64,000 bases of DNA, from NCBI RefSeq assembly GCF_033110285.1, contig NZ_CP136995.1:496001-560000 (forward strand), read 5' to 3'. Under the pieces are notes generated by a model, which was given only the letters and a program-made list of their open reading frames with translations, ran no database searches and was not told where the DNA came from. This document shows, in pieces, positions 1-64,000 of this stretch. The DNA is from Ottowia sp. SB7-C50 (lineage in GTDB: Bacteria; Pseudomonadota; Gammaproteobacteria; Burkholderiales; Burkholderiaceae_C). Position numbers and translations under genes: made by a program. Position 1 is the stretch's first letter. Every line of letters starts with the position of its first letter.

Positions 1-1245
1 GCCGAATTCGCGCCAGAAGGTGGCGTACTTGTCGGTGGCTGGCGTATCGGCGGTCGCCGTATCGTTCTTGTCCTGCACGTCGGTCACGCCGTCGGCGTCC
101 GTGCTGGCGGCGCCAGCGGCTTCGGCCTTGGCCATGTCTTCCAGCATGCTCAGCACGCGGCGCGTGTTGCCGTCGCGAATGGCGCGCACGTCGCGGCTTT
201 CCTGCAGCAGCTCGCGGCTCACGTTGAGTGGCAGGTCGGCCGAATCGACCACGCCCTTGATGAAGCGCAGATAGCGCGGAATCAGCTGCTCGGCGTCGTC
301 CATGATGAACACGCGCCGCACGTACAGCTTGATGCCGGCCTTCTTGTCGCGGTCCCAAAGGTCAAACGGCGCGTGGCTGGGGATGTACAGCAGCTGCGTG
401 TATTCGGTGCTGCCCTCGACGCGGTTGTGGCTCCACGCCAGCGGCGGCTGCCAGTCGTGCGCCAGCTGTTCGTAGAAGCCGACGTACTGCTCTTCGGTCA
501 CGTCCTTCTTGGGTCGCGTCCACAGCGCCGTGGCCTGGTTGATGGTGTCCCATTCGCCGGTCTTCACCATCTGGCCGGGTTGGCCTTCTTCCTTGCCTTC
601 TTCCCACTTCTCGCCCTCCATCTTGATGGGCAGGGCGATGTGGTCGGAGTATTTGCCGATCAGCTCCTTCAGCTTCCAGCCGTCGGCGAATTCGAGCGCA
701 TCGTCGCGCAGGTGCAGTGTCACGCTGGTGCCGCGCTCGGCGCGCGTGATCGGCTCGACTTCAAATTCGCCCGCGCCTTTGCTGACCCAACGCACGCCCT
801 GGTCGGCGGCCAGGCCGGCGCGGCGCGATTCGACGGTGATCTTGTCGGCCACGATGAAGCCGGAATAGAAGCCCACGCCGAACTGGCCGATGAGCTGCGC
901 GTCGGCCTTCTGGTCGCCCGACAGCTTGGAGAAGAAGTCCTTGGTGCCGCTCTTGGCGATGGTGCCCAGGTGCTCGATGGCTTCGGCCTCGCTCATGCCG
1001 ATGCCGGTGTCGGTCACCGTCAGCGTCTTGCCGGCCTTGTCGAAGGTGATGCGCACTTCCAGCTCGGGCTGGTCGCCGTACAGCGACGGGTCGGCCAGCG
1101 CCTCGAAGCGCAGCTTGTCGCAGGCGTCGGACGCGTTGGAGATCAGCTCTCGCAGGAAGATTTCGGGGTTGGAATACAGCGAATGGGTGACCAGGTGCAG
1201 CAGCTGTGCCACCTCGGCCTGGAAGGCGTGTTTCTGGGTGCTCAT
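1..1245 (-). CDS. htpG: Molecular chaperone HtpG (Hsp90), C-terminal end outside window
   Basis: Cytosolic ATP-dependent Hsp90 chaperone. About 415 N-terminal residues are visible from ATG at 1245; the gene continues past the left edge. The GHKL ATPase domain comes first, with the Hsp90 signature [18 protein letters not shown] near residues 24-41, DTGIGM near residue 80 and [11 protein letters not shown] near 115-125. The middle domain follows ([38 protein letters not shown]). An acidic, Ala-rich linker lies near residues 380-400. All ATP-site motifs seen are intact. Downstream of the next gene on the same strand but with about 125 bases between them, so probably transcribed independently. 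Confidence 0.97.
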
Positions 1246-1372
1246 GGGTGTGGAAAGAAAAAAGAAGAATCTCCGGCGGCCACGCGCCGCCGGCCATCCG
1301 CTCAGATGCGGCCAGCCGCCGCCGATTCAAGGCGGGGCCGATGCGCTTGGGCGCAGGCGGGAGCCGGGCTGC

Positions 1373-2389
1373 TTACTTGGGCTGTGCCTCGACTTCCTTC
1401 GTCCATCGTTCCACCAGGCGCCGGCGCTCGGCCGCCTTGCCGTATTTCTCAAAGTCGTATTTCACCAGCCGCACGCCGTCCAGGGGAGGGATGCGCGGGT
1501 CGGGCTTGAAGGTCTTGTTGGCTGGCACCTGCAGGCTGCCCACGGTGGCGCCGATCTTCTGGCCGTCGGCGCTCATCAGCCAGTCGTAGTACTTCTTCGC
1601 GTTGTCGGCGTTGCGCGCGCCCTTGACCAGCGCGATGCCGCCAATTTCGTAGCCCGTGCCCTCGCACGGCGCAGCCGACGACACCGGGAACTTGTTGGTC
1701 AGCCGCTCGTTGTCAAAGCCGAAGATGAAGCTCACGCCAATGGCCACCTCGCCCTTGGCCACGTTGCGCGCCTGTGCCTGGCCGCTGCGCGTGTAGGTGG
1801 TGACGTTTTTGTGCAGCTTTTTCAGGTAGTCGAAGGCGGCGTCCTCGCCCATCAGCTGCACCAGCCCAGCCAGGATGGTGTAGCCGGTGCCGCTGGAGCC
1901 CGGGTGCGAGGTTTCGATCTCGCCCTTGTAACGCGGGTCGAGCAAGTCCTTCCAGCACTTGGGCGGCGGCAGCTTTTTCTTCTTCATCACCTCGTCGTTC
2001 CAGCCGAAGCCGATGGCGCTGCTGTAGAAGCCGCCCACGCGGTTCTGGCTCATCGCGTACTGCCGCACCGCCCAGCCGTGCAGGTTGTCCAGGTAGGCAG
2101 GGCGGTACGCTTCCAGCAAGCCGACTTCGGCCGCCTGGTAATACGGGTCGCCCGTGCCGCCCCACCACAGGTCGGTCTTGGGGTTGGCCGCTTCGGCGCG
2201 CAACTGCGCCTGCGCTTCGCCGGTGGGCTTGTGTGTCTGGTTGACCTTGATGCCCGTGGCCTTGCTGAATTCGCGCGCCGCGGCCTCGCACCACGGCCCG
2301 TCGGTGGAGCAGATCGCGTTGACCACGCCCTGGGCCTGCGCGGCGGACGCGCTTGCTATCAAAATCAGTGCTAATGCGGCGCTTTTCAT
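1373..2389 (-). CDS. ABC transporter periplasmic substrate-binding protein (iron/polyamine-type family)
   Basis: Periplasmic solute-binding protein of 338 residues from ATG at 2389. An earlier in-frame start at 2425 would overlap the upstream gene and put 12 charged residues before the signal peptide, so the later ATG is preferred. The signal peptide is hydrophobic and ends near AQAQG. The body resembles family 1/6 binding proteins of the AfuA/FbpA/PotD type (TDLWWGGTGDPYY, SHPGSSGTGYTILAG, IGVSFIFGFDNE). No permease or ATPase gene is adjacent, so it is an orphan that must use a distant transporter or act as a sensor. The first part of the signal peptide is encoded by a dispersed repeat (2351-2390). 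The ligand cannot be read from sequence. Confidence 0.85.
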   Translation of the reverse strand: MKSAALALILIASASAAQAQGVVNAICSTDGPWCEAAAREFSKATGIKVNQTHKPTGEAQAQLRAEAANPKTDLWWGGTGDPYYQAAEVGLLEAYRPAYLDNLHGWAVRQYAMSQNRVGGFYSSAIGFGWNDEVMKKKKLPPPKCWKDLLDPRYKGEIETSHPGSSGTGYTILAGLVQLMGEDAAFDYLKKLHKNVTTYTRSGQAQARNVAKGEVAIGVSFIFGFDNERLTNKFPVSSAAPCEGTGYEIGGIALVKGARNADNAKKYYDWLMSADGQKIGATVGSLQVPANKTFKPDPRIPPLDGVRLVKYDFEKYGKAAERRRLVERWTKEVEAQPK

Positions 2390-2390
2390 C
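2351..2390. repeat. Short dispersed palindromic repeat (family A), partial copy
   Basis: Partial copy of the family A element described under the findings, recognised by GCTTGCTATCAAAATCAGTG followed by a GGCGC core. It encodes the start of the signal peptide of the binding protein. Confidence 0.5.
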
Positions 2391-2411
2391 AGGGCTTCCC
2401 TTCTTCTGGAT

Positions 2412-3236
2412 TCAGAACGATTCATTGTGGCCCAGGTAGCGCCACTGCCCCACCGGCAATTGGCCCAGCACCACCCGCCCGATGCGGATGCGCTTGAGGC
2501 CCGTCACTTTCAGGCCCACCTGCTCGCACATGCGGCGAATCTGCCGCTTCTTGCCTTCGGTCAGCACGAAGCGCAGCTGCTCGGGGTTCTGCCAGTCGAC
2601 CAGGGCGGGCTTCAGCGGCTGGCCGTCGAGCGACAGGCCGTGCCGCAGCCGCGCCAGCCGTTCGAGCGGAAAGGCGGCCTGCACGTTTTCGGTGACGTGG
2701 TCGTAGGCGACGCGGACCAGGTATTCCTTGTCGACGGTGGAGTCTTCACCGATCAGCGTGCGTGCCACGCGGCCGTCCTGCGTCAGCACCAGCAGGCCCA
2801 CCGAATCGATGTCCAGCCGGCCCGCGGGCGCCAGCCCTTTCAATTGCGCAGGCGAAAAGCGGGTGCGGCTGGCGTCGCCCTGCCAGTGGCTGCGGGCGTT
2901 GATCAGCGTCACCGCGGGCTGGTGGCCGTCCTCGGCCTGGCCGCTGACGTAGCCGACCGGCTTGTGCAGCAGGATGGTGACGCGCTGCGCCTGCGCGGCT
3001 TCGGCTTCGCGCTGCACCGTCACGCGGTCCTGCGGCGTCACCTTGGTGCCCATGGCCGCCACCTGGCCGTTGACGCGCACCCAGCCGCGCTCGATCCATT
3101 CGTCGGCTTCGCGGCGCGAACACAGGCCCATGTCGGCCAGGCGCTTGTTCAGGCGCACGCTGCCAGACGCAGCGGCGTCGGACGCGGCGGCATGCTCGGG
3201 CCGGGGCGCGCGGCGAAAGGGGGAGGGCGTGGTCAT
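2412..3236 (-). CDS. 23S rRNA pseudouridine synthase, RsuA/RluB/RluF family (RluF-like)
   Basis: 274-residue RNA-modifying enzyme that isomerises uridine to pseudouridine in rRNA. An S4 RNA-binding domain occupies residues 27-65 (VRLNKRLADMGLCSRREADE). The catalytic domain carries HKPVGYVSG at 91-99 and AGRLDIDSVGLLVLT at 138-152, where D142 is the expected catalytic Asp. The C-terminal RQIRRMCEQVGLKVTGLKR motif and the ending LPVGQWRYL are closest, from memory, to E. coli RluF rather than RluB or RsuA. ATG at 3236 is the first good start; the N-terminal 25 residues are low-complexity. The stop lies 22 bases before the next gene's start. Subfamily assignment is tentative; the family is certain. 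Confidence 0.9.
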   Translation of the reverse strand: MTTPSPFRRAPRPEHAAASDAAASGSVRLNKRLADMGLCSRREADEWIERGWVRVNGQVAAMGTKVTPQDRVTVQREAEAAQAQRVTILLHKPVGYVSGQAEDGHQPAVTLINARSHWQGDASRTRFSPAQLKGLAPAGRLDIDSVGLLVLTQDGRVARTLIGEDSTVDKEYLVRVAYDHVTENVQAAFPLERLARLRHGLSLDGQPLKPALVDWQNPEQLRFVLTEGKKRQIRRMCEQVGLKVTGLKRIRIGRVVLGQLPVGQWRYLGHNESF

Positions 3237-3250
3237 GCGGTCAATTATGT

Positions 3251-3310
3251 AAAGCTACTAAAAATATAGCTGACTGCGCAATGCAGTCAAGCGCTGGCGC
3301 CTGATTGAAT
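3251..3310. repeat. Short dispersed palindromic repeat (family A)
   Basis: Near full-length copy between the Crp-family gene and the pseudouridine synthase gene: a GCTACTAAAAATATAGC left part, then TGCGCAATGCAGTCAAGCGC, then GGCGCC. Its position downstream of a stop codon would allow a role as a transcript-end structure. Confidence 0.65.
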
Positions 3311-3347
3311 GATCAACATGCGCGCCGCGCGCGTGTGTCCAACTGCC

Positions 3348-4055
3348 CTAGAAATACCGAGTGCGCAACGCCCCCAGGTCCAGAATGCGCAGGCCGCCGT
3401 ATTCGATGCTCAGCACGCCCTGCGCGGCCAGCGCCTGCAGCGCCTCGTTCACGCGTTGGCGCGACAGGCCCACCAGATAGGCCAGCTCCTGCTGCGTGAT
3501 GCGCAGCACCTCGCCCACGCCGGGAAACAGCACCGGGTTGACCAGCGCCGCCAGGTTGCGCGCTACACGCTGCTCGGGCACGGGTGTGCGGTCGGCTTCG
3601 ATGGCCAGGATGAACTGCGCCAGCCGCTCGTTCAGCTGGTTCATCACGAAGCGGTTGAAGCCGATGGAATGGTCCAGCAGCCAGTGAAAGGTGTCCAGCG
3701 GCAGCCCGGCCACGCTGCTTTTGCGCAGCGCCTGGATGTTGTAGCGGTAGGTCTCGCGCTTGAGCACCGTGCCTTCGCCGAACCAGCCACCGGGCGTGAG
3801 GCCTGAAAAGGTGATGGTCTGGCCCTGCGCGGTGTCGGTGCTCATCTTCAGCAGCCCGTCGAGCACGCCGAACCAGTAGGTCGCCGGCGCGCCGATGCGG
3901 CAGATCAGATCGCCCGGCTCCGCGTCGCCGATGCGCATGGCCGCCGCGGCGCGCGCGCGTTCGGCCGGCGTCAGGTGCGGCAGCCAGGGCACGTGCGCCA
4001 GCTCGTCGTCGCTCAGCGGACGCCGCCGCTCGTACAGGGAGAGGGCAACGGGCAT
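3348..4055 (-). CDS. Crp/Fnr-family transcriptional regulator
   Basis: 235-residue regulator. The N-terminal cyclic-nucleotide-binding-like beta-barrel spans about residues 20-125 (PGDLICRIGAPATYWFGVLDG, GGWFGEGTVLKRE). A dimerisation helix follows, then a Crp-type winged helix near 160-225 (LRITQQELAYLVGLSRQRVN). No Cys cluster for an FNR iron-sulfur centre is present, so an oxygen-sensing FNR role is unlikely. It is divergent from the ligase/Liv transporter operon and separated from it by 142 bases holding a perfect Crp-like palindrome, so control of that operon and of itself is likely. The effector is unknown; an acyl-CoA or aromatic-CoA made by the adjacent ligase is one possibility. Confidence 0.9.
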   Translation of the reverse strand: MPVALSLYERRRPLSDDELAHVPWLPHLTPAERARAAAAMRIGDAEPGDLICRIGAPATYWFGVLDGLLKMSTDTAQGQTITFSGLTPGGWFGEGTVLKRETYRYNIQALRKSSVAGLPLDTFHWLLDHSIGFNRFVMNQLNERLAQFILAIEADRTPVPEQRVARNLAALVNPVLFPGVGEVLRITQQELAYLVGLSRQRVNEALQALAAQGVLSIEYGGLRILDLGALRTRYF

Positions 4056-4088
4056 CTACGGGTTATACCTAGGGAAATGGCTTGTCAA

Positions 4089-4106
4089 TTGTCGTCCAAA
4101 CGACAA
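4089..4106. promoter_or_regulatory. Crp/Fnr-type operator palindrome in the divergent promoter region
   Basis: TTGTCGT-CCAA-ACGACAA is a perfect 7-4-7 inverted repeat with TTG...CAA ends, as in Crp/Fnr family sites. A candidate -10 (TACTAT, 4128-4133) places the operator centre near -42 of a start at about 4140, the class II activator position. The promoter is only a guess; the palindrome is seen directly. Confidence 0.7.
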
Positions 4107-4197
4107 CATGACGTCAAAGTCAGGCCGTACTATTCGCCCCATTATTCAGCGGCCTGGCCAAGCACCCGGCAGCTTTCCCGAAGGAGACCACGCCCCT

Positions 4198-6132
4198 ATG
4201 GCGACCACATTTCCCCGCTTGCTGCAAAAGCACGCCAGCGAGCGTCCGCAGGACCCGGCGCTGCGCGAGAAGGAATACGGCATCTGGCAAACCTGGAGCT
4301 GGCAGCGCGCGCTGGCAGACGTGCGTGCCATGGCCGGCGGACTGGCTGCGTTGGGCTTCACGCCCGGGCAGAACCTGGCCATCGTGGGCGACAACCGCCC
4401 GCGCCTGTACCTGATGTTCGTGGCCGTGCAGGCGCTGCGCGGCGTGCCGGTGCCGATGTACCAGGACGCCGTCGCTGCCGAGATGGCCTTCGTGCTGCAG
4501 GACGCCGAAGTGCACTTCGCCTTCGCCGAGAACCAGGAGCAGGTCGACAAGATGCTGGAGCTGCGCGAGTCGGTGCCCGGCCTCACGCACATCATCTACG
4601 ACGACCCGCGCGGCATGCGCAACTACACGCAGCCGGGCCTCATCAGCATCGACGAACTGATGGCGCTGGGCAAGAAGCACGACGAGGCGCACCCGCAGCT
4701 CTTCGACGAATCGGTGGCGTTGGGCCAGTCCGACGACGTGTCGGTCATCCTCTACACGTCAGGCACCACCGGCCGCCCCAAGGGCGTGTGCCAGACGCAC
4801 GCCAGCTTCATCGGCTCGGCCACGGGTGGCGTGCAGACCGACGGCCTGAATGGCAAGGACAACGTGTTGTCTTACCTGCCGCCCGCGTGGGTGGGCGACC
4901 ACCTGTTCTCGCTGGCGCAATGGCTGGTGGCGGGTTTCACCATCAACTGCCCCGAGTCGAGCGAGACAGTGAACATCGACATGCGCGAGATCGGCCCGAC
5001 GTATTACTTCGCTCCGCCGCGCGTGTTCGAGGGCATGCTGACCTCGGTGTCGATCCGCATGGAAGACGCCGCCAAGTTCAAGCAGTGGATGCACCACAAG
5101 TTCATGGATGTGGCCAAGCGTGTGGGCTCCGACATCCTGGACGGCAAGCCGGTGGGCGCGGGCGATCGCCTGATGTACGGGCTGGGTAACCTGCTGGTCT
5201 ATGGGCCGCTGAAAAATGCCATGGGCCTGTCGCGCATCCGCGTGGCCTACACGGCGGGTGCGGCCATCGGGCCTGACCTGTTCCGCTTCTTCCGCTCGAT
5301 CGGCGTGAACCTGAAGCAGCTGTACGGCCAGACGGAAACCTGCGCCTACGTCTGCATCCAGAAGAATGGCCACGTCAAGCTCAACAGCGTGGGCCAGGCC
5401 GCACCGGGCATCGAGCTGAAGATTGCCGACAACGGCGAAGTGCTGGTCAAGGGCGTGTCGGTGCTGAAGGAGTACTACAAGCGCCCCGACGCCACCGCCG
5501 AAGTCATCGACGAAAACGGCTACTTCAAGACCGGCGACGCCGGCGTGCTGGACCACGACGGGCACCTGCGCATCATCGACCGCGCCAAGGACGTGGGGAA
5601 GATGGCCGGCGGCGCCATGTTCGCGCCCAACTACATCGAAAACAAGCTCAAGTTCTTCCCGCAGATCAAGGAAGCGGTGTGCTTCGGCCACGGCAAGGAC
5701 AAGGTCACGGCCTTCATCAACATCGACTTCGAGGCCGTGGGCAACTGGGCCGAGCGCCAGGGCCTGCCGTACGCCGGCTATGTCGATCTGGCCGGCAAGC
5801 CCGAGGTGCTGAAGATGATGGCCGAGTGCGTCGAAAAGGTGAACGCCGACCTGGCCAGCGAAGAGGGCATGGAAGACACGCAGATCGCGCGCTTCCTGGT
5901 GTTGCACAAGGAACTCGACCCCGACGACGACGAGCTGACGCGCACGCGCAAGGTGCGTCGCGGCTTCGTGGCCGACAAGTACGCCGTGCTGATCGACGCG
6001 CTGGACGCGGGCCGGCCCGAGCAATACATTGAAACGGCGGTCAAGTTCGAGGACGGGCGCACCGGCAAGGTCAGCGCCAACCTGAAGACGCTCGACGCCA
6101 AGATCTTCCCGCCTGTCAGGAGCGCCGCATGA
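4198..6132 (+). CDS. AMP-dependent long-chain-type acyl-CoA ligase
   Basis: 644-residue adenylate-forming ligase that would activate a carboxylic acid to its CoA thioester with ATP. The start is ATG 4198, preceded by AAGGAGA at 4181-4187; the frame is open further upstream but that part overlaps the divergent promoter and regulator. Motifs are the P-loop YTSGTTGRPKG near residue 188, YGQTETCAY in the middle and YFKTGDAG plus RAKDVGK in the C-terminal part. Length and order match FadD-like/long-chain ligases. It is first in the Liv transporter operon and overlaps livG-like by ATGA. In related bacteria such ligases travel with Liv transporters, which suggests the imported acid is activated on entry; the substrate is not known. 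Confidence 0.9.
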   Translation: MATTFPRLLQKHASERPQDPALREKEYGIWQTWSWQRALADVRAMAGGLAALGFTPGQNLAIVGDNRPRLYLMFVAVQALRGVPVPMYQDAVAAEMAFVLQDAEVHFAFAENQEQVDKMLELRESVPGLTHIIYDDPRGMRNYTQPGLISIDELMALGKKHDEAHPQLFDESVALGQSDDVSVILYTSGTTGRPKGVCQTHASFIGSATGGVQTDGLNGKDNVLSYLPPAWVGDHLFSLAQWLVAGFTINCPESSETVNIDMREIGPTYYFAPPRVFEGMLTSVSIRMEDAAKFKQWMHHKFMDVAKRVGSDILDGKPVGAGDRLMYGLGNLLVYGPLKNAMGLSRIRVAYTAGAAIGPDLFRFFRSIGVNLKQLYGQTETCAYVCIQKNGHVKLNSVGQAAPGIELKIADNGEVLVKGVSVLKEYYKRPDATAEVIDENGYFKTGDAGVLDHDGHLRIIDRAKDVGKMAGGAMFAPNYIENKLKFFPQIKEAVCFGHGKDKVTAFINIDFEAVGNWAERQGLPYAGYVDLAGKPEVLKMMAECVEKVNADLASEEGMEDTQIARFLVLHKELDPDDDELTRTRKVRRGFVADKYAVLIDALDAGRPEQYIETAVKFEDGRTGKVSANLKTLDAKIFPPVRSAA

Positions 6133-6971
6133 ACGCGCCTCAAGCCATGATGCCGCTGCCGCCCGACGCGCCAACGCTGACGCAGGTGCACGGAAAGAAA
6201 ATCGGCGATGTCATCCTCGACATCAAGAACATCAGCCTGCGCTTTGGCGGCGTGAAGGCGCTGACCGACATCTCCTTCAACGTGAAGGAGCACGAAATCC
6301 GCTCGATCATCGGCCCCAACGGCGCAGGCAAGTCGTCGATGCTCAACTGCATCAACGGCGTGTACACGCCCAGCGAAGGCAGCATCACCTTTCGCGGCCA
6401 GACCTTCGCGCACATGAACAGCCGCCAGGTCGCCGAGATGGGCGTGGCGCGCACCTTCCAGAACCTGGCGCTGTTCAAGGGCATGAGCGTGCTCGACAAC
6501 ATCATGTCGGGCCGCAACCTCAAGATCAAGAGCAACCTGTTCATGCAGGCGCTGCGCATCGGCCCGGCCGAGCGCGAAGAAATCCGCCACCGCGAATTCG
6601 TCGAGCGCATCGTCGACTTCCTGGAAATCCAGGCCTATCGCAAGACGCCCGTCGGCCAGTTGCCCTACGGCCTGCAAAAGCGTGTCGACCTGGGCCGCGC
6701 GCTGGCCATGGAGCCGCAGGTGCTGCTGCTCGACGAGCCCATGGCGGGCATGAACGTCGAGGAAAAGCAGGACATGAGCCGCTTCATCCTCGACGTGAAC
6801 GACGAGTTCGGTACCACCATCGTGCTGATCGAGCACGACATGGGCGTGGTGATGGACATCTCCGACCGCGTGGTGGTGCTCGACTACGGCAAGAAGATCG
6901 GCGACGGCACGCCCGATGAAGTGCGTAACAACGAAGACGTGATCCGTGCCTATCTCGGCACCAGCCACTGA
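6129..6971 (+). CDS. LivG-type ABC transporter ATP-binding protein
   Basis: 280-residue ATPase subunit of a branched-chain-amino-acid-type (HAAT) importer on the cytoplasmic face. Walker A is GPNGAGKS at about residues 62-69, the signature region reads QLPYGLQKRVDLGRALA, where YGLQK replaces the usual SGGQ, and Walker B is VLLLDEP. The LivG-like C-terminus ends with DYGKKIGDGTPDEV. A 25-residue extension precedes the ATPase core. It overlaps the upstream ligase by four bases (ATGA), so the two are co-translated. The HAAT family also carries aromatic acids, amides and urea, so leucine need not be the ligand. Confidence 0.93.
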   Translation: MNAPQAMMPLPPDAPTLTQVHGKKIGDVILDIKNISLRFGGVKALTDISFNVKEHEIRSIIGPNGAGKSSMLNCINGVYTPSEGSITFRGQTFAHMNSRQVAEMGVARTFQNLALFKGMSVLDNIMSGRNLKIKSNLFMQALRIGPAEREEIRHREFVERIVDFLEIQAYRKTPVGQLPYGLQKRVDLGRALAMEPQVLLLDEPMAGMNVEEKQDMSRFILDVNDEFGTTIVLIEHDMGVVMDISDRVVVLDYGKKIGDGTPDEVRNNEDVIRAYLGTSH

Positions 6972-6992
6972 CCGCGCCAGGAGCAAGACATC

Positions 6993-7922
6993 ATGGGATT
7001 TTTTCTGGAAACCCTGTTCGGCGGCCTGATGACCGGCATGCTGTATTCGCTGGTCGCGCTGGGCTTCGTGCTGATCTTCAAGGCCTCGGGCGTGTTCAAC
7101 TTTGCCCAGGGCGCGATGGTGCTGTTTGCCGCGCTGGCGATGGCGCGCTTCTCGGAATGGATTCCGGCCAAGCTCGGCATCGACAACATGATCGTCGCCA
7201 ACGTGCTGGCCTTCATCGGCGCCGGCATCATGATGTTCATCGTGGCCTGGCTGATCGAGAAGCTGGTGCTGCGCCACCTGGTCAACCAGGAAGGCGCCAC
7301 GCTGCTGATGGCCACGCTGGGCATCACCTATTTCCTGGAAGGCGTGGGCCAGTCGCTGTTTGGCAGCGACATCTACAAGATCGACATCGGCATGCCGAAA
7401 GACCCGGTGATGGCGTTCGAGAGCCTATTCGAAGGCGGCGTGCTGATCAACAAGGAAGACCTGATCGCCGCGTTGATCGCTGCCGCGCTGGTGGCCCTGC
7501 TGACGGTGTTCTTCCAGAAGACCAAGACGGGGCGCGCGCTGCGTGCCGTGGCCGACGACCACCAGGCGGCGCAATCCATCGGCATTCCGCTCAGCACCAT
7601 CTGGGTCATCGTCTGGTGCGTGGCGGGTGTGGTGGCGCTGGTGGCCGGCATGATCTGGGGGAGCAAGCTGGGCGTGCAGTTCTCGCTGGTCACCGTGGCC
7701 TTGCGTGCACTGCCGGTGGTGATTCTGGGCGGCCTGACCTCGGTGCCGGGCGCCATCATCGGCGGGCTGATCATCGGCGTCGGCGAGAAGCTGTCGGAGG
7801 TGTATCTGGGCCCCTACGTCGGCGGCGGCATCGAGATCTGGTTTGCCTACGTGCTCGCGCTCGTTTTCCTGCTGTTCCGCCCGCAGGGTCTGTTTGGCGA
7901 AAAGATCATCGATCGCGTATGA
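6993..7922 (+). CDS. LivH-type ABC transporter permease
   Basis: 309-residue integral membrane permease with about eight hydrophobic segments and the LivH family motifs GMLYSLVALGFVLIFKASGV near residues 12-31 and GGLTSVPGAIIGG near 248-260. SD-like AGGAGC lies 10-13 bases before the ATG. Its last 21 bases are repeated 116 bases downstream, so the 3' end appears to have been duplicated by a small insertion. Partner of the LivM-type gene that follows. Confidence 0.93.
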   Translation: MGFFLETLFGGLMTGMLYSLVALGFVLIFKASGVFNFAQGAMVLFAALAMARFSEWIPAKLGIDNMIVANVLAFIGAGIMMFIVAWLIEKLVLRHLVNQEGATLLMATLGITYFLEGVGQSLFGSDIYKIDIGMPKDPVMAFESLFEGGVLINKEDLIAALIAAALVALLTVFFQKTKTGRALRAVADDHQAAQSIGIPLSTIWVIVWCVAGVVALVAGMIWGSKLGVQFSLVTVALRALPVVILGGLTSVPGAIIGGLIIGVGEKLSEVYLGPYVGGGIEIWFAYVLALVFLLFRPQGLFGEKIIDRV

Positions 7923-8038
7923 AATGCGCGATCACACCGCAGGTGCTTTGTGGCTTGCCGCAAAGAGAGGATTTTTCAGTGCAGGCTCACTTGCGAAGCA
8001 AGTTATGCCGGAGCTACAAGATCATCGATCGCGTGTGA
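7902..8038. repeat. Direct repeat of the livH-like 3' end flanking a hairpin-rich 95-bp insert
   Basis: The 21 bases at 7902-7922 (ending KIIDRV-stop) recur at 8018-8038 with one mismatch. Between them lie three inverted repeats: GATCGCG/CGCGATC (7911-7917 with 7927-7933), an imperfect CTTTGTGGC/GCCGCAAAG (7946-7965) and ACTTGC-GAA-GCAAGT (7989-8003). The layout looks like a small palindromic element with a target duplication. Confidence 0.75.
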
Positions 8039-8109
8039 GTTTGCTATTTATTTGCAAGCGCACTGCCCAGACAGCACGCCGACCTCAAGCATAAAAAGCG
8101 AGACAAATC

Positions 8110-9186
8110 ATGTTTTACCGTGAAAACGGCCAGTTCAAGACCACGTACCGCGCCGACCAGCAGATCTTCCCCATCCTGCAGGATCGGGTTGGCGTGCTGC
8201 TGTTGCTGGCAGTGGCCTTTCTGGTAGTGCCGATGCTGGCCAGCGACTACTTTTTTCGCGCCATCCTGATTCCGTTCGTGATCATGGGTCTGGCCGCGCT
8301 GGGGGTGAACATTCTGGTCGGCTATTGCGGACAGATCTCGTTGGGCTCCGGCGCGTTCATGGCCGTGGGCGCGTACGGTGCGTACAACTTTTTTGCCCGC
8401 ATCCCCGGCATGCCGCTGATTCCGGCGTTGATCCTGGGCGGCCTGTGCGCCACCGTGTTCGGCATTCTGTTCGGCCTTCCCAGCCTGCGCGTGAAGGGTC
8501 TTTACCTGGCGGTGGCGACGCTGGCGGCGCAGTTCTTTTCTGACTGGTTGTTCCTGCGCGTCAAGTGGTTCACGCTGGACTCTCCGTCGGGGTCTGTGTC
8601 GGTGAGCCAACTGCAGGTGTTCGGCATCCCCATCGACAGCGCGGTCAGCAAGTACCTGTTCTGCCTGACCATCCTGGTGGTGGTGGCCCTGCTGGCCAAG
8701 AATCTGGTGCGCAGCGCGATTGGCCGCGAGTGGATGGCGATTCGGGACATGGACGTGGCGGCTTCCGTCATCGGCATCCGGCCGATGTACGCCAAGCTCA
8801 GCGCGTTCGCCGTCAGCTCCTTCATCGTGGGCATGGCCGGCGCGCTGTGGGCCTTCGTCTACCTGAGCGCGTGGGAACCCAGCGCGTTCAACGTCGACCT
8901 GTCGTTCAAGCTGCTGTTCATGGTGATCATCGGCGGCCTGGGCTCCATCATGGGCAGTTTCTTCGGTGCAGCGTTCATCGTCGTGCTGCCGATTTTCCTC
9001 AACCAGTTTCTGCCCTGGGCGGGCAGCCTGTTCGGCGTGGCGGTATCCACGGCGACGGCTTCGCACATCGAGTTGATGATCTTCGGCGCGCTCATCGTGT
9101 GGTTCCTGATCGTGGAGCCGCATGGCCTGGCCAAGCTGTGGTCGGTGGGCAAGCAGAAGCTGCGCTTGTGGCCGTTCCCGCATTGA
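8110..9186 (+). CDS. LivM-type ABC transporter permease
   Basis: 358-residue membrane permease of the HAAT family with about nine to ten hydrophobic segments. Family motifs include NILVGYCGQISLGSGAFMAV near residue 66 and MVIIGGLGSIMGSFFGAAF near 275. It starts with a 30-residue hydrophilic N-terminus. The gap to the livH-like gene is unusually long (187 bases) for this operon because of the inserted repeat structure, and the SD before the ATG is weak (AGCGAGA). It should pair with the LivH-type subunit to form the membrane channel. Confidence 0.93.
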   Translation: MFYRENGQFKTTYRADQQIFPILQDRVGVLLLLAVAFLVVPMLASDYFFRAILIPFVIMGLAALGVNILVGYCGQISLGSGAFMAVGAYGAYNFFARIPGMPLIPALILGGLCATVFGILFGLPSLRVKGLYLAVATLAAQFFSDWLFLRVKWFTLDSPSGSVSVSQLQVFGIPIDSAVSKYLFCLTILVVVALLAKNLVRSAIGREWMAIRDMDVAASVIGIRPMYAKLSAFAVSSFIVGMAGALWAFVYLSAWEPSAFNVDLSFKLLFMVIIGGLGSIMGSFFGAAFIVVLPIFLNQFLPWAGSLFGVAVSTATASHIELMIFGALIVWFLIVEPHGLAKLWSVGKQKLRLWPFPH

Positions 9187-9193
9187 CCATGAG

Positions 9194-9316
9194 ACACCCC
9201 CCCTGAGTCGCTGACGCGCCTTCCCCCCCCCTCCGGTTCCCGAGGGTGGACAACGCCGATGCCCGGCGCAGGTCCGGGCATGGCGTTCGCTGGCATGGCC
9301 TGCGCCGCGGCCTTTC
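9194..9316. repeat. GC-rich intergenic repeat (family C)
   Basis: Begins CACCCCCCCTGAGTCGCTGA, contains a run of nine C at about 9222-9231 and ends GGCATGGCCTGCGCCGCGGC. The same layout recurs at 38297-38406 (CCTGAGGCGCTTCGCGCC, then CATGGCCTGCTCCGCGG). It sits between livM-like and the binding-protein gene. Confidence 0.65.
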
Positions 9317-9403
9317 GACTCATGTATTGGCGTTGACCCTGACGTCCGCTTTCTCACCGAACCGTTTTTTCGTTGTTTCAACTGTTTTTCCAAGGAGACA
9401 TTC

Positions 9404-10723
9404 ATGAAGCTTTCCAAGACCCTGATTGCCGCCGCCGTGGTGGCGGTGTCGTCGGTCGCCACCAGCGCCTTCGCGCAGGCCGAGCAGTTCTTCCCGCTGC
9501 TGTCGTACCGCACCGGGCCTTATGCGCCCAACGGCACGCCCTGGGCCAACGCCAAGCAGGACTACCTGAAACTCATCAATGCGCGCGACGGCGGCATCAA
9601 CGGCGTCAAGATGACCTGGGAAGAGTGCGAAACCGGCTACGCCACCGACCGCGGCGTGGAGTGCTATGAGCGCCTCAAGAGCAAGCCCGGCATCACCTTC
9701 ATTGACCCGCAGTCCACCGGCATCACGTTCGCGCTGACCGAGAAGGCCCCCGCCGACAAGATCCCGCTGATGACGCTGGGCTACGGCCTGTCCGTGTCGG
9801 CCGACGGCAACGCGTTCAAGTGGAACTTCCCCATGATGGGCAGCTACTGGACCGGCGCCGACATCCTGATCCAGCACATCGCCAAGGAAAACGGCGGCCT
9901 CGACAAGCTCAAGGGCAAGAAGATCGCGCTGGTCTATCACGACAGCCCGTTCGGCAAGGAGCCGATCCCGCTGCTGCAGGAGCGCGCCAAAATGCACGGC
10001 TTCGACCTGTCGCTGCTGCCGGTGACGGCGCCGGGCGTCGAGCAGAAGGCCACCTGGCTGCAAGTGCGCCAGAGCCGCCCGGACTACGTGCTGCTGTGGG
10101 GCTGGGGCGTGATGAACTCCACCGCGCTGAAGGAAGCGCAAGCCACCGGCTACCCGCGCGACAAGATGTACGGCGTGTGGTGGGCCGGTGCCGAGCCTGA
10201 CGTGCGCGACGTGGGCCAGGGCGCCAAGGGCTACCACGCCCTGGCGCTCAACGGCTCGGGCACGCAGCCCAAGGTCATCCAGGACATCCTGGCCCAGGTG
10301 CACGGCAAGGGCCAGGGCACCGGTCCCAAGGACGAAGTGGGCAGCGTGCTGTACACGCGCGGCCTGATCATCCAGATGCTGGGCGTCGAGGCGGTGCGCA
10401 AGGCGCAGGAACGCTTTGGCAAGGGCAAGGTCATGACCAGCGAGCAAGTGCGCTGGGGCCTGGAGAACCTGAACCTCGACCAGAAGCGTCTGGACGCGCT
10501 GGGCTTCGGTGGCGTGATGCGTCCGCTGCAGACCACCTGCGCCGATCACATGGGCTCGACCTGGGCACGTGTGCAGACCTGGGACGGCGCCAAGTGGGTG
10601 GTGGGCAACGACTGGTATCAGTCCGACGAAGCCATCATCAAGCCCATGATCAAGGCGGGTTCCGAAAAGTACCTGGGCGACAAGAAGCTGGCGCGCCGCC
10701 CGGCCGGCGACTGCAACAGCTGA
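9404..10723 (+). CDS. LivK-type ABC transporter periplasmic binding protein
   Basis: 439-residue periplasmic ligand-binding protein of the Leu/Ile/Val (type 1 PBP) family. A clear signal peptide ends at AFAQA near residue 26. The Venus-flytrap fold is indicated by GGINGVKMTWEECETGY and, later, FGKEPIPLLQERAKMHGF. SD AAGGAGA lies 7-13 bases before the ATG. Longer than classic LivK (about 370 residues), as in binding proteins tied to aromatic or fatty-acid ligases. It is separated from upstream and downstream operon genes by hairpin-containing gaps, which commonly allows binding protein to be made in excess of the membrane complex. Confidence 0.92.
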   Translation: MKLSKTLIAAAVVAVSSVATSAFAQAEQFFPLLSYRTGPYAPNGTPWANAKQDYLKLINARDGGINGVKMTWEECETGYATDRGVECYERLKSKPGITFIDPQSTGITFALTEKAPADKIPLMTLGYGLSVSADGNAFKWNFPMMGSYWTGADILIQHIAKENGGLDKLKGKKIALVYHDSPFGKEPIPLLQERAKMHGFDLSLLPVTAPGVEQKATWLQVRQSRPDYVLLWGWGVMNSTALKEAQATGYPRDKMYGVWWAGAEPDVRDVGQGAKGYHALALNGSGTQPKVIQDILAQVHGKGQGTGPKDEVGSVLYTRGLIIQMLGVEAVRKAQERFGKGKVMTSEQVRWGLENLNLDQKRLDALGFGGVMRPLQTTCADHMGSTWARVQTWDGAKWVVGNDWYQSDEAIIKPMIKAGSEKYLGDKKLARRPAGDCNS

Positions 10724-10733
10724 TCGTCAAGTA

Positions 10734-10762
10734 CCGGCCGCGCACTTCGTTGCGCGGGCCGG
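10734..10762. terminator. GC-rich hairpin after the binding-protein gene
   Basis: CCGGCCGCGCA pairs with TGCGCGGGCCGG (one bulge) around a CTTCGT loop, 11 bases after the stop codon. There is no U-tract, so it is more likely an mRNA-stabilising or partial-termination structure than a full terminator. Confidence 0.5.
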
Positions 10763-10807
10763 CTCCCGACCCGCCTGAGCGGCGGGCAGCGCCTCCACCG
10801 AGGCGCC

Positions 10808-10837
10808 AAACGACAGGGACCTTCCGCCCTGTCGTTT
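10808..10837. terminator. Perfect 11-bp hairpin before the livF-like gene
   Basis: AAACGACAGGG and CCCTGTCGTTT form a perfect stem around an 8-base loop, ending four bases before the AGGAGA ribosome site of the livF-like gene. Each arm contains ACGACA/TGTCGT, the half-site of the Crp-like operator at 4089-4106, but in the opposite arrangement. It may act as an RNA hairpin or a second regulator site. Confidence 0.45.
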
Positions 10838-10854
10838 GGTAGGAGACAGTCCGA

Positions 10855-11709
10855 ATGAACACCCCGCAATCCCAGGTCGACACGGCTGCGCAAGCGGACG
10901 AGGCACCGCGCAACGTGATCCTCACCGTCAACGGCATCGAGGTCATCTACAACCACGTGATCCTGGTGCTCAAGGGCGTCTCGCTCAGCGTGCCCGAAGG
11001 CGGCATCGTGGCCATCCTGGGCGGCAATGGCGCGGGCAAGACGACCACGCTGCGCGCCGTGTCCAACCTGCTCAAGGGCGAGCGCGGCGAGGTGACCAAG
11101 GGCACCATCGAATACCGCGGCGAGCGCATCGAGAACCTGAGCCCGGCCGACCTGGTCAAGCGCGGCGTGGTGCAGGTGATGGAAGGCCGTCACTGCTTCG
11201 CGCACCTGACGATCGAGGAAAACCTGCTCACCGGCAGCTACACGCGCAAGGACAAGGCCGAGATCGCCCGCAACCTGGAAAAAGTCTACACCTACTTCCC
11301 GCGCCTCAAGACGCGCCGCACTTCGCAGGCGGCGTACACCTCCGGCGGCGAGCAGCAGATGTGCGCCATTGGCCGCGCGCTGATGACCAACCCCAACATG
11401 GTGCTGCTCGACGAGCCTTCGATGGGGCTGGCGCCGCAGATCGTGGAAGAGGTGTTCAACATCGTCAAGGACCTGAACAGCAAGGAAAAGGTGACGTTCC
11501 TGCTGGCCGAGCAGAACACCAACATGGCACTGAAGTACGCCGACTACGGCTACATCATGGAAAGCGGCCGCGTGGTGATGGACGGCAAGGCGAGCGACCT
11601 GGCCAGCAACGAGGACGTGAAGGAGTTCTACCTGGGCGTGGGCGGCGGCGAGCGCAAGAGCTTCAAGGACGTCAAGAGCTACAAGCGGCGCAAGCGCTGG
11701 CTGGCTTGA
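10855..11709 (+). CDS. LivF-type ABC transporter ATP-binding protein
   Basis: 284-residue second ATPase of the HAAT importer. Walker A GGNGAGKTT near residues 58-66, signature YTSGGEQQMCAIGRAL near 160, Walker B MVLLDEPSMGLAP. The LivF-typical switch region reads LLAEQNTNMALKYAD. The start is ATG 10855 with AGGAGA at 10841-10846. The C-terminus is basic (SYKRRKRW), longer than in E. coli LivF. With LivG, LivH, LivM and the binding protein it completes a five-part importer. Confidence 0.93.
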   Translation: MNTPQSQVDTAAQADEAPRNVILTVNGIEVIYNHVILVLKGVSLSVPEGGIVAILGGNGAGKTTTLRAVSNLLKGERGEVTKGTIEYRGERIENLSPADLVKRGVVQVMEGRHCFAHLTIEENLLTGSYTRKDKAEIARNLEKVYTYFPRLKTRRTSQAAYTSGGEQQMCAIGRALMTNPNMVLLDEPSMGLAPQIVEEVFNIVKDLNSKEKVTFLLAEQNTNMALKYADYGYIMESGRVVMDGKASDLASNEDVKEFYLGVGGGERKSFKDVKSYKRRKRWLA

Positions 11710-11711
11710 CG

Positions 11712-11765
11712 CCCACCCCCGAGGCGCTTCCGCGCCTCCCCCTCAAGGGGACGCATCCAGCGGGC
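11712..11765. repeat. Possible diverged family C repeat downstream of the livF-like gene
   Basis: CCCCCGAGGCGCTTCCGCGC and CCCCCTCAAGGGGACGC resemble the first half of the family C repeats at 9194 and 38297. The second half differs, so membership is uncertain. Confidence 0.4.
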
Positions 11766-11864
11766 GGGCCAAGCCCTTCCGCGGGTGCGCTCGAAAAGGG
11801 CGGTAGCTGCAACGGTGGTTTGAGTGGGTGGTCAGTGGCCAATGAGCCGGCAAGGCGGCCCGCG

Positions 11865-11938
11865 TTTTGATTTTCTTGAGTCTTTTGGCTCCTGGCGCTG
11901 ATGGATAAAGCGCAGTTAGCTACGTAATCAATAGCATC
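11865..11938. repeat. Short dispersed palindromic repeat (family A), full copy
   Basis: Read on the minus strand it runs TGCTATTGATTACGTAGC, TGCGCTTTATCC, CAGCGCCAGGAGCC and then an A-rich end. It ends three bases before the PaaK-like start codon, so the element lies where the ribosome site should be. Confidence 0.7.
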
Positions 11939-11941
11939 ATC

Positions 11942-13192
11942 ATGACCGAATTCTTCGACGCCCTCGAATCCCGCGACCCTGCCGTGCGCGAAGCCGCGCT
12001 GATGGCGGCGCTGCCGGCGCACATTGCCCATGCGCAGGCGCACAGCGCGGCGATGCGCGAAATCCTGGCGGGCGTCGATGCCGCCAGCGTCACCTCGCGC
12101 GCCGCGCTGGCGCGCTTGCCGGTCACGCGCAAGAGCGAGTTGCTGGCGCGCCAGCAGGCGTCGCGCGCAGCGGGGCGTGACGCTTTCGGCGGCTTCGCGG
12201 CCATCCGGTATGGCGCCGCCATGCCGCGCCTGTATGCCAGCCCCGGCCCCATCTACGAACCCGAAGGCACGGCGCGCGACTACTGGCGCGCCGCACGCGC
12301 CATGTTCGCGGCGGGCTTTCGCGCCGGCGAGCTGGCGCACAACGCCTTCAGCTACCACATGACGCCCGGTGCCTTCATCATGGAAAGCGGGGCGCACGCG
12401 GTGGGCTGCACCGTGTTCCCGGCCGGCACCGGCCAGACCGAGCAGCAGCTGCAAGCCATTGCCGAACTGAAGCCCCACGCCTACATCGGCACGCCCAGCT
12501 TCCTGCGCATCCTGGTGGAAAAGGCGGCCGAAACCGGTACCGACATGTCCAGCATTACCAAGGGGCTGGTGGGCGGCGAGGCTTTCCCGCCCAGCCTGCG
12601 CGACTGGTTTACCGAGCGTGGCATGGCGATCTACCAGAGCTACGCCACCGCCGACTGCGGCCTGATCGCCTACGAGACCGCCGCGCGCGAAGGCCTGCTG
12701 CTGGACGAAGGTGTCATCGTCGAGATCGTGCGCCCCGGCACCGGCGACCCCGTGGCCGAAGGCGAAGTGGGTGAAGTGGTGGTCACCGTGCTCAACCCCG
12801 ACTACCCGTTGGTGCGCTTCGGCACGGGTGACCTGTCTGCCGTGCTGGCGGGGCCGTGTCCCACGGGGCGTACCGCCACGCGCATCAAGGGCTGGCTCGG
12901 CCGGGCCGACCAGACCACCAAGATCCGCGGCATGTTCGTGCACCCGGGCCAGGTGGCTGAGATCGTCAAGCGCTTCCCCGAAGTCGGGCGCGCCCGCCTG
13001 GTGGTGAGTGGCGAGATGGCCAACGACCGGATGAAGCTGCTGGTGGAATGCGCCAGCGCCGAAGGGCTGGGCGAGCGCGTGGCCGAGGCGGTGCGCGACG
13101 TCACCAAGCTGCGCGGCGAAGTGGAGGTGGTGGCGCCCGGCAGCCTGCCCAACGACGGCAAGGTCATCGAAGACGCGCGCAGCTACCAATGA
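11942..13192 (+). CDS. PaaK-like phenylacetate-CoA ligase family protein with atypical P-loop
   Basis: 416-residue member of the PaaK/coenzyme F390 synthetase branch of adenylate-forming enzymes. The C-terminal part is typical: YQSYATADCGLIAYE, VRFGTGDLS, GWLGRADQTTKIRGMFVHPGQV, DVTKLRGEVEVV. The region where PaaK has SSGTTG instead reads RLYASPGPIYEPEG near residues 98-111, so the usual ATP-phosphate loop is altered. It may be an active family with a variant loop or use a pre-formed adenylate. It closes the Liv operon after a 232-base gap filled by repeats and probably acts on the imported acid. No SD is obvious because a repeat ends just before the ATG. Confidence 0.85.
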   Translation: MTEFFDALESRDPAVREAALMAALPAHIAHAQAHSAAMREILAGVDAASVTSRAALARLPVTRKSELLARQQASRAAGRDAFGGFAAIRYGAAMPRLYASPGPIYEPEGTARDYWRAARAMFAAGFRAGELAHNAFSYHMTPGAFIMESGAHAVGCTVFPAGTGQTEQQLQAIAELKPHAYIGTPSFLRILVEKAAETGTDMSSITKGLVGGEAFPPSLRDWFTERGMAIYQSYATADCGLIAYETAAREGLLLDEGVIVEIVRPGTGDPVAEGEVGEVVVTVLNPDYPLVRFGTGDLSAVLAGPCPTGRTATRIKGWLGRADQTTKIRGMFVHPGQVAEIVKRFPEVGRARLVVSGEMANDRMKLLVECASAEGLGERVAEAVRDVTKLRGEVEVVAPGSLPNDGKVIEDARSYQ

Positions 13193-13338
13193 AACCCGGC
13201 GCCCTTGGGTCTGAAAGGGCGCTTTGCAAGGGTGGGGCTATCCCTGATGGGCATCAGTACACCCCCCGGATATACCGGCGCGTTATCCGTGGGTACTATT
13301 CCTGTTTTTTCGCCATTGTTACAAGGAGCTTCCGCCAA

Positions 13339-14328
13339 ATGACCAAGCTGTTCAAGTTGACCGTTGCCGCCGGTGCCGCACTGCTGGCCGTGGGCGTGCA
13401 GGCCCAGACTTTCCCCGCCGCCGGCAAGACGATCACGCTGATCGTGCCCTTCGCCGCTGGCGGCCCCACCGACAAGGTGGCGCGCGACCTGGCCGAAGCG
13501 CTGCGCAAGCCGCTGGGCGGCGCCACCATCGTGGTGGACAACGCGGCTGGCGCGGGCAGCACCATTGGCACCGCCAAGGCCGGCCGCGCAGCGCCAGACG
13601 GCTACACACTGCTGGTCACGCACGTGGGCATGGCCACCACGCCCACGCTGTACCGCAACCCGGGCTACAAGTACGACGAATTCGAATACCTCGGCCTGAT
13701 CAATGAGGTGCCGATGGTGGTCGTGGCCAAGCCCGCCATGGCGGCCAACAACTGGAACGAGCTGAACACCTGGATCGGCCAGAACAAGGGCAAGCTGAAC
13801 CTGGCCAACGCGGGCCTGGGCAGCGCATCCCACCTGTGCGGGCTGATGCTGCAGAACGCGCTCAAGACCGACATGACCACCGTTCCCTACAAGGGTACGG
13901 CACCCGCCATGACCGACCTGATCGGCGGCCAGGTCGACATCATGTGCGACCAGACCACCAACACCACCAGCCAGGTCGAAGGCAAGAAGATCAAGGCCTA
14001 CGCCGTGACCACGGCCAAGCGCATCACCACCCCGGCGGTCTACAAGGACCTGCCGACGCTGGACGAGGCGGGCATGAAGGGCTTCAACGTGTCGATCTGG
14101 CACGGCCTGTACGCACCCAAGGGCACGCCGGCCGCCGTCGTCAAGACGCTGAACGACGCGCTGAAGGTGGCCTTGAAAGACCCCGACTTCATCAAGAAGG
14201 AAGAAGGCCTGGGCGCCGTGGTGGTGCACGACGCGCGCAACAACCCGGCCGAGCACAAGAAGTTCGTGGCGGCCGAAGTCGCCAAATGGGGCGCCGTTAT
14301 CAAGGCCGCCGGCCAGTACGCCGACTGA
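13339..14328 (+). CDS. Bug/TctC family tripartite tricarboxylate transporter binding protein
   Basis: 329-residue periplasmic binding protein. The start is ATG 13339 with ACAAGGAG upstream; an open frame extends further but lacks a signal peptide. The signal peptide ends at VQAQ near residue 23. Bug family motifs are ITLIVPFAAGGPTDKVARDL near residues 34-53, NAAGAGSTIGTAKAGRA and APDGYTLLV. No TctA/TctB membrane genes are nearby. First of two Bug genes flanking a small unknown gene. Ligands of this family are usually carboxylates; none can be assigned. Confidence 0.92.
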   Translation: MTKLFKLTVAAGAALLAVGVQAQTFPAAGKTITLIVPFAAGGPTDKVARDLAEALRKPLGGATIVVDNAAGAGSTIGTAKAGRAAPDGYTLLVTHVGMATTPTLYRNPGYKYDEFEYLGLINEVPMVVVAKPAMAANNWNELNTWIGQNKGKLNLANAGLGSASHLCGLMLQNALKTDMTTVPYKGTAPAMTDLIGGQVDIMCDQTTNTTSQVEGKKIKAYAVTTAKRITTPAVYKDLPTLDEAGMKGFNVSIWHGLYAPKGTPAAVVKTLNDALKVALKDPDFIKKEEGLGAVVVHDARNNPAEHKKFVAAEVAKWGAVIKAAGQYAD

Positions 14329-14392
14329 GCCACGTTGCTGGCATGAACGCTGCGCCGGTGGGCGCGGTGGTCTGCGGCCGGATCGCTGACCG

Positions 14393-14779
14393 ATGACCGC
14401 CGCACTGCGCGTGGTCGACTCGATCACCGAACTGCGGCCGCATGACGCTGGCTGCATCGCGGTCAGCGGATCGCACGGCGGCATCAGTTCGGCGCAGTAC
14501 GCGCTGGCCGCGCGCCCGTTGCTGGCGGTGTTCAACGACGCCGGCGTGGGCAAGGACGAAGCGGGCCTGGCCGCGCTGTCGTTTCTGCAGGGCCATGGCA
14601 TCGCGGCCTGCACGGTGGCCCACAGCTCGGCCAGAATAGGTGAGGCGCGCAGCACGCTGCACGATGGCGTCGTCAGCCACTGCAACGCCTTGGCGCAGCA
14701 ACTGGGCTGCGTGGCCGGACAGAGTTGCCGCGCGCTGATCGAATCCCTTCATTCGCTAGGAGACCGCCATGCGTCTTGA
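14393..14779 (+). CDS. Conserved hypothetical protein between two Bug genes
   Basis: 128-residue cytosolic protein with no signal peptide or membrane segment. I do not recognise a named domain. Notable features are [16 protein letters not shown] near residues 23-38, [16 protein letters not shown] near 47-62 and [21 protein letters not shown] near 78-98; these Gly, Asp and Cys patterns look like a small enzyme-like fold. It overlaps the following Bug gene by 11 bases and starts 64 bases after the preceding one, so all three are probably co-transcribed. Function unknown; the linkage suggests processing of the ligand bound by the Bug proteins. Confidence 0.75.
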
Positions 14780-15782
14780 ATCCCTTCTTTCCCGCCGCTC
14801 CATCCTCGCGGCCAGCGCGGTGGCCATGGCTTGCGTCAGCACGGGGGCCTGGGCCCAGTCGGGCTGGCCGAACAAGCCGGTGAAGATCGTTGTGCCCTTT
14901 GCCGCCGGCGGCACCACCGATATCCTGGCGCGCGCAATGGCGCCCGAGCTGAGCAAGGCGTTCGGGCAGCAGTTCATCGTCGACAACCGCGCCGGTGCGG
15001 GCGGCAACGTCGGTGCCGAGATCGTCGCGCGAGCGCCGGCCGACGGCTACACCCTGCTCATGGGCACCGTGGGCACGCATGGCATCAACCGCGCGCTCTA
15101 CCCCAAGCTGCCGTACGACCCGATCAAGGACTTCGCGCCGGTGACGCTGGTGGCGGGCGTGCCCAACGTGATGGAGATGAACGCCGACAAGGCCAGGCAA
15201 CTCGGCATCAACAACGTCCAGGACTTCATCAAGTACGCCAAGGCCAACCCTGGCAAGCTGAACATGGCGTCCAGCGGCAACGGCACCTCGATCCATCTGG
15301 CGGGCGAGATGTTCAAGCACATGACGGGCATCTTCATGACCCACGTGCCCTACCGCGGCTCCGGCCCGGCGCTGATGGACCTGGTGGGCGGCAACATGGA
15401 CGTGATGTTCGACAACCTGCCGTCGTCCATGCAGCAGATCAAGGGCGGCAAACTCAAGCCGCTGGCGGTGACCAGCGCCAGGCGCTCCAGCGCACTGCCT
15501 GACGTGCCGACCGTGGAAGAAGCCGGCGGCCCTGCGCTGAAAGGCTTTGAGGCCAGCAGCTGGTTTGGCCTGCTGGCACCGGCTGGCACGCCGGCGGACG
15601 TCGTGTCGCGCATTCAGCAGGAAAGCGCCAAGGCGCTGGCGTCACCTGCCGTGCGCGAAAAACTCGAGGCCCAGGGAGCGATTCCCGGCGGCAACACACC
15701 GGCCGAGTTTGCCAAGATGATCGCCGACGAACACGCCAAGTGGGCCAAGGTCGTCAAGGCCTCGGGCGCCAAGGTCGACTGA
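14769..15782 (+). CDS. Bug/TctC family tripartite tricarboxylate transporter binding protein
   Basis: 337-residue periplasmic binding protein, second of the pair. The start is ATG 14769 with AGGAG upstream, overlapping the end of the small unknown gene. The long signal peptide (about 31 residues) contains two Arg before the hydrophobic stretch and ends at AWAQS. Motifs: [57 protein letters not shown]. It belongs to the same family as its neighbour but the two sequences differ clearly, so they are not a recent duplication. Confidence 0.92.
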
Positions 15783-15808
15783 GCCGGTCGGCTGCCGCGC
15801 CTGAGCGC

Positions 15809-15834
15809 GGCCTGGCGGGCAGCCTTGCCAGGCC
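15809..15834. terminator. Bidirectional hairpin between convergent genes
   Basis: GGCCTGGC and GCCAGGCC form a perfect 8-bp stem around a 10-base loop in the 79-base gap between the convergent Bug and DUF1840 genes. No U-tract is present on either side. Confidence 0.5.
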
Positions 15835-15861
15835 GATGCGATTGTTCGATTCAGAGGGGCG

Positions 15862-16191
15862 TCACACGCCCCAGACGACGTCCTTGCCCGCGGCCACGGT
15901 TTGCTTCAGCAGGTCAAGAAACGGCCCGGCACGGCGGCGCAGCGACACGCCATCGCCCTTGGCCACGGCATCTTCGTCCAGCTTTTCGTCGTCGAACGCG
16001 CCTTGTCCTTGCGCCTGAGCCTCGCGGGCGGCGATTTCCTTGTTGATCGCCTCGATGGCGCCCGGAATCTGGTCCTTGGTGATGATGCCGGTGGCGCCCG
16101 GCGCCTTGCCGATGATCTTCAGCAACTCTTCCGCGTTGGGCTGCAACATGATGACTTCGGCACACACGGACGACTTGAACTTGTAGAGCAT
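15862..16191 (-). CDS. DUF1840 domain-containing protein
   Basis: 109-residue small cytosolic protein. It starts MLYKFKSSVCAEVIMLQPNA, typical of the DUF1840 family, and ends with the conserved SLRRRAGPFLDLLKQT region. ATG 16191 has a strong GGAGG ribosome site. A Glu/Asp/Ala-rich stretch lies in the middle. The family is widespread in betaproteobacteria, and no function is known to me. Confidence 0.88.
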   Translation of the reverse strand: MLYKFKSSVCAEVIMLQPNAEELLKIIGKAPGATGIITKDQIPGAIEAINKEIAAREAQAQGQGAFDDEKLDEDAVAKGDGVSLRRRAGPFLDLLKQTVAAGKDVVWGV

Positions 16192-16326
16192 TGCTAAACC
16201 TCCAATAACGCTGGTTGAGAGCCGCAGCCTCCAGACGGCCGGCCACAGCCATGATTGTGCCTTTGGTTTGAAGCGGCGCTGAGCGCTGGGTGCGCCGAAT
16301 CCGTGCGCGGATGGAGGCGCTGCTTG

Positions 16327-16812
16327 TCAGGAATCGGCTGCAGGCATGCCATCGGGCGGATGCAGCGCGATGATCCGTTGCAGGGCCAGTTTCAATGCGG
16401 CGGACTGCTCTGATCCGAATGGCTGTAGCACTTTGGCCTCGTGCTCTCGCGCCAGGGCGATCAACTGGGCGACCAGCCTCGAGCCTTGGTCGGTGATGCG
16501 TACCAGCGTGACGCGGCGGTCGTTCGCGTCGTCGATGCGCACGACTTCGCCGCGCTCCACCAGGCGATGAATGATGCGCGTGACAGTGGGCTGCTTGGTG
16601 ACGGAGACGCGGGCCAGTTCGCCTGTCGACAGCGCGCGGCCGCCTGCCAGCGATGCCAGGACGCGCCACTCCGTGACGGTGAAGCCATGCGCCAGCACGA
16701 TGCGATGGAATTCACCCGAAATCAGCTGGCTCGCCTGCGCCAGAAGGGCGGGAAGGTAATCGTCCACGAAGGCGGGAGTCCGTTCGCAGGGGGCTGGCGT
16801 GACAGGGGGCAT
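16327..16812 (-). CDS. MarR-family transcriptional regulator of the divergent aromatic operon
   Basis: 161-residue winged-helix regulator. ATG 16812 is taken rather than the TTG one codon upstream. The DNA-binding core reads VTEWRVLASLAGGRALSTGE, then SVTKQPTVTRIIHRLVERGE, and the wing is RIDDANDRRVTLVRITDQG. It is divergent from the large catabolic operon starting at 16950, and two identical-core palindromes lie in the 137-base gap. MarR proteins of this kind usually repress aromatic degradation genes and release on binding the substrate or its CoA ester. MarR regulators control known auxin-degradation loci in Variovorax, which fits the gene content here. The ligand is inferred, not shown. 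Confidence 0.9.
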   Translation of the reverse strand: MPPVTPAPCERTPAFVDDYLPALLAQASQLISGEFHRIVLAHGFTVTEWRVLASLAGGRALSTGELARVSVTKQPTVTRIIHRLVERGEVVRIDDANDRRVTLVRITDQGSRLVAQLIALAREHEAKVLQPFGSEQSAALKLALQRIIALHPPDGMPAADS

Positions 16813-16866
16813 CAACTGAAACGAGAGGGTCGCGTGCCTTCGGGAAAGTCCCTACCCGCCGCGTAT

Positions 16867-16882
16867 ATGCATTTAGATGCAT
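16867..16882. promoter_or_regulatory. MarR-type operator O1
   Basis: ATGCAT-TTAG-ATGCAT, a perfect 6-4-6 palindrome with core CATTTAGATG. It overlaps the position of a candidate -35 (about 16878-16883) for the 16950 operon. Confidence 0.7.
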
Positions 16883-16903
16883 CAAGAATACAGTGCGATT
16901 TAT

Positions 16904-16919
16904 ATTCATTTGGATGAAT
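16904..16919. promoter_or_regulatory. MarR-type operator O2
   Basis: ATTCAT-TTGG-ATGAAT, a perfect 6-4-6 palindrome with core CATTTGGATG, centred 37 bp from O1. It overlaps a candidate -10 (TATATT, 16901-16906) and the predicted start near 16913, so binding would block transcription. Confidence 0.7.
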
Positions 16920-16949
16920 TAAGTCGATTGTCTACGCACTGCAACCACC

Positions 16950-19112
16950 ATGGCTGAGCGGTCTTTCGTTGAAGAGGTCAAGAAGCTGCGCCTGGGCGAA
17001 GGCGAAGTCTTCCGGGGCGAAGGCATCCTGGCCGTGACCAAGGCCTTGCTGGAATCCGGCGTGGCCTACGTCTGCGGCTACCAGGGCGCGCCCATTTCGC
17101 ACCTGATGGACGTGCTGGCCGACGCGCAGGACATCCTGACCGAACATGGCATCCGCTTCGAGAACAGCGCCAGCGAAGCCACCGCCGCCGCCACGCTGGC
17201 CGCCTCGGTCAACTACCCGCTGCGCGGCGCGGCCACCTTCAAGAGCACCGTGGGTACTAACGTGGCGTCCGACGCGCTGGCCAACCTGGCGTCGGGCGGG
17301 GTGACAGGCGGCGCGCTCATCATCGTGGGTGAGGACTATGGTGAAGGCTCGTCCATCATGCAGGAGCGCAGCCACGCCTTTGCCATGAAGTCGCAGATCT
17401 GGCTGCTCGACCCCCGGCCCAACCTGCCGTCGATCGTGAAGGCGGTGAAGGACGGCTTTGCCCTGTCGGAAGCCAGCCACACGCCGGTGATGCTGCAGTT
17501 ACGCATCCGCGCCTGCCACGTGCACGGGCAGTTCGTGGCCAGCGACAACCAGCGCTCCCCGTTCACGCTGCAAGAAGCGCTGGACCAGCCGCGCCGCGAC
17601 GTCAGCCGCATCGTGCTGCCGCCCGCCAGCTTTCAACACGAGCAGGAAAAGATCGCCGACCGTTGGCCCGCGGCGGTGCGCTTCATCGCCGAGCATCAGC
17701 TGAATGAATTTTTCTCTGAGCACGCCGACGACATCGGCATCATCGTGCAGGGCGGCAGCTACAACACGCTGCTGCGCGTGCTGGAGCGCCTGGGCCTGGC
17801 CGACATCTATGGCGAGAGCCAGGTACCGCTCTACGTCATGAACGTGGCCTATCCCGTGGTCGACGAGGAAGTGGTGCGCTTTTGTGAAGGCAAGCGCGCC
17901 GTGCTGATGGTCGAAGAAGGGCAGCCCAACTTCATCGAGCAGAACGTGGCCGCGATCCTGCGCCAGCAGGGTTCGACCACCGCGCTGCATGGCAAAGACG
18001 TATTGCCGAAGGCGGGCGAATACACGGCGGCGCAGGTCATGCGCGGCGTGCGGGCCTTTCTGGCACGCGTCGGCCGCAGCGCGCCTGTGGACTACCGGCT
18101 GCCCGAGCGGCAGATTCCGGTGCAGGCCGCATCCGCATTGCCCGCGGCCCCGGTGCATGCAAGGCCGCCTGGCTTTTGCACCGGCTGCCCCGAGCGCCCC
18201 ATCTTCACCGCCATGAAGCTGGTCGAGCGCGAACTGGGTGAACATCACGTCAGTGCCGACATCGGCTGTCACCTGTTCTCCATCCTGCCGCCGTTCAACC
18301 TGGGCAACACCACCATGGGCTACGGCCTGGGCGCGGCCGGCGCGGCGGCACTCACCGTGCCGGCCGGCAAGCGCGCCATCAGCGTCATGGGCGACGGCGG
18401 CTTCTGGCACAACGGGCTGACCAGCGGCATTGCCAATGCGGTGTTCAACCGCAGCGACAACCTGACCATCGTGGTCGACAACAGCTACACCTCGGCCACA
18501 GGCGGGCAGGACATCCTGTCGTCCGCCGCCGCGAACCCCACGCGCAGCACGGGCCACGCCATTGAGGCGGCAGTGCGCGGTGTCGGCGTGACCTGGGTGC
18601 GCACACTGCGCCGCACCTACGATCTGGGCGGCATGGTCAAGGCGCTGCGCGAGGCGCTGACCACGCCGCAGACCGGCCCCAAGGTGCTGATCGCGCAGAG
18701 CGAGTGCATGCTCAACAAGCAGCGCCGCGAAAAGCCGTTGAAGGCCAAGGCCGCCGCCGCGGGCGAGCGCGTGGTGCGCGAGCGCTTCGGTGTCGACGCT
18801 GATGTGTGCACCGGCGATCATTCCTGCATCCGCCTGTCGGGTTGCCCCTCGCTGTCGATCAAGCCCAACCCCGATCCGCTGCGCACCGACCCGGTCGCCA
18901 CCGTGCTCGATTCCTGCGTCGGCTGCGGCCTGTGCGGCGAGGTGGCGCACGCTGCGGTGCTGTGCCCGTCGTTCTACCAGACGCGCATCATCAGCAACCC
19001 CAGCCGCTGGGAGCGCTGGCGCGCCCGCCTCAGCGCGGCGGTGATTGCGCGCTTGCAGCGCCGCGCCGAACGACGGCGCGCGCGGCTGGCCTGGCCCGAG
19101 GTGGCGCCATGA
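16950..19112 (+). CDS. iorA: Indolepyruvate ferredoxin oxidoreductase alpha-like subunit (thiamine-diphosphate and 4Fe-4S)
   Basis: 720-residue protein of the IorA family, which oxidatively decarboxylates aryl-pyruvates to aryl-acetyl-CoA with ferredoxin as acceptor. The N-terminal pyrimidine-binding region contains GYQGAPISHLMDVL and FENSASEATAAATLAASVN. A thiamine-diphosphate region follows near residues 405-520 (CTGCPERPIF, SADIGCHLF, MGDGGFWHNGL, NSYTSATGGQD). The C-terminal ferredoxin domain has DHSCIRLSGCPSL and DSCVGCGLCGEVAHAAVLCP. First gene of the operon. No ribosome site is evident before ATG 16950. It overlaps the beta gene by ATGA. The role may be indole-3-pyruvate to indoleacetyl-CoA, but the substrate is inferred. 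Confidence 0.88.
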   Translation: MAERSFVEEVKKLRLGEGEVFRGEGILAVTKALLESGVAYVCGYQGAPISHLMDVLADAQDILTEHGIRFENSASEATAAATLAASVNYPLRGAATFKSTVGTNVASDALANLASGGVTGGALIIVGEDYGEGSSIMQERSHAFAMKSQIWLLDPRPNLPSIVKAVKDGFALSEASHTPVMLQLRIRACHVHGQFVASDNQRSPFTLQEALDQPRRDVSRIVLPPASFQHEQEKIADRWPAAVRFIAEHQLNEFFSEHADDIGIIVQGGSYNTLLRVLERLGLADIYGESQVPLYVMNVAYPVVDEEVVRFCEGKRAVLMVEEGQPNFIEQNVAAILRQQGSTTALHGKDVLPKAGEYTAAQVMRGVRAFLARVGRSAPVDYRLPERQIPVQAASALPAAPVHARPPGFCTGCPERPIFTAMKLVERELGEHHVSADIGCHLFSILPPFNLGNTTMGYGLGAAGAAALTVPAGKRAISVMGDGGFWHNGLTSGIANAVFNRSDNLTIVVDNSYTSATGGQDILSSAAANPTRSTGHAIEAAVRGVGVTWVRTLRRTYDLGGMVKALREALTTPQTGPKVLIAQSECMLNKQRREKPLKAKAAAAGERVVRERFGVDADVCTGDHSCIRLSGCPSLSIKPNPDPLRTDPVATVLDSCVGCGLCGEVAHAAVLCPSFYQTRIISNPSRWERWRARLSAAVIARLQRRAERRRARLAWPEVAP

Positions 19113-20602
19113 GCGCGCAGCCGATCAAGATCGCCATCCTGGCCATGGGCGGCGAAGGTGGTGGCGTGCTGGCCGACTGGATTGTCGACCTGGCTGAGCA
19201 GAATGGCCATATTGCGCAGACGACCTCGGTGCCCGGCGTGGCGCAGCGCACGGGCGCGACCATCTACTACCTGGAGCTGTACCCGCGCGCCGCCGCCGAC
19301 GCGGACGGGCGCGCGCCGGTGCTGGCCATGATGCCCTTGCCGGGCGACGTGGATGTGGTGCTGGCGTCCGAGGCCATGGAGGCTGCGCGCGCGGTCGAGC
19401 GCGGCCTGGTGACGCCCGAGCGCACCACACTGATTGCTTCCACCCACCGTGTCTACGCCATTGGCGAGAAGATGGCCATGGGAGACGCGCGCGTGGACAG
19501 CGCGGCGCTAATCGAGCAGAGCCGCCGCGCGGCCCGACGGCTGGTGGTGTTCGACATGGCGCGCACTGCAGAACAGGCGGGCAGCGTGATCAGCGCCGTG
19601 CTGTTCGGCGCGCTGGCCGGTGCGCAGGCGTTGCCGTTCGAGCCGCAGGCGTTCGAAGCGACTATCGAACGCGGCGATGTCGCGGTTGCTGCAAGTTTGA
19701 GAGCGTTCCGCGCAGGTCTGGCAAGCGCCAACGGCCAGAATGATTCGATAACAGAGCCTGCGCGCGCCAGCGGCCCGCGCACGGAGTCATCGCCCGGGCA
19801 AACCGATCCGGGCGTGGCGGCGCTGGTCGCACGCGTGCAGCAATTTCCCGCCGATGCCCGCTCACTCGTCACCGAGGGCGTGCGCAGGCTGGTCGATTAC
19901 CAGGACGTGGCATATGCCGCGCTCTATCTGGATCGCCTGCAGTCACTGGCATTCGTCCCGTCGGTTCAGGTCGAGGCCGCGCGTCATCTGGCGTTGTGGA
20001 TGTCCTACGAAGATACCATTCGCGTCGCCGATCTCAAGACCCGCTCCGCGCGGCTGGCGCGCGTGCATGATGAGTCGCGGCGCACGGCCGGGCAACTGGT
20101 GCAGGTGCAGGAATTCCTCAAGCCCGGCATGCAGGAAATCTGCGACACCTTGCCGCCGTCGCTGGCGCGCTGGGTCGAGGGGAGCGGGGCGCTGCGTCGC
20201 TTGATCGAGCGCGTCACCCAGGATGGCAGTGTCGTGCGGACCAGCTCGCTGACGGGTTTTCTGCTGCTCTACGGGCTGGCCGGCTTGAGGCGCTGGCGGC
20301 GCGGCACGCGTCGCTTTCAGCTGGAAAACCAGCGCATCGAGCAGTGGTTGGCACAGGCTGTGAACGCGGCGCGCATCGATGCGCCGCTGGCCATCGAAAT
20401 CCTGCGCTGCCAGCGGCTGCTGAAAGGTTATGGCGGCACGCATGAACGCGGCTGGCACAATTTCAACGCCGTATTGAGCGCTGCGCTCGAACAGCCCACC
20501 GCGGCGGCGCACACGCTGCGAAACTTGCGCGACGCTGCCCTGGCCGACGAAGGGGGCGTAGCGCTTGGCGCGGCGCTTTCGGGCCTGAAACCCGCTTTAT
20601 GA
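19109..20602 (+). CDS. iorB: Indolepyruvate ferredoxin oxidoreductase beta-like subunit, long form
   Basis: 497-residue partner of the alpha subunit. ATG 19109 overlaps the alpha stop codon. The pyruvate-ferredoxin-oxidoreductase gamma-type domain covers about residues 1-200 (ILAMGGEGGGVLADWIVDLA, TSVPGVAQRTGATIYY). The remaining C-terminal part (about 260-495) is an extra domain of the DUF6537 kind with VTEGVRRLVDYQDVAYAALYL and RLLKGYGGTHERGWHNF. A low-complexity stretch near residues 205-235 separates the two. The archaeal beta subunit is only about 200 residues, so this is the long proteobacterial version. Confidence 0.87.
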   Translation: MSAQPIKIAILAMGGEGGGVLADWIVDLAEQNGHIAQTTSVPGVAQRTGATIYYLELYPRAAADADGRAPVLAMMPLPGDVDVVLASEAMEAARAVERGLVTPERTTLIASTHRVYAIGEKMAMGDARVDSAALIEQSRRAARRLVVFDMARTAEQAGSVISAVLFGALAGAQALPFEPQAFEATIERGDVAVAASLRAFRAGLASANGQNDSITEPARASGPRTESSPGQTDPGVAALVARVQQFPADARSLVTEGVRRLVDYQDVAYAALYLDRLQSLAFVPSVQVEAARHLALWMSYEDTIRVADLKTRSARLARVHDESRRTAGQLVQVQEFLKPGMQEICDTLPPSLARWVEGSGALRRLIERVTQDGSVVRTSSLTGFLLLYGLAGLRRWRRGTRRFQLENQRIEQWLAQAVNAARIDAPLAIEILRCQRLLKGYGGTHERGWHNFNAVLSAALEQPTAAAHTLRNLRDAALADEGGVALGAALSGLKPAL

Positions 20603-21582
20603 GAAATGCCATGGATCAGCTTGCCCTGGTGGTGACCCGCATTCGCAGCCTGAACCCCTGGGTGCGTGAACTGGTCTTGCGTGCCGCCGATGGCGCCACG
20701 CTGCCCGGCTTTACCGCCGGTGCGCACATTCGCGTGCAGGTCGAGGCTGCGGGTGCCTCCGACTGGCGCGACTATTCGCTCATCGACACCAAGGACGGGG
20801 AAGACGGCTCACCGAGCAGCTACCGCATCGCTGTGCGGCGAGACGACACCGGGCGCGGCGGCTCTCGCTACATGCACGAGCAGGTGCAAGAGGGTGATGT
20901 GGTTCAGGTGCAGACACCCAAGAACGACTTTCCCCTGCACGACCATGCGGGCGCTGCCGTCCTGCTGGCGGGCGGCATTGGCGTGACACCGCTGGTCAGC
21001 ATGGCGGCGCGGCTGCGCGCCCAAGCGCGGCCGCTGCGCATGCATTACGCCGTGCGCGACACGGAGTCGCTGGCGTACCAGGACGAGTTGTCGGCGCTGC
21101 TGGGCGACGATCTGCAGATGCATGTCGATCAGCACGCGGGCGGGCCACTGGATGTGGCGGCGATCTTGTCGCGTTGCGCGGCGCACGAGCAGGTTTACGT
21201 GTGCGGTCCCAAGCCGATGCTCGACGCCGTATTGGCGCGCGCTGCACAACTCGGCTGGCCACCCGAGCGCGTGCATTTCGAGCTGTTCGCACCGCCCGTG
21301 GTCCAACAAGGCGACCAGGTGTTCGAGGTCGAGCTGGCGCAAAGCGGCCAGCGGTTCGAGGTGCCGACCGACCGGTCGATTCTGGACGTGTTGATCGATG
21401 CCGGGTGCGACCCGATGTTCGACTGCAAGCGCGGCGAGTGTGGCGTGTGCGCGTTGCCGGTGATCGAGGGCGAGGTCGATCATCGCGACTACGTGCTGAC
21501 GGCCAGCGAGCGCGCCGCCGGCAACGTGATGCAGATCTGCGTATCGCGGGCCAAGGGCCGGCGACTGGTGCTCGACCTTTGA
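20599..21582 (+). CDS. Oxygenase reductase: FNR-type flavin domain plus C-terminal 2Fe-2S ferredoxin (vanillate demethylase reductase-like)
   Basis: 327-residue electron-transfer component of a two-component Rieske oxygenase. Flavin domain: RDYSLIDT near residues 57-64 and GRGGSRYMHEQV near 85-96. NAD(P)H domain: LLAGGIGVTPLVSMA near 122-136 and VYVCGPKPMLDAV near 199-211. The plant-type 2Fe-2S cluster has Cys276, Cys281, Cys284 and Cys314, the standard C-x4-C-x2-C-x29-C spacing. It overlaps the beta-subunit gene by four bases; a second ATG (20611) could also be used. It should reduce the Rieske oxygenase encoded immediately downstream. Confidence 0.92.
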   Translation: MRNAMDQLALVVTRIRSLNPWVRELVLRAADGATLPGFTAGAHIRVQVEAAGASDWRDYSLIDTKDGEDGSPSSYRIAVRRDDTGRGGSRYMHEQVQEGDVVQVQTPKNDFPLHDHAGAAVLLAGGIGVTPLVSMAARLRAQARPLRMHYAVRDTESLAYQDELSALLGDDLQMHVDQHAGGPLDVAAILSRCAAHEQVYVCGPKPMLDAVLARAAQLGWPPERVHFELFAPPVVQQGDQVFEVELAQSGQRFEVPTDRSILDVLIDAGCDPMFDCKRGECGVCALPVIEGEVDHRDYVLTASERAAGNVMQICVSRAKGRRLVLDL

Positions 21583-21593
21583 GGGAGCGACCC

Positions 21594-22913
21594 ATGAACA
21601 AGTACCGAGACAACCCCGAAGCCATCCAGGCGCTGGTGCGCCCTGGCGAGGTGCACAAGGACCTGTACATCGACCCTGAGTTGTTCGATCTGGAGATGGA
21701 GCAGCTGTTCGCCAACACATGGGTCTATGTGGGCCACGCCAGCCAGGTGCCGCAGCCGGGCGACTATTTCACCACCACCGTGGGCACCGAGCCGGTGGTG
21801 ATGGTGCGCCATACCGACCGCAGCGTGCGCGTGCTGGTCAACCGCTGTCCGCACAAGGGTGTGCAGGTGGCGGGCGGCACCTGCGGCAACACCGGCAAGT
21901 TCTTTCGTTGCCCGTATCACGCATGGACGTTCAAGACCGATGGGTCCTTGCTTTCACTGCCGCTGCGCAAGGGCTACGAGAACACGGGCTTCGAGGACTG
22001 TGAGGCCAGCAAAGGCATGGCAGCTGCAGGCGCTGTGCATGTATATCGCGACTTCGTGTTCTGCCGACTGGCCCCGCAGGGTATTTCGTTCGAGGACTTC
22101 TTTGGCGCGTCGCTGTCCACCATCGACAACATGGTCGACCGCTCACCCGAAGGCCGGCTGGAAGTGGCGGGCGGGGTGCTGCGCTACATGCACCCCTGCA
22201 ACTGGAAGATGCTGGTCGACAACCAGACCGACACCTGCCATCCCATGGTGGCGCACGAGTCGTCGGCCGGCACGGCGGTAGCGGTATGGAGCCGCGCGCC
22301 CGAAGGCACGCCCAAGCCCATGGCGGTGGAGCAGTTCGCGCCGTTTATGAGCCCGTACGAATTCTTCGAGAAGATGGGCATCCGCGTGTGGGACAACGGG
22401 CACGGCCACACCGGCGTGGCCGACTCGATCCACGCCGCTTATTCGCCGGTGCCAGGCTATTGGGAGCAAATGGTGGCTGCCTATGGCGAAGAGCGCGCCC
22501 AGGCCATCCTGGGCGACGTGCGGCACAACACGGTGTACTTTCCCAACATCATGGTCAAGGGGCCGATCCAGACGCTGCGGGTGTTTAAGCCGGTCGCGGT
22601 GGACCGCACGCTGGTCGAATCGTGGACGTTCCGGCTGGTGGGCGCGCCCGACCTGCTGCTGGAGCGCACCTGCATGTACAACCGGCTCATCAACGCGCCC
22701 ACGTCGGTGGTGGGCCACGACGACCTGGAGATGTACGAACGTGCCCAGCAGGCTCTCAAGGCCCGCGGACGAGATTGGATCAACGTGGCGCGGCTGCTGG
22801 AGCCGGGTGAGCCCGACACGCCCGAGGCGGTGGTCAACGGCACCAGCGAGCGCCAGATGCGCAATCAGTTTCAGGCCTGGGCGCGTTTCATGACGGCGGG
22901 GGTACACACATGA
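21594..22913 (+). CDS. Rieske non-heme iron aromatic oxygenase, large (alpha) subunit
   Basis: 439-residue catalytic subunit of a ring-hydroxylating oxygenase. The Rieske 2Fe-2S ligands are Cys85, His87, Cys106 and His109 (CPHKGV...CPYHAW). The mononuclear iron site is D213-x2-H216-x4-H221 within VDNQTDTCHPMVAH, so bridging Asp and both His are present. The start is ATG 21594 after GAGGGAG. Reductase upstream and small subunit downstream (ATGA overlap) make a complete system. In the auxin interpretation it oxygenates the indole ring of indoleacetate or its CoA ester; other bicyclic aromatic acids are possible. Confidence 0.95.
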   Translation: MNKYRDNPEAIQALVRPGEVHKDLYIDPELFDLEMEQLFANTWVYVGHASQVPQPGDYFTTTVGTEPVVMVRHTDRSVRVLVNRCPHKGVQVAGGTCGNTGKFFRCPYHAWTFKTDGSLLSLPLRKGYENTGFEDCEASKGMAAAGAVHVYRDFVFCRLAPQGISFEDFFGASLSTIDNMVDRSPEGRLEVAGGVLRYMHPCNWKMLVDNQTDTCHPMVAHESSAGTAVAVWSRAPEGTPKPMAVEQFAPFMSPYEFFEKMGIRVWDNGHGHTGVADSIHAAYSPVPGYWEQMVAAYGEERAQAILGDVRHNTVYFPNIMVKGPIQTLRVFKPVAVDRTLVESWTFRLVGAPDLLLERTCMYNRLINAPTSVVGHDDLEMYERAQQALKARGRDWINVARLLEPGEPDTPEAVVNGTSERQMRNQFQAWARFMTAGVHT

Positions 22914-23413
22914 GCACGCTGATGTTGGATTCGACCCTGGTCATCGAGCGCGAACTGGTGCAGTTTGTTTACCGCGAAGCGAGCCTGCTCGATCAGGCGC
23001 GCTACACCGAATGGCTTGACCTGTTTGCCGACGACGGCAGGTACTGGATGCCACTGTCTCACGGCCAGACGGACGTCAAGCTGCACACCTCGCTCATGTT
23101 GGAAGACAAGCTGCTGCTGGGCATCCGCATTGAACGTCTGGCGGGCGCACGCACCTATTCGCAGCAGCCGCCCAGCCGCTGCCACCATTTGCTGCAGCAA
23201 CCCGAAGTGTTGAGCCGCGACGATGCCGCGGGCCGCTACCAGTTGCGCACGTCGTTCCACTACGTCGAGACGCGCAAGGACGACCAGTTTCTGCTCGCCG
23301 GCTGGGCCACGCACGATCTGGTGCGCGTGGAAGGGGCTCTGCGCATCGCGCTCAAGCGCGTTGACCTGATCAACTGCGACGCGGCATTTGGCAACATCTG
23401 CCTGTTTCCATGA
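22910..23413 (+). CDS. Aromatic-ring-hydroxylating dioxygenase small (beta) subunit
   Basis: 167-residue NTF2/SnoaL-fold structural subunit of the Rieske oxygenase. Family features are the N-terminal VYREASLLDQARYTEWLDLF, DDGRYWMP near residues 43-50, HTSLMLEDKLLLGIRIERL and the C-terminal RVDLINCDAAFGNICLF. It has no cofactor residues, as expected. It overlaps the alpha gene by ATGA, implying coupled synthesis of equal amounts. Confidence 0.93.
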   Translation: MSTLMLDSTLVIERELVQFVYREASLLDQARYTEWLDLFADDGRYWMPLSHGQTDVKLHTSLMLEDKLLLGIRIERLAGARTYSQQPPSRCHHLLQQPEVLSRDDAAGRYQLRTSFHYVETRKDDQFLLAGWATHDLVRVEGALRIALKRVDLINCDAAFGNICLFP

Positions 23414-23423
23414 GGCGGTGCCG

Positions 23424-25034
23424 ATGAGCCTGCTGCCACCGCTGTCGTCCCTGTTCGCGCCGCCCGATCGCAGCGTGCCGGTCATGCTTGCACGGCAGGC
23501 CGCGCAATACGGCGATCGGCCCTTGCTGGTGTTTGGCGATGTGCGCTGGAGCTATGCCGAGGTGCGGCAGATCGCTGCGGCCTACGGTGGTGCACTGCGC
23601 CGCGCCGGCATTTTGGCGGGCGACCGGGTGGCGCTGCTGTGCTCCAACCGGCCCGAGTTCATGCAGGCCCTGCTGGGCTGTGCCTGGGTGGGCGCGGTGG
23701 CGGTGCCCATCAACGTCGCGGCGCGCGGCGCCCAGTTGCGCCACATTCTGGGCAACTCGGGCGCACGCTTGCTGGTGACCGAAGTTGAAGGGCTGGCCGC
23801 TGTGCGGCAGCTGGAGGGCGATGCCCTTGCGCTGGAGCGCGTCTGGCTGGTGGATGCCAACACGGCCGAGCCCAGTGTCGGCGCGGGCCTGGTGGTCGAC
23901 CCGTTTCCCGAGCAGCCCGGTGCGGCGGTCGATCCTGCGACCGTGCAGCCGGGTGACACGCTGGCGATTCTCTATACCTCCGGCACCACCGGCCTGTCCA
24001 AAGGCGTGTGCTGCCCGCACGCGCAGTATTTCTGGTGGGGCGTGCACAGCGCGCACTTGCTGGGTATTGGTGAGGGCCAGATCCTGCACACCACGCTGCC
24101 GCTGTTTCACACCAACGCGCTTAACGCGTTCTTCCAGGCGCTGCTGACCGGCTCGACCCTGGTGGTGGAAAAGCGCTTTTCCGCGTCGGCGTTCTGGGAT
24201 GCGCTGGCGCGCCACCAGGCCACCGTCACCTATGTGCTGGGCGCGATGGTGCCGATTCTGCTGGCGCGCGATCCGGGACCGAGCGACAACGCCCATCGCG
24301 TGCGTGTGGCCCTGGCACCGGGTGTGCCGCCGCAGTTCCTGGGCGAGTTCACGCAGCGCTTCGGCATGCAACTGCTGGAAGGCTACGGCTCGACCGAGAC
24401 CAACTTCGTCATCGGCGCCACGCTGGGCGAACAACGCGCGGGCACCATGGGCCGCGTGCGCGCCGGCTTCGAAGCCCGTGTGGTGGACGAGCAGGACAAC
24501 GAACTGCCGCACGGCGAGGCGGGTGAATTGGTGCTGCGCGCCGACGAGCCCTTTTCGTTTGCCACCGGCTACTTCGGCATGGCCGACAAGACCGTCGAGG
24601 CCTGGCGCAACCTGTGGTTTCACACGGGCGACCGCGTGATACGCGACGAAGCGGGTTATTTCCGCTTCGTTGATCGCCTGAAGGACGCCATCCGGCGCCG
24701 CGGCGAGAACATCTCGTCCTACGAGGTCGAACAGGTGCTGATGAGCCACCCGTGCATCGAAGTGGCTGCGGTGTATCCGGTGCGCAGCGAACTGGCCGAA
24801 GACGAGGTCATGGCGGCCATCGTGGTGCGCGAGGGCGACCGGCTGGACGAAATCGAGCTGATGAAGTTCTGCGAGCCGCGCATGGCCTATTTCGCCGTGC
24901 CGCGCTATGTTGAATTTGTGCGCCAGTTGCCAGCCACCGAGAACGGCAAGGTGCAGAAATTCAAGCTGCGTGAGCGCGGCGTCACCGCCGCTACCTGGGA
25001 CCGCGAAGCGGCAGGCTACAAGCTGGTGCGCTGA
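23424..25034 (+). CDS. AMP-dependent acyl/aryl-CoA ligase
   Basis: 536-residue adenylate-forming ligase. ATG 23424 is chosen; the 12 codons before it overlap no signal and a GAGGCGG ribosome site fits this start. Motifs: YTSGTTGLSKGVCC near residue 185, LEGYGSTETNFV, WFHTGDRVIRDE, FVDRLKDAIRRRGENISSYEVE and the catalytic Lys in ENGKVQKFKL. The sequence is closest in style to the medium-chain/carnitine-CoA ligase branch. Next to the oxygenase it probably activates the operon's substrate acid (for example indoleacetate) or an oxygenated product to its CoA ester. Confidence 0.9.
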   Translation: MSLLPPLSSLFAPPDRSVPVMLARQAAQYGDRPLLVFGDVRWSYAEVRQIAAAYGGALRRAGILAGDRVALLCSNRPEFMQALLGCAWVGAVAVPINVAARGAQLRHILGNSGARLLVTEVEGLAAVRQLEGDALALERVWLVDANTAEPSVGAGLVVDPFPEQPGAAVDPATVQPGDTLAILYTSGTTGLSKGVCCPHAQYFWWGVHSAHLLGIGEGQILHTTLPLFHTNALNAFFQALLTGSTLVVEKRFSASAFWDALARHQATVTYVLGAMVPILLARDPGPSDNAHRVRVALAPGVPPQFLGEFTQRFGMQLLEGYGSTETNFVIGATLGEQRAGTMGRVRAGFEARVVDEQDNELPHGEAGELVLRADEPFSFATGYFGMADKTVEAWRNLWFHTGDRVIRDEAGYFRFVDRLKDAIRRRGENISSYEVEQVLMSHPCIEVAAVYPVRSELAEDEVMAAIVVREGDRLDEIELMKFCEPRMAYFAVPRYVEFVRQLPATENGKVQKFKLRERGVTAATWDREAAGYKLVR

Positions 25035-25040
25035 GGAATC

Positions 25041-26219
25041 ATGGCCCATCCCATCCTGCGTCGCGGCTATGAAGGCGTGGCCGTGGCCGTGCCGATCACG
25101 GTGCCGTACCGGCGCTACGCGACCGAGGGTGCACACTGGTTTCTGGGCCAGGCGGTGAAGGCCTTGGTGTCGACCAGCGGCATCGACAAGGCGGACATCG
25201 ATGGCCTGGCGGTCAGCAGCTTTTCGCTGGCGCCCGACACCGCGGTTGGCGTCACGCAGCACTTGGGCATGAGCCCGCGCTGGCTGGACCACCTGCCGAC
25301 TGGCGGCGCGTCGGGCGTGATGGCGTTGCGCCGTGCGGCGCGTGCCGTGCAGGCGGGCGATGCCAACGTGGTGGCTTGCGTCGCTGCGGACACTAACCAC
25401 GTGGATTCGTTCAGACAGACGCTGGGGGGCTTCAGCCAGTTCGCGCGCGACGCCACGTACCCGTACGGATCGGGCGGCCCCAACTCGGTGTTCGCCATGA
25501 TCACCGCACATTACATGCGCACCTTTGGCGCTACGCGCGAGGACTTCGGCCGCATCGCGGTCAGCCAGCGCGCCAACGCATTGCGCAACCCCAACGCGCT
25601 GTTCAAGAAGCCGCTGACGCTGGACGAATACATGGCGGCCAAGGCCATCTCGGAGCCCCTGCACCTGTTCGACTGCGTGATGCCATGTGCCGGGGCAGAT
25701 GCCTTCCTGGTGATGAGCGAAGCGCGCGCGCGTGACCTCGGCCTGCCTTACGCGCAGGTGCGCGGCGCCATCGAGCGGCACAACGCCTATGCCGACGATC
25801 CCATCATGCTGCGCGGTGGCTGGCGCGTGGATCGGGACGAGCTTTACGCCATGGCCGGGATTGGGCCGGACGCCATCGACTTCATCCAGACCTATGACGA
25901 CTATCCGGTGGTGGTCATGATGCACTTCGAGGATCTTGGCTTCTGCGAAAAGGGCGAGGGGCCAGCCTTCGTGCGGCAGAAGACGCTCACCTGGGACGGC
26001 GCCTTCCCCAACAACACCAGCGGCGGCCAGCTGTCGGTGGGGCAGGCGGGTGCCGCAGGGGGCTTTCTCGGCATGGTCGAGGCGCTGCGCCAACTGACGG
26101 GCACAGCCGGCGAGCGCAGCGTGCCGGATGCGATGACCGGATTGGTGTGCGGCTTCGGCATGGTGACCTATGACCGTTGCCTGTGCACCGGCGCCGTCAT
26201 TCTGGGAGCCGCCGGATGA
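25041..26219 (+). CDS. Thiolase-like protein (SCP-x/non-specific lipid-transfer type) lacking canonical catalytic residues
   Basis: 392-residue thiolase-fold protein of the type that partners DUF35 proteins. The usual nucleophile motif CxSG is replaced by TGGASG at residues 87-92, with Gly89 where Cys is expected. The C-terminal GHPxGATG motif is GQAGAAGG at 334-341, with Gln335 for His. The dimer and substrate features seem kept (NNTSGGQLSVG, TYDDYPVVVMMHFEDLG). It may therefore act as an aldolase-like or retro-Claisen lyase with other residues, as steroid side-chain thiolase-like aldolases do with DUF35 partners. It overlaps the DUF35 fusion by ATGA, which supports a complex. Confidence 0.87.
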   Translation: MAHPILRRGYEGVAVAVPITVPYRRYATEGAHWFLGQAVKALVSTSGIDKADIDGLAVSSFSLAPDTAVGVTQHLGMSPRWLDHLPTGGASGVMALRRAARAVQAGDANVVACVAADTNHVDSFRQTLGGFSQFARDATYPYGSGGPNSVFAMITAHYMRTFGATREDFGRIAVSQRANALRNPNALFKKPLTLDEYMAAKAISEPLHLFDCVMPCAGADAFLVMSEARARDLGLPYAQVRGAIERHNAYADDPIMLRGGWRVDRDELYAMAGIGPDAIDFIQTYDDYPVVVMMHFEDLGFCEKGEGPAFVRQKTLTWDGAFPNNTSGGQLSVGQAGAAGGFLGMVEALRQLTGTAGERSVPDAMTGLVCGFGMVTYDRCLCTGAVILGAAG

Positions 26220-27469
26220 CCATGCCGCTGATGCGCCCCCCGCGCAAGAACCCCGTTCTGCGCACGCCCCAGATCAACCTGCCGCCAGGCTCGCGTGGGC
26301 GCGTGGCACTGGGCCTCACCTCTGCGGCCGCATACGGACGCTTCGAGCTGCAAACCTGCGTCGACTGCGGCGCCGTGCAATACCCGCCGCGCGAAGCCTG
26401 CCATCGCTGCCTGTCGGTCCAACTGCGCTGGCGCGAACAAGGCGGCGCCGGCCGACTGCTGGCCACCACGACCTTGCACCACAGCAACGACCTGTATTTC
26501 CGGGAGCGGCTGCCGTGGCGGCTGGGCATGGTGCAGCTGGATGCCGGCCCCAGCATCATGGCGCATCTGCATGGTGCCGTGAAGCCAGACGCTGAACGCG
26601 TTCGCCTGGGGGCGCGGCTGGACCGCGCCGGCCAGGCCGTGCTGATCGCTTTCCCTTTTGAAGACGAGGCTCACATGGCCGACGACCCGATGCTGCGCGA
26701 GATGACTTCTGACCCGAAATTCCGCAAGGTGCTGGTGACCGATGGCAAGACCGCGGTGGGCCAGGCGCTGGTCAAGTCACTGGTCAAGGCCGGTGCCGAC
26801 ATCGTCTGGACCGGCCACGCAGAGCCATGGAAAAAGCTGCCAGGCATGGACGATCTCGCGCGCCTGCCGCAGGTAAGCATGGTGCCGCTGGACGTGACCA
26901 ACGGCCGCTCGGTAACCGAGCTGGCGGGCGAGATTGGCGGCAAGGTGGACATCGTGATCAACAACGCCGAAGTGCACCGAGGCTTTGGCATTGCCGCACG
27001 GCGCGGCACCGATGTCGCGCGCGCCGAAATGGACACCAATTACCTGGGCCTGCTGCGCCTGGCGCAGGAGTTTGGTCCGGCACTCAAGGGCCGCGCGGCG
27101 GATGGCGTCACCCATGCCAGCGCCTGGGTCAACCTGCTGTCGGTATACGCGCTGTCCAACTTTCCGCCGCACGGCACTTTCTCGGCGTCGAAGGCCGCTG
27201 CGTATTCGCTGGCGCAGTGCCTGCGTGCCGAGATGCGGCCGGCGGGCATTCGCGTCATCAACGTCTTTCCCGGCCCCATCGACGAAGAGTGGAACCAGCA
27301 GTTGCCGCCCCCCAAGCTGGCGCCAGAGACCCTGGCCAATGCCGTCGTGAAGGCGCTGCGCGATGGCGTGGAGGACGTTTACCCCGGCGATGTGGCGCAG
27401 GAATGGCTGGCGCGCTGGCGCGACGACCCGAAGGTGCTGGAGCGCGAACTGGCCATGAACGGAGGCTGA
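26216..27469 (+). CDS. DUF35 (zinc ribbon/OB-fold) fused to a degenerate short-chain dehydrogenase domain
   Basis: 417-residue fusion. Residues about 1-150 are a DUF35 module with a zinc ribbon at Cys48, Cys51, Cys62 and Cys65 and an OB-fold. Residues about 170-400 are an SDR Rossmann domain: VLVTDGKTAVGQALV at the nucleotide loop (175-182 replaces TGxxxGxG), INNAEV at 248-253, Ser309 in NLLSVYALS, and FSASKAA at 322-328, where the catalytic Tyr of YxxxK is Phe322 while Lys326 remains. Tyr loss suggests weak or no dehydrogenase activity. Met154 could serve as an internal start separating the modules. DUF35 proteins typically complex with thiolase-like partners such as the gene just upstream. 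Confidence 0.85.
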   Translation: MTMPLMRPPRKNPVLRTPQINLPPGSRGRVALGLTSAAAYGRFELQTCVDCGAVQYPPREACHRCLSVQLRWREQGGAGRLLATTTLHHSNDLYFRERLPWRLGMVQLDAGPSIMAHLHGAVKPDAERVRLGARLDRAGQAVLIAFPFEDEAHMADDPMLREMTSDPKFRKVLVTDGKTAVGQALVKSLVKAGADIVWTGHAEPWKKLPGMDDLARLPQVSMVPLDVTNGRSVTELAGEIGGKVDIVINNAEVHRGFGIAARRGTDVARAEMDTNYLGLLRLAQEFGPALKGRAADGVTHASAWVNLLSVYALSNFPPHGTFSASKAAAYSLAQCLRAEMRPAGIRVINVFPGPIDEEWNQQLPPPKLAPETLANAVVKALRDGVEDVYPGDVAQEWLARWRDDPKVLERELAMNGG

Positions 27470-27472
27470 CCC

Positions 27473-28276
27473 ATGTCCCACCAGTCACCCCCACTGCTGG
27501 CGCAGCTGGCCGCTGCGCTGGCCACGGGCGACATTCGCGTCATCGACCTGACCCAGACGCTGACGCCCGAATTTCCCCAGATCGCCTTGCCACCGGAGAT
27601 GGGCCAGTGCTGGCCGTTCCGCATCGAAGAGGTGTCGCGCTACGACGAGCGTGGCCCTGGCTGGTACTGGAACAACTTCTCGTGCGGCGAACATACCGGA
27701 ACCCATTTCGACGCACCCATCCACTGGATATCGGGTCGGCACCTGCCCCACAACGCCGTGGACACCATCGCGCCACAGCACTTCGTGGCACCGGCCTGCG
27801 TGATCGACTGCAGCCAGAAGGTGCAGGACGATCCGGATTACCTGCTGACAGTGCAGGATATCCAGGAGTTCGAGGCCGCGCATGGCCGCATCCCGGCGGG
27901 CGCCTGGCTACTGATGCGCACCGACTGGTCGCAGCGCCGCGATCCCGAGGCGTATCAGAATTTCGACGAGACTGGCCAGCACACGCCCGGCCCCAGCAGC
28001 GAGGCTGTGCAGTTCCTGGTGAACGAGCGTGACGTGCTGGGGTTCGGCTCCGAGGCCATCGGCACCGACGCGGGACAGGGCTATCACCTGCGCCCGCCGT
28101 ATCCGTGCCACTATTTCATGCACGGTGCCGGCAAGTACGGGCTGCAATGCCTGACCAACCTGCACCTGCTCCCGCCGACGGGCGCCATGCTGATTTGCCC
28201 GCCGCTGAAAATCCAGAACGGCAGCGGCAGCCCGCTTCGGGTGCTGGCGTTGGTGCAGGGTGGAGGTTTGTCTTGA
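27473..28276 (+). CDS. Cyclase-family metal-dependent hydrolase, isatin hydrolase-type
   Basis: 267-residue member of the cyclase/kynurenine-formamidase superfamily. The metal-binding signature HTGTHFDAPIH is complete: His74, His78, Asp80 and His84. Isatin hydrolase, which opens isatin to isatinate on the way from indoleacetate to 2-aminobenzoate, belongs to this family and has the same motif; N-formylkynurenine hydrolases are alternatives, and these also lead to 2-aminobenzoate-type products. The Trp/Phe-rich segment PGWYWNNFSCGEH before the motif suits an aromatic substrate. It starts three bases after the fusion gene, so is part of the same transcript. Its position before a 2-aminobenzoate operon strengthens the isatin reading. 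Confidence 0.85.
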   Translation: MSHQSPPLLAQLAAALATGDIRVIDLTQTLTPEFPQIALPPEMGQCWPFRIEEVSRYDERGPGWYWNNFSCGEHTGTHFDAPIHWISGRHLPHNAVDTIAPQHFVAPACVIDCSQKVQDDPDYLLTVQDIQEFEAAHGRIPAGAWLLMRTDWSQRRDPEAYQNFDETGQHTPGPSSEAVQFLVNERDVLGFGSEAIGTDAGQGYHLRPPYPCHYFMHGAGKYGLQCLTNLHLLPPTGAMLICPPLKIQNGSGSPLRVLALVQGGGLS

Positions 28277-28287
28277 GAACACGTCCC

Positions 28288-29265
28288 ATGTTGCGATTGA
28301 TCGGCCGATGGACACTGATGGCCGCCGCGCTGGCGCTGGCAGCCGGCGGCGCGATGGCACAACCGGCGTCCTGGCCCAACAAGCCGGTGCGCTTCATCGT
28401 CGCTTTTCCGCCAGGCGGGCTGGCCGACGTGCTGGCGCGCATGCTGCAGGTGCCGCTGGGCGAGGCACTGGGGCAACCTGTCATCATCGAAAACAAGGGC
28501 GGGGCTGGCGGCAATGTGGCCGCCGTCGAACTGGCGCGCACCGGCGGCGACGGCCACAGTTTCATGGTGAACGTGAGCACGCTCGAATCGGTCAACCCCG
28601 TCATGTTCGAGCGCATGCCGGTCAACCCGGCCAAGGACTTTCAGCACGTGGCCTTGCTGGCCAACACCCAGCTGTTCCTGGTGACGCGGCCGACGCTGCC
28701 GGTCACGGACGTGAAATCGCTGGTGGCTTATGCCAAGGCGCACCCCGGCAAGCTGAGCTACGCATCGGCCGGCGCGGGCACCACGCCGAACGTCGGTGGC
28801 GAACTGTTCAAGCAGGGTGCCGGCATCTTCGCCACGCACATTCCGTATCGCGGCGCGGCGCCCGCCATCCAGGACCTGATGGCGGGACAGGTCGACTTCG
28901 GCTTCATGCCGGGCACCATGTTCCAGCACGTGAAGGCGGGCAAGCTCAAGCTGCTGGGCGTGGCGAGTCGGCAGCGCACGCCCAACTATCCCAGTGCGCC
29001 GACCATCACCGAAGAAGGCATTCCCAATGTGCTGGTCGACACGCCCTTCGTCATCTACGCGCCCGCCGCGATGCCGGCAGCGCACGTGGAGCGGATGAAC
29101 CGCGAAATCAATCGCCTGCTGGCGCAGCCCGCCATCAAGACGAAATTTGCCGAGTTCGCCGCCGATGCCATGCCGCTGGGTCCGGCGGAAGTCAAGGCGA
29201 TGGTGCAGTCCGAGATCGCGTTGTTCGGACCGATCGTCAAGTCGCGCGGCATCAAGAGCGATTGA
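28288..29265 (+). CDS. Bug/TctC family binding protein in the aromatic operon
   Basis: 325-residue periplasmic binding protein. ATG 28288 is used; a TTG five codons upstream is possible. The signal peptide ends at AMAQP near residue 27. Motifs: VRFIVAFPPGGLADVLARML, NKGGAGGNVAAVELART, VDFGFMPGTM. No TctA/TctB genes are present. Embedded between cyclase and SDR genes of the catabolic operon, so the likely ligand is the operon's substrate or a breakdown product. Confidence 0.9.
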   Translation: MLRLIGRWTLMAAALALAAGGAMAQPASWPNKPVRFIVAFPPGGLADVLARMLQVPLGEALGQPVIIENKGGAGGNVAAVELARTGGDGHSFMVNVSTLESVNPVMFERMPVNPAKDFQHVALLANTQLFLVTRPTLPVTDVKSLVAYAKAHPGKLSYASAGAGTTPNVGGELFKQGAGIFATHIPYRGAAPAIQDLMAGQVDFGFMPGTMFQHVKAGKLKLLGVASRQRTPNYPSAPTITEEGIPNVLVDTPFVIYAPAAMPAAHVERMNREINRLLAQPAIKTKFAEFAADAMPLGPAEVKAMVQSEIALFGPIVKSRGIKSD

Positions 29266-29278
29266 ACAGGAGTCGTTG

Positions 29279-30013
29279 ATGACGCAACATCCTCCTCGTG
29301 TGGCAGTGGTGACCGGCGGAAGCGCCGGCATCGGCCGCGCCATCTGCGAGCAATTGTTGAACGAGGGGTGTCGCGTGATCTCCCTGTCGCGGCGGCCATG
29401 CGATATTGCCCATCCGCAGCTAGGCAACGTGCTGGTCGACCTGATGGATCGCGAAGCCACCACCCAGGCCGTGCGCGAACTGGCGGCGCGCGAAGCTGTC
29501 AACACCGTCGTCCACAACGCCGGCGTGATTCGCGCCGCGCTGCTGCCGGATGTCCAGCTGGCCGACGTCGATGCCCTGCTCAATCTGCACCTGGCTTCGG
29601 CCATCCAGCTGGTACAGGCGTCGCTGCCGACCATGCGGGCACAACGCTACGGTCGGGTGGTGCTGCTGTCATCGCGTGCCGCGTTGGGACTGGCGACGCG
29701 CACGGCCTATTCGGCCACCAAGGCGGGCATGCTGGGCATGGCGCGGACCTGGGCGCTCGAGCTGGCCGCCGAAGGCATCACCGTCAACGTGGTGGCACCG
29801 GGGCCGATCCGCACCGACATGTTCTACGACGTGGTCGAAAAAGACAGTGACCGCGAGCGCGCGCTGGCGGCTTCGGTGCCTGTACGGCGCCTGGGCGAAT
29901 CGGCCGATGTCGCACGCGCAGTGTCGTTCTTTGCAGACCCGGCCGCCGGCTTCGTGACGGGCCAGGTGCTTTATGTATGCGGCGGCACGAGTGTGGGCTC
30001 GCTGGCCCTCTGA
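29279..30013 (+). CDS. Short-chain dehydrogenase/reductase (intact SDR)
   Basis: 244-residue classical SDR. The nucleotide loop is TGGSAGIGRA near residues 12-21, followed by VHNAGV, the catalytic Ser in VLLSSRAAL and YSATKAG (Tyr/Lys). All catalytic residues are present, in contrast to the degenerate SDR domain three genes upstream. ATG 29279 is preceded by AACAGGAG. In the proposed pathway it would oxidise a hydroxyl made by the Rieske oxygenase, for example dioxindole to isatin; this is inference. Confidence 0.92.
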   Translation: MTQHPPRVAVVTGGSAGIGRAICEQLLNEGCRVISLSRRPCDIAHPQLGNVLVDLMDREATTQAVRELAAREAVNTVVHNAGVIRAALLPDVQLADVDALLNLHLASAIQLVQASLPTMRAQRYGRVVLLSSRAALGLATRTAYSATKAGMLGMARTWALELAAEGITVNVVAPGPIRTDMFYDVVEKDSDRERALAASVPVRRLGESADVARAVSFFADPAAGFVTGQVLYVCGGTSVGSLAL

Positions 30014-30051
30014 ATCGACGTTTTTCCAACCCCTGCATCAGGAGACACATC

Positions 30052-31206
30052 ATGAAACTCACGCATGTCGTTCGCTCGGTCGCCTGCCTCGCGCTGGCGC
30101 TCGGCGCCGGATCGGCGGCGCTGGCCCAGGTCAAGGTGGGGGTGATCACCTCCGCCACGGGGCCGACAGCGCTGGTCGGTATTCCGCAGAAGAACACCGT
30201 GCCGCTGCTGCCCAAGCAAATCGGTAATCTGAGCGTTGAGTACATCGCGCTCGACGACGCCAGCGATCCGACGAACTCAGTGACCGCCGTGCGCAAGCTG
30301 ATCGCGGAAAACAACGTCGACGCCATCATCGGCCCGTCGGGTTCGCCCAACGCCATGGGTGTCATCCAGTTCGTGGCCGACGCGGGCGTGCCGCTGCTGG
30401 CGCCTGTGGGCACGGCAGCCGTTGTGGTGCCGATGGACGAGAAGAAGAAGTGGGTGTTCAAGACCACGCAGAACGACGACATCATTGCCGATGCCTTGCT
30501 GGAGCACATGGCCAGGACGGGCATCAAGACGTTGGGCTTCATCGGCACGTCAGACCCCTACGGCGAGAACTGGTTCAAGGTCGTGAGCGGCATGGCCGAC
30601 AAGCTGGGAATCAAGGTCGTCGCCAACGAGCGCTTCCAGCGGTCGGACACGTCCGTGGTCGGGCAGGGTCTGAAGATCGTCGGCGCACGTCCTGACGCCG
30701 TGCTGGTGGCCGTGCCTGGCGGCCCGTCGGTGCTGCCGCAGGTCACGCTGTTCGACCAGGGCTACAAGGGCAAGATCTACCAGACACACGGCGCCGCGCT
30801 GCCTGAGTTCCTCAAGCTGGGGGGCAAGAAGGTGGACGGAACGATCCTTGCCGCCAGCCTGATGCTGGTGCTGCCCGAAATCGCCGACAGCAATCCCTCC
30901 AAGAAGGTCGCCGCCGACTACATCGCCGCGTATGAGAAGCTGAATGGATCCAAGCCCGCGACCTTCGGTGCCAACGTGTTCGACGCCGGGTTGTTGCTGC
31001 AGCAGGCCATCCCGCTGGCCGAGAAGCGCGGCAAGCCGGGCACCAAGGAGTTTCGCGCCGCGCTGCGCGACGCACTGGAGCAGACCCGTGAAATGGTGGG
31101 CACGCAGGGCGTCTACAACATGACGCCGCAGGACCACAGCGGCTTTGACAAGCGCGGCCGCGAGCTCATCACGGTGCGCGGCGGCAACTTTGTCTTGCTG
31201 AAGTAA
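30052..31206 (+). CDS. Liv-type ABC transporter binding protein, orphan, last gene of the operon
   Basis: 384-residue periplasmic binding protein with ATG 30052, GGAGA upstream, and a signal peptide ending at ALAQV. Type 1 periplasmic-binding fold: VKVGVITSATGPTALVG, DDASDPTNSVTAVRKLI, IIGPSGSPNAMGV, FIGTSDPYGENWF. No permease or ATPase genes accompany it; the nearest Liv-type complex is the 6-12 kb operon in this window, which it may share. A strong hairpin follows the stop codon. Likely captures the aromatic acid degraded by the operon. Confidence 0.92.
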   Translation: MKLTHVVRSVACLALALGAGSAALAQVKVGVITSATGPTALVGIPQKNTVPLLPKQIGNLSVEYIALDDASDPTNSVTAVRKLIAENNVDAIIGPSGSPNAMGVIQFVADAGVPLLAPVGTAAVVVPMDEKKKWVFKTTQNDDIIADALLEHMARTGIKTLGFIGTSDPYGENWFKVVSGMADKLGIKVVANERFQRSDTSVVGQGLKIVGARPDAVLVAVPGGPSVLPQVTLFDQGYKGKIYQTHGAALPEFLKLGGKKVDGTILAASLMLVLPEIADSNPSKKVAADYIAAYEKLNGSKPATFGANVFDAGLLLQQAIPLAEKRGKPGTKEFRAALRDALEQTREMVGTQGVYNMTPQDHSGFDKRGRELITVRGGNFVLLK

Positions 31207-31214
31207 GGGCTACG

Positions 31215-31252
31215 CCCCGCGCGCCGTGCGCACCCCCGCACGGCGCGCGGGG
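31215..31252 (+). terminator. Strong GC hairpin ending the aromatic operon
   Basis: A perfect 16-bp stem (left arm 31215-31230, right arm 31237-31252) around a CACCCC loop, nine bases after the last operon gene. It lacks a U-tract but is the strongest hairpin seen in the window and separates the two catabolic operons. Confidence 0.75.
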
Positions 31253-31311
31253 TGCCGGCGCTGCGACAGCCCCCGGCGTAAAGCCGACGTCCGAGCAGCA
31301 CAAAGAAGCAG

Positions 31312-31337
31312 TTGACGGCTAATAATTCATATATAAA
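31312..31337 (+). promoter_or_regulatory. Candidate promoter/operator of the 2-aminobenzoate operon
   Basis: AT-rich patch in a GC-rich genome directly before the operon. TTGACG (31312-31317) and TATAAA (31332-31337) look like promoter boxes but the 14-base spacing is short. TTCATA-TATAAA (31326-31337) is an imperfect palindrome that could bind the MarR encoded second in the operon. Confidence 0.35.
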
Positions 31338-31347
31338 CTGTTGAACC

Positions 31348-33789
31348 ATGAACATCGTCTGCATCGGCGGCGGCCCCGCTGGCCTGTACTTCGCACTCCT
31401 GATGAAGCAGCACAACCCGGCCCACGACATCACCGTGGTCGAGCGCAACAAGCCCTACGACACCTTCGGCTGGGGCGTGGTGTTTTCCGACGCCACCATG
31501 GACAACATGCGCCAGTGGGACAAGGCCACGGCCGATGAGATCGAGCAGGCTTTAAACCACTGGGACGACATCGAGCTCGATTTCAAGGGCGAGGTGATCC
31601 GCTCCGGCGGCCACGGCTTTGTCGGCATCGGGCGCAAGAAGCTGCTCAACATCCTGCAGGCGCGCTGCGAGCAACTGGGCGTCAAGCTGGTGTTCGAGGC
31701 CGACGTCAACTCCGACGCCGAATTCCCCGACGCTGACCTGATAATCGCCAGCGACGGCATCAACTCGAAAGTTCGCACGCTGCACCAGGACGTGTTCCAG
31801 CCCGAGTTGGTGGTGCGCCCCAACCGCTACATCTGGCTGGGCACGAACCGCCTGTACGACGCCTTCACCTTCGTGTTTGAAAAGACCGAGCACGGCTGGT
31901 TTCAGGCCCACATCTACAAGTTTGACGAGCACACCACCACCTTCATCGTTGAATGCCCTGAGCACGTGTGGCTGGCGCATGGGCTCGACAAGGCGACGCA
32001 GGACGAATCGATTGCCTTCTGCGAAAAGCTGTTCGCCGGCACGCTGCAAGGCCACAAGCTGATGACCAACGCGCGCCACCTGCGCGGCTCGGCCTGGCTC
32101 AATTTCCAGCGCGTGAAGTGCGAACAATGGTGGCTGAAGAACGCGCACGGCGCCCACGTGGTGCTGATGGGCGACGCGGTGCACACGGCGCACTTTGCCA
32201 TCGGATCGGGCACCAAGCTGGCGATCGAGGATGCGATTGAGCTCACGCGGCTGTTCATCGAGATGGGCGACGCGCCCGAGCGCATCGGCGAGGTGCTCAC
32301 GCGCTATCAAGCCACGCGCAGCGTCGAGGCGCTGAAGTTGCAAAACGCCGCCTGGAACGCCATGGAATGGTTCGAGGTCTGCGGCGACCGCTACTGCGAC
32401 ACGCTGGAGCCGCCGCAGTTCATGTACAGCATGCTCACGCGCAGCCAGCGCATCAGTCACGAGAACCTGCGCCTGCGCGACGCGGCCTGGCTCGAAGGCT
32501 ACGAGGCGTGGTTCGCGCGCACACGCACGGCACCGCCTGGTTTTGAGTCAAATCAGGCTCCGGTGCTTGCCAGTCAAGCGCAAATAGCTCCTGTTTCAGG
32601 ATCAACCGTCCCGCCCATGCTGACGCCTTTCACGGTGCGCGGCCTGACGCTGAAGAACCGCATCGTCGTCTCGCCCATGGCGCAATACAGCGCGCAAGAC
32701 GGTGTGGTCGGCGACTGGCACCTGATGCACCTGGGCGCGCGCGCTGTCGGCGGCGCGGCGCTGGTGATGGTCGAGATGACCTCGCCCACGCACCGCCACG
32801 GCTTTGATGGCCGCATCACCCCCGGCTGTCCGGCGCTGGAGAGCGACGCGCAGCAGGCCGCCTTCCAACGCATCGTCGACTTCGTGCATGCGAACAGCGA
32901 CGCCGCCATCGGCCTCCAGCTGGGCCACAGCGGGCCGAAGGGTTCGACGCAACTCGGCTGGGAGGCGATGGACGAGCCGCTGCCGCAAGGCAACTGGCCG
33001 CTGGTGGCCGCCAGCGACGTGCGCTATGGCGAGCAGAACCAGACGCCCCGATCGCTGACCCGCGCCGACATGGATGCGCTGCGCGATGCCTTCGTCGCCG
33101 CCACGCGCCGCGCCCACGCAGCGGGCTTCGACTGGCTGGAGCTGCACTGCGCCCACGGCTACCTGCTGTCGTCCTTCATCAGCCCGTTGACCAACCTGCG
33201 CACGGACGAGTACGGCGGTTCTTTGGAAAACCGCTGCCGCTACCCGCTGGAAGTGTTCGCCGCCATGCGCGCCGCCTGGCCGCAAGACAAGCCGATGAGC
33301 GTGCGCATCTCGGCACACGACTGGGCGCCCGGCGGCACCACGCCCGCCGACGCGCTGGAAGTCGCCAAGCTGTTCAAGGCCGCGGGCTGCGACGTGATCG
33401 ACGTGTCGTCCGGCCAGACCACACGCGCCGCCAAGCCGACCTACGGCCGCATGTACCAGACGCCGTTTGCCGACCGCATCCGCAACGAGGCAGGCATTGC
33501 CACCATGGCCGTGGGTGCGATCTCGGAGGCCGACCACGCCAACAGCATCATCGCCGCCGGCCGCGCCGACCTGTGCGCCGTGGGCCGCCCGCACCTGGCC
33601 GACCCGGCCTGGACGCTGCACGAAGCCGCCAAGCTGCAAAACCACGCCATCGGCTGGCCGCGCCAATACCTGAGCGGACGCGACCAGCTGTACCGCGAGC
33701 TGGCAAGGCAAAAAGCGGCGCTGGCGCCCGCCAGTACAGCGCAAACAGCTCCTCAATCCATAGCAAACGTGGCCGCGACGACGGTGTGA
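31348..33789 (+). CDS. abmA: Anthraniloyl (2-aminobenzoyl)-CoA monooxygenase/reductase, fused FAD hydroxylase and old yellow enzyme
   Basis: 813-residue two-domain flavoenzyme. Residues about 1-395 form a salicylyl-CoA 5-hydroxylase-like FAD monooxygenase ([17 protein letters not shown], then [20 protein letters not shown]). Residues about 425-790 form an old-yellow-enzyme FMN domain ([51 protein letters not shown]). This fusion is characteristic of the Azoarcus enzyme that hydroxylates and then reduces 2-aminobenzoyl-CoA. The inter-domain linker (about 398-420) and the last 25 residues are encoded by family A repeats. Neighbours (hydratase, dehydrogenase, 2-aminobenzoate ligase) support anthranilate rather than salicylate. 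No clear SD precedes ATG 31348. Confidence 0.92.
32541..32606. repeat. Family A repeat inside abmA (inter-domain linker)
   Basis: On the minus strand: TTGATCCTGAAACAGGAGC, TTTGCGCTTGACTGGCAAGC, GGAGCC and an A/T-rich end. In the gene's frame it encodes the Ala/Pro/Ser/Gln linker between the two enzyme domains. Confidence 0.65.
33711..33769. repeat. Family A repeat inside abmA (C-terminus)
   Basis: On the minus strand: TTTGCTATGGATTGAGGAGC, TTTGCGCTGTACTGGC, GCCAGCGCC. It encodes the Ala/Thr/Gln-rich C-terminal tail of the monooxygenase/reductase. Confidence 0.6.
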
Positions 33790-33793
33790 GGCC

Positions 33794-34258
33794 ATGGACC
33801 TGGAAGCCCGCGCCCACGCCGAACATCCTGACGAACTGCGCCTGTGGCTGCGTCTGCTGACCTGCACGCAGCTGATTGAAAAGCAGGTACGCACCGACTT
33901 GCGCGAGCAGTTCGACACCACCTTGCCGCGCTTTGATTTGATGGCGCAGCTGGAGCGCGTGCCCGAGGGCATGCGCATGAACGAGCTGTCGCGCCGCATG
34001 ATGGTGACCGGCGGCAACATCACCGGCATCACCGACCAGCTGGAGGCCGAAGGCCTGGTCGAGCGTGCCGAAGTGGCAGGCGACCGACGCGCCTACCGCG
34101 TGCGGCTGACGTCCAAGGGCCGCCAGCAATTCAACGCCATGGCCCACGCGCACGATGCGTGGATCATGGGCGCCTTTGCGGCCTTGAACCCGCGCGACAT
34201 TCAAACCCTGCACACCTTGCTGGGCAAGGTGAAAGCCCATTTTCTGGAGACAGCATGA
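33794..34258 (+). CDS. MarR-family regulator of the 2-aminobenzoate operon
   Basis: 154-residue winged-helix regulator with core [40 protein letters not shown] and wing [19 protein letters not shown]. It lies inside the operon, four bases after abmA and overlapping the hydratase by ATGA, so it is made with the enzymes and likely gives feedback control. It differs from the MarR at 16327, which suggests separate control of the two operons. The effector is presumably 2-aminobenzoyl-CoA or a related ester; not shown. Confidence 0.92.
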
Positions 34259-35181
34259 AGCATTACATCGGCGCGGGCAACCCCATGCGCCCACAATTCG
34301 ACGCCCGCTCGCCTTACCAGGCCAAACACTTCGCCTGGAGTTGCGACGCCAATGGCGTCGGCACGGTGAGCCTGAACCGCCCCGAGCGCAAGAACCCGCT
34401 GACCTTCGACAGCTATGGCGAGCTGCGCGATCTGTTCAACGGCCTGCGCTACGCCACCGACGTGAAGGTGGTGGTGGTGACCGGCGAGGGCGGCAACTTC
34501 TGCTCCGGCGGCGATGTGCACGACATCATCGGCCCGCTGACCCGGATGACGATGCCCGAGCTGCTGGAGTTCACCCGCATGACGGGCGATCTGGTGAAGG
34601 CCATGCGCGGCTGCCCGCAGCCCGTCATCGGCGCCATCGACGGCGTGTGCGCCGGCGCGGGCGCGATGATGGCGCTGGCCTGTGATTTGCGCTATGGCTC
34701 GCCCGCGACCAAGACGGCGTTCTTGTTCACCCGCGTCGGCCTGGCCGGCGCCGATATGGGCGCCTGCGCGCTGCTGCCGCGCGTGATCGGGCAGGGCCGC
34801 GCGAGCGAGCTGCTGTTCACCGGCCGCGCGATGACCGCGCAAGAAGGCCTGGCCTGGGGCTTTTTCAACGCGCTGCACGACAGCGGCGATCTGTTGGCCA
34901 AAGCGCAGGCCATGGCCGCAGACCTGGCGGCGGGCCCCACGTTTGCGCACGGCATGACCAAGACCATGCTGTCGCAAGAGTGGGCCATGACGATTGAGCA
35001 AGCCATCGAGGCCGAGGCACAGGCACAGGCCATCTGCATGCAGACGCAGGACTTCCGGCGTGCGTATGAGGCTTTCGCGGCGAAGCAGAAGCCGGTGTTT
35101 GGGGGGGGATTGAAACCCAAATGCAAGTACGCGAAGGACGCAAAGATCACGCGAAGGACGCGAAGAGAAAACCTGAATTGA
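34255..35181 (+). CDS. Enoyl-CoA hydratase family protein with repeat-derived C-terminal extension
   Basis: 308-residue crotonase-fold enzyme. Oxyanion-hole segments are [14 protein letters not shown] near residues 80-93 and [19 protein letters not shown] near 130-148. It should act in the beta-oxidation-like steps after ring reduction of 2-aminobenzoyl-CoA. The normal family ending appears to be KQKPVFGGD followed by stop: with seven instead of eight G in the run at 35101-35108 the frame would end exactly so. As given, the frame reads through into repeat B, adding about 23 basic residues ([20 protein letters not shown]). Either the eighth G is an error or the extension is real. Confidence 0.9.
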
Positions 35182-35223
35182 ATTTTTTTCGCGTCCTTCG
35201 CGTGATCTTTGCGTCCTTCGCGT
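35129..35223. repeat. Inverted-repeat element (family B), perfect 34-bp arms
   Basis: Arms 35129-35162 and 35190-35223 are exact reverse complements, separated by 27 A/T-rich bases. Each arm is built from GCGAAGGACGC units. A related, less perfect copy lies at 54708-54794. The upstream gene's stop codon (35179-35181) falls inside the loop. Confidence 0.85.
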
Positions 35224-35251
35224 CCGGTATTTCTGTCAATAACGCACACCT

Positions 35252-36448
35252 ATGACGCCTTCCATCGCCCACCTCTCGCTGCCCTTCTTCGACGCCGCGC
35301 ACCGCGACATTGGCCAGCGCCTGCCCGCGTGGGCCGCCGCGCAAGACGTGGACGAGCGCGATGACCGCGCCGCCTGCCGCGACTGGGTGCGGCGACTGGG
35401 TAGCGACGGCTGGCTGAAATACTGCGTCGCGGCCGAACACGGCGGCGCATTGCCGCAGCTCGATTCGCGCGCGCTGGTGGTGCTGCGCGAGACGCTGGCC
35501 TTTTATTCGCCGTTGGCCGACTTTGCCTTTGCCATGCAGGGCCTGGGCAGCGGCGCGATTTCGCTCGGCGGCACGCCGGCGCAGCAGGCGGCGTATCTGC
35601 CGGCGGTGGCGCGCGGCGACAAGATCGCGGCGTTTGCGCTCAGTGAGCCGCAGGCCGGGTCGGACGTAGCAGCTATGCAAACCATAGCTGCTTGCGCAGA
35701 GGGGGCGGGCGCTGGAGGCCAACGCGACTCTAAAGCTGCGCATTGGCGCCTGAACGGCACCAAGACCTGGATCAGCAACGGCGGCCTGGCCGACTTCTAC
35801 TGCGTGTTCGCCAAGACCGAGCCGCAAGCCGGCAGCCGCGGCGTCACCGCCTTCATCGTCGACAAAGGCGCGCCTGGGCTGGACGACAGCGCCCACATCC
35901 ACGTGATGGCGCCGCACCCGCTGGCGACGTTGAAGCTGACCGACTGCGCGGTCGCGGGCGACGCGCCGCTGGGTGACGTCAACGGTGGCTTCAAGCTGGC
36001 GATGCAGACGCTCGACATCTTCCGCGCAAGCGTGGCCGGCGCCGCGCTGGGCATGGCGCGCCGCGCGCTGGCTGAAGCGATCGATTACGCGCGCCAGCGC
36101 CAGATGTTCGGCCAGACGCTCGCCGACTTTCAGCTGACGCAGGCCAAGTTGGGCGAGATGGCCGCGCTGATCGACGCCGGCGCGCTGCTGACCTACCGCG
36201 CGGCGTGGATGCGCGACACACAGCACGGCTCGATGAAAGAGCGCAGCGTGGCCGCGGCGATGGCCAAGATGACCGCCACCGAAAACGCCCAGCGCGTGAT
36301 CGACATGGCGCTGCAAATGCACGGCGGGCGCGGCGTCGAAGTGGGCGCCAAGGTCGAATCGCTGTACCGCGACATCCGCAGCCTGCGCATCTACGAAGGC
36401 GCGACCGAGGTGCAGCAGTTGATCATCGGCAAGGCGGTGTTGCAGTGA
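35252..36448 (+). CDS. Acyl-CoA dehydrogenase in the 2-aminobenzoate operon
   Basis: 398-residue FAD-dependent dehydrogenase. Motifs: FALSEPQAGSDVAAM near residues 127-141, KTWISNGGLADFYCVFAK, the arginine-containing FGQTLADFQLTQAKLGEMA and the C-terminal DMALQMHGGRGVEV with RSLRIYEGATEVQ. A family A repeat inserts about 20 residues (near 139-161) just after the SEPQAGSD flavin-binding motif, in a surface loop that is short in relatives. Frame and all core motifs are kept, so it should be active. It likely oxidises a cyclic or ring-opened acyl-CoA of the pathway. Confidence 0.92.
   Translation: MTPSIAHLSLPFFDAAHRDIGQRLPAWAAAQDVDERDDRAACRDWVRRLGSDGWLKYCVAAEHGGALPQLDSRALVVLRETLAFYSPLADFAFAMQGLGSGAISLGGTPAQQAAYLPAVARGDKIAAFALSEPQAGSDVAAMQTIAACAEGAGAGGQRDSKAAHWRLNGTKTWISNGGLADFYCVFAKTEPQAGSRGVTAFIVDKGAPGLDDSAHIHVMAPHPLATLKLTDCAVAGDAPLGDVNGGFKLAMQTLDIFRASVAGAALGMARRALAEAIDYARQRQMFGQTLADFQLTQAKLGEMAALIDAGALLTYRAAWMRDTQHGSMKERSVAAAMAKMTATENAQRVIDMALQMHGGRGVEVGAKVESLYRDIRSLRIYEGATEVQQLIIGKAVLQ
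35668..35735. repeat. Family A repeat inside the acyl-CoA dehydrogenase gene
   Basis: Forward orientation: GCAGCTATGCAAACCATAGC, TGCTTGCGCAGAG, GGCGCTGGAGGCCAA and an A-rich tail. It keeps the reading frame and lengthens a loop after the flavin motif. Confidence 0.75.
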
Positions 36449-36470
36449 CTTCAGTAGGGCGTGCTGACTT

Positions 36471-36645
36471 TCTCTCTCTCCCGCGTGCGGGAGCGGGTTG
36501 GGGTGAGGGTGCCTTTCTCCTTTCCCTCCTGGGGGACGGCAGGGTTGGGGGCCAACCGCGCCCGCTGATGACGCTACGTCCCCTTACCCTCGCCCCCGGA
36601 TCGAGTCCGGGGCAGGCTCTCTCCCCAGCGGGGCGAGAGCGCAAA
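36471..36645. repeat. Intergenic REP-like inverted repeats (CTCTCCC/GGTGAGGG type)
   Basis: The 226-base gap before the ligase contains CTCTCCCGCGTGCGGGAG, then GGTTGGGGTGAGGGTGCC and, in opposite sense, CCTTACCCTCGCCCCCGG with GAGTCCGGGGCAGGCTCTC. This resembles REP-type intergenic repeats of many proteobacteria. No gene or clear promoter is seen in this gap. Confidence 0.6.
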
Positions 36646-36674
36646 TCCCCGGTCACGTTCGCATGGAGCTGCCC

Positions 36675-38876
36675 ATGACCACACCCAGCGCCCAGACCGA
36701 CCGCTTTGTGCACGACCGCCTGCCGCCGCGCGACCAGTGGCCGGCGTTTCGCTACGACCTGCCCGAGCTGCAGTTCCCCGATCAGGTCAATCTGGTGCAG
36801 CGCCTGCTGGACGACGCAGTGGACCTGAAGGGCTGGGGCGAGCGGCCGCTGCTGCGCTCACCGCAAGTGACGTTCACGTACGCCGAAACGCGCGAGCGCG
36901 TGAATCGCATCGCCAACTATCTTGTCCACGATCTGAAGCTGCAGCCCGGCAACCGCGTGCTGCTGCGCGGCGGCAACTCCATCGGCATGGCGCTGTCGTG
37001 GCTGGCGGTGGTCAAGGCCGGGTTGGTGGCGGTGGCCACGATGCCGTTGCTGCGCGCGCTGGAACTGGGCAAGGTGATCGGCAAGGCACAACCTGTGGCT
37101 GCCATCTGCGACGCGCGCTTGCTGCCCGAGCTGGAGCAGGCGCAGGCCGCGCAGCCGGGCGTGCTGCGCCACATCGTGCGCTTTGGCGCCGCGGATGACC
37201 CGCAGGATCTGGGCGCGCTTGCGGCGCGCCAGCCGGCCAGCTTCACCGCCTGCGCCACCGCGGCCGACGACATCGCGCTGCTTGCCTTTACCAGCGGCAC
37301 CACCGGCGCGCCCAAGGCCGTGGTGCACACGCATCGCGACGTGCTGGCCGCGTGCGAATGCTGGCCGCGTCACGTGCTGCGCGCCACACCGGATGACGTG
37401 GTCACCGGATCGCCGCCGCTGGCCTTCACCTTCGGGCTGGGCGGGTTGCTGCTGTTTCCGATGTGGGCGGGCGCCAGCATCTATTACCCCGACGTGCCCT
37501 ACAACCCCGAAACCATGGTGCGCCAGATGCGCGAGCACGGCGTCACCACCTGCTACACCGCGCCCACGTTCTATCGCCAGATGGCGCCACACGCCCGGGC
37601 CATCGGCATCCCCACATTGCGCACCTGCGTCAGCGCGGGCGAGGCCTTGCCGGACGCCACGCGCCAGCTGTGGAAAGACGCCACCGGCATAGAGATGCTG
37701 GACGGCATCGGCGCCACCGAGATGTTCCACATCTTCATCTCGTCGGACGGCGCCGATGTGCGGCGGGGCGCTATCGGAAAAGTCGTGCCCGGCTACCAGG
37801 CCAAGGTGGTGGACGACGAGGGCCGCGAAGTGCCGCGCGGCACGGTCGGCAAGCTGGCGGTGATCGGCCCCACGGGTTGCCGCTACATGGACGACGCGCG
37901 CCAGACGCGCTATGTGCCGGATGGTTGGAACCGCCCCGGCGACGCCTTTGTGCAGGACGCCGACGGCTACTTTCACTACCAGGCGCGCGACGACGACATG
38001 ATCATCACCGCCGGCTACAACGTCGGCGGCCCCGAGGTCGAGGACTGCCTGCTGACGCACCCGGCCGTGGCCGAATGCGGCGTGATCGGCAAGCCCGACG
38101 ACGAGCGCGGCATGGTGATCAAGGCCGTGGTCGTGCTGAAAGCCGGCCACGCGGGCGACGCCGCCATGGTCAAGGCGCTGCAGGACCACGTGAAGAGCAG
38201 CATCGCGCCCTACAAGTACCCGCGCGAGATTGAATTTGTCACCGCGCTGCCGCGCACCGAAACCGGCAAGCTGCAGCGCTTCAAGTTGAGGGAGAAGTCT
38301 CCCCCCCTGAGGCGCTTCGCGCCTTCCCCCCGGCAGGGGGGACAGCGCTGGTGGCCGGCACAGGTCCGGCCACGGCGTTCCGGCATGGCCTGCTCCGCGG
38401 CCCTTTGTGCAGTGGATGGGTACGGTGTTTGTTTCACGTGGTGCGTATGCGCGCAGAAATTCTGGAGTATGGATATGAGGAAGGTTCTTCACCCCGCCGA
38501 CTGGGCGCCCGCCAAGGGCTACGCCAATGGCATCGCCGCGCGCGGCACCCAAATCTATGTGGGCGGCCAGATCGGCTGGAACGCGCAGCAGCAGTTTGAA
38601 AGCGACGACTTCATCGCGCAGACGCGGCAGGCGCTCATCAACATCGTCGACGTGCTGAAAGTGGCCGGGGCCGGCCCCGAGCACATGGTGCGCATGACCT
38701 GGTACGTGGTCAGCCGCGACGAATACAACAGCCGCCTGAAGGAACTGGGCGGCGTGTACCGCGAAGTGATCGGCAAGAACTTTCCCGCCATGAGCTGCGT
38801 GCAGGTCGCGGGGCTGATGGAGGCGCGCGCCAAGGTGGAGATCGAGGTGACGGCGGTGCTGCCCGATGCGCCTTGA
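36675..38876 (+). CDS. abmG: 2-Aminobenzoate-CoA ligase reading in frame into a RidA-family domain
   Basis: As given, one 733-residue frame. Residues 1-541 are an AMP-forming ligase of the 2-aminobenzoate-CoA ligase family (RLPPRDQWPAFRYDLPELQ, LLAFTSGTTGAPKAVVHTH, DGIGATEMFHIF, TETGKLQRFKLRE). Residues about 542-598 are encoded by repeat C2 and have no domain. Residues 599-733 are a RidA/YjgF domain. With six rather than seven C at 38301-38307 the ligase would stop after LREKSPP and RidA would be separate. ATG 36675 with GGAG is preferred to ATG 36663. The ligase starts anthranilate breakdown by forming 2-aminobenzoyl-CoA. Confidence 0.85.
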   Translation: MTTPSAQTDRFVHDRLPPRDQWPAFRYDLPELQFPDQVNLVQRLLDDAVDLKGWGERPLLRSPQVTFTYAETRERVNRIANYLVHDLKLQPGNRVLLRGGNSIGMALSWLAVVKAGLVAVATMPLLRALELGKVIGKAQPVAAICDARLLPELEQAQAAQPGVLRHIVRFGAADDPQDLGALAARQPASFTACATAADDIALLAFTSGTTGAPKAVVHTHRDVLAACECWPRHVLRATPDDVVTGSPPLAFTFGLGGLLLFPMWAGASIYYPDVPYNPETMVRQMREHGVTTCYTAPTFYRQMAPHARAIGIPTLRTCVSAGEALPDATRQLWKDATGIEMLDGIGATEMFHIFISSDGADVRRGAIGKVVPGYQAKVVDDEGREVPRGTVGKLAVIGPTGCRYMDDARQTRYVPDGWNRPGDAFVQDADGYFHYQARDDDMIITAGYNVGGPEVEDCLLTHPAVAECGVIGKPDDERGMVIKAVVVLKAGHAGDAAMVKALQDHVKSSIAPYKYPREIEFVTALPRTETGKLQRFKLREKSPPLRRFAPSPRQGGQRWWPAQVRPRRSGMACSAALCAVDGYGVCFTWCVCAQKFWSMDMRKVLHPADWAPAKGYANGIAARGTQIYVGGQIGWNAQQQFESDDFIAQTRQALINIVDVLKVAGAGPEHMVRMTWYVVSRDEYNSRLKELGGVYREVIGKNFPAMSCVQVAGLMEARAKVEIEVTAVLPDAP
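38297..38406. repeat. GC-rich repeat (family C) at the ligase-RidA junction
   Basis: Starts GTCTCCCCCCCTGAGGCGC, contains the hairpin GAGGCGCTTCGCGCC and ends CATGGCCTGCTCCGCGGCCC, matching the intergenic repeat at 9194-9316 in layout. Here it has no in-frame stop codon. Confidence 0.75.
38469..38876 (+). CDS. RidA family protein (alternative separate start within the fused frame)
   Basis: If the junction upstream carries a stop, this is a free 135-residue RidA/YjgF-YER057c-UK114 protein. ATG 38469 is preceded by CTGGAGT, a usable ribosome site. RidA features: GTQIYVGGQIGWN near residues 22-34, QTRQALINIVDVLKVAGAG, MVRMTWYVVSRDEY and the C-terminal ARAKVEIEVTAVL. RidA proteins hydrolyse enamine/imine intermediates; the 2-aminobenzoyl-CoA route makes an enamine-type 2-amino-5-oxo-cyclohexene product, so a deaminating role is plausible. 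Confidence 0.6.
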   Translation: MDMRKVLHPADWAPAKGYANGIAARGTQIYVGGQIGWNAQQQFESDDFIAQTRQALINIVDVLKVAGAGPEHMVRMTWYVVSRDEYNSRLKELGGVYREVIGKNFPAMSCVQVAGLMEARAKVEIEVTAVLPDAP

Positions 38877-38962
38877 GGAACGACGGCGAGGTCAGGCCCG
38901 TGGGTCCGACGCGACTGGCTGAAATGAGGTAAGTTGCGGGGTCCGCCAAGCCCCGAGCCGCC

Positions 38963-39688
38963 ATGTCCCTGAAGCCTCCTGCGGCCGATCTCATCGATCG
39001 GCTGGTCCTTGCCAACCGCATCCTCTACGACCAGGGCATCGTCGATGGCCTTGGCCATGCCAGCGTGCGGCACGACAGCGAACCCGGCGTGTTTCTGCTG
39101 TCGTGCAACCGGGCGCCCGGACTGGTGCGGCGGCGTGACATCACTTGCTACGATTTTGATGGCAACGCCGTTTCGGCCGACTCCGAGCGGCCGTACCTGG
39201 AAAGATTCATCCACGCCGAGATCTACCGCGCGCGGCCCGACGTGATGGCCGTGGTGCACAGCCATTCGCCCAGCGTCATTCCATTCGCCATCACGCGCCA
39301 CGCGCTGAAGCCGGTCTATCACATGGCGGGTTTTCTGGGCAGTGGGTCGGCGCACTTCGACATTCGTGACGCGGGCGGCGACACCGACATGCTGATCCGC
39401 AGCAGCTATCTGGGCCAGGCACTGGCGCGCTCGCTCGGCCAGCACAACTGCGTGTTGATGCGCGGCCATGGCTCGACGGTGGTCGGCACGTCGCTGGAGC
39501 AGGTGGTGTACCGCGCCATCTATACCGAAATGAACGCGCGCCTGCAGTTGGCTGCGCAGCCGCTGGGCGACATCACCTTCCTGAACGCGCAGGAAGCGCA
39601 GCTGTCGTCGGAGATGAACGACGGGCAGATTCCCCGCTCGTGGAACCTGTGGGTGCAGCGGCTGGGCGCGGTCGACCTGGATCAATGA
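38963..39688 (+). CDS. Class II aldolase/adducin family protein
   Basis: 241-residue zinc-dependent aldolase-fold protein. The conserved acid is in ERFIHAEIYRARP, metal-binding His pair in VVHSHSPS near residues 97-104, and the third region MRGHGSTVVG near 167-176. N-terminal GLVLANR-like helix and ILYDQGIVDGLGHASVRHD are typical. It could be a sugar-phosphate or hydroxy-acid aldolase or decarboxylase; substrate unknown. It abuts a Bug binding-protein gene, suggesting use of an imported acid. Confidence 0.9.
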   Translation: MSLKPPAADLIDRLVLANRILYDQGIVDGLGHASVRHDSEPGVFLLSCNRAPGLVRRRDITCYDFDGNAVSADSERPYLERFIHAEIYRARPDVMAVVHSHSPSVIPFAITRHALKPVYHMAGFLGSGSAHFDIRDAGGDTDMLIRSSYLGQALARSLGQHNCVLMRGHGSTVVGTSLEQVVYRAIYTEMNARLQLAAQPLGDITFLNAQEAQLSSEMNDGQIPRSWNLWVQRLGAVDLDQ

Positions 39689-39699
39689 AAGGACCCAAC

Positions 39700-40668
39700 A
39701 TGCGACGCAACTTCATCACCGCCGTGGTCGGCGCCCTGCTGGTCTGCGGCGCCGCGCAGGCGCAGACCGAAGCCTACCCGACGCGCGGCGTGCGCATCGT
39801 CGTGCCGTATGCCACGGGCGGCGGCTCCGACATCCTGGCGCGCCAGATCGGCGCTGGCCTGCAGCAGGCCTGGGGGCAGGGCGTGGCGGTGGACAACAAG
39901 GCCGGCGCCTCGGGCAACATCGGCTCGCAGGAAGTGGTGCGCGCCAAGCCGGACGGCTACACCCTGCTGCTGCAGAACTCGACCATGGTGACCAACCTGG
40001 GGCTCACGGGAAAGCTGCCGTACGACGCCGAAAAGGACCTCACACCCATCCTGCTGCTGGGCATCACCCCCATTGCGCTGGCCGCGCACCCCGGCGCGCA
40101 GATCGGCAGCGTGAACGATCTGGTCGCTGCCGCCAAGGCGCGGCCCAACACGCTCAGCTACGGCTCCTGCGGCATCGGCACGCCGCAGCACTTCGTGATG
40201 GAACTGCTCAAGCAGAAGACGGGCGTGCCGGCCGCGCACGCCGGCTACAAGGGGTGTTCGCCCGCGCTGACGGATGTGGTGGGCGGCCAGATTCCGCTGG
40301 CCATCGTCAGTGCCAACCTGGTGGCGCCCTATGCCAAGGACAACCGCCTGCGCGTGGTGGGGGTGTCGTCGGCCAGGCGGTATGCCTTGCTGCCGGATGC
40401 GGCCACCTTTGAGGAGCAGGGCTTCAAGCCGTTCGACTTCTCGATCTGGTACGCGCTGATGGGGCCGGCCCACATGCCGCCCGCGGTGGTCGCCAAGGTG
40501 GCCGCCGACGTCAGCAAGATCATGGCCGACCCGGCCGTGCGGGCCACCTTGTCGAACGCGGGCGTGGAGCCGAGCGTGGGCAGCGCGCAGGAACTGGCGC
40601 GCGTCATCAAGGCCGACGCGCAGCGCTACACGCAGCTGGCCAAATCGGCCGGCATCAAGCCCGAATAG
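39700..40668 (+). CDS. Bug/TctC family binding protein
   Basis: 322-residue periplasmic binding protein. ATG 39700 is preferred because AAAGGA lies six bases upstream and the signal peptide (MRRNFITAVVG to AQAQ) begins there; an ATG at 39685 overlaps the aldolase stop. Motifs: VRIVVPYATGGGSDILARQI, VDNKAGASGNIGSQEVVRA. Two unusual Cys occur in YGSCGIG and YKGCSPA. Its 3' end overlaps the convergent MocR gene by 14 bases. Confidence 0.92.
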   Translation: MRRNFITAVVGALLVCGAAQAQTEAYPTRGVRIVVPYATGGGSDILARQIGAGLQQAWGQGVAVDNKAGASGNIGSQEVVRAKPDGYTLLLQNSTMVTNLGLTGKLPYDAEKDLTPILLLGITPIALAAHPGAQIGSVNDLVAAAKARPNTLSYGSCGIGTPQHFVMELLKQKTGVPAAHAGYKGCSPALTDVVGGQIPLAIVSANLVAPYAKDNRLRVVGVSSARRYALLPDAATFEEQGFKPFDFSIWYALMGPAHMPPAVVAKVAADVSKIMADPAVRATLSNAGVEPSVGSAQELARVIKADAQRYTQLAKSAGIKPE

Positions 40669-42133
40669 GCGCGGCCAGTTCGTCGCGCGAGCGTGCAAAC
40701 GCGCGCCAGAACGCCACGTCCTGCGTGCAGGCAAAGTTGATGCGCATCAGCGTGCTGGGCTGGCGCGTGGCGTGGAAGAGCGCGCCGGGCGCCAGCAGGT
40801 AGCCGTCGTCCAGCAGGCGCAGCGCCAGCTGGTCGGTGTCGACGCCGGTGTCGACCCAGCCGAACAGCCCCGCCGGCTCGGCGGCAAAGGTGCAGCCATG
40901 TTGCAGCGCCAGCTTCACGCTGCGGCTGCGCGCGGTGTCCAGCCGGGTGCGCACGCGCTCGGCATGGCGGCGCAGCTGGCCCTGGTCGATGACCTGGGCG
41001 AGGGCGCGCTCCAGCAGCGTGGGCGTGGTCAGGGTGGCCAGCAGTTTGGTGTCCAGCAGCGGCTCGACCAGCGCGGGCGGCGCAGCCAGAAAGCCGACGC
41101 GCCAGGCCGGCGCCAGGATCTTGGCGAAGCCGCTGACGTAGACGGTGCGCGCCAGCCCGTCCAGCTGCGCCAGCCGCGTGGCGTGCTCGGCCGCCAGGTG
41201 GTGGTAGGTGTCGTCCTCGACGATGTGGAAGTCGTGCTGCTGCGCCAGTTGCAGCAGCCGGTGCGCGCTGGCCGGGCCCAGGCAGTAGCCGGTGGGGTTG
41301 TGCAGCACGCTGACGCTGACGAACAGGCGCGGTGCGTCGCGCGTGCCGGCGCGGGCTTCGCAGTGGCGCGCCATCACGTCCAGGTCGGGCCCCTGCGGGC
41401 CGCGCGGCACCGGCAGCATGCGCATGCCCAGCGCCGCCAGCCGCGCAAATTCGACCGACCAGCCGGGTTCTTCCACCATCACCGTGTCGCCCGGCTTGAG
41501 CAGCGTGCGGCTGACGATGTCGAGCGCCTGGGTGGCGCCCACGGTGGTGACGATCTGCGACGGCGCGGCCTCGATGCCCTGCCGCGCCAGGCGGGCCGAC
41601 AGCACGCGGCGCAGTTCGGCGTCGCCCTGCGGGTCGCCGTAGCGCACGGTGGCGTCGCGCAGGCCGGCGCCGGCGCTGGCGCGGCGCAGCGCGCTGGCCA
41701 TGAAGTCGTTGTCCAGCCAGTCGGGCGGCAGCACGCCCATGCCGGGCTGGGGCTTGCCGTCGCGGTCGCCGCTGAACATGCCGCGCATCAGCGTTGCCGC
41801 GCTGATGGGCGCGCTTTGGCGGCGGGCCTCGGCGATATCGCCGGTTGCTATTGAATCAGTAGCTGTTCGCGCTGATGCAGCAAGCGCTGGGGCGGCATTT
41901 TGGGCCAGATCGCGCACGAAGAAGCCGCGGTTGCGACGCGCTTCGACCAGCCCGTGCGCCAGCAGCTGGTCGTACGCGGCGACCACGGTGGACGGGCTTA
42001 CGCCCTGCTGGGCCGCGCACTGGCGCACGCTGGGCAGGCGGGTCCCCGGTGCCAGCAGGCGGTCGCGGATGCGCTCGGCAAAGCGGTCGGCCAGCTGGTG
42101 GGTCAGGGTCTTGGCGGGGGCGGGATGCAGCAT
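40655..42133 (-). CDS. MocR-type regulator: GntR winged helix fused to aminotransferase-like PLP domain
   Basis: 492 residues from ATG 42133; a GTG/ATG-rich frame extends 15 codons upstream to 42178, so the start is uncertain and no SD is visible. The GntR winged helix covers about residues 5-70 (GTRLPSVRQCAAQQGVSPST). A linker encoded partly by a family A repeat follows, then a fold-type I aminotransferase domain with HNPTGYCLGP, VEDDTYHHLA and the PLP lysine in VSGFAKILAPAWRVGF. It is divergent from the LysE-led operon and a palindrome lies between them. MocR proteins sense PLP-amino acid adducts, which fits control of an amino acid export/catabolism operon. Confidence 0.92.
   Translation of the reverse strand: MLHPAPAKTLTHQLADRFAERIRDRLLAPGTRLPSVRQCAAQQGVSPSTVVAAYDQLLAHGLVEARRNRGFFVRDLAQNAAPALAASARTATDSIATGDIAEARRQSAPISAATLMRGMFSGDRDGKPQPGMGVLPPDWLDNDFMASALRRASAGAGLRDATVRYGDPQGDAELRRVLSARLARQGIEAAPSQIVTTVGATQALDIVSRTLLKPGDTVMVEEPGWSVEFARLAALGMRMLPVPRGPQGPDLDVMARHCEARAGTRDAPRLFVSVSVLHNPTGYCLGPASAHRLLQLAQQHDFHIVEDDTYHHLAAEHATRLAQLDGLARTVYVSGFAKILAPAWRVGFLAAPPALVEPLLDTKLLATLTTPTLLERALAQVIDQGQLRRHAERVRTRLDTARSRSVKLALQHGCTFAAEPAGLFGWVDTGVDTDQLALRLLDDGYLLAPGALFHATRQPSTLMRINFACTQDVAFWRAFARSRDELAAPIRA
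41845..41900. repeat. Family A repeat inside the MocR gene (linker)
   Basis: Forward: GTTGCTATTGAATCAGTAGC, TGTTCGCGCTGATG, CAAGCGCTGGGGC. It encodes Ala/Ser/Thr-rich linker residues between DNA-binding and aminotransferase domains. Confidence 0.75.
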
Positions 42134-42176
42134 GTCAGGAAGCCGGCGTGGGCGCCGTGTGTCGTGACGCTGAACC

Positions 42177-42209
42177 ATACAGTTCGTGATCTGCGCTTGT
42201 CAACTGTAT
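42177..42209. promoter_or_regulatory. Candidate MocR operator
   Basis: ATACAGTT (42177-42184) and AACTGTAT (42202-42209) are perfect inverted 8-mers with a 17-base spacer, in the gap between the divergent MocR and LysE genes. Such ATACAG/CTGTAT half-sites resemble MocR-family sites. Confidence 0.55.
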
Positions 42210-42245
42210 TGACGGTGTGTGGGTGTGCGGCGTTACAGTGGCGCC

Positions 42246-42917
42246 ATGTCCTGGTCCGAATTCACCGCGCTGCTGGCGCTGGCCACCGCGGTCAGCTTCA
42301 CGCCCGGCCCCAACACCACGCTGTCCACCGCCATAGCAGCCAACCGCGGCCTGCGCAGCGCCATGCACTTTGTCTTGGCGGTGCCGGTGGGTTGGGCCGC
42401 GCTGCTGGTGCTGAGCGCGCTGGGCGTGGGCGCGCTGGTGCTGGCGGTGCCTGTGCTGCGCTGGGGCGTGCTGGGCCTGGGCGTGGCTTACATGCTGTGG
42501 CTGGCCGCGCGTCTGGCGCAAAGCGGCGCGCTGGCGCAGGCTGACCAGGGGCGGCTGGACGTCACCTTCTGGCAGGGCGTGCTGCTGCAGTTCGTCAACA
42601 TCAAGGCCTGGATGCTGGCGCTGTCCATCGTGGCCGGCTGGATCGGCGGGCAGCCCGACTGGACGGGCCGCCTGCTGGTCGTGCTGCCGGTGATGCTGGG
42701 CTACGCCTTTGCCAGCAACTTCCTGTATGCGCTGGTGGGGTCGATGCTGCGGCAATGGCTGGCGCAGGGCCGGCGCCTGTTGTGGTTCAACCGCGCGATG
42801 GCGCTGGCGCTGGTGGTCACCGCGCTGTGGATGGCCTGGAACGCGCTGGGCAGCGCCGCCGGGGTGCGGCTGCCGTGGCATGTGGGACAGGCGGTTTTCG
42901 GGGTGGCCGGGGCATGA
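42246..42917 (+). CDS. LysE family amino acid/metabolite exporter
   Basis: 223-residue inner-membrane protein with about six hydrophobic segments. The LysE/RhtB signature FTPGPNTTLSTAIAANRG is near residues 18-35. Exports amino acids or their analogues. ATG 42246 is used; a GTG at 42219 lies within the promoter region. It leads an operon in which most genes overlap by ATGA, divergent from the MocR regulator. Confidence 0.9.
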   Translation: MSWSEFTALLALATAVSFTPGPNTTLSTAIAANRGLRSAMHFVLAVPVGWAALLVLSALGVGALVLAVPVLRWGVLGLGVAYMLWLAARLAQSGALAQADQGRLDVTFWQGVLLQFVNIKAWMLALSIVAGWIGGQPDWTGRLLVVLPVMLGYAFASNFLYALVGSMLRQWLAQGRRLLWFNRAMALALVVTALWMAWNALGSAAGVRLPWHVGQAVFGVAGA

Positions 42918-43846
42918 GCGCTGGCACATCGCGCTGGGCGCTGCGCGCGCCGCAAGGTGATGCGCGCCTGGTGGCGGGCTTCTGGCTGGGCGTGCTGGGC
43001 GTGGCGTGCTTTGCCATCACGCTGCCGGCGACCCGGCTGGCCACGGGCACTGCCGAACATCCGCAGCTGTCGCCCTGGTTCGTCACCTTTGGCCGCGCGG
43101 CGCTGGCGGGGCTGCTGTCGGCGGCGTTTCTGCTGGTGGCGCGCTCGCCCTGGCCCACGGCCGCGCAGTGGCGGGCGCTGTCGCTGTCGATGGCCGGCAA
43201 CGCCATCGGGTTTCCGCTGCTGCTGGCGTGGGCGCTGCGCAGCGTGACGGCCACGCACGCGGCCGTCATCATTGCGCTGCTGCCGCTGGTGACGGCGGCG
43301 GTGGCCGCCTTTGCCCTGGGCCAGCGCGCGCGGCCGGCGTTCTGGGCCTGCGCCGTCGCGGGCAGCGCCCTGGTGGTGGTGTTTGCGTGGCTGCGCGCGG
43401 GCGAATCGGGCGGCTTCGGCTTCGCCGCGGCCGACGCCCTGCTGGCCGGTGCGGTGCTGGCGGCCGCGGTTGGCTACATCTATGGCGCCAAGGTCACGCC
43501 CGCGCTGGGCGCCGAGCGCGTGATCTGCTGGGTGTGCCTGGGCGCGCTGCCCCTCACGCTGCCGGTGGCGCTGTGGCTGTGGCCGGCCAACGCGGGCGAC
43601 ATCCGTGCCAGCAGCTGGGCGGGCTTTGTCTATGTGGGCACCGTGTCGATGTGGGCCGGCTTCTTCGCCTGGTACCGCGGGCTGGACTGGGGCGGCGCCC
43701 TGCGCGTGAGCCAGACGCAACTGCTGCAGCCGTTTCTGGCGATGCTGTTTGCGTGGCCGCTGCTGGGCGAGCGGCTGGACGCGGTGTCCGTCGGCTTTGC
43801 GCTGGCGGTGGTGGCCATCGTGTTTGCCAGCCGGAGGCTGAGATGA
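42914..43846 (+). CDS. EamA/DMT family transporter
   Basis: 310-residue inner-membrane protein with ten predicted hydrophobic segments in two EamA repeats. Typical segments: VTATHAAVIIALLPLVTAAV in the first half and RVSQTQLLQPFLAMLFAWPL in the second. The family exports amino acids and related metabolites. ATGA overlap with both LysE and cupin genes. Confidence 0.9.
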   Translation: MSAGTSRWALRAPQGDARLVAGFWLGVLGVACFAITLPATRLATGTAEHPQLSPWFVTFGRAALAGLLSAAFLLVARSPWPTAAQWRALSLSMAGNAIGFPLLLAWALRSVTATHAAVIIALLPLVTAAVAAFALGQRARPAFWACAVAGSALVVVFAWLRAGESGGFGFAAADALLAGAVLAAAVGYIYGAKVTPALGAERVICWVCLGALPLTLPVALWLWPANAGDIRASSWAGFVYVGTVSMWAGFFAWYRGLDWGGALRVSQTQLLQPFLAMLFAWPLLGERLDAVSVGFALAVVAIVFASRRLR

Positions 43847-44196
43847 GAGCGTCGCTGCACGACCTGCTGGCGCAGCTGCCCGCGGCGCCGACCCGTGCGT
43901 ACCCTGAGGGCTTGCCGTTTGCGATGGCATTCGCACATGGCAGCATGTCCGTCGAGCTGTACGCCCCCGGCAGCAACGCCGATGGGCGCGATCGCCAGCA
44001 GCCGCACGCGCAGGACGAGCTGTACGTAGTGCAGCGCGGCCACGCCACACTGCGCATCGGCGCTCAGAATCTGCCCGCCGCGCCCGGCGACGTGCTGTTC
44101 GTGCCCGCCGATGCCGACCATCGCTTCGAAGCCTTCACCCCCGACTTTGCAACCTGGGTCATCTTCTACGGACCCGCTGGAGGAGAAAAACCATGA
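43843..44196 (+). CDS. Small cupin-domain protein
   Basis: 117-residue single-domain cupin. A metal-site-like pattern QPHAQDELYVVQRG (cupin motif 1, near residues 52-65) and PGDVLFVPADADHRF (motif 2, near 80-94). Function of such small cupins is usually metabolic or regulatory metal binding. Overlaps both neighbours by ATGA. Confidence 0.87.
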   Translation: MRASLHDLLAQLPAAPTRAYPEGLPFAMAFAHGSMSVELYAPGSNADGRDRQQPHAQDELYVVQRGHATLRIGAQNLPAAPGDVLFVPADADHRFEAFTPDFATWVIFYGPAGGEKP

Positions 44197-45416
44197 ACCC
44201 CACCGACCTCAAGCAAGCCAGCCCCTGGCAACTGGCCGAGCGCGCCCACGCCATGAACCCCTCGGCGATCCGCGAAATCCTGAAGGTGACGGAGCGCCCC
44301 GGCATCCTCAACTTTGCCGGTGGCCTGCCCGCGCCCGAGACTTTTCCGGTCGACGCCATGCGTGCAGCCTGCGCCACGGTGCTGGCCGAAGGCAGCGCCA
44401 TCGCGCGCCCGTCGCTGCAATACGCGTCGAGCGAAGGGCTGCCCGAATTGCGCCAGTGGGTCGCCACCGAGCTGGGCAAGCAGGGCGCGCAGGTGTCGCC
44501 CGACCAGGTGCTCATCACCACCGGCAGCCAGCAGGGGCTGGACCTGATCGCCAAGGTGCTGCTCGACAAGGGCAGCCGCATGCTGGTCGAGTCGCCCACC
44601 TACCTGGGCGCGCTGCAGGCCTTCACGCCCATGCAGCCGGCGGTGGAGAGCGTTGAAAGCGACATGGGCGGCGTGTCGGCGTCCGCGCTGCGCAGCGCGC
44701 TTCAAAAAGGTGAGCGGCCGCGCTTCATGTACCTGCTGCCCAACTTCCAGAACCCCACCGGCCGCACCATGGACGAAGCGCGCCGCCAGGCCGTGATCGA
44801 CGTCTGCCGCGAGCACGGCCTGCCGATTGTCGAAGACAACCCGTATGGCGAATTGTGGTTCGACGCACCGCCGCCCGCGCCCCTGCTGGCGCGCTGGCCC
44901 GAGGGCGTGGTGTACCTGGGCTCGTTCAGCAAAATCCTGGCGCCCGGCCTGCGCCTAGGCTACATCGTCGCGCCGCCCGCGCTGTACCCCAAGCTGCTGC
45001 AGGCCAAGCAGGCGGCCGATTTGCACACGCCCGGCTTCAACCAGCGCGTGGTGGCCGAGGTCATCAAGGACGGCTTCCTCGACCGCCACGTGCCCACCAT
45101 CCGCGCGCGCTACCACGCGCAGCGCGACGCCATCCTGGCCGCGCTGGCGCGCGAGCTGGGCCCGACCGGTGCCGAGTGGACACAGCCCGTCGGCGGCATG
45201 TTCGTGTGGGTGCGCCTGCCCGAAGGCCTGAACGCCCAGGCCTTGTTGCCCAAGGCCGTCGATGCCGGCATGGCCTTCGTGCCCGGCGCGCCCTTCTTCG
45301 CCGATGAACCCGATGCGCGCGCGCTGCGGCTGTCCTTCGTCACTTCCACGCCCGAGCAGATCGACCAGGGCATGGCCGCGCTGGGGAAGGTGGTGCGCGC
45401 GGCGATGCAAGGCTGA
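44193..45416 (+). CDS. PLP-dependent aminotransferase, class I/II (2-aminoadipate type)
   Basis: 407-residue fold-type I aminotransferase without a DNA-binding domain. Motifs: NFAGGLPAPETFP near residues 36-48, YASSEGLPELRQWVA, PNFQNPTGRTMDEARRQ, VEDNPYGELWFD and the PLP lysine in GSFSKILAPGLRLGYIV. The style resembles LysN/2-aminoadipate and kynurenine-type transaminases. The SD GGAG overlaps the cupin 3' end. Likely removes the amino group from the amino acid handled by the operon. Confidence 0.9.
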   Translation: MNPTDLKQASPWQLAERAHAMNPSAIREILKVTERPGILNFAGGLPAPETFPVDAMRAACATVLAEGSAIARPSLQYASSEGLPELRQWVATELGKQGAQVSPDQVLITTGSQQGLDLIAKVLLDKGSRMLVESPTYLGALQAFTPMQPAVESVESDMGGVSASALRSALQKGERPRFMYLLPNFQNPTGRTMDEARRQAVIDVCREHGLPIVEDNPYGELWFDAPPPAPLLARWPEGVVYLGSFSKILAPGLRLGYIVAPPALYPKLLQAKQAADLHTPGFNQRVVAEVIKDGFLDRHVPTIRARYHAQRDAILAALARELGPTGAEWTQPVGGMFVWVRLPEGLNAQALLPKAVDAGMAFVPGAPFFADEPDARALRLSFVTSTPEQIDQGMAALGKVVRAAMQG

Positions 45417-45418
45417 CC

Positions 45419-46036
45419 ATGATCCAACTGTGGGGCCGCACCACGTCCATCAACGTACGCAAGGTGTTGTGGACCTTGCAGGAGGCGGGCGCGCCCTTTG
45501 AGCGCATCGACGCGGGCCTCGCCTTCGGTGTCGTCAACGACGCCGACTATGTGGCGAAGAACCCCAACCGCCTGGTGCCGCTGCTGGAAGACGGCGACTT
45601 CGTGCTGTGGGAATCCAACGCCATCGTGCGCTACCTGTGCGCGCGCTACGCGCCGGCGCTGTACCCGCAGGATTTGCGCGCCCGCTTTGACGCCGAGCGC
45701 TGGATGGACTGGCAGCAGACCACGCTGAACCGCGCCGGCAGCCCGGCGTTTCTGCAACTGGTGCGCACGCCGCCCGAGCAGCGCAAGCCCGAGGTGATCG
45801 ACGCCTCGCGCGCCGCCATGGCACCGTGCATCGCCATGCTCAACGCGCACCTGTCCCACCGCGCGTGGATGGGCGGCGATGCCTTCAGCATGGCCGACAT
45901 TCCCGTCGCCTGCGACATCCACCGCTGGTGGAACCTGCCGCAGCCCACGCCCCAAGCGCCGCACGTGCAACGCTGGTTCAACGCCGTGCTGGCGCGCCCG
46001 GCCACGCGCGGCGTGCTCGATCTTCCTCTGGCCTGA
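45419..46036 (+). CDS. Glutathione S-transferase family protein
   Basis: 205-residue GST with thioredoxin-like N-terminal domain (IQLWGRTTSINVRKVLWTLQ; VPLLEDGDFVLWESNAIVRY at the glutathione gamma-glutamyl site) and all-helical C-terminal domain (AWMGGDAFSMADIPVACDIH). Starts three bases after the aminotransferase stop. Detoxification or conjugation role; substrate unknown. Confidence 0.92.
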   Translation: MIQLWGRTTSINVRKVLWTLQEAGAPFERIDAGLAFGVVNDADYVAKNPNRLVPLLEDGDFVLWESNAIVRYLCARYAPALYPQDLRARFDAERWMDWQQTTLNRAGSPAFLQLVRTPPEQRKPEVIDASRAAMAPCIAMLNAHLSHRAWMGGDAFSMADIPVACDIHRWWNLPQPTPQAPHVQRWFNAVLARPATRGVLDLPLA

Positions 46037-46047
46037 CTGGCTCCCCC

Positions 46048-46974
46048 ATGAAAAACCGCCCCTTCGCCCAGATCGACGTCTTCACCGCCACCGCAGGCTT
46101 CGGCAACCCGGTGGCCGTGGTGCTGGACGGCACCGACCTGGATGACGCCGCCCTGCAGCGCTTCGCGCGCTGGACCAATCTGTCGGAAACCACCTTCGTG
46201 CTGCCGCCCACCGACCCGAAGGCCGACTATCGCCTGCGCATCTTCACGCCCGGGGGCGAGCTGCCGTTTGCGGGCCACCCCACGCTGGGTTCGTGCTTCG
46301 CGTGGCTGGCGGCGGGCGGCGTCCCCAGGCGCGGCGACATGATCGTGCAGGAGTGTGCCAAGGGCCTGGTGCCGATCCGGCGCGACGGCGCGCGCCTGGC
46401 CTTTGCCGCGCCGCCCGCCCACCTGAGCGGCCCCAGTCCCACGCACCTGGCCAAGGTGGCCGCCGCGCTGGGGCTGAAACCCGCGCAGATACTGAAAGCG
46501 CAATCGCTCGACAACGGCCCGCAGTGGCTGGCCCTGCTGGTGGACAGCGTCGACACCTTGCTGGCGCTGGAGCCGAACCACGGCCAGCTTGAAAGCTTGA
46601 AGCAGAAAGTGGGCGTGGCGGCCAAGGTGTCGGCGTCGACAGCTTCTGATTTGATAGCGCGGTCGAGCCGCGAAGCGCGCGCGTTCGACACCCGCGCCGA
46701 CGCCCCAGCGATCGAGGTGCGCGCCTTTGCGGCTGCCGTCGGCGTCAACGAAGACCCGGTCACCGGCAGCCTCAACGCCAGCCTGGCGCAGTGGCTGATC
46801 GAGACCGGTGACCTGCCCGCGCGCTACGTGGCCGCCCAAGGCACGGTGCTCGGCCGCGCCGGGCGCGTGCATGTGGAGCGCGACGGAGAAGGCCAGACCG
46901 CTTCGACAGGCTCAGGACAGATCTGGGTGGGCGGCGACTGCGTGGGCGTGATTCGCGGCGAGGTGACGTTGTGA
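46048..46974 (+). CDS. PhzF family isomerase/epimerase-like protein
   Basis: 308-residue protein of the PhzF/diaminopimelate-epimerase-like fold. Features: FAQIDVFTATAGFGNPVAVV at the N-terminus, the catalytic Glu in NLSETTFVLPP near residue 50, FTPGGELPFAGHPTLGS near 68-84 and EDPVTGSLNASLAQWL near 236-251. Fold typical, specific reaction unknown. A partial family A repeat lies in a loop near residue 200. Overlaps the next gene by GTGA. Confidence 0.92.
   Translation: MKNRPFAQIDVFTATAGFGNPVAVVLDGTDLDDAALQRFARWTNLSETTFVLPPTDPKADYRLRIFTPGGELPFAGHPTLGSCFAWLAAGGVPRRGDMIVQECAKGLVPIRRDGARLAFAAPPAHLSGPSPTHLAKVAAALGLKPAQILKAQSLDNGPQWLALLVDSVDTLLALEPNHGQLESLKQKVGVAAKVSASTASDLIARSSREARAFDTRADAPAIEVRAFAAAVGVNEDPVTGSLNASLAQWLIETGDLPARYVAAQGTVLGRAGRVHVERDGEGQTASTGSGQIWVGGDCVGVIRGEVTL
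46630..46660. repeat. Partial family A repeat inside the phzF-like gene
   Basis: On the minus strand GCTATCAAATCAGAAGC followed by TGTCGACGCC; half of the element. It encodes Ser/Ala-rich loop residues. Confidence 0.45.
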
Positions 46975-47705
46975 CGGCCGCAGCCGGCTGGAGCGCACCG
47001 GCGCTTGACCACCTGGTGGTGCTGGCCGACACGCTGGAGCAAGGCGCCGCGTGGTGCGAGCAGATGCTGGGCGTAACCCCGGGGCCGGGCGGCCAGCACC
47101 CGCTGTTCGGCACGCACAACCGGCTGCTTGCTAGCGCGTCGGATGAATTCCCGCTCAGCTACCTGGAGATCATTGCTATCGATCCAGGAGCTGTTCGCGC
47201 CCATCCAGACAGCGGTGGGGGCCAAAATGCCGTGCAAAAGCGCTGGTTCGACATGGACGACCCCGCGCTGCGCGAGCGCGTGCGCGCGCAAGGCCCGCAG
47301 CTCATCCACTGGGTGGCGCGCGTGCCCGACATCGACAGCGCCGTGGGTCGCCTGGCCACGCTGGACATCGACCGCGGCGACGTGCGCGCCGCCAGCCGCA
47401 TGACGCCGCGCGGGCTGCTCGAATGGAAGATCGCCGTGCGGCCGGACGGCCAGCGGCTGTTCGACGGCGCGCTGCCCACGCTGATCGAATGGGGCGCGGT
47501 GCATCCGGCCGCGTCGATGCCCCAGGTTGGCGTGTCGCTGCAGGGGCTGCGGCTTTCGCACCCGCGCGCGGCCACGCTGCGGCAGGCCTGCGCAGCCGTC
47601 GGGTTCGGTGCGGTGCCGGTCGACGAAGGCCCCGCCGCGCTGCACGCCACGCTGCGCACGCCGCGTGGCGTGGTCAGCTTGTCGTCTGACGAAGGAGTGC
47701 GCTGA
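46971..47705 (+). CDS. VOC family protein (glyoxalase-like domain)
   Basis: 244-residue protein starting with GTG at 46971, overlapping the PhzF stop. The N-terminal beta-alpha-beta glyoxalase-like module reads LDHLVVLADTLEQGAAWCEQ, HPLFGTHNRLLA and YLEIIAI; a second module lies near residues 110-200. The metal/substrate pocket residues H14 and E67 are plausible ligands. A family A repeat encodes about 18 residues after YLEII. Specific reaction unknown. Confidence 0.88.
   Translation: MTAAAGWSAPALDHLVVLADTLEQGAAWCEQMLGVTPGPGGQHPLFGTHNRLLASASDEFPLSYLEIIAIDPGAVRAHPDSGGGQNAVQKRWFDMDDPALRERVRAQGPQLIHWVARVPDIDSAVGRLATLDIDRGDVRAASRMTPRGLLEWKIAVRPDGQRLFDGALPTLIEWGAVHPAASMPQVGVSLQGLRLSHPRAATLRQACAAVGFGAVPVDEGPAALHATLRTPRGVVSLSSDEGVR
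47171..47229. repeat. Family A repeat inside the VOC gene
   Basis: Forward: ATTGCTATCGATCCAGGAGC, TGTTCGCGCCCATCC, GACAGCGGTGGGGGCC and AAAA. Full-length, in frame. Confidence 0.7.
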
Positions 47706-48671
47706 ATGAACCTGCTGCCGACGCTGGCCGATATCGAAGCCGCCGCCCAAGTTGTCTACCGCGAATTTCCGCCCACGCCGCAGTACCGCTGGGCGATGCT
47801 GTCGCAGCGGCTGGGCGCCGACTGCTGGGTCAAGCATGAGAACCACACGCCGGTCGGCGCGTTCAAGATTCGCGGCGGACTCACCTTCTTCGACGCATTG
47901 GCGCGACGTGGCGAACTGCCGCGCGCCGTCGTCAGCGCCACGCGCGGCAACCACGGCCAGAGCATCGGCTGGGCGGCGCGCACCCATGGCGTGGCCTGCA
48001 CCATCGTCGTGCCGCGCGGCAATTCGGTCGAAAAGAACGCCGCCATGCGCGCGCTGGGCGTTGAACTGATCGAGCATGGCGACGACTTCACCGAAAGCAG
48101 CGACCATGCCGCGCGCCTGGCCCCCGAACGCGGTGCGTTGCGCGTGCCCAGCTTTCACCCCGACCTGGTCAGCGGCGTGGCGACTTACTGGTGGGAGCTG
48201 CTGCGTGCGGTGCCGCAGCTTCAGGTCGCCTACGTGCCCATCGGCCTGGGCTCCAGCGCATGCGCCGCCATCGCCGCCAAGCGCGCGCTGAACCACCCCG
48301 CGCGCATCGTCGGCGTTGTCAGCGCGCACGCCACCACTTACGCCGATTCCATCGCCGCCGGCCGCGTGGTCGAAGCGCCCGCCAACACCCGCATCGCCGA
48401 CGGCATGGCGGTGCGCCGTGCCGACCCGGCCGCCCTGTCGGTGCTGATGCACGGCCTTGACCACGTGGTGCACGTCAGCGACGACGAAGTGGAAGCCGCC
48501 ATGCGCGCGCTGTACGTCGACACGCACAACGTCGCCGAGGGCGCCGGCGCAGCCGCGCTGGCCGCGGCCCTGCAGGAGCGGGCGCAACTGCGCGGCCAGG
48601 CGGTCGGCATCGCACTGACCGGCGCCAATGTGGATGCGGCGGCGTTTGCCCGCGTGCTACAAAACAAGTAG
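47706..48671 (+). CDS. Threonine/serine dehydratase-like PLP enzyme
   Basis: 321-residue fold-type II PLP enzyme. The PLP lysine is in HTPVGAFKIRGG near residues 50-61, SATRGNHGQSIGWAA is the phosphate/substrate loop near 78-92, and IGLGSSACAA replaces the usual Gly-rich GGGGL PLP-phosphate loop near residue 180. It deaminates or lyses a hydroxy-amino acid. It starts immediately after the VOC gene and is the last gene of the LysE-led operon. Its last codons and stop are supplied by a partial family A repeat. Confidence 0.9.
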   Translation: MNLLPTLADIEAAAQVVYREFPPTPQYRWAMLSQRLGADCWVKHENHTPVGAFKIRGGLTFFDALARRGELPRAVVSATRGNHGQSIGWAARTHGVACTIVVPRGNSVEKNAAMRALGVELIEHGDDFTESSDHAARLAPERGALRVPSFHPDLVSGVATYWWELLRAVPQLQVAYVPIGLGSSACAAIAAKRALNHPARIVGVVSAHATTYADSIAAGRVVEAPANTRIADGMAVRRADPAALSVLMHGLDHVVHVSDDEVEAAMRALYVDTHNVAEGAGAAALAAALQERAQLRGQAVGIALTGANVDAAAFARVLQNK

Positions 48672-48681
48672 CTTCAGACGG
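48654..48681. repeat. Partial family A repeat at the dehydratase stop codon
   Basis: GTGCTACAAAACAAGTAGC forms a short palindrome (GCTAC/GTAGC); the TAG is the stop codon. Confidence 0.5.
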
Positions 48682-48779
48682 TTTGTGTGCAGCGGCGGAG
48701 TGGCGAAAGGGCGCTGAATTCGTCACGCAGGTGACGGCTGTCGCGCCGCCCGCGGCGCAATGCCCACACAATGCGCCGC

Positions 48780-49454
48780 ATGGGAACCCTCTACCTCGTG
48801 CGCCACGGCCAGGCCAGTTTTGGCGCCGACGACTATGACCGCCTCAGCGACCTGGGCTGGCGCCAGAGCCGGCGTCTGGGCGAATGGATGGCGACCAGCG
48901 GGCTGACGCAGTTCGACGCCGTGTTGACCGGCACGCTGCGCCGCCATGCCGAAACCTGGCAGGGCGTGGCCGAAGGGGCGGGCCTGACGGGGCTGACGCC
49001 GCAGGCGCTGCCGGGGCTGAACGAATACGACAGCGAAGCGGTCGTGCGCGCCATCCACCCCGAACCTTTGCCCAAGCCCGACACGCCCGAGAAGTACCGC
49101 CACCATTTCCGGCTGCTGCGCGAAGGGCTGGCGGCCTGGATGGCGGGCCGCACGCAGCCCGTGGGCATGCCGACTTACCCCGACTTCGTGGCCGGTGTGG
49201 TCGGCGCGCTCGACCAGGTGCGCCGCCAGCACCAGGGGCAGGTGCTGCTGGTGTCCAGCGGCGGCCCGATCTCGACCGCCGTGGGGCACATCCTCGGCAC
49301 ATCGCCCGAGACCACGATCGAGCTGAACCTGCGCATCCGCAACTGCTCGGTGACCGAGTTCGCCTTCACGCCCAAGCGCCACATGCTGGTCACCTACAAC
49401 ACGCTGCCGCACCTGGAAGGCGCGCGCTGGCACGACTGGGTGACCTACGCCTGA
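48780..49454 (+). CDS. Histidine phosphatase family protein
   Basis: 224-residue phosphoglycerate-mutase-like phosphatase. Catalytic motif LYLVRHGQASFG at residues 4-15 with the RHG phospho-histidine, LSDLGWRQSRRLG, and the C-terminal VSSGGPISTAVGH where His is replaced by Gly-Gly-Pro-type sequence in the second motif. ATG 48780 puts the RHG motif at the usual distance from the N-terminus; ATG 48771 is also possible. Substrate unknown. Confidence 0.9.
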   Translation: MGTLYLVRHGQASFGADDYDRLSDLGWRQSRRLGEWMATSGLTQFDAVLTGTLRRHAETWQGVAEGAGLTGLTPQALPGLNEYDSEAVVRAIHPEPLPKPDTPEKYRHHFRLLREGLAAWMAGRTQPVGMPTYPDFVAGVVGALDQVRRQHQGQVLLVSSGGPISTAVGHILGTSPETTIELNLRIRNCSVTEFAFTPKRHMLVTYNTLPHLEGARWHDWVTYA

Positions 49455-49514
49455 GCTGATCGAACCACGTTTTCCCCGATGCGGCGGGCGAGCACTCGCG
49501 GCGACACTCGGCGC

Positions 49515-50657
49515 ATGACGAGCGCCGAGTCCGCCGCCGTCGCGACGGCCGCCGGAGTTCGCGTGTCGGCCGCGCCGCACCAGACCCTCCAAGACCTGCA
49601 GCACGCGCTGCGGGACTGGCTGGACGCCCACGGCTTGAAAGACCGCGTCGCCCTGTGCACCGCGCAGCCGCGCAGCGTTGCGGTGGGGCTGAACGCGGAC
49701 GCGCTTGCGCAATGGGCGCCGGGTTTCGACACGCTGCAGCTGGCGCAGCGGCTGGGCTTGGAATCAGCGGACGACGACCGCGCGCTGCAGCGCGAGACCG
49801 TGGTGGCCATGCTGGCGGCGCCGATTCAGATGGCGTTCAGCAGCCTGGATGAGCTGCAGTCCGCCGTCAATGTGCGCGTGCACATCGCGCAGGCGGCGCG
49901 CCGCACGGCGCTGGCGTTCTGCACCGAAGCCGCCGAGCGGCCGCCCGACTACTGGCATTACGACGACGAGCACGGCTTTCTGCTCAAGCCGTCGCAGTGC
50001 CTCATCGCGGCGCTGCAGGCCGCCACGCAGCCCGACGTGACCGGGCGGCGCTACGACTTTTCGTGCTACCGCGCGACCGAATACGTCATCCTGCTGGGCC
50101 TGGCGCGCGAGCTGGCCGAGCGCAACCCGCCGCTGCTGACCGCGTTGGCCGAGGTCAGCCGGCGCCGCGCCATCCGGTCGGCGCTGTTTCACGACGTGTT
50201 CCTGATCGAGTACGGCAGCATGGAGCAGCCCCTGCCGCCGCGCTATTACGTGCCGGGTGACCGGGTGTGGTTCCGCAACCCGGACGAGCGCTCGGCCGAC
50301 ATTCCGGGCTATGAGGGCTCGTGGGTGATCTACCTGGGCGGCGGCCTGTTTTCGAACTTCTGGAAGCGCGACCAGCCTTACAGCTTCGACGCCAAGTGCG
50401 TCGAAATCCACCATTGGCGCGATGGCGCGCAGCTCAACGAGCAGGGCGAACTGGTGATGGACGAGTCGGTGGTCGACCGGCTGACTGCCGCCACGCTGCA
50501 GGACGCCGCGCGCACCGCCGAGGTGCTGGCGCGCATGCAGCGCCTGCGCGATCCGAAGGGCGTCTACGCCGACGGCGGATGCATCGACCGCACGCGCGAA
50601 TACCCGCGGCAGCTGCACGCCGGCACGTCGGATATCCGGCTGCCGGCGCCGGACTGA
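49515..50657 (+). CDS. Hypothetical protein resembling bacterial (Bacillus Tgl-type) transglutaminase
   Basis: About 380 residues from ATG 49515 (ATG 49479 also open). The middle and C-terminal parts recall Bacillus protein-glutamine gamma-glutamyltransferase: DYWHYDDEHGFLLKPS then FSCYRATEYVILL, in which Cys184 sits where the Tgl nucleophile lies, then YVPGDRVWFRNPDE near residues 246-259, matching the family's PGDxVYFxNPD motif, and YEGSWVIYLGGGLFSNFW. The Glu and His that follow in Tgl (QGEN, GHGIG) are Ser and Asn here. The N-terminal 130 residues are extra. No signal peptide. The link is from remembered motifs, so the family call is moderate; crosslinking activity is doubtful. Confidence 0.6.
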   Translation: MTSAESAAVATAAGVRVSAAPHQTLQDLQHALRDWLDAHGLKDRVALCTAQPRSVAVGLNADALAQWAPGFDTLQLAQRLGLESADDDRALQRETVVAMLAAPIQMAFSSLDELQSAVNVRVHIAQAARRTALAFCTEAAERPPDYWHYDDEHGFLLKPSQCLIAALQAATQPDVTGRRYDFSCYRATEYVILLGLARELAERNPPLLTALAEVSRRRAIRSALFHDVFLIEYGSMEQPLPPRYYVPGDRVWFRNPDERSADIPGYEGSWVIYLGGGLFSNFWKRDQPYSFDAKCVEIHHWRDGAQLNEQGELVMDESVVDRLTAATLQDAARTAEVLARMQRLRDPKGVYADGGCIDRTREYPRQLHAGTSDIRLPAPD

Positions 50658-50667
50658 TCGGCGTGTC

Positions 50668-51696
50668 TTATTGCGGCTGAAAACCGCTGTCGCGGATGAT
50701 GCGCGACCACACCCTGGTGTAGGCCTGCTCGCGCTTGGCCAACTGCGCGGGGCTCATGGAGTCCACCGTCAGGCCCAGGTCGGTGAGCTGCTTGCGCACG
50801 TCGGGCAGGGCCACCACGCTGTCCAGCGCGCGGCTGAAGCGCGTGACAAGGGCCGCCGGCGTGCCCTTGGGCGCCCAGATGCCGTAGAAGGGCGTTTCTT
50901 CCAGGCCCTTGAATCCCAGTTCGCTGAACGTGGGTACGTCGGGCACGGCGGCCTGGCGCGCGCCGCCCAGCACGCCGATCATGCGCAGCTTGCCGGCGCG
51001 CTGGTACTCGATGAAGTCCTGCACCGAGCCGACGCCGGCCGCAATCTGGTTGCCCAGCATGTCGGCCATCATCGGTGCGCTGCCCTTGTAGGGCACGGCC
51101 ACCAGGTCCAGCCCGTAGCGCTTGGCGATCAGCTGCACCAGAAACTCGGGTGTCGAGGCCGGCGCGGGGATGCCGACCGCGCTCTTGCCGCCCTGTGACT
51201 TCACCCATTCGACGTATTCGGGCACCGTCCTGGCCGGCGTGCCGGGCGATACGGCCAGGCCGTTGACGAAGGTGGCAAAGCCGCCCAGCGGCACAAAGTC
51301 TTCCTGCGGTGCGTAGCCAGGCTTTTTGACCACCTGCGGCAGGATCGAGATGGTGTGGTCGTGGGACAGGAACACCGTGGTGCCGTCGGGTCGCGCGGCC
51401 TTCAGCTGCTGCGCGGCGATCTGGCCGCCGGCGCCGGGGCGGTTTTCAACCACCACGCTGCGGTCCAGCGCCTTTTCCAGCTTTTCGGCCAGCAGCCGCG
51501 CGATCACGTCCGAGCCGCCTCCGGCCGGAAAGCCCACCAGCACGTGGATCGGTGGCTCGTTCGCCGCCCAGGCGGGCGGGACGGCGGCCAAGGTGGCGGC
51601 GCCCAGCAGGGCGGTGGTGAAGCGGCGGCGGGTGGTGGCGGGGTCGCCCGCAGCCAGGGGGCCAGCGGCGGTGATGCGATTCATCTTTACGTTCAT
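50668..51696 (-). CDS. Bug/TctC family binding protein
   Basis: 342-residue periplasmic binding protein. ATG 51696 (or 51684) is used; the frame stays open upstream only as a shadow of the creatininase-like gene. The long N-region has TTRRRFTTALLGAATL, a twin-arginine-like signal, ending at AWAAN. Motifs: IHVLVGFPAGGGSDVIARLL, VENRPGAGGQIAAQQLKAA. It lies 11 bases after the creatininase-like gene on the same strand, so the two are co-transcribed. Confidence 0.9.
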   Translation of the reverse strand: MNVKMNRITAAGPLAAGDPATTRRRFTTALLGAATLAAVPPAWAANEPPIHVLVGFPAGGGSDVIARLLAEKLEKALDRSVVVENRPGAGGQIAAQQLKAARPDGTTVFLSHDHTISILPQVVKKPGYAPQEDFVPLGGFATFVNGLAVSPGTPARTVPEYVEWVKSQGGKSAVGIPAPASTPEFLVQLIAKRYGLDLVAVPYKGSAPMMADMLGNQIAAGVGSVQDFIEYQRAGKLRMIGVLGGARQAAVPDVPTFSELGFKGLEETPFYGIWAPKGTPAALVTRFSRALDSVVALPDVRKQLTDLGLTVDSMSPAQLAKREQAYTRVWSRIIRDSGFQPQ

Positions 51697-51707
51697 GGGC
51701 AATGGGG

Positions 51708-52547
51708 TCAGCGCCAGCGCAGCGTGTCCTGCGGCAGGCGGTCGATTTCCTTCAGCAATTCGGCCAGCGCTCGGCCGGTGGCGTCGATCAGCGTAAAGCC
51801 GTCTTCCACCCGGGCGGCTGCGGCGTCGCCGGCCGCGCCGTCGGGGTTCAGGTCTTGCGCCGCCCAGGCCAGCTTGGCGCTGCGGCCGTTGCCCAGCACG
51901 CGGTGCGCGGCGGCGCGCTGCTGCGAGGTGGAGGCGAACGCGCGCGCCTTCGACTTGCGCACCAGCCCAGGCTTGAGCGCCATCATCATCGACGTTTCCG
52001 CCTGCCCACCGTGCACGCCAAAGCGCTGCTCCTCGGGCGAGAAGCGCGCCATCACGTCCTTGCCGTCGGCGTCGGTGAGCGGCAGGGTGAACCAGCTGAC
52101 GCTGTACACCAGCATGCCCAGGCGCGCGCGCAGGTCGCGCGCCACCACGTCCATCAGGCCCACGTTGCCACCGTGCGTGTTGAACAGCACCAGCTTGGTC
52201 ACGCCGCTGGCCGCCACGCTCTCGGCGATGTCGGTCCACAGGCGGATCACGGTCTCGGACTTCAGCGTCAGCGTGCCGGGAAAGGCCGCGTGCTCGGGGC
52301 TGTAGCCGATGCGCTGCACCGGTAAAAACAGCACAGGCAGGTCGGCCGGCAGGTGATCGGTGGTGGCGTCCGCCATGCTGTGCGCCAGATTGGCGTCGAC
52401 CGACAGCGGCAGGTGCGGGCCGTGCTGCTCGGTGGCACCCAGCGGCAGCACGGCGATGGTGCGCGCCAGATCCATGACGGCGAAGTCGGTGGTGACAAGG
52501 TCCGACCACTGGCGCGTGCGCGGTGGTGAGGAAATTCGGGCGGTCAT
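51708..52547 (-). CDS. Creatininase family amidohydrolase
   Basis: 279-residue metal-dependent hydrolase of the creatininase/MftE-like family. Metal ligands in LPLGATEQHGPHLPLSVDA near residues 35-53 (Glu40, His42, His45, Asp51), then THGGNVG near 122 and HGGQAETSMMM near 174. ATG 52547 begins directly before a basic N-terminus; upstream ATGs are less likely. Cleaves cyclic amides or related C-N bonds; paired with a Bug binding protein that may deliver its substrate. Confidence 0.9.
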   Translation of the reverse strand: MTARISSPPRTRQWSDLVTTDFAVMDLARTIAVLPLGATEQHGPHLPLSVDANLAHSMADATTDHLPADLPVLFLPVQRIGYSPEHAAFPGTLTLKSETVIRLWTDIAESVAASGVTKLVLFNTHGGNVGLMDVVARDLRARLGMLVYSVSWFTLPLTDADGKDVMARFSPEEQRFGVHGGQAETSMMMALKPGLVRKSKARAFASTSQQRAAAHRVLGNGRSAKLAWAAQDLNPDGAAGDAAAARVEDGFTLIDATGRALAELLKEIDRLPQDTLRWR

Positions 52548-52651
52548 GGTTCGCATCTTAGAACTTGTGCCCACCGCTGGCCTGGGGGCGCGGACAAACG
52601 GTCAATTACCGTGCACCGCCGGCCGCCGGCCGCCGGTGGCATCATGAACGC

Positions 52652-53410
52652 ATGGCCGAGGAGCTGTTCCGCCACGACGCGACGCTGACCGATTGCACGG
52701 CCACGGTGGTCGCCGTGGGCCCGCAGGGCATCGTGCTTGACCGCACCGTGTTCTATCCGCTGGGCGGCGGCCAGGCCGGCGACACGGGCTGGCTGACGCT
52801 GGCGGACGGCCGCGACATCGCCATCGCCGATACCCGCAAGGAAAAGGACGAGGTGGGCGTCGCGACGGGACGAATCTGCTACCTGCCCGCACCAGAACAG
52901 CCTGAGCAGCTATCGCTATTGAAGCAGGGCGACCCGCTCACCGCGCGCATCGACGCGCCGCGCCGCCAGCGGCTGATGCGCTTTCACACCGCGTCGCACC
53001 TGCTGTGCCATCTGGTGGGCAAGCCGGTCAACGGCTGCTCCATCACGCCCGAGCACGCGCGCATCGACTTCCACATGACCGAGCCGCTGGACAAGGACGA
53101 GCTGACCGCTGCGCTGGCGCACCTGGTGCGGGCGGCCCTGCCGGTTGTCGTGGGCAGCGTGACCGACGCCGAGCTGGACGCCAACCCGCAGCTGGTGAAA
53201 AGCATGAGCGTGCAGCCCCCGCGCGGCAGCGGCACGGTGCGCACCATCCGCATCGACGGCCCGGACGGCGCGGTCATCGACCTGCAGCCCTGCGGCGGCA
53301 CGCACGTGGCCAACACCGCCGACATCGGCCGCGCCGTCGTCACCCGCATCGAAAAGAAAAGCGCCAGCAGCCGGCGCGTGGTGCTGGGCTGGGCGGCCGG
53401 CGAATCCTGA
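52652..53410 (+). CDS. Alanyl-tRNA editing protein (AlaX-type)
   Basis: 252-residue trans-editing enzyme that hydrolyses mischarged Ser/Gly-tRNA(Ala). The N-terminal GQAGDTG motif (YPLGGGQAGDTGWL near residues 35-48) and zinc site HTASH (His112, His116) plus CGGTH (Cys214, His218) are all present. A partial family A repeat encodes about ten residues near 80-91. The stop codon abuts another family A copy. Diverges from the creatininase gene. Confidence 0.92.
   Translation: MAEELFRHDATLTDCTATVVAVGPQGIVLDRTVFYPLGGGQAGDTGWLTLADGRDIAIADTRKEKDEVGVATGRICYLPAPEQPEQLSLLKQGDPLTARIDAPRRQRLMRFHTASHLLCHLVGKPVNGCSITPEHARIDFHMTEPLDKDELTAALAHLVRAALPVVVGSVTDAELDANPQLVKSMSVQPPRGSGTVRTIRIDGPDGAVIDLQPCGGTHVANTADIGRAVVTRIEKKSASSRRVVLGWAAGES
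52896..52926. repeat. Partial family A repeat inside the alaX-like gene
   Basis: On the minus strand CTGCTTCAATAGCGATAGC then TGCTCAGGC. In frame; encodes a loop of the editing protein. Confidence 0.5.
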
Positions 53411-53466
53411 TCAAATCGGCCGCTGGCGCTTTATGGGCCAGCGCGATCAGCTATCAAATCAATAGT
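53411..53466. repeat. Family A repeat at the truncation point of the kinase remnant
   Basis: On the minus strand: CTATTGATTTGATAGC, TGATCGCGCTGGCCC, ATAAAGCGCCAGCGGCC. It begins at the AlaX stop and supplies the stop codon of the kinase remnant. Confidence 0.75.
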
Positions 53467-54094
53467 GTTCGGCGCGCATCAGGGCGCGCCGGGTCGCCCA
53501 GCGCGCCAGCAGGGCAAACGCCAGCGTGGTCAGCAGCACATAGCCCATCAGCGCCCAGCGAAAGCTGCGCATGAAGCCTTCGTGCGGCTGGATGTCGAGC
53601 GACATGGCCACCGTGAGCGGCGCTGCGCCGGGCATGGGCATGCGCATCACCACGGCGCTGCCGCGCCAGGCGCGGCCGTCCTGCCGCCAGGTCATCAGCG
53701 GGGCCGGCTGCGCGGCGCTGGGGTGCGCCAGCAGCCGCGCGGGCAGGGCGGCGGGCTCGCCCTGTTCGTACAGCGTCTGGTCCAGCGCGCCCTGCACGCG
53801 CACAGCCAGTTCGGGCTCGTCGCCAAAGCTGGCCTGCAGGCGGGCCGGCAGTGCGGCCAGTTCGCCAGCGTTGTCCACGCTGGCCAGCAGGGCGCGGGCG
53901 GCGCGCAGGTGGTCGTGCAGCTGCTCGCGGTCGCGCGACTCGAAATGCAGCTGCAGCGCCAGCACGCCCACGGCGGCCAGCAGCGACAGCAGCAGGGCGC
54001 ACGCCACCGTCAGCAGCGCCGCCAGCCGGTCGGCGGCAGCGGACAGGGCGGCGGCGGGTGGCACAGCGGCGGGTGCGGGATTGTCTTGGCTCAA
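53459..54094 (-). pseudogene. Remnant of a heavy-metal sensor histidine kinase (CusS/CopS-like), only the sensor half left
   Basis: About 211 residues from a TTG at 54094. The remaining part is two membrane segments (near 17-42 and 178-200) around a periplasmic sensor domain with LESRDREQLHDHL-like start, DQTLYEQGEPAALPA and LDIQPHEGFMRSFRWAL, typical of CusS/CopS sensors. It ends at RWATRRALMRAEHY just inside the second membrane helix; the HAMP, histidine and ATPase domains are absent. The stop codon comes from a family A repeat. The AlaX gene begins where the rest should be, so a deletion removed the kinase half. No partner regulator gene is visible. Confidence 0.7.
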
Positions 54095-54209
54095 GGCAGG
54101 ATAAAGGGGCAGGGCGGACAATCCGACCTTCTGGGCCGCCAGTGTGCCCCGTGCGGCGCGCCGTGTGTGTGCTGGCGCGCGCGCCGCCCCAACGATCAGG
54201 AGTTTCACC

Positions 54210-54689
54210 ATGCAAATGTCACACCCGCGTCGCCGCCACGCACTGCGACTGCTGGCACTGGCCGCCGCCGGCGCCACGGTGCCGGCCTGGGCGCAGCGGC
54301 GGCCCGAGCCGGTGGCGGTCGAGGTCTGGAAGGACGTCAGCTGCGGCTGCTGCCAGGACTGGATCGCGCACATGGAACAGAACGGCTTCAAGGTGACGGC
54401 GCACGACACCGGCAACAACGTGGTGCGCGCGCGCCTGGGGCTGGCGACGAAGTACGGGTCGTGCCACACCGCGCTGGTGGGCGGCTACGTGGTCGAAGGC
54501 CATGTGCATGCCGACGATGTGCGCCGCCTGCTGCGCGAAAAGCCGGTGGCGCTGGGCCTGGCCGTGCCGGGCATGCCGGTCGGCTCGCCCGGCATGGACG
54601 GCCCCGAATACCGTGGCCGGCGCGACCGCTACGACACGCTGATGGTGCTGCGCCACGGCAGCAGCCGGGTGTTCCGCAGCCACGCTTGA
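54210..54689 (+). CDS. DUF411 domain metal-binding protein
   Basis: 159-residue exported protein. ATG 54210 with CAGGAG upstream; the signal peptide has RRR and ends at AWAQR near residue 29. DUF411 motifs: VEVWKDVSCGCCQDWIAHM near residues 35-53, with the CGCC thiol cluster, KYGSCHTALVGGYVVEGHV near 83-101 and the C-terminal MPVGSPGMD. Such proteins bind copper or other soft metals in the periplasm. The neighbouring sensor-kinase remnant also points to a decayed copper-response locus. Confidence 0.9.
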   Translation: MQMSHPRRRHALRLLALAAAGATVPAWAQRRPEPVAVEVWKDVSCGCCQDWIAHMEQNGFKVTAHDTGNNVVRARLGLATKYGSCHTALVGGYVVEGHVHADDVRRLLREKPVALGLAVPGMPVGSPGMDGPEYRGRRDRYDTLMVLRHGSSRVFRSHA

Positions 54690-54707
54690 GTCGCTGAAAA
54701 CCCAATA

Positions 54708-54794
54708 CCGGACGCGAAGGACGCGAAAGAAGCAGCCAAAATCTTTTTGATTTTTTTGCGTCCTTCGCGGAATTTTTGCGTCCTTCGCGTCCGG
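54708..54794. repeat. Inverted-repeat element (family B), imperfect copy
   Basis: Outer arms CCGGACGCGAAGGACGCGAA and its complement at 54775-54794, with a T-rich centre and internal GCGTCCTTCGCGG. Related to the perfect copy at 35129-35223. Lies 19 bases after the DUF411 stop. Confidence 0.75.
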
Positions 54795-54802
54795 CTGTTT
54801 TT

Positions 54803-54862
54803 TGGGCGCTCAAATGGCTGCAGCGCTTGCTGAATCAGCACAGACAGCTATCAAATCAGGTG
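54803..54862. repeat. Family A repeat next to family B element
   Basis: On the minus strand: CCTGATTTGATAGCTGTC, TGTGCTGATTCAGCAAGC, GCTGCAGCC and a T/A-rich tail. It lies between the family B copy and the end of the cfa-like gene. Confidence 0.7.
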
Positions 54863-54876
54863 CAAGGCGCAGCGCA

Positions 54877-56121
54877 TCACGCCGCCGCGTACATCCAGCG
54901 GCGCGACCACGGCAGGCTGTCGGCGGGTTGCGCGGCGCGGCGGCACAGGATCTGGAACAGCGAGATGTCGTCGTGCTGGAAGGCCCACTGGCAGCCCACC
55001 AGGTACACGCGCCAGATGCGCCAGGTCTTTTCGTCCACCAGCTGCTTCAGGCGCTCGGTCTTCGCCTCGAAGGCGTCGCTCCAGCACTGCAGCGTGCGGG
55101 CGTAGTGGCGGCGCAGGCTTTCGATGTCGACCGCTTCCAGCCCGCCTTCCTGCAGCGCGGTCAGCACGGTGCCGATGTGGGCCAGCTCGCCGTGCGGGAA
55201 CACGTAGCGGTCGATGAAGTCGCCGCCGCCCCAGCGTGTGGCGCCGTTCTGCGGGTCGGTCGAGGTGATGCCGTGGTTCAGCGCCCAGCCGTCCGGCGCC
55301 AGCAGGTCGTGCACGATGCGGAAGTAGCCGGCCAGGTTCTTCAGCCCCACATGCTCGAACATGCCCACGCTGCTGATGCGGTCGAACGGGCCTTGCACGT
55401 CGCGGTAGTCCTGCAGGCGGATCTCGATGCGGTCCTGCAGCCCGGCGGCGCGCACGCGCTCGGTGGCCAGGTCAAACTGCCTTTGCGACAGCGTGATGCC
55501 CACGCAGCGCGCGCCAAACCGCTGCGCCGCGCGCAGCACCAGCGCGCCCCAGCCGCAGCCGATGTCCAGCAGCGTCTGCCCCGGCCGCAGGCGCAGCTTG
55601 GTCAGGATGTGGTCGATCTTTTTTTGCTGCGCCTCGGCCAGCGTCTCGTCGCCGCGCTCGAAGTAGGCGCACGAATAGACCATCGCCGGGTCCAGCCATT
55701 CGGCATAGAAATCGTTCGACACGTCGTAGTGGTGCTGGATCGCCGCGCGGTCCTGTGCGCGGGTGTGGCTCACGGCGTCGGCCACGCGGTGCGCGATGCG
55801 GCCCAGCCAGCCGCTGCCGTGCCGCGACTCGGCGTCGGCCTGCGCCAGCCGGTAGGCGACGTCGATGATGTCCTGCGCGCGGCCGGTCAGGTCGATGTGG
55901 CCTTCGACATACGCGCGCCCCAGGTGGTCGAGCGAGGGCGACAGCAGCGCGGCGATGCCCGCGGCGTCGCACACGTCCAGCGTCACGCGCGGGGTGTCGA
56001 ACCGGCCCAGCCGGAATGAGCGGCCGCCGTGCCAGCGCACCAGCAGCGGCAGGTCGATGCGCTGGCGCAGCCGCTCGGCCCAGGAATGCAGGCCCGCATC
56101 GGGGGTGGTAGACAATCGCAT
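54877..56121 (-). CDS. Cyclopropane-fatty-acyl-phospholipid synthase family methyltransferase
   Basis: 414-residue SAM-dependent enzyme that adds a methylene to membrane lipid double bonds or a related methyl group. ATG 56121 with CAGGAG upstream. N-terminal lipid-binding domain, then DVSNDFYAEWLDPAMVYSCA near residues 122-141, SAM motif LLDIGCGWGALVLRAA near 170-185 and the C-terminal WQWAFQHDDISLFQ. Bicarbonate/catalytic-site-like Glu in MFEHVGLKN near 235. Length is typical of Cfa. Confidence 0.93.
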   Translation of the reverse strand: MRLSTTPDAGLHSWAERLRQRIDLPLLVRWHGGRSFRLGRFDTPRVTLDVCDAAGIAALLSPSLDHLGRAYVEGHIDLTGRAQDIIDVAYRLAQADAESRHGSGWLGRIAHRVADAVSHTRAQDRAAIQHHYDVSNDFYAEWLDPAMVYSCAYFERGDETLAEAQQKKIDHILTKLRLRPGQTLLDIGCGWGALVLRAAQRFGARCVGITLSQRQFDLATERVRAAGLQDRIEIRLQDYRDVQGPFDRISSVGMFEHVGLKNLAGYFRIVHDLLAPDGWALNHGITSTDPQNGATRWGGGDFIDRYVFPHGELAHIGTVLTALQEGGLEAVDIESLRRHYARTLQCWSDAFEAKTERLKQLVDEKTWRIWRVYLVGCQWAFQHDDISLFQILCRRAAQPADSLPWSRRWMYAAA

Positions 56122-56324
56122 CGCTGGCAACTCCTGGCGCTGTGAATGGACACCGTGTCAGCGCGTCCGTGCGGCGGGCTGACCCTCTCCACTGCATTTA
56201 CCATGTTTCCGTGAAAAATGGCAGAGGGCCCCTGTAGGCGCGCGGCGCGTTTTGCCGTGCGATGCGCGGAACCCCGCGCGCGGCCGGGGCTCTCACCTTG
56301 CTGGCCAGTGCCTGAAGAATTCGA

Positions 56325-58583
56325 ATGCGTACGTTGTCCACCCGCCTTGTTGCTTTTATTTTCATAGCTATCAGCGCTTGGTGGACGGGCGCTGGCGCGC
56401 AAATTCTTCCTCAACCCACGGTGCGCACCGAGCAGGTGCAGGCCACGCTGCTGGCCCACGCGCCGCAAGGCGTGCCGGTGGGTCTGGCCGCCGACGCCGC
56501 GGCCGCGCAGCCGGTGTGGGTCGGCCTGCAGATCACGCACGCGCCGGACTGGCACACCTACTGGAAGAACGCCGGCGATTCCGGCATGCCCACCGAGCTG
56601 CAGTGGACGCTGCCGCCGGGCGTGACGGCGGGCGACATCGCCTGGCCGCTGCCGCGCAAGATCCCCATCGGCCACCTGGCCAACTACGGCTACGAAGGCA
56701 CGGTGCTGCTGCCCGTGCCGCTGACGATCACGCCCGACTACCAGCCCGGCCCGCTGGCCAAGTCGCTCGACGTGCGGCTGAAGGCCACATGGCTGGTGTG
56801 CCGCAAGGAATGCATCCCGCAAGAGGGCGACTTCGCCATCCAGCTGCCGCTGCACAGCTCCACGGCGCTCAACGGCGCCGCATTTGACGCCGCGCTGAAG
56901 GCGCAGCCGGCCGAGGTGCGGGGCGATCACCGCATCGAGCTGACCGAGGGCGGCAAGCGGCTGGCCGTGCGCGTCGCCGGGCTGCCCGACAGCGTCCGCG
57001 GCCAGGCGCTGGAACTGTTTCCCGAAACGCCCAACGTCGTCGTCACCGCCGCCACGTCGGCCGCGCCCGGCCAGCCGCTGGACGACCGCACCTGGCGCCA
57101 GCGCTGGGACGGCGCGGTGTGGACGGCCGATGTGCCGGTGGCGGCCGACCGCGCCGATTCGCCGGCGCGCATGCCGCTGGTGCTGGTCACCGCCGATGGC
57201 CAACAGGGCTGGCGCGCCGATGCGCCGGTCGCGGGCACCTGGCCGGCGCTGGCGCAGGCGGCGGTGGTGTCACCCGCGCTGGAGGCGGCGCTGAAAGCCA
57301 ACGCCGCGCAGGCCGGCGCCTCGGCCGCGCCGTCGTCGGCAGCCAGCATGGTCAATGCGGTGCCGCTGCCGACTTTCCTGCTGGCGCTGCTGGGGGCGCT
57401 GCTGGGTGGCGTGGTGCTCAATCTGATGCCCTGCGTGTTTCCGGTGCTGGCGATCAAGGTGCTGGGCTTCACGCAGCACGCCGACGACCGGCGCGCGCAC
57501 CGCACCAGCGGGCTGGCCTACACCGCCGGCGTGGTGCTGTCGTTTCTGGCACTGGGCGCGCTGATGCTGGCGCTGCGCGCGGCGGGGCAGCAACTGGGCT
57601 GGGGCTTCCAGCTGCAGTCGCCCGCCGTGGTGGCGGCGCTGACGGTGCTGTTCACGGTGATTGGGCTGAATCTGGCGGGCGTGTTCGAGTTCGGCAGCTT
57701 TCTGCCCAGCCGCGTGGCGACGCTGGAGGCGCGCAACCCGGTCGCCAATTCGTTCTTGACCGGCATGCTGGCCGTGGCCGTGGCCTCACCCTGCACGGCG
57801 CCGTTCATGGGCGCGTCGCTGGGGCTGGCGGTGGGGCTGCCGGCGGTGCAGGCGCTGCTGATCTTTGCCGCCATCGGCCTGGGCATGGCGCTGCCTTATC
57901 TGGCGGCGAGCTGGTGGCCGGCGGTGGCGCGCCTGCTGCCCCGCCCGGGCGCGTGGATGGACACGTTCAAGAAGTTCATGGCCTTCCCCATGTTCGGCAC
58001 CGCCGTCTGGCTGCTGTGGGTGTTGGGCCAGCAGACGGGCATCGACGGCGCCGGCGCGCTGCTGGCGCTTCTGGTGGCGCTGGCGCTGGTGCTGTGGGCG
58101 CTGGGCCTGCGTGGGCGCACACGGCTCGTGATTGCTTCACTTTCGATAGCTGTCGGCGCTTTGTTGGCCAGCGCCATCGGCCCAAACATCGTCAAGACGG
58201 CCGAATCCGCGCCGCTGGCCGACGCCGCTGGCACGCGCTGGCAGCCCTGGTCGGCCGAGCGCGTGCAGACCGCGCTGGGCGCGGGCCAGCCGGTGTTCGT
58301 CGACTTCACCGCCGCCTGGTGCGTGACGTGCCAGTACAACAAGAAGACCACGCTGGCCGATGCCGACGTGCTGGCCGCCCTGGACGCGGCCAAGGTGCAG
58401 ACTTTCCGCGCCGACTGGACGCGGCGCGACGCCGCCATCACCGCCGAGCTGACCCGCCTGGGCCGCAGCGGCGTGCCGGTGTACCTGCTGCAGTCGCCCG
58501 GCCAGCCGCCCCGCGTGCTGAGCGAAATCCTCAGCGTGGCCGACGTGCTGGGCGCGCTGAAAACGATGACGCCCGCGCGCTGA
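56325..58583 (+). CDS. DsbD/ScsB family protein-disulfide reductase
   Basis: 752-residue inner-membrane thiol reductase. Signal peptide residues about 1-25 (mostly repeat-derived). A periplasmic N-terminal domain of the ScsB type (HTYWKNAGDSGMP near 79-91, CRKEC near 154). Membrane part near 340-620 with PCVFPVLAIKVLGF and the second half ASPCTAPFMGASLG, giving the CP-type Cys pair. C-terminal thioredoxin domain with WCVTC (Cys666, Cys669). Transfers electrons from cytoplasmic thioredoxin to the periplasm for cytochrome c or copper-protein maturation. Two family A repeats lie in the gene. Confidence 0.93.
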   Translation: MRTLSTRLVAFIFIAISAWWTGAGAQILPQPTVRTEQVQATLLAHAPQGVPVGLAADAAAAQPVWVGLQITHAPDWHTYWKNAGDSGMPTELQWTLPPGVTAGDIAWPLPRKIPIGHLANYGYEGTVLLPVPLTITPDYQPGPLAKSLDVRLKATWLVCRKECIPQEGDFAIQLPLHSSTALNGAAFDAALKAQPAEVRGDHRIELTEGGKRLAVRVAGLPDSVRGQALELFPETPNVVVTAATSAAPGQPLDDRTWRQRWDGAVWTADVPVAADRADSPARMPLVLVTADGQQGWRADAPVAGTWPALAQAAVVSPALEAALKANAAQAGASAAPSSAASMVNAVPLPTFLLALLGALLGGVVLNLMPCVFPVLAIKVLGFTQHADDRRAHRTSGLAYTAGVVLSFLALGALMLALRAAGQQLGWGFQLQSPAVVAALTVLFTVIGLNLAGVFEFGSFLPSRVATLEARNPVANSFLTGMLAVAVASPCTAPFMGASLGLAVGLPAVQALLIFAAIGLGMALPYLAASWWPAVARLLPRPGAWMDTFKKFMAFPMFGTAVWLLWVLGQQTGIDGAGALLALLVALALVLWALGLRGRTRLVIASLSIAVGALLASAIGPNIVKTAESAPLADAAGTRWQPWSAERVQTALGAGQPVFVDFTAAWCVTCQYNKKTTLADADVLAALDAAKVQTFRADWTRRDAAITAELTRLGRSGVPVYLLQSPGQPPRVLSEILSVADVLGALKTMTPAR
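56349..56410. repeat. Family A repeat inside the dsbD-like gene (signal peptide)
   Basis: Forward: GTTGCTTTTATTTTCATAGC, TATCAGCGCTTGGTGG, GGCGCTGGCGCGC and AAATT. It encodes the hydrophobic core and cleavage region of the signal peptide (about residues 9-28). Confidence 0.7.
58131..58175. repeat. Family A repeat inside the dsbD-like gene (membrane segment)
   Basis: Forward: ATTGCTTCACTTTCGATAGC, TGTCGGCGCTTTGTTGG, CCAGCGCC. It encodes about residues 603-617, a hydrophobic segment before the thioredoxin domain. Confidence 0.65.
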
Positions 58584-58656
58584 TGCAGCGCCGCGGCGCG
58601 TCAAAGTTTGATGTGACGCGGTGCGGTGGCGTGGCGCGCCGTAGCAAAATCGTCAC

Positions 58657-59166
58657 ATGAGCTCCCGACGCCAGCGCCTGCGCGACCGGCAACGCCACAT
58701 CGTGCGGCGTGGCCTGGTGTATTCGCTGGTGCTGGCCTGCGTGATCCTGGGCTTTGGCGGCGTCGGCTTCTGGATGCTGGACCCGCGCATCGAAACATTG
58801 AGCGACGGCCTGTGGCTGTCGTTCACCACCGCCGCCACCGTGGGCTACGGCGACGTGGTGCCGTCGACGCACGGCTCGCGCATCTTCGCCTTCATCGTGG
58901 TGTTGCTGGGGCTGGCGGTGCTGTCGCTGGTGACGGCGTCGCTGGCGGCGATCTTCGTCGAGCGCGAGGTGGACGAGGAAGAGCGCCAGATCGAGCGCGA
59001 CTTGCTGCGTGAGATGGCCGCCGTGAAGCGCGACATTGCCAGCCTGCGCGCCGAAGTGCTGGCCATGCAGACGCACACCAGCACCGAAGAACTGTTGCGC
59101 GCCGACGCCGGCGCAGCCGCCATCCGCGCTCGCGGCGCCACCGCGCCGGTACCGCGGGCCGACTGA
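58657..59166 (+). CDS. Two-transmembrane potassium channel family protein
   Basis: 169-residue KcsA-like ion channel subunit. First membrane helix about residues 20-40, pore helix and selectivity filter TTAATVGYGDVVPST at about 57-71 with TVGYGD intact, second helix near 76-100, then a charged cytoplasmic coiled-coil tail (REVDEEERQIERDLL). Basic N-terminus. Likely a K+ channel forming tetramers. Confidence 0.92.
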   Translation: MSSRRQRLRDRQRHIVRRGLVYSLVLACVILGFGGVGFWMLDPRIETLSDGLWLSFTTAATVGYGDVVPSTHGSRIFAFIVVLLGLAVLSLVTASLAAIFVEREVDEEERQIERDLLREMAAVKRDIASLRAEVLAMQTHTSTEELLRADAGAAAIRARGATAPVPRAD

Positions 59167-59185
59167 GGCCGCGCGGGGCGGGCGT

Positions 59186-59614
59186 TCAGCCCAGCTTCAG
59201 GTCCACCGGAATGTTGCCGCGCGTGGCGTTGGAGTAGGGGCACACCTGGTGCGCCGCGTCGACCAGCGCCTGCGCCTGATCCCGCGGCATGCCGGGCAGG
59301 TGCACCGTCATGCGCACGGCGATGCCATAGCCGTGCGAGGTCGGGCCGATGTCCACCTCGGCGTCGATGCTGCGGTCGTCGGGCAGCTTGACCTTCTGCT
59401 TGTCGGCCACCGCCTTCAGCGCGCCCAGAAAGCAGGCCGAATAGCCGGCGGCGAACAGCTGCTCGGGGTTGGTGCCCTGGCCCTTGCCGCCCATCGAGGG
59501 CGGTGGGTCCAGCTTGACGTCGAGCAGGCCGTCGTCGGTGCGCGCGCTGCCGTCGCGCCCGCCCTTGCTGTGGGCCTTGGCGGTGTAGAGGACTTTGTCG
59601 AGGGGCGTGACCAT
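59186..59614 (-). CDS. ohr: Organic hydroperoxide resistance protein (Ohr/OsmC family)
   Basis: 142-residue thiol peroxidase. Catalytic Cys61 in GYSACFLGA and resolving Cys125 in HQVCPYSNATRGN, with the family Arg near position 20 and Glu51 in NPEQLFAAG; all expected Ohr residues are present. SD AGGAAAG lies before ATG 59614. Convergent with the channel gene. No OhrR regulator is adjacent. Confidence 0.93.
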   Translation of the reverse strand: MVTPLDKVLYTAKAHSKGGRDGSARTDDGLLDVKLDPPPSMGGKGQGTNPEQLFAAGYSACFLGALKAVADKQKVKLPDDRSIDAEVDIGPTSHGYGIAVRMTVHLPGMPRDQAQALVDAAHQVCPYSNATRGNIPVDLKLG

Positions 59615-59665
59615 GGGACTTTCCTGAGAAGTTGAAAAACCCAGTATGCCCCGCCCGCGACAGCC

Positions 59666-60520
59666 TTACTTGGCGTAGCTGTACACGCCCATGCCGGTCT
59701 TGCGGCCCAGGCGGCCGGCGGCCACGTATTCGCGCAGCAGCGGGCAGGGCCGGTACTTGCTGTCGTTGAATTGATCGACGTACACCTCCATCACCGCCAG
59801 GCACACGTCCAAACCGATCATGTCGGCCAGCGCCAGCGGGCCGATGGGGTGGTTGCAGCCGAGGCGCATGCCGGTGTCGATGTCTTCGGGCGTGGCCAGT
59901 CCTTCAGCCAGCACGAAGAAGGCCTCGTTGATCATCGGCACCAGGATGCGGTTGACGACAAAGCCGGGCGCGTTCTTGACGGTGATGGGCGACTTGCCCA
60001 GGCGCACCGCCAGGTCCTTCACGGCGTCGTGCGTGGCGTCCGACGTCTGCAGGCCGCGGATGATCTCCACCAGCGCCATCATCGGCACCGGGTTGAAGAA
60101 GTGCATGCCGACGAAGCGGTCGGGGCGGCTGGTGACGGCGGCCAGTTGCGTGATCGAGATCGACGAGGTGTTGGTGGCAATGATCACTTCGGGCGCCAGC
60201 AGGCCGTCCAGCTGCTTGAGGATCTTGTTCTTCAGCTCGTGGTTCTCGGTGGCGGCCTCGATGACCAGTTGCGCGCCCTTCAGGTCGTCGTAATTGGTGC
60301 TGCCCTTGATGCGGCCCAGCGCGGCGGCCTTGTCGGCTTCGGTGATCTTCTCTTTCTGCAGCAGGCGGTCCAGGCTCTTGCCGACGGTGGCGACGCCCTT
60401 GTCGACCGCCGCCTGGGCGATGTCGACCATGACGACGTTAATGCCCGACACGGCGCAAGCCTGTGCAATGCCATTGCCCATGGTGCCGGCGCCGACGATG
60501 CCGACGGTGCTGATGTTCAT
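59666..60520 (-). CDS. 3-Hydroxybutyryl-CoA dehydrogenase (3-hydroxyacyl-CoA dehydrogenase family)
   Basis: 284-residue NAD-dependent dehydrogenase. NAD loop VGIVGAGTMGNGIAQACA at residues 6-23, catalytic His in GMHFFNPVPMMALVEII near 138-154, and the C-terminal NRILVPMINEAF and DTGMRLGCNHPIGPLALADM. Length equals single-domain Hbd/PaaH. It could serve general beta-oxidation or the terminal steps of aromatic CoA pathways. The true ATG is 60520; the open frame upstream is a shadow of the divergent GMC gene. Confidence 0.95.
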   Translation of the reverse strand: MNISTVGIVGAGTMGNGIAQACAVSGINVVMVDIAQAAVDKGVATVGKSLDRLLQKEKITEADKAAALGRIKGSTNYDDLKGAQLVIEAATENHELKNKILKQLDGLLAPEVIIATNTSSISITQLAAVTSRPDRFVGMHFFNPVPMMALVEIIRGLQTSDATHDAVKDLAVRLGKSPITVKNAPGFVVNRILVPMINEAFFVLAEGLATPEDIDTGMRLGCNHPIGPLALADMIGLDVCLAVMEVYVDQFNDSKYRPCPLLREYVAAGRLGRKTGMGVYSYAK

Positions 60521-60682
60521 TTTCTGTGCTCCGAAGATGTGAGGATGAGGGGTGGCGAACCGCCGTGGGGCGTCGACCGGCCGATGGTAACGGGCGCCGC
60601 GCACCCACCCGCCATTTTGGAATGAATTGCCTAACTTGCTGGCCGGCGCGCGCCCACAATGGCGGTAAAGGAGACCCCGGAC

Positions 60683-62275
60683 ATGGACTATGTGATCGTG
60701 GGCGGCGGCTCGGCCGGCTGCGTGCTGGCCGCGCGGCTGAGCGAAGACCCCGCCGTGCAGGTGACGCTGCTCGAAGCCGGGCCGCCCGACCGCAGCGTGC
60801 TGATCCATTGCCCGGCCGGGCTGGGCGTGATGGCGAGTGCGCCCTCGTCGCGCCTGGCCCACAACTGGGCGCTGGCCACGGTGCCGCAGCCGGGGCTGAA
60901 CGGCCGCCGTGGCTACCAGCCGCGCGGCAAGGTGCTGGGCGGCTCCAGTTCGATCAACGCCATGATCTACACGCGCGGCGTGCCGCAGGACTACGACGCC
61001 TGGGCCGCCGAAGGCAACGCCGGCTGGGGCTGGCACGACGTGCTGCCGTTCTTCAAGCGCGCCGAGCACAACGAGCGCGGGGCCGACGCCTTCCACGGCG
61101 CCGACGGCCCGCTGAACGTGATGGACTTGTGCGACCCCAATCCGTTCTCGCGCGCCTTTGTCGAGGCCGGCATGCAGGCCGGCTACCGCCACAACACCGA
61201 CTTCAACGGCGCCAGCCAGGAAGGCGTGGGCCTGTACCAGGTCACGCACCGGCGTGGCGAGCGCTTTTCGGCCGCCAAGGCCTACCTGACGCCGAACCTG
61301 GGCCGGCCCAACCTGCGCGTGGTCACCGGCGCGCACGCCACGCGCGTGCTGCTGGAGCGCGGCCGCGCCGTGGGCGTGGCCTACGTGCAGCACGGCCGCG
61401 AACACACGGTGCGCGCCGGGCGCGAGGTGATCCTGAGCGCCGGCGCGCTGCTGTCGCCGCAGTTGCTGATGTTGTCGGGCATCGGCCCGGCCAGCCACCT
61501 GCGCCAGCACGGCATCGCCGTGGCGCACGACCTGCCCGGCGTGGGCGCGCACCTGCACGACCACCCGGACGTGGTGCAGGTCTGGGACGCCAACCACGCG
61601 TACGACCTGTTCGGCCTGTCGCTGCGCGGCGGCTGGCGCGTGGCCGGGGCGATCCGCCAGTGGCGGCGCGAGCGGCGCGGCCTGCTGACCACCAATTTCG
61701 CCGAAGCGGGCGGCTTCATCAAGAGCGACGCGGCCGAGCCGGTGCCCGACCTGCAGCTGCACTTCGTGGTCGGCAAGCTGGTCAACCATGGGCGCGACAC
61801 CGTGTTCGGCCACGGCTTTTCGTGCCACGTGTGCGTGCTGCGGCCACGCAGCCGCGGCAGCCTGCGCCTGGCGAGCAGCGATCCGCTGGCGCCGCCGCTG
61901 ATCGACCCGGCCTTTCTTCAGGACGACGACGACACGCGGCGCCTGGTGGCCGGCTTCAGGCTGATGCGCGAACTGCTCAACCGGCCTGCGCTGGCGCGGC
62001 GCGGGGGCGTCGAACGTTCGGCCGCGCTGCGCAGCGATACCGAGATTGAAGGCTTCGTGCGCCAGCATGCCGACACCATCTACCACCCGGTGGGCACCTG
62101 CCGCATGGGCCATGGCGTGCTGGACGTGGTGGACGACCACCTGCGCGTGCACGGCCTCGAAGGGCTGCGCGTGGTCGACGCGTCGGCCATGCCCGCCATC
62201 GTCGGCGGCAACACCAACGCGCCGGTCATCATGATGGCCGAGAAGGCGGCGGCGCTGATGCGCGCGGGCGGCTGA
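60683..62275 (+). CDS. GMC family FAD-dependent oxidoreductase (choline/alcohol dehydrogenase-like)
   Basis: 530-residue flavoprotein. ATG 60683 is preferred because AAAGGAGA lies about ten bases upstream; ATG 60659 is in frame. Dinucleotide loop YVIVGGGSAGCVLAARLSE at the N-terminus, GMC signature 1 GKVLGGSSSINAMIYTRG near residues 82-99, signature 2 SAGALLSPQLLMLSGIG near 252-268, catalytic His in YHPVGTCRMGH and Asn in GGNTNAPVIMMAEKAA. Oxidises a primary or secondary alcohol; substrate unknown. Confidence 0.93.
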   Translation: MDYVIVGGGSAGCVLAARLSEDPAVQVTLLEAGPPDRSVLIHCPAGLGVMASAPSSRLAHNWALATVPQPGLNGRRGYQPRGKVLGGSSSINAMIYTRGVPQDYDAWAAEGNAGWGWHDVLPFFKRAEHNERGADAFHGADGPLNVMDLCDPNPFSRAFVEAGMQAGYRHNTDFNGASQEGVGLYQVTHRRGERFSAAKAYLTPNLGRPNLRVVTGAHATRVLLERGRAVGVAYVQHGREHTVRAGREVILSAGALLSPQLLMLSGIGPASHLRQHGIAVAHDLPGVGAHLHDHPDVVQVWDANHAYDLFGLSLRGGWRVAGAIRQWRRERRGLLTTNFAEAGGFIKSDAAEPVPDLQLHFVVGKLVNHGRDTVFGHGFSCHVCVLRPRSRGSLRLASSDPLAPPLIDPAFLQDDDDTRRLVAGFRLMRELLNRPALARRGGVERSAALRSDTEIEGFVRQHADTIYHPVGTCRMGHGVLDVVDDHLRVHGLEGLRVVDASAMPAIVGGNTNAPVIMMAEKAAALMRAGG

Positions 62276-62314
62276 GGTGCAGTCTCCGCGCAGGCCGCCG
62301 TGCCTGCTGCGCCG

Positions 62315-62842
62315 TCAGCGCTTTGCCGGCCGCGCCTCGCGGTGGGCGCGGCGCTGCGCCATTTCGGCGCTGGCGCGGGCCAGCGTGGTCGGGTCGATGC
62401 GGGCGCGCGCCTCGGGGTAGGCCAGCGATTCTTCCAGCGTCAGGTGGTCGATGTACAGCTGCTCGAACACTTCCACGCCCTGCGCCAGCGTGTCGCGGTC
62501 GAACCACGAATAGCCGCCTGCGGCGGCTTCGAGCGAAGGCTCCAGCTCCAGCCAGTTTTCCTCGATCCAGCCGTGGTCCTGGCGCAGCCGCAGCGTGGTC
62601 TGCACCACGTTCGCGTCGGTGCTTTGCAGCAGCGGGGGAAAGACGTGGTGTTCCTCGTCCAGGTGGTGCTGGCGTGCCTCGCGGTTGAACCAGGCGATGG
62701 TGCGCTTCAATTCGTCGCGCCCCGCCGCGTCCAGCGAGTCGTCGGCCACCGCGCCGACCAGGCGGCGCAGCGCCACCAGCTGGCGCTGCAGCTCCTGGTG
62801 GCTGCGGTCCAGAAAGTCGAACAGGGCGGGGGTGGATGTCAT
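62315..62842 (-). CDS. Hemerythrin domain-containing protein
   Basis: 175-residue four-helix protein with a di-iron hemerythrin-like domain. Ligand patterns: His15 in DRSHQELQ, HHLDEEHHVFP near residues 59-69, RQDHGWIEE near 87-95 and YIDHLTLEES near 133-142. Likely senses or stores oxygen or nitric oxide, or protects iron centres. The start ATG is at 62842. It lies between a GMC gene (convergent) and the response regulator. Confidence 0.9.
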   Translation of the reverse strand: MTSTPALFDFLDRSHQELQRQLVALRRLVGAVADDSLDAAGRDELKRTIAWFNREARQHHLDEEHHVFPPLLQSTDANVVQTTLRLRQDHGWIEENWLELEPSLEAAAGGYSWFDRDTLAQGVEVFEQLYIDHLTLEESLAYPEARARIDPTTLARASAEMAQRRAHREARPAKR

Positions 62843-62860
62843 GGGGTTCTCCAGTCAGGG

Positions 62861-62920
62861 ATCAAATCGGGCTTGCGCGCTTGTTGATATTGCGCATGAA
62901 GCTATCAATAACGTAGCAAT
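62861..62920. repeat. Family A repeat downstream of the response regulator
   Basis: On the minus strand: ATTGCTACGTTATTGATAGC, TTCATGCGCAATATC, CAAGCGCGCAAGCCC and ATTTGAT. It begins 12 bases past the regulator's stop codon. Confidence 0.7.
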
Positions 62921-62931
62921 GGGGCCGGCGC

Positions 62932-64000
<1,069 letters not shown>

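What the first reader, a model, noticed from the sequence alone, without database searches (positions are those of the whole stretch)
16327..38876. Adjacent operons look like a complete route from an indolic acid (probably auxin) to 2-aminobenzoyl-CoA
Seen: MarR; a 12-gene packed operon with IorAB-like proteins, a complete Rieske oxygenase with reductase, CoA ligase, thiolase-like protein, DUF35 fusion, isatin-hydrolase-type cyclase (HTGTHFDAPIH) and intact SDR; immediately followed by an operon with the aminobenzoyl-CoA monooxygenase/reductase fusion, 2-aminobenzoate ligase, hydratase, dehydrogenase and RidA. Known: isatin hydrolase acts in indoleacetate breakdown to 2-aminobenzoate; MarR-controlled Rieske-type auxin loci exist in Variovorax; the fused monooxygenase/reductase defines the Azoarcus 2-aminobenzoyl-CoA route. 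Inference: the first operon makes 2-aminobenzoate and the second consumes it. Coupling the two in one locus is the most system-like feature of the window.
Basis: partly seen in the sequence, partly recalled or inferred. Interest (0 to 1): 0.85.

Follow-up and report, generated by a model that had tools for sequence, protein, structure and literature searches.

The report
Auxin-to-aminobenzoyl-CoA catabolic gene cluster
A soil-type bacterium keeps the genes that dismantle the plant hormone auxin next to the genes that probably finish off the leftover ring, and related genomes suggest that two unexplained auxin genes are the link between them.

Summary
A divergent MarR gene and 12 tightly packed genes (16950-31206) form an iad-type auxin locus; 141 bp later comes an abm operon (aminobenzoyl-CoA monooxygenase/reductase, MarR, hydratase, dehydrogenase, ligase-RidA). 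Both parts are known kinds. I found the pairing in no paper of the held library, yet it recurs: 49 of 50 iad genomes searched match the abm fusion (two only in pieces), 14 within 25 kb of iadD, in several arrangements. New readings: (1) iadAB, iad marker genes without an assigned step, lie near isatin hydrolase and/or the abm fusion in 7 of 11 family genomes that have IadA but no iadD. Best reading: IadAB turns isatinate into 2-aminobenzoyl-CoA, coupling the operons directly. (2) IadG, a 'thiolase', lacks the thiolase cysteine in 73 of 73 sequences and its partner IadH has a degenerate SDR half; retro-aldol release of isatin fits better. (3) The second MarR groups with regulators in the position of the orphan IadR2, so an aminobenzoyl-CoA-type ligand is worth testing. 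No activity was shown here. The abm fusion is common in this family without iad, and published work shows anthranilate forming without iadAB.

The parts
16327..16815 (-). iadR: MarR repressor, predicted auxin sensor
   Evidence: PDB best 7kki/7kfo (MarR_73 by its sequence numbering, S28 and R46) 172 bits; the equivalent Ser and Arg are conserved in 43 of 43 aligned rows, window included
16867..16919 (.). two similar palindromes (16867-16882, 16904-16919) in the iadR-iadA gap, candidate IadR operators
   Evidence: the only two places in the 64 kb window, shuffle mean 0.27; not general: 3 of 34 homologous gaps, about 0.1 expected
16950..19112 (+). iadA: IOR-alpha-like TPP/Fe-S subunit; predicted isatinate oxidoreductase
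   Evidence: TIGR03336 285 bits, below cut-off 650.9; TPP GDG and 9 Cys conserved in 50 of 50 aligned rows
19109..20602 (+). iadB: IOR-beta-like subunit with DUF6537
   Evidence: NF006179 676 bits over cut-off 348; PF20169
20599..21582 (+). iadC: FAD/NAD/2Fe-2S reductase of the Rieske oxygenase
   Evidence: Pfam PF00970, PF00175, PF00111
21579..22913 (+). iadD: Rieske oxygenase alpha subunit
   Evidence: PDB 9o71 625 bits and 7yls 621 bits
22910..23413 (+). iadE: Rieske oxygenase beta subunit
   Evidence: PF00866
23424..25034 (+). iadF: acyl-CoA ligase; a homologue only 32-37% identical fills the slot in most other iad loci seen
   Evidence: NF004808 872 bits over cut-off 722
25041..26219 (+). 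iadG: thiolase-fold protein without the thiolase cysteine, predicted retro-aldolase
   Evidence: PDB 9myr (CtSal aldolase) 175 bits, 6ok1 (a 'lipid-transfer protein', recalled to be Ltp2) 156 bits; YDDY and Cys-less GGASG in 73 of 73 aligned rows
26216..27469 (+). iadH: DUF35 (zf-ChsH2 + OB) fused to a degenerate SDR; predicted partner of IadG
   Evidence: Y-x3-K intact in 2 of 61 aligned rows
27473..28276 (+). iadI: isatin hydrolase
   Evidence: PDB 5nmp 377 bits, 5nna 359 bits; HTGTHFDAPIH, GLQC, WYW
28288..29265 (+). TctC-type periplasmic receptor
   Evidence: PF03401 201 bits
29279..30013 (+). iadJ: SDR with intact catalytic motif
   Evidence: Y-x3-K in 68 of 68 aligned rows
30052..31206 (+). 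periplasmic binding protein (Peripla_BP_6); not the IadK2 orthologue
   Evidence: PDB 3sg0 361 bits versus IadK2 7ylt 272 bits; residues at the IadK2 F168 and W172 positions read as T and Y
31348..33789 (+). abm fusion: aminobenzoyl-CoA monooxygenase/reductase, FAD monooxygenase + OYE domains
   Evidence: NF006101 1322 bits; a leader with a promoter-like sequence is shared with an iad-less congener
33794..34258 (+). MarR2: regulator in the clade that holds the second MarRs of iad loci (IadR2/MarR_50 position)
   Evidence: tree; PDB 3boq 74 bits
34255..35181 (+). enoyl-CoA hydratase
   Evidence: NF006107 488 bits over cut-off 330
35252..36448 (+). acyl-CoA dehydrogenase
   Evidence: PF00441, PF02770, PF02771
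36663..38876 (+). 2-aminobenzoate-CoA-ligase-like domain and RidA in one 737-aa ORF; RidA has its own ATG at 38469
   Evidence: separate genes in L132, L133, L134

Best explanation
An iad-type auxin (IAA) locus joined to an abm operon makes a continuous route from IAA to 2-aminobenzoyl-CoA and into beta-oxidation-like steps. IadR releases the operon on IAA (inferred from homology). IadCDE oxygenates IAA and IadJ dehydrogenates to dioxindole-3-acetate (reported for Variovorax in a preprint). IadF makes its CoA ester; IadG with the DUF35 of IadH splits it by retro-aldol cleavage into isatin and acetyl-CoA (inferred here). IadI hydrolyses isatin to isatinate (family activity known). IadAB, a TPP/Fe-S 2-oxoacid oxidoreductase, converts isatinate plus CoA to 2-aminobenzoyl-CoA plus CO2 (inferred here). 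The abm fusion dearomatises that ester, and hydratase, dehydrogenase and RidA continue. The ligase picks up free anthranilate, from leakage or from tryptophan.
For: Same gene order as the studied iad locus and PDB matches. Abm fusion matched in 49 of 50 iad genomes (in G441 and G445 only pieces), 14 within 25 kb of iadD. In 250 family genomes: abm match in 18 of 19 iadD genomes versus 127 of 231 others (p 3e-4), and in 28 of 29 with IadA of about 66% identity or more versus 117 of 221 (p 1e-6), but in 27 of 42 with only the more distant (mostly 52-55%) IOR homologue versus 118 of 208 (p 0.23). Eleven genomes have such an IadA but no iadD at the threshold; all 11 have an abm match, in 3 it is 2-4 kb from iadA, and in 6 an isatin hydrolase gene lies within 5 kb. 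Four of 26 genomes tested have no ligase over 40% identity yet have iadA and the abm fusion within 2-9 kb of each other. IadG lacks the thiolase Cys in 73 of 73; the IadH SDR motif is broken in 59 of 61. In the preprint C8H7NO3, the isatinate formula, piles up strongly only in strains overexpressing iadC-K2, which carry no iadAB.
Against: The preprint restores full anthranilate with iadC-K2 alone, so iadAB is not needed for anthranilate, and wild-type Variovorax yields anthranilate. It places C8H7NO2 (dioxindole formula) before IadI, finds iadH needed, and takes IadG for a ketothiolase and IadH for a dehydrogenase. The abm fusion matches in 145 of 250 family genomes, and a congener without iadD has the abm operon, so adjacency here may be recent. 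In 35 of 49 iad genomes the two are not within 25 kb (3 of these share a contig at 70-77 kb; many assemblies are drafts). In 5 of the 11 IadA-without-iadD cases no isatin hydrolase gene was seen nearby (two are short contigs), and in 4 neither isatin hydrolase nor abm; L193 has a distant Rieske set (28-35%) beside iadA. Alcaligenes-type genomes do have a ligase orthologue elsewhere. IadG's YDDY has Asp where CtSal has its catalytic Cys.
Confidence: 0.64

Rival explanations
1. Operon 1 makes free anthranilate as published, and the abm operon independently activates it with its ligase; the two are neighbours by convenience, and IadAB does something peripheral.
For: Anthranilate is the measured product in Variovorax and forms without iadAB. 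The abm operon has its own promoter-like leader shared with an iad-less congener and its own MarR and ligase. It could serve tryptophan: the genome has tryptophan dioxygenase next to a cyclase and an ORF that I recognise by eye as kynureninase-like, and the one anthranilate 1,2-dioxygenase model tried gives no hit over cut-off.
Against: It leaves iadAB without a role although an IadA of about 66% or more is found in 18 of 19 iadD genomes of the family sample and iadAB also sits with isatin hydrolase and/or the abm fusion in 7 of 11 genomes without iadD. Some IadAB-linked abm clusters lack the ligase between dehydrogenase and RidA (L136, L138, L141, L143), though L135/L136 and L138 have other ligase-like ORFs close by.
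Confidence: 0.24
2. IadAB is a true indolepyruvate oxidoreductase that makes indoleacetyl-CoA or IAA from tryptophan, so the operon starts from indolepyruvate.
For: IOR family matches.
Against: IadA is far below the indolepyruvate equivalog cut-off (285 versus 650.9 bits); IadAB-isatin hydrolase modules occur in genomes without iadD; a 53% homologue elsewhere in this genome could fill the general IOR role.
Confidence: 0.05
3. The fusion acts on salicylyl-CoA, as its NCBIfam name says, and adjacency to iad is coincidental.
For: The NCBIfam model is named bifunctional salicylyl-CoA 5-hydroxylase/oxidoreductase, and NCBI records repeat the name.
Against: JGI names relatives anthraniloyl-CoA monooxygenase; a review gives the flavoenzyme of Azoarcus evansii as 2-aminobenzoyl-CoA monooxygenase/reductase; the association with IadA is unexplained by salicylate.
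Confidence: 0.06

Closest known systems
iad locus of Variovorax paradoxus CL14 (PMC9613470, PMC10374108, PMC12633357)
   Same: iadR divergent, then iadA-J in the same order with a binding-protein gene after; MarR with the same ligand residues; Rieske subunits; an IadI of the cyclase family
   Different: Here the abm operon follows directly, the ligase is from the other IadF-like lineage, the binding protein lacks IadK2 auxin residues, and a TctC gene is inserted. In the Variovorax-type genome G516 abm lies on another contig.
2-aminobenzoyl-CoA (abm) pathway of Azoarcus evansii (review PMC4539516, passages read)
   Same: Monooxygenase/reductase flavoenzyme, aminobenzoate-CoA ligase, beta-oxidation enzymes
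   Different: Here coupled to an auxin locus; ligase and RidA share one ORF after a repeat insertion
Sal/Shy bile acid aldolase (9MYR, PMC12329534, passages read) and Ltp2 aldolase (6ok1)
   Same: Thiolase fold without nucleophilic Cys, DUF35 partner, catalytic-base Tyr kept in IadG
   Different: Second catalytic residue is Asp in IadG (YDDY), not Cys (YDCY) or His/Tyr; substrate differs
anaerobic iaa locus of Aromatoleum (described in PMC9613470, passages read)
   Same: IAA is degraded to 2-aminobenzoyl-CoA
   Different: Described there as highly divergent from iad, and anaerobic; not compared by me
Isatin hydrolase A (5nna, 5nmp; PMC6117287, passages read)
   Same: Metal motif, GLQC and WxW signature
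   Different: Here embedded in the iad operon

Membership tests
iad-like auxin locus | iadA/iadB (IotA/IorB) marker genes | tested here: met
   markers named in PMC9613470
iad-like auxin locus | IadD-type Rieske oxygenase with beta subunit and reductase | tested here: met
   625 bits to 9o71
iad-like auxin locus | MarR with MarR_73 Ser28/Arg46 equivalents | tested here: met
   43 of 43 rows
iad-like auxin locus | converts IAA to anthranilate | not testable with these tools
   needs culture and LC-MS
IadK2 auxin-binding protein | Phe168 and Trp172 equivalents | tested here: not met
   Thr and Tyr in the window protein
2-aminobenzoyl-CoA monooxygenase/reductase | FAD monooxygenase fused to OYE reductase, full length | tested here: met
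   domains; NF006101 over cut-off
2-aminobenzoyl-CoA monooxygenase/reductase | acts on 2-aminobenzoyl-CoA | not testable with these tools
   needs enzyme assay
isatin hydrolase | HxG[T/A]HxDxPxH, GLQC, WxW | tested here: met
indolepyruvate ferredoxin oxidoreductase (equivalog) | TIGR03336 score over cut-off | tested here: not met
   285 versus 650.9 bits
TPP/Fe-S 2-oxoacid oxidoreductase superfamily | TPP GDG motif and Fe-S cysteines (motifs recalled) | tested here: met
   50 of 50 rows
thiolase | nucleophilic Cys and GHP His | tested here: not met
   GGASG without Cys and GQAG in 73 of 73 rows
Sal/Ltp2-type aldolase | DUF35 partner and catalytic Tyr of the YDxx motif | tested here: met
   that IadH binds IadG is not shown
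Sal/Ltp2-type aldolase | second residue: Cys of YDCY (Sal), or His of YDHF with a second Tyr (Ltp2) | tested here: not met
   YDDY in 73 of 73 rows
active SDR (IadH half) | catalytic Y-x3-K | tested here: not met
   FSASK in the window; intact in 2 of 61 rows

The most novel reading that the evidence does not exclude
The iad pathway does not really end at anthranilate: IadAB is a new 2-oxoacid oxidoreductase, isatinate to 2-aminobenzoyl-CoA, fed by isatin that a thiolase-fold retro-aldolase (IadG with IadH DUF35) releases. Isatin hydrolase-IadAB-abm is a mobile lower module that also serves other isatin-forming pathways, and the orphan IadR2 regulators sense its CoA ester. In Alcaligenes-type loci the module ends differently: abm fusion, hotdog thioesterase and a gentisate-dioxygenase-like ring-cleavage enzyme, which would give genes for the gentisate route reported in 1983.
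Probability: 0.43. Interest if true: 0.75.

Novelty: new variant of a known kind. Interest (0 to 1): 0.62.

Why it matters
Auxin-degrading root bacteria of the iad type are being engineered to help plants (PMC12633357), but the papers read draw the pathway only to anthranilate, give two marker genes no step, and find no ligand for the second regulator. The comparative pattern gives each of these a concrete, assayable prediction and says which lower pathway probably removes the product.

Tried and rejected
Ideas rejected. Ligase-RidA as an evolved fusion: relatives L132, L133 and L134 have separate genes, and the junction here holds a repeat with 35 copies in the genome at up to 2 mismatches (0 for the reversed control), so it looks like an insertion that joined the frames. 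The strict 'no ligase, so IadAB must supply CoA' argument for Alcaligenes: a ligase orthologue exists elsewhere in those genomes. A shared operator for both operons: the palindromes of the iadR-iadA gap do not occur upstream of abm and are rare in other loci, 3 of 34 gaps. The binding protein as IadK2: residues differ. Raw abm-iad co-occurrence at order level (8 of 12 versus 49 of 387) is confounded by family, so I used the within-family counts. Paper search was swamped by auxin papers and told nothing.

Limits of the counts. The IadA cut (about 66%) was set by me after seeing the list. The conservation rows include the window and were filtered by identity (40-55% floors, by gene) and for stops; a few are repeats of one genome (72 of 73 IadG rows are distinct). 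In one search, 80 MarR sequences were collected and 34 IadR rows were dropped before the tree. One search used one anthranilate dioxygenase model. One search used 26 genomes chosen by me.

Not done: no structure prediction or fold search; no plasmid or phage collection search; no experiment. 50 of the 80 loci were searched as genomes (short contigs and many Achromobacter left out).
Full report
Where it is. The window lies at 496001-560000 of a single-contig genome of 3.61 Mb. A same-genus genome (G585) has the IadD coordinates and identity found for Ottowia sp. GY511 (G399), so the host is probably an Ottowia-like member of the Comamonadaceae (inference).

Operon 1 is an iad locus. The papers (passages of PMC9613470, PMC10374108 and PMC11630574, and the first two of nine parts plus passages of PMC12633357) describe an auxin locus with IadR, the iadA/iadB marker genes, IadC (reductase), IadDE (Rieske), IadF (acyl-CoA synthase), IadG, IadH, IadI, IadJ and IadK2. 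The window has the same kinds in that order, plus a TctC gene between iadI and iadJ. IadD matches 9o71 and 7yls with 625 and 621 bits; IadI matches the isatin hydrolases 5nmp and 5nna with 377 and 359 bits and carries the metal motif, GLQC and WxW that PMC6117287 (passages) gives as signature; 68 of 68 aligned IadI rows have GLQC. The MarR aligns with 7kki/7kfo (172 bits) and keeps Ser and Arg at the positions whose mutation weakened or eliminated auxin binding, in 43 of 43 aligned rows. The binding protein is not an IadK2 orthologue: it scores 361 bits to 3sg0 and 272 to IadK2, and Thr and Tyr stand where IadK2 has Phe168 and Trp172.

Operon 2 is an abm operon: the two-domain fusion (NF006101), MarR2, enoyl-CoA hydratase, acyl-CoA dehydrogenase, and ligase plus RidA. 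A congener without iadD or IadA at the thresholds used (G463) has the same operon at 83-93% identity with ligase and RidA as separate genes (L132), and a promoter-like sequence just before the fusion's ATG is shared, while what lies further upstream differs. So an abm operon can stand alone, and the iad part is joined to it here and in Ottowia GY511 (L133).

Is the pairing general? Of 50 genomes holding loci, 50 gave IadD and 49 matched the abm fusion at E 1e-130; in G441 and G445 only pieces were matched. On the same contig and within 25 kb of iadD: 14 (G399, G401, G404, G408, G410-G414, G418, G419, G429, G434, G438; distances); three more at 70-77 kb. Some of the 14 are close kin (G410, G411 and G414 are Alcaligenes). 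For a genome of 4-5 Mb a random gene would fall within 25 kb in about 1% (arithmetic). Within the family sample of 250 genomes abm matches occur in 145, so the control matters: 18 of 19 iadD genomes versus 127 of 231 others, Fisher p 3e-4; within 25 kb in 6 of the 18 (G000, G585, G491, G539, G612, G637). G543 has iadD without an abm match; in the 50-genome set G437 (locus L064, a metagenome-assembled genome) lacks the fusion but has hydratase, dehydrogenase and MarR2 homologues and a weaker ligase match beside iad.

What IadAB does. IadA is in the IOR superfamily (TPP GDG and nine cysteines in 50 of 50 rows) but scores far below the indolepyruvate equivalog cut-off. In the same 250 genomes I put 29 in a group with IadA of about 66% identity or more; four of the 29 rest on partial or split matches (G549, G634, G049, G204), and G464, with a 62% fragment and no abm match, was left in the other group. 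The abm fusion is matched in 28 of these 29 versus 117 of 221 others (p 1e-6). Genomes with only the more distant homologue (mostly 52-55%) show no such association: 27 of 42 versus 118 of 208 (p 0.23). Eleven of the 29 have no iadD at the threshold used; all 11 have an abm match (11 of 11 versus 134 of 239, p 0.002), and in G622, G632 and G204 it lies 2-4 kb from iadA. Fetched neighbourhoods show an isatin hydrolase gene within 5 kb of iadA in 6 of the 11 (L185, L186, L188, L190, L191, L192) and not in L187, L189, L193, L194, L197 (the last two are contigs of 10.3 and 4.4 kb); L187 has abm, so 7 of 11 have one or both nearby. L193 has a distant Rieske set (28-35%) beside iadA. In two iadD genomes where iadAB lies apart from iadCDE (L195 = G585, L196 = G615) iadI-iadA-iadB again stand together. 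Twelve of 12 IadI copies checked, including these eight modules, carry the isatin hydrolase signature. So iadAB tends to follow isatin hydrolase and the abm fusion rather than the auxin oxygenase. Isatinate is a 2-oxoacid (2-aminophenylglyoxylate), the kind of substrate this superfamily takes (recalled); oxidative decarboxylation with CoA gives 2-aminobenzoyl-CoA, the abm substrate. That step is inference.

Supporting and opposing published data. In the preprint, C8H7NO3 and C7H7NO accumulate strongly only in strains overexpressing iadC-K2, which lack iadAB; C8H7NO3 is the formula identified as isatinic acid in PMC8383072 (passages). The word search counted no iadA or iadB in that preprint. 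Against: complementation with iadC-K2 fully restores anthranilate, so iadAB is not needed for it, and anthranilate is the published product. Ligase: 22 of 26 genomes tested have a ligase of at least 50% identity to the window's, including all five Alcaligenes-type genomes; G632, G438 and G408 have none at E 1e-80 and G622 only a 40% one, and in these four iadA and the abm fusion lie within 2-9 kb. Between dehydrogenase and RidA the ligase is missing in L136, L138, L141 and L143; L135/L136 and L138 have other ligase-like ORFs nearby.

Side-chain cleavage. IadG's best PDB match is 9myr, the CtSal aldolase bound to a DUF35 domain. IadG lacks the thiolase Cys (GGASG, 73 of 73 rows), has Gln where 7yvy has the GHP His, and keeps the catalytic-base Tyr in a YDDY motif (73 of 73). 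PMC12329534 (passages) argues that Gly in place of the Cys excludes thiolysis in CtSal. IadH is a DUF35 fused to an SDR whose catalytic Y-x3-K is intact in 2 of 61 rows and is FSASK here; IadJ's is intact in 68 of 68. Dioxindole-3-acetyl-CoA is a beta-hydroxyacyl-CoA; retro-aldol cleavage gives isatin and acetyl-CoA without a redox step, and the C8H7NO2 seen in iadI mutants would be reduced isatin. This departs from the preprint's ketothiolase and dehydrogenase assignment and is inference; the preprint does find iadH needed for anthranilate, which a DUF35 partner would also explain. IadG is filed neither as a thiolase nor as Sal, since a defining residue of each is not met.

Second regulator. 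PMC9613470 found no ligand for MarR_50 (IadR2) and only gene 51 derepressed in its mutant. In my tree, MarR2 proteins of abm clusters and second MarRs of iad loci, including those at the end of Variovorax-type loci (L146, L147, taken as stand-ins for MarR_50 by position), form one group of 33 rows apart from 13 IadR rows (100/100), with abm-linked and unlinked rows interleaved. The two groups are joined by very long branches and three of the 33 rows are long, so only the grouping, not its depth, should be read. L145/L146 is called Variovorax-type because its binding protein matches IadK2 with 714 bits. That the ligand is a CoA ester is a guess worth testing.

A branch noticed in relatives. In L140, L011, L186 and L187 a double-cupin gene, an FAA hydrolase gene and a nitrilase-like gene follow the abm fusion; the cupin protein scores 317 bits (L140) and 314 (L186) on the gentisate dioxygenase model, below its cut-off of 442. 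A hotdog thioesterase gene precedes the fusion in L140, L011, L024 and L186; in L185 and L187 I found no clear one. PMC8383072 quotes a 1983 report of IAA to gentisate through isatin and anthranilate in Alcaligenes, and PMC6221969 (passages) says the gene for the gentisate route in indole degradation is not known.

Literature. Searches of the held library showed me no paper on iad-abm adjacency or on IadAB acting on isatinate; some lists were cut at 20 papers, I read only the papers named here and mostly passages, and subscription journals are mostly not held. Other supply of anthranilate: tryptophan dioxygenase, a cyclase and an ORF that I take by eye for kynureninase lie together at 2.176 Mb, and the TIGR03228 anthranilate dioxygenase model hits only IadD, below cut-off, so the abm operon may serve tryptophan too.

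Noticed in passing
window 38291-38471: About 180 extra bases with a GC-rich palindrome (38303-38330) lie between ligase and RidA; the repeat has 35 copies in the genome at up to 2 mismatches (control 0), and no stop separates the two, so ligase and RidA read as one ORF.
   Followed up: yes
L140, L011, L186, L187: Variant loci: abm fusion followed by a double-cupin gentisate-dioxygenase-like gene, FAA hydrolase and nitrilase-like gene; a hotdog thioesterase precedes the fusion in L140, L011, L024 and L186. Candidate genes for a gentisate-type route.
   Followed up: partly
window 23424-25034: The iadF slot holds a ligase only 32-37% identical to that of most iad loci seen; its closer relative (58-61%) sits as an extra ligase near the second MarR in Variovorax-type loci L146, L147 and L153: probably non-orthologous displacement.
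   Followed up: partly
L145/L146, L147, L153, L135: A second IadD/IadE-like pair (about 45-56% identity) lies downstream of iadJ in these loci; its substrate is unknown.
   Followed up: no
G000 C1:2175903-2178897 (L002, L198): Cyclase and, by eye, kynureninase-like ORFs beside tryptophan 2,3-dioxygenase: a possible tryptophan-to-anthranilate supply for the abm operon.
   Followed up: partly
window 38963-40668: A class II aldolase-like gene and another TctC receptor gene follow the abm operon.
   Followed up: no
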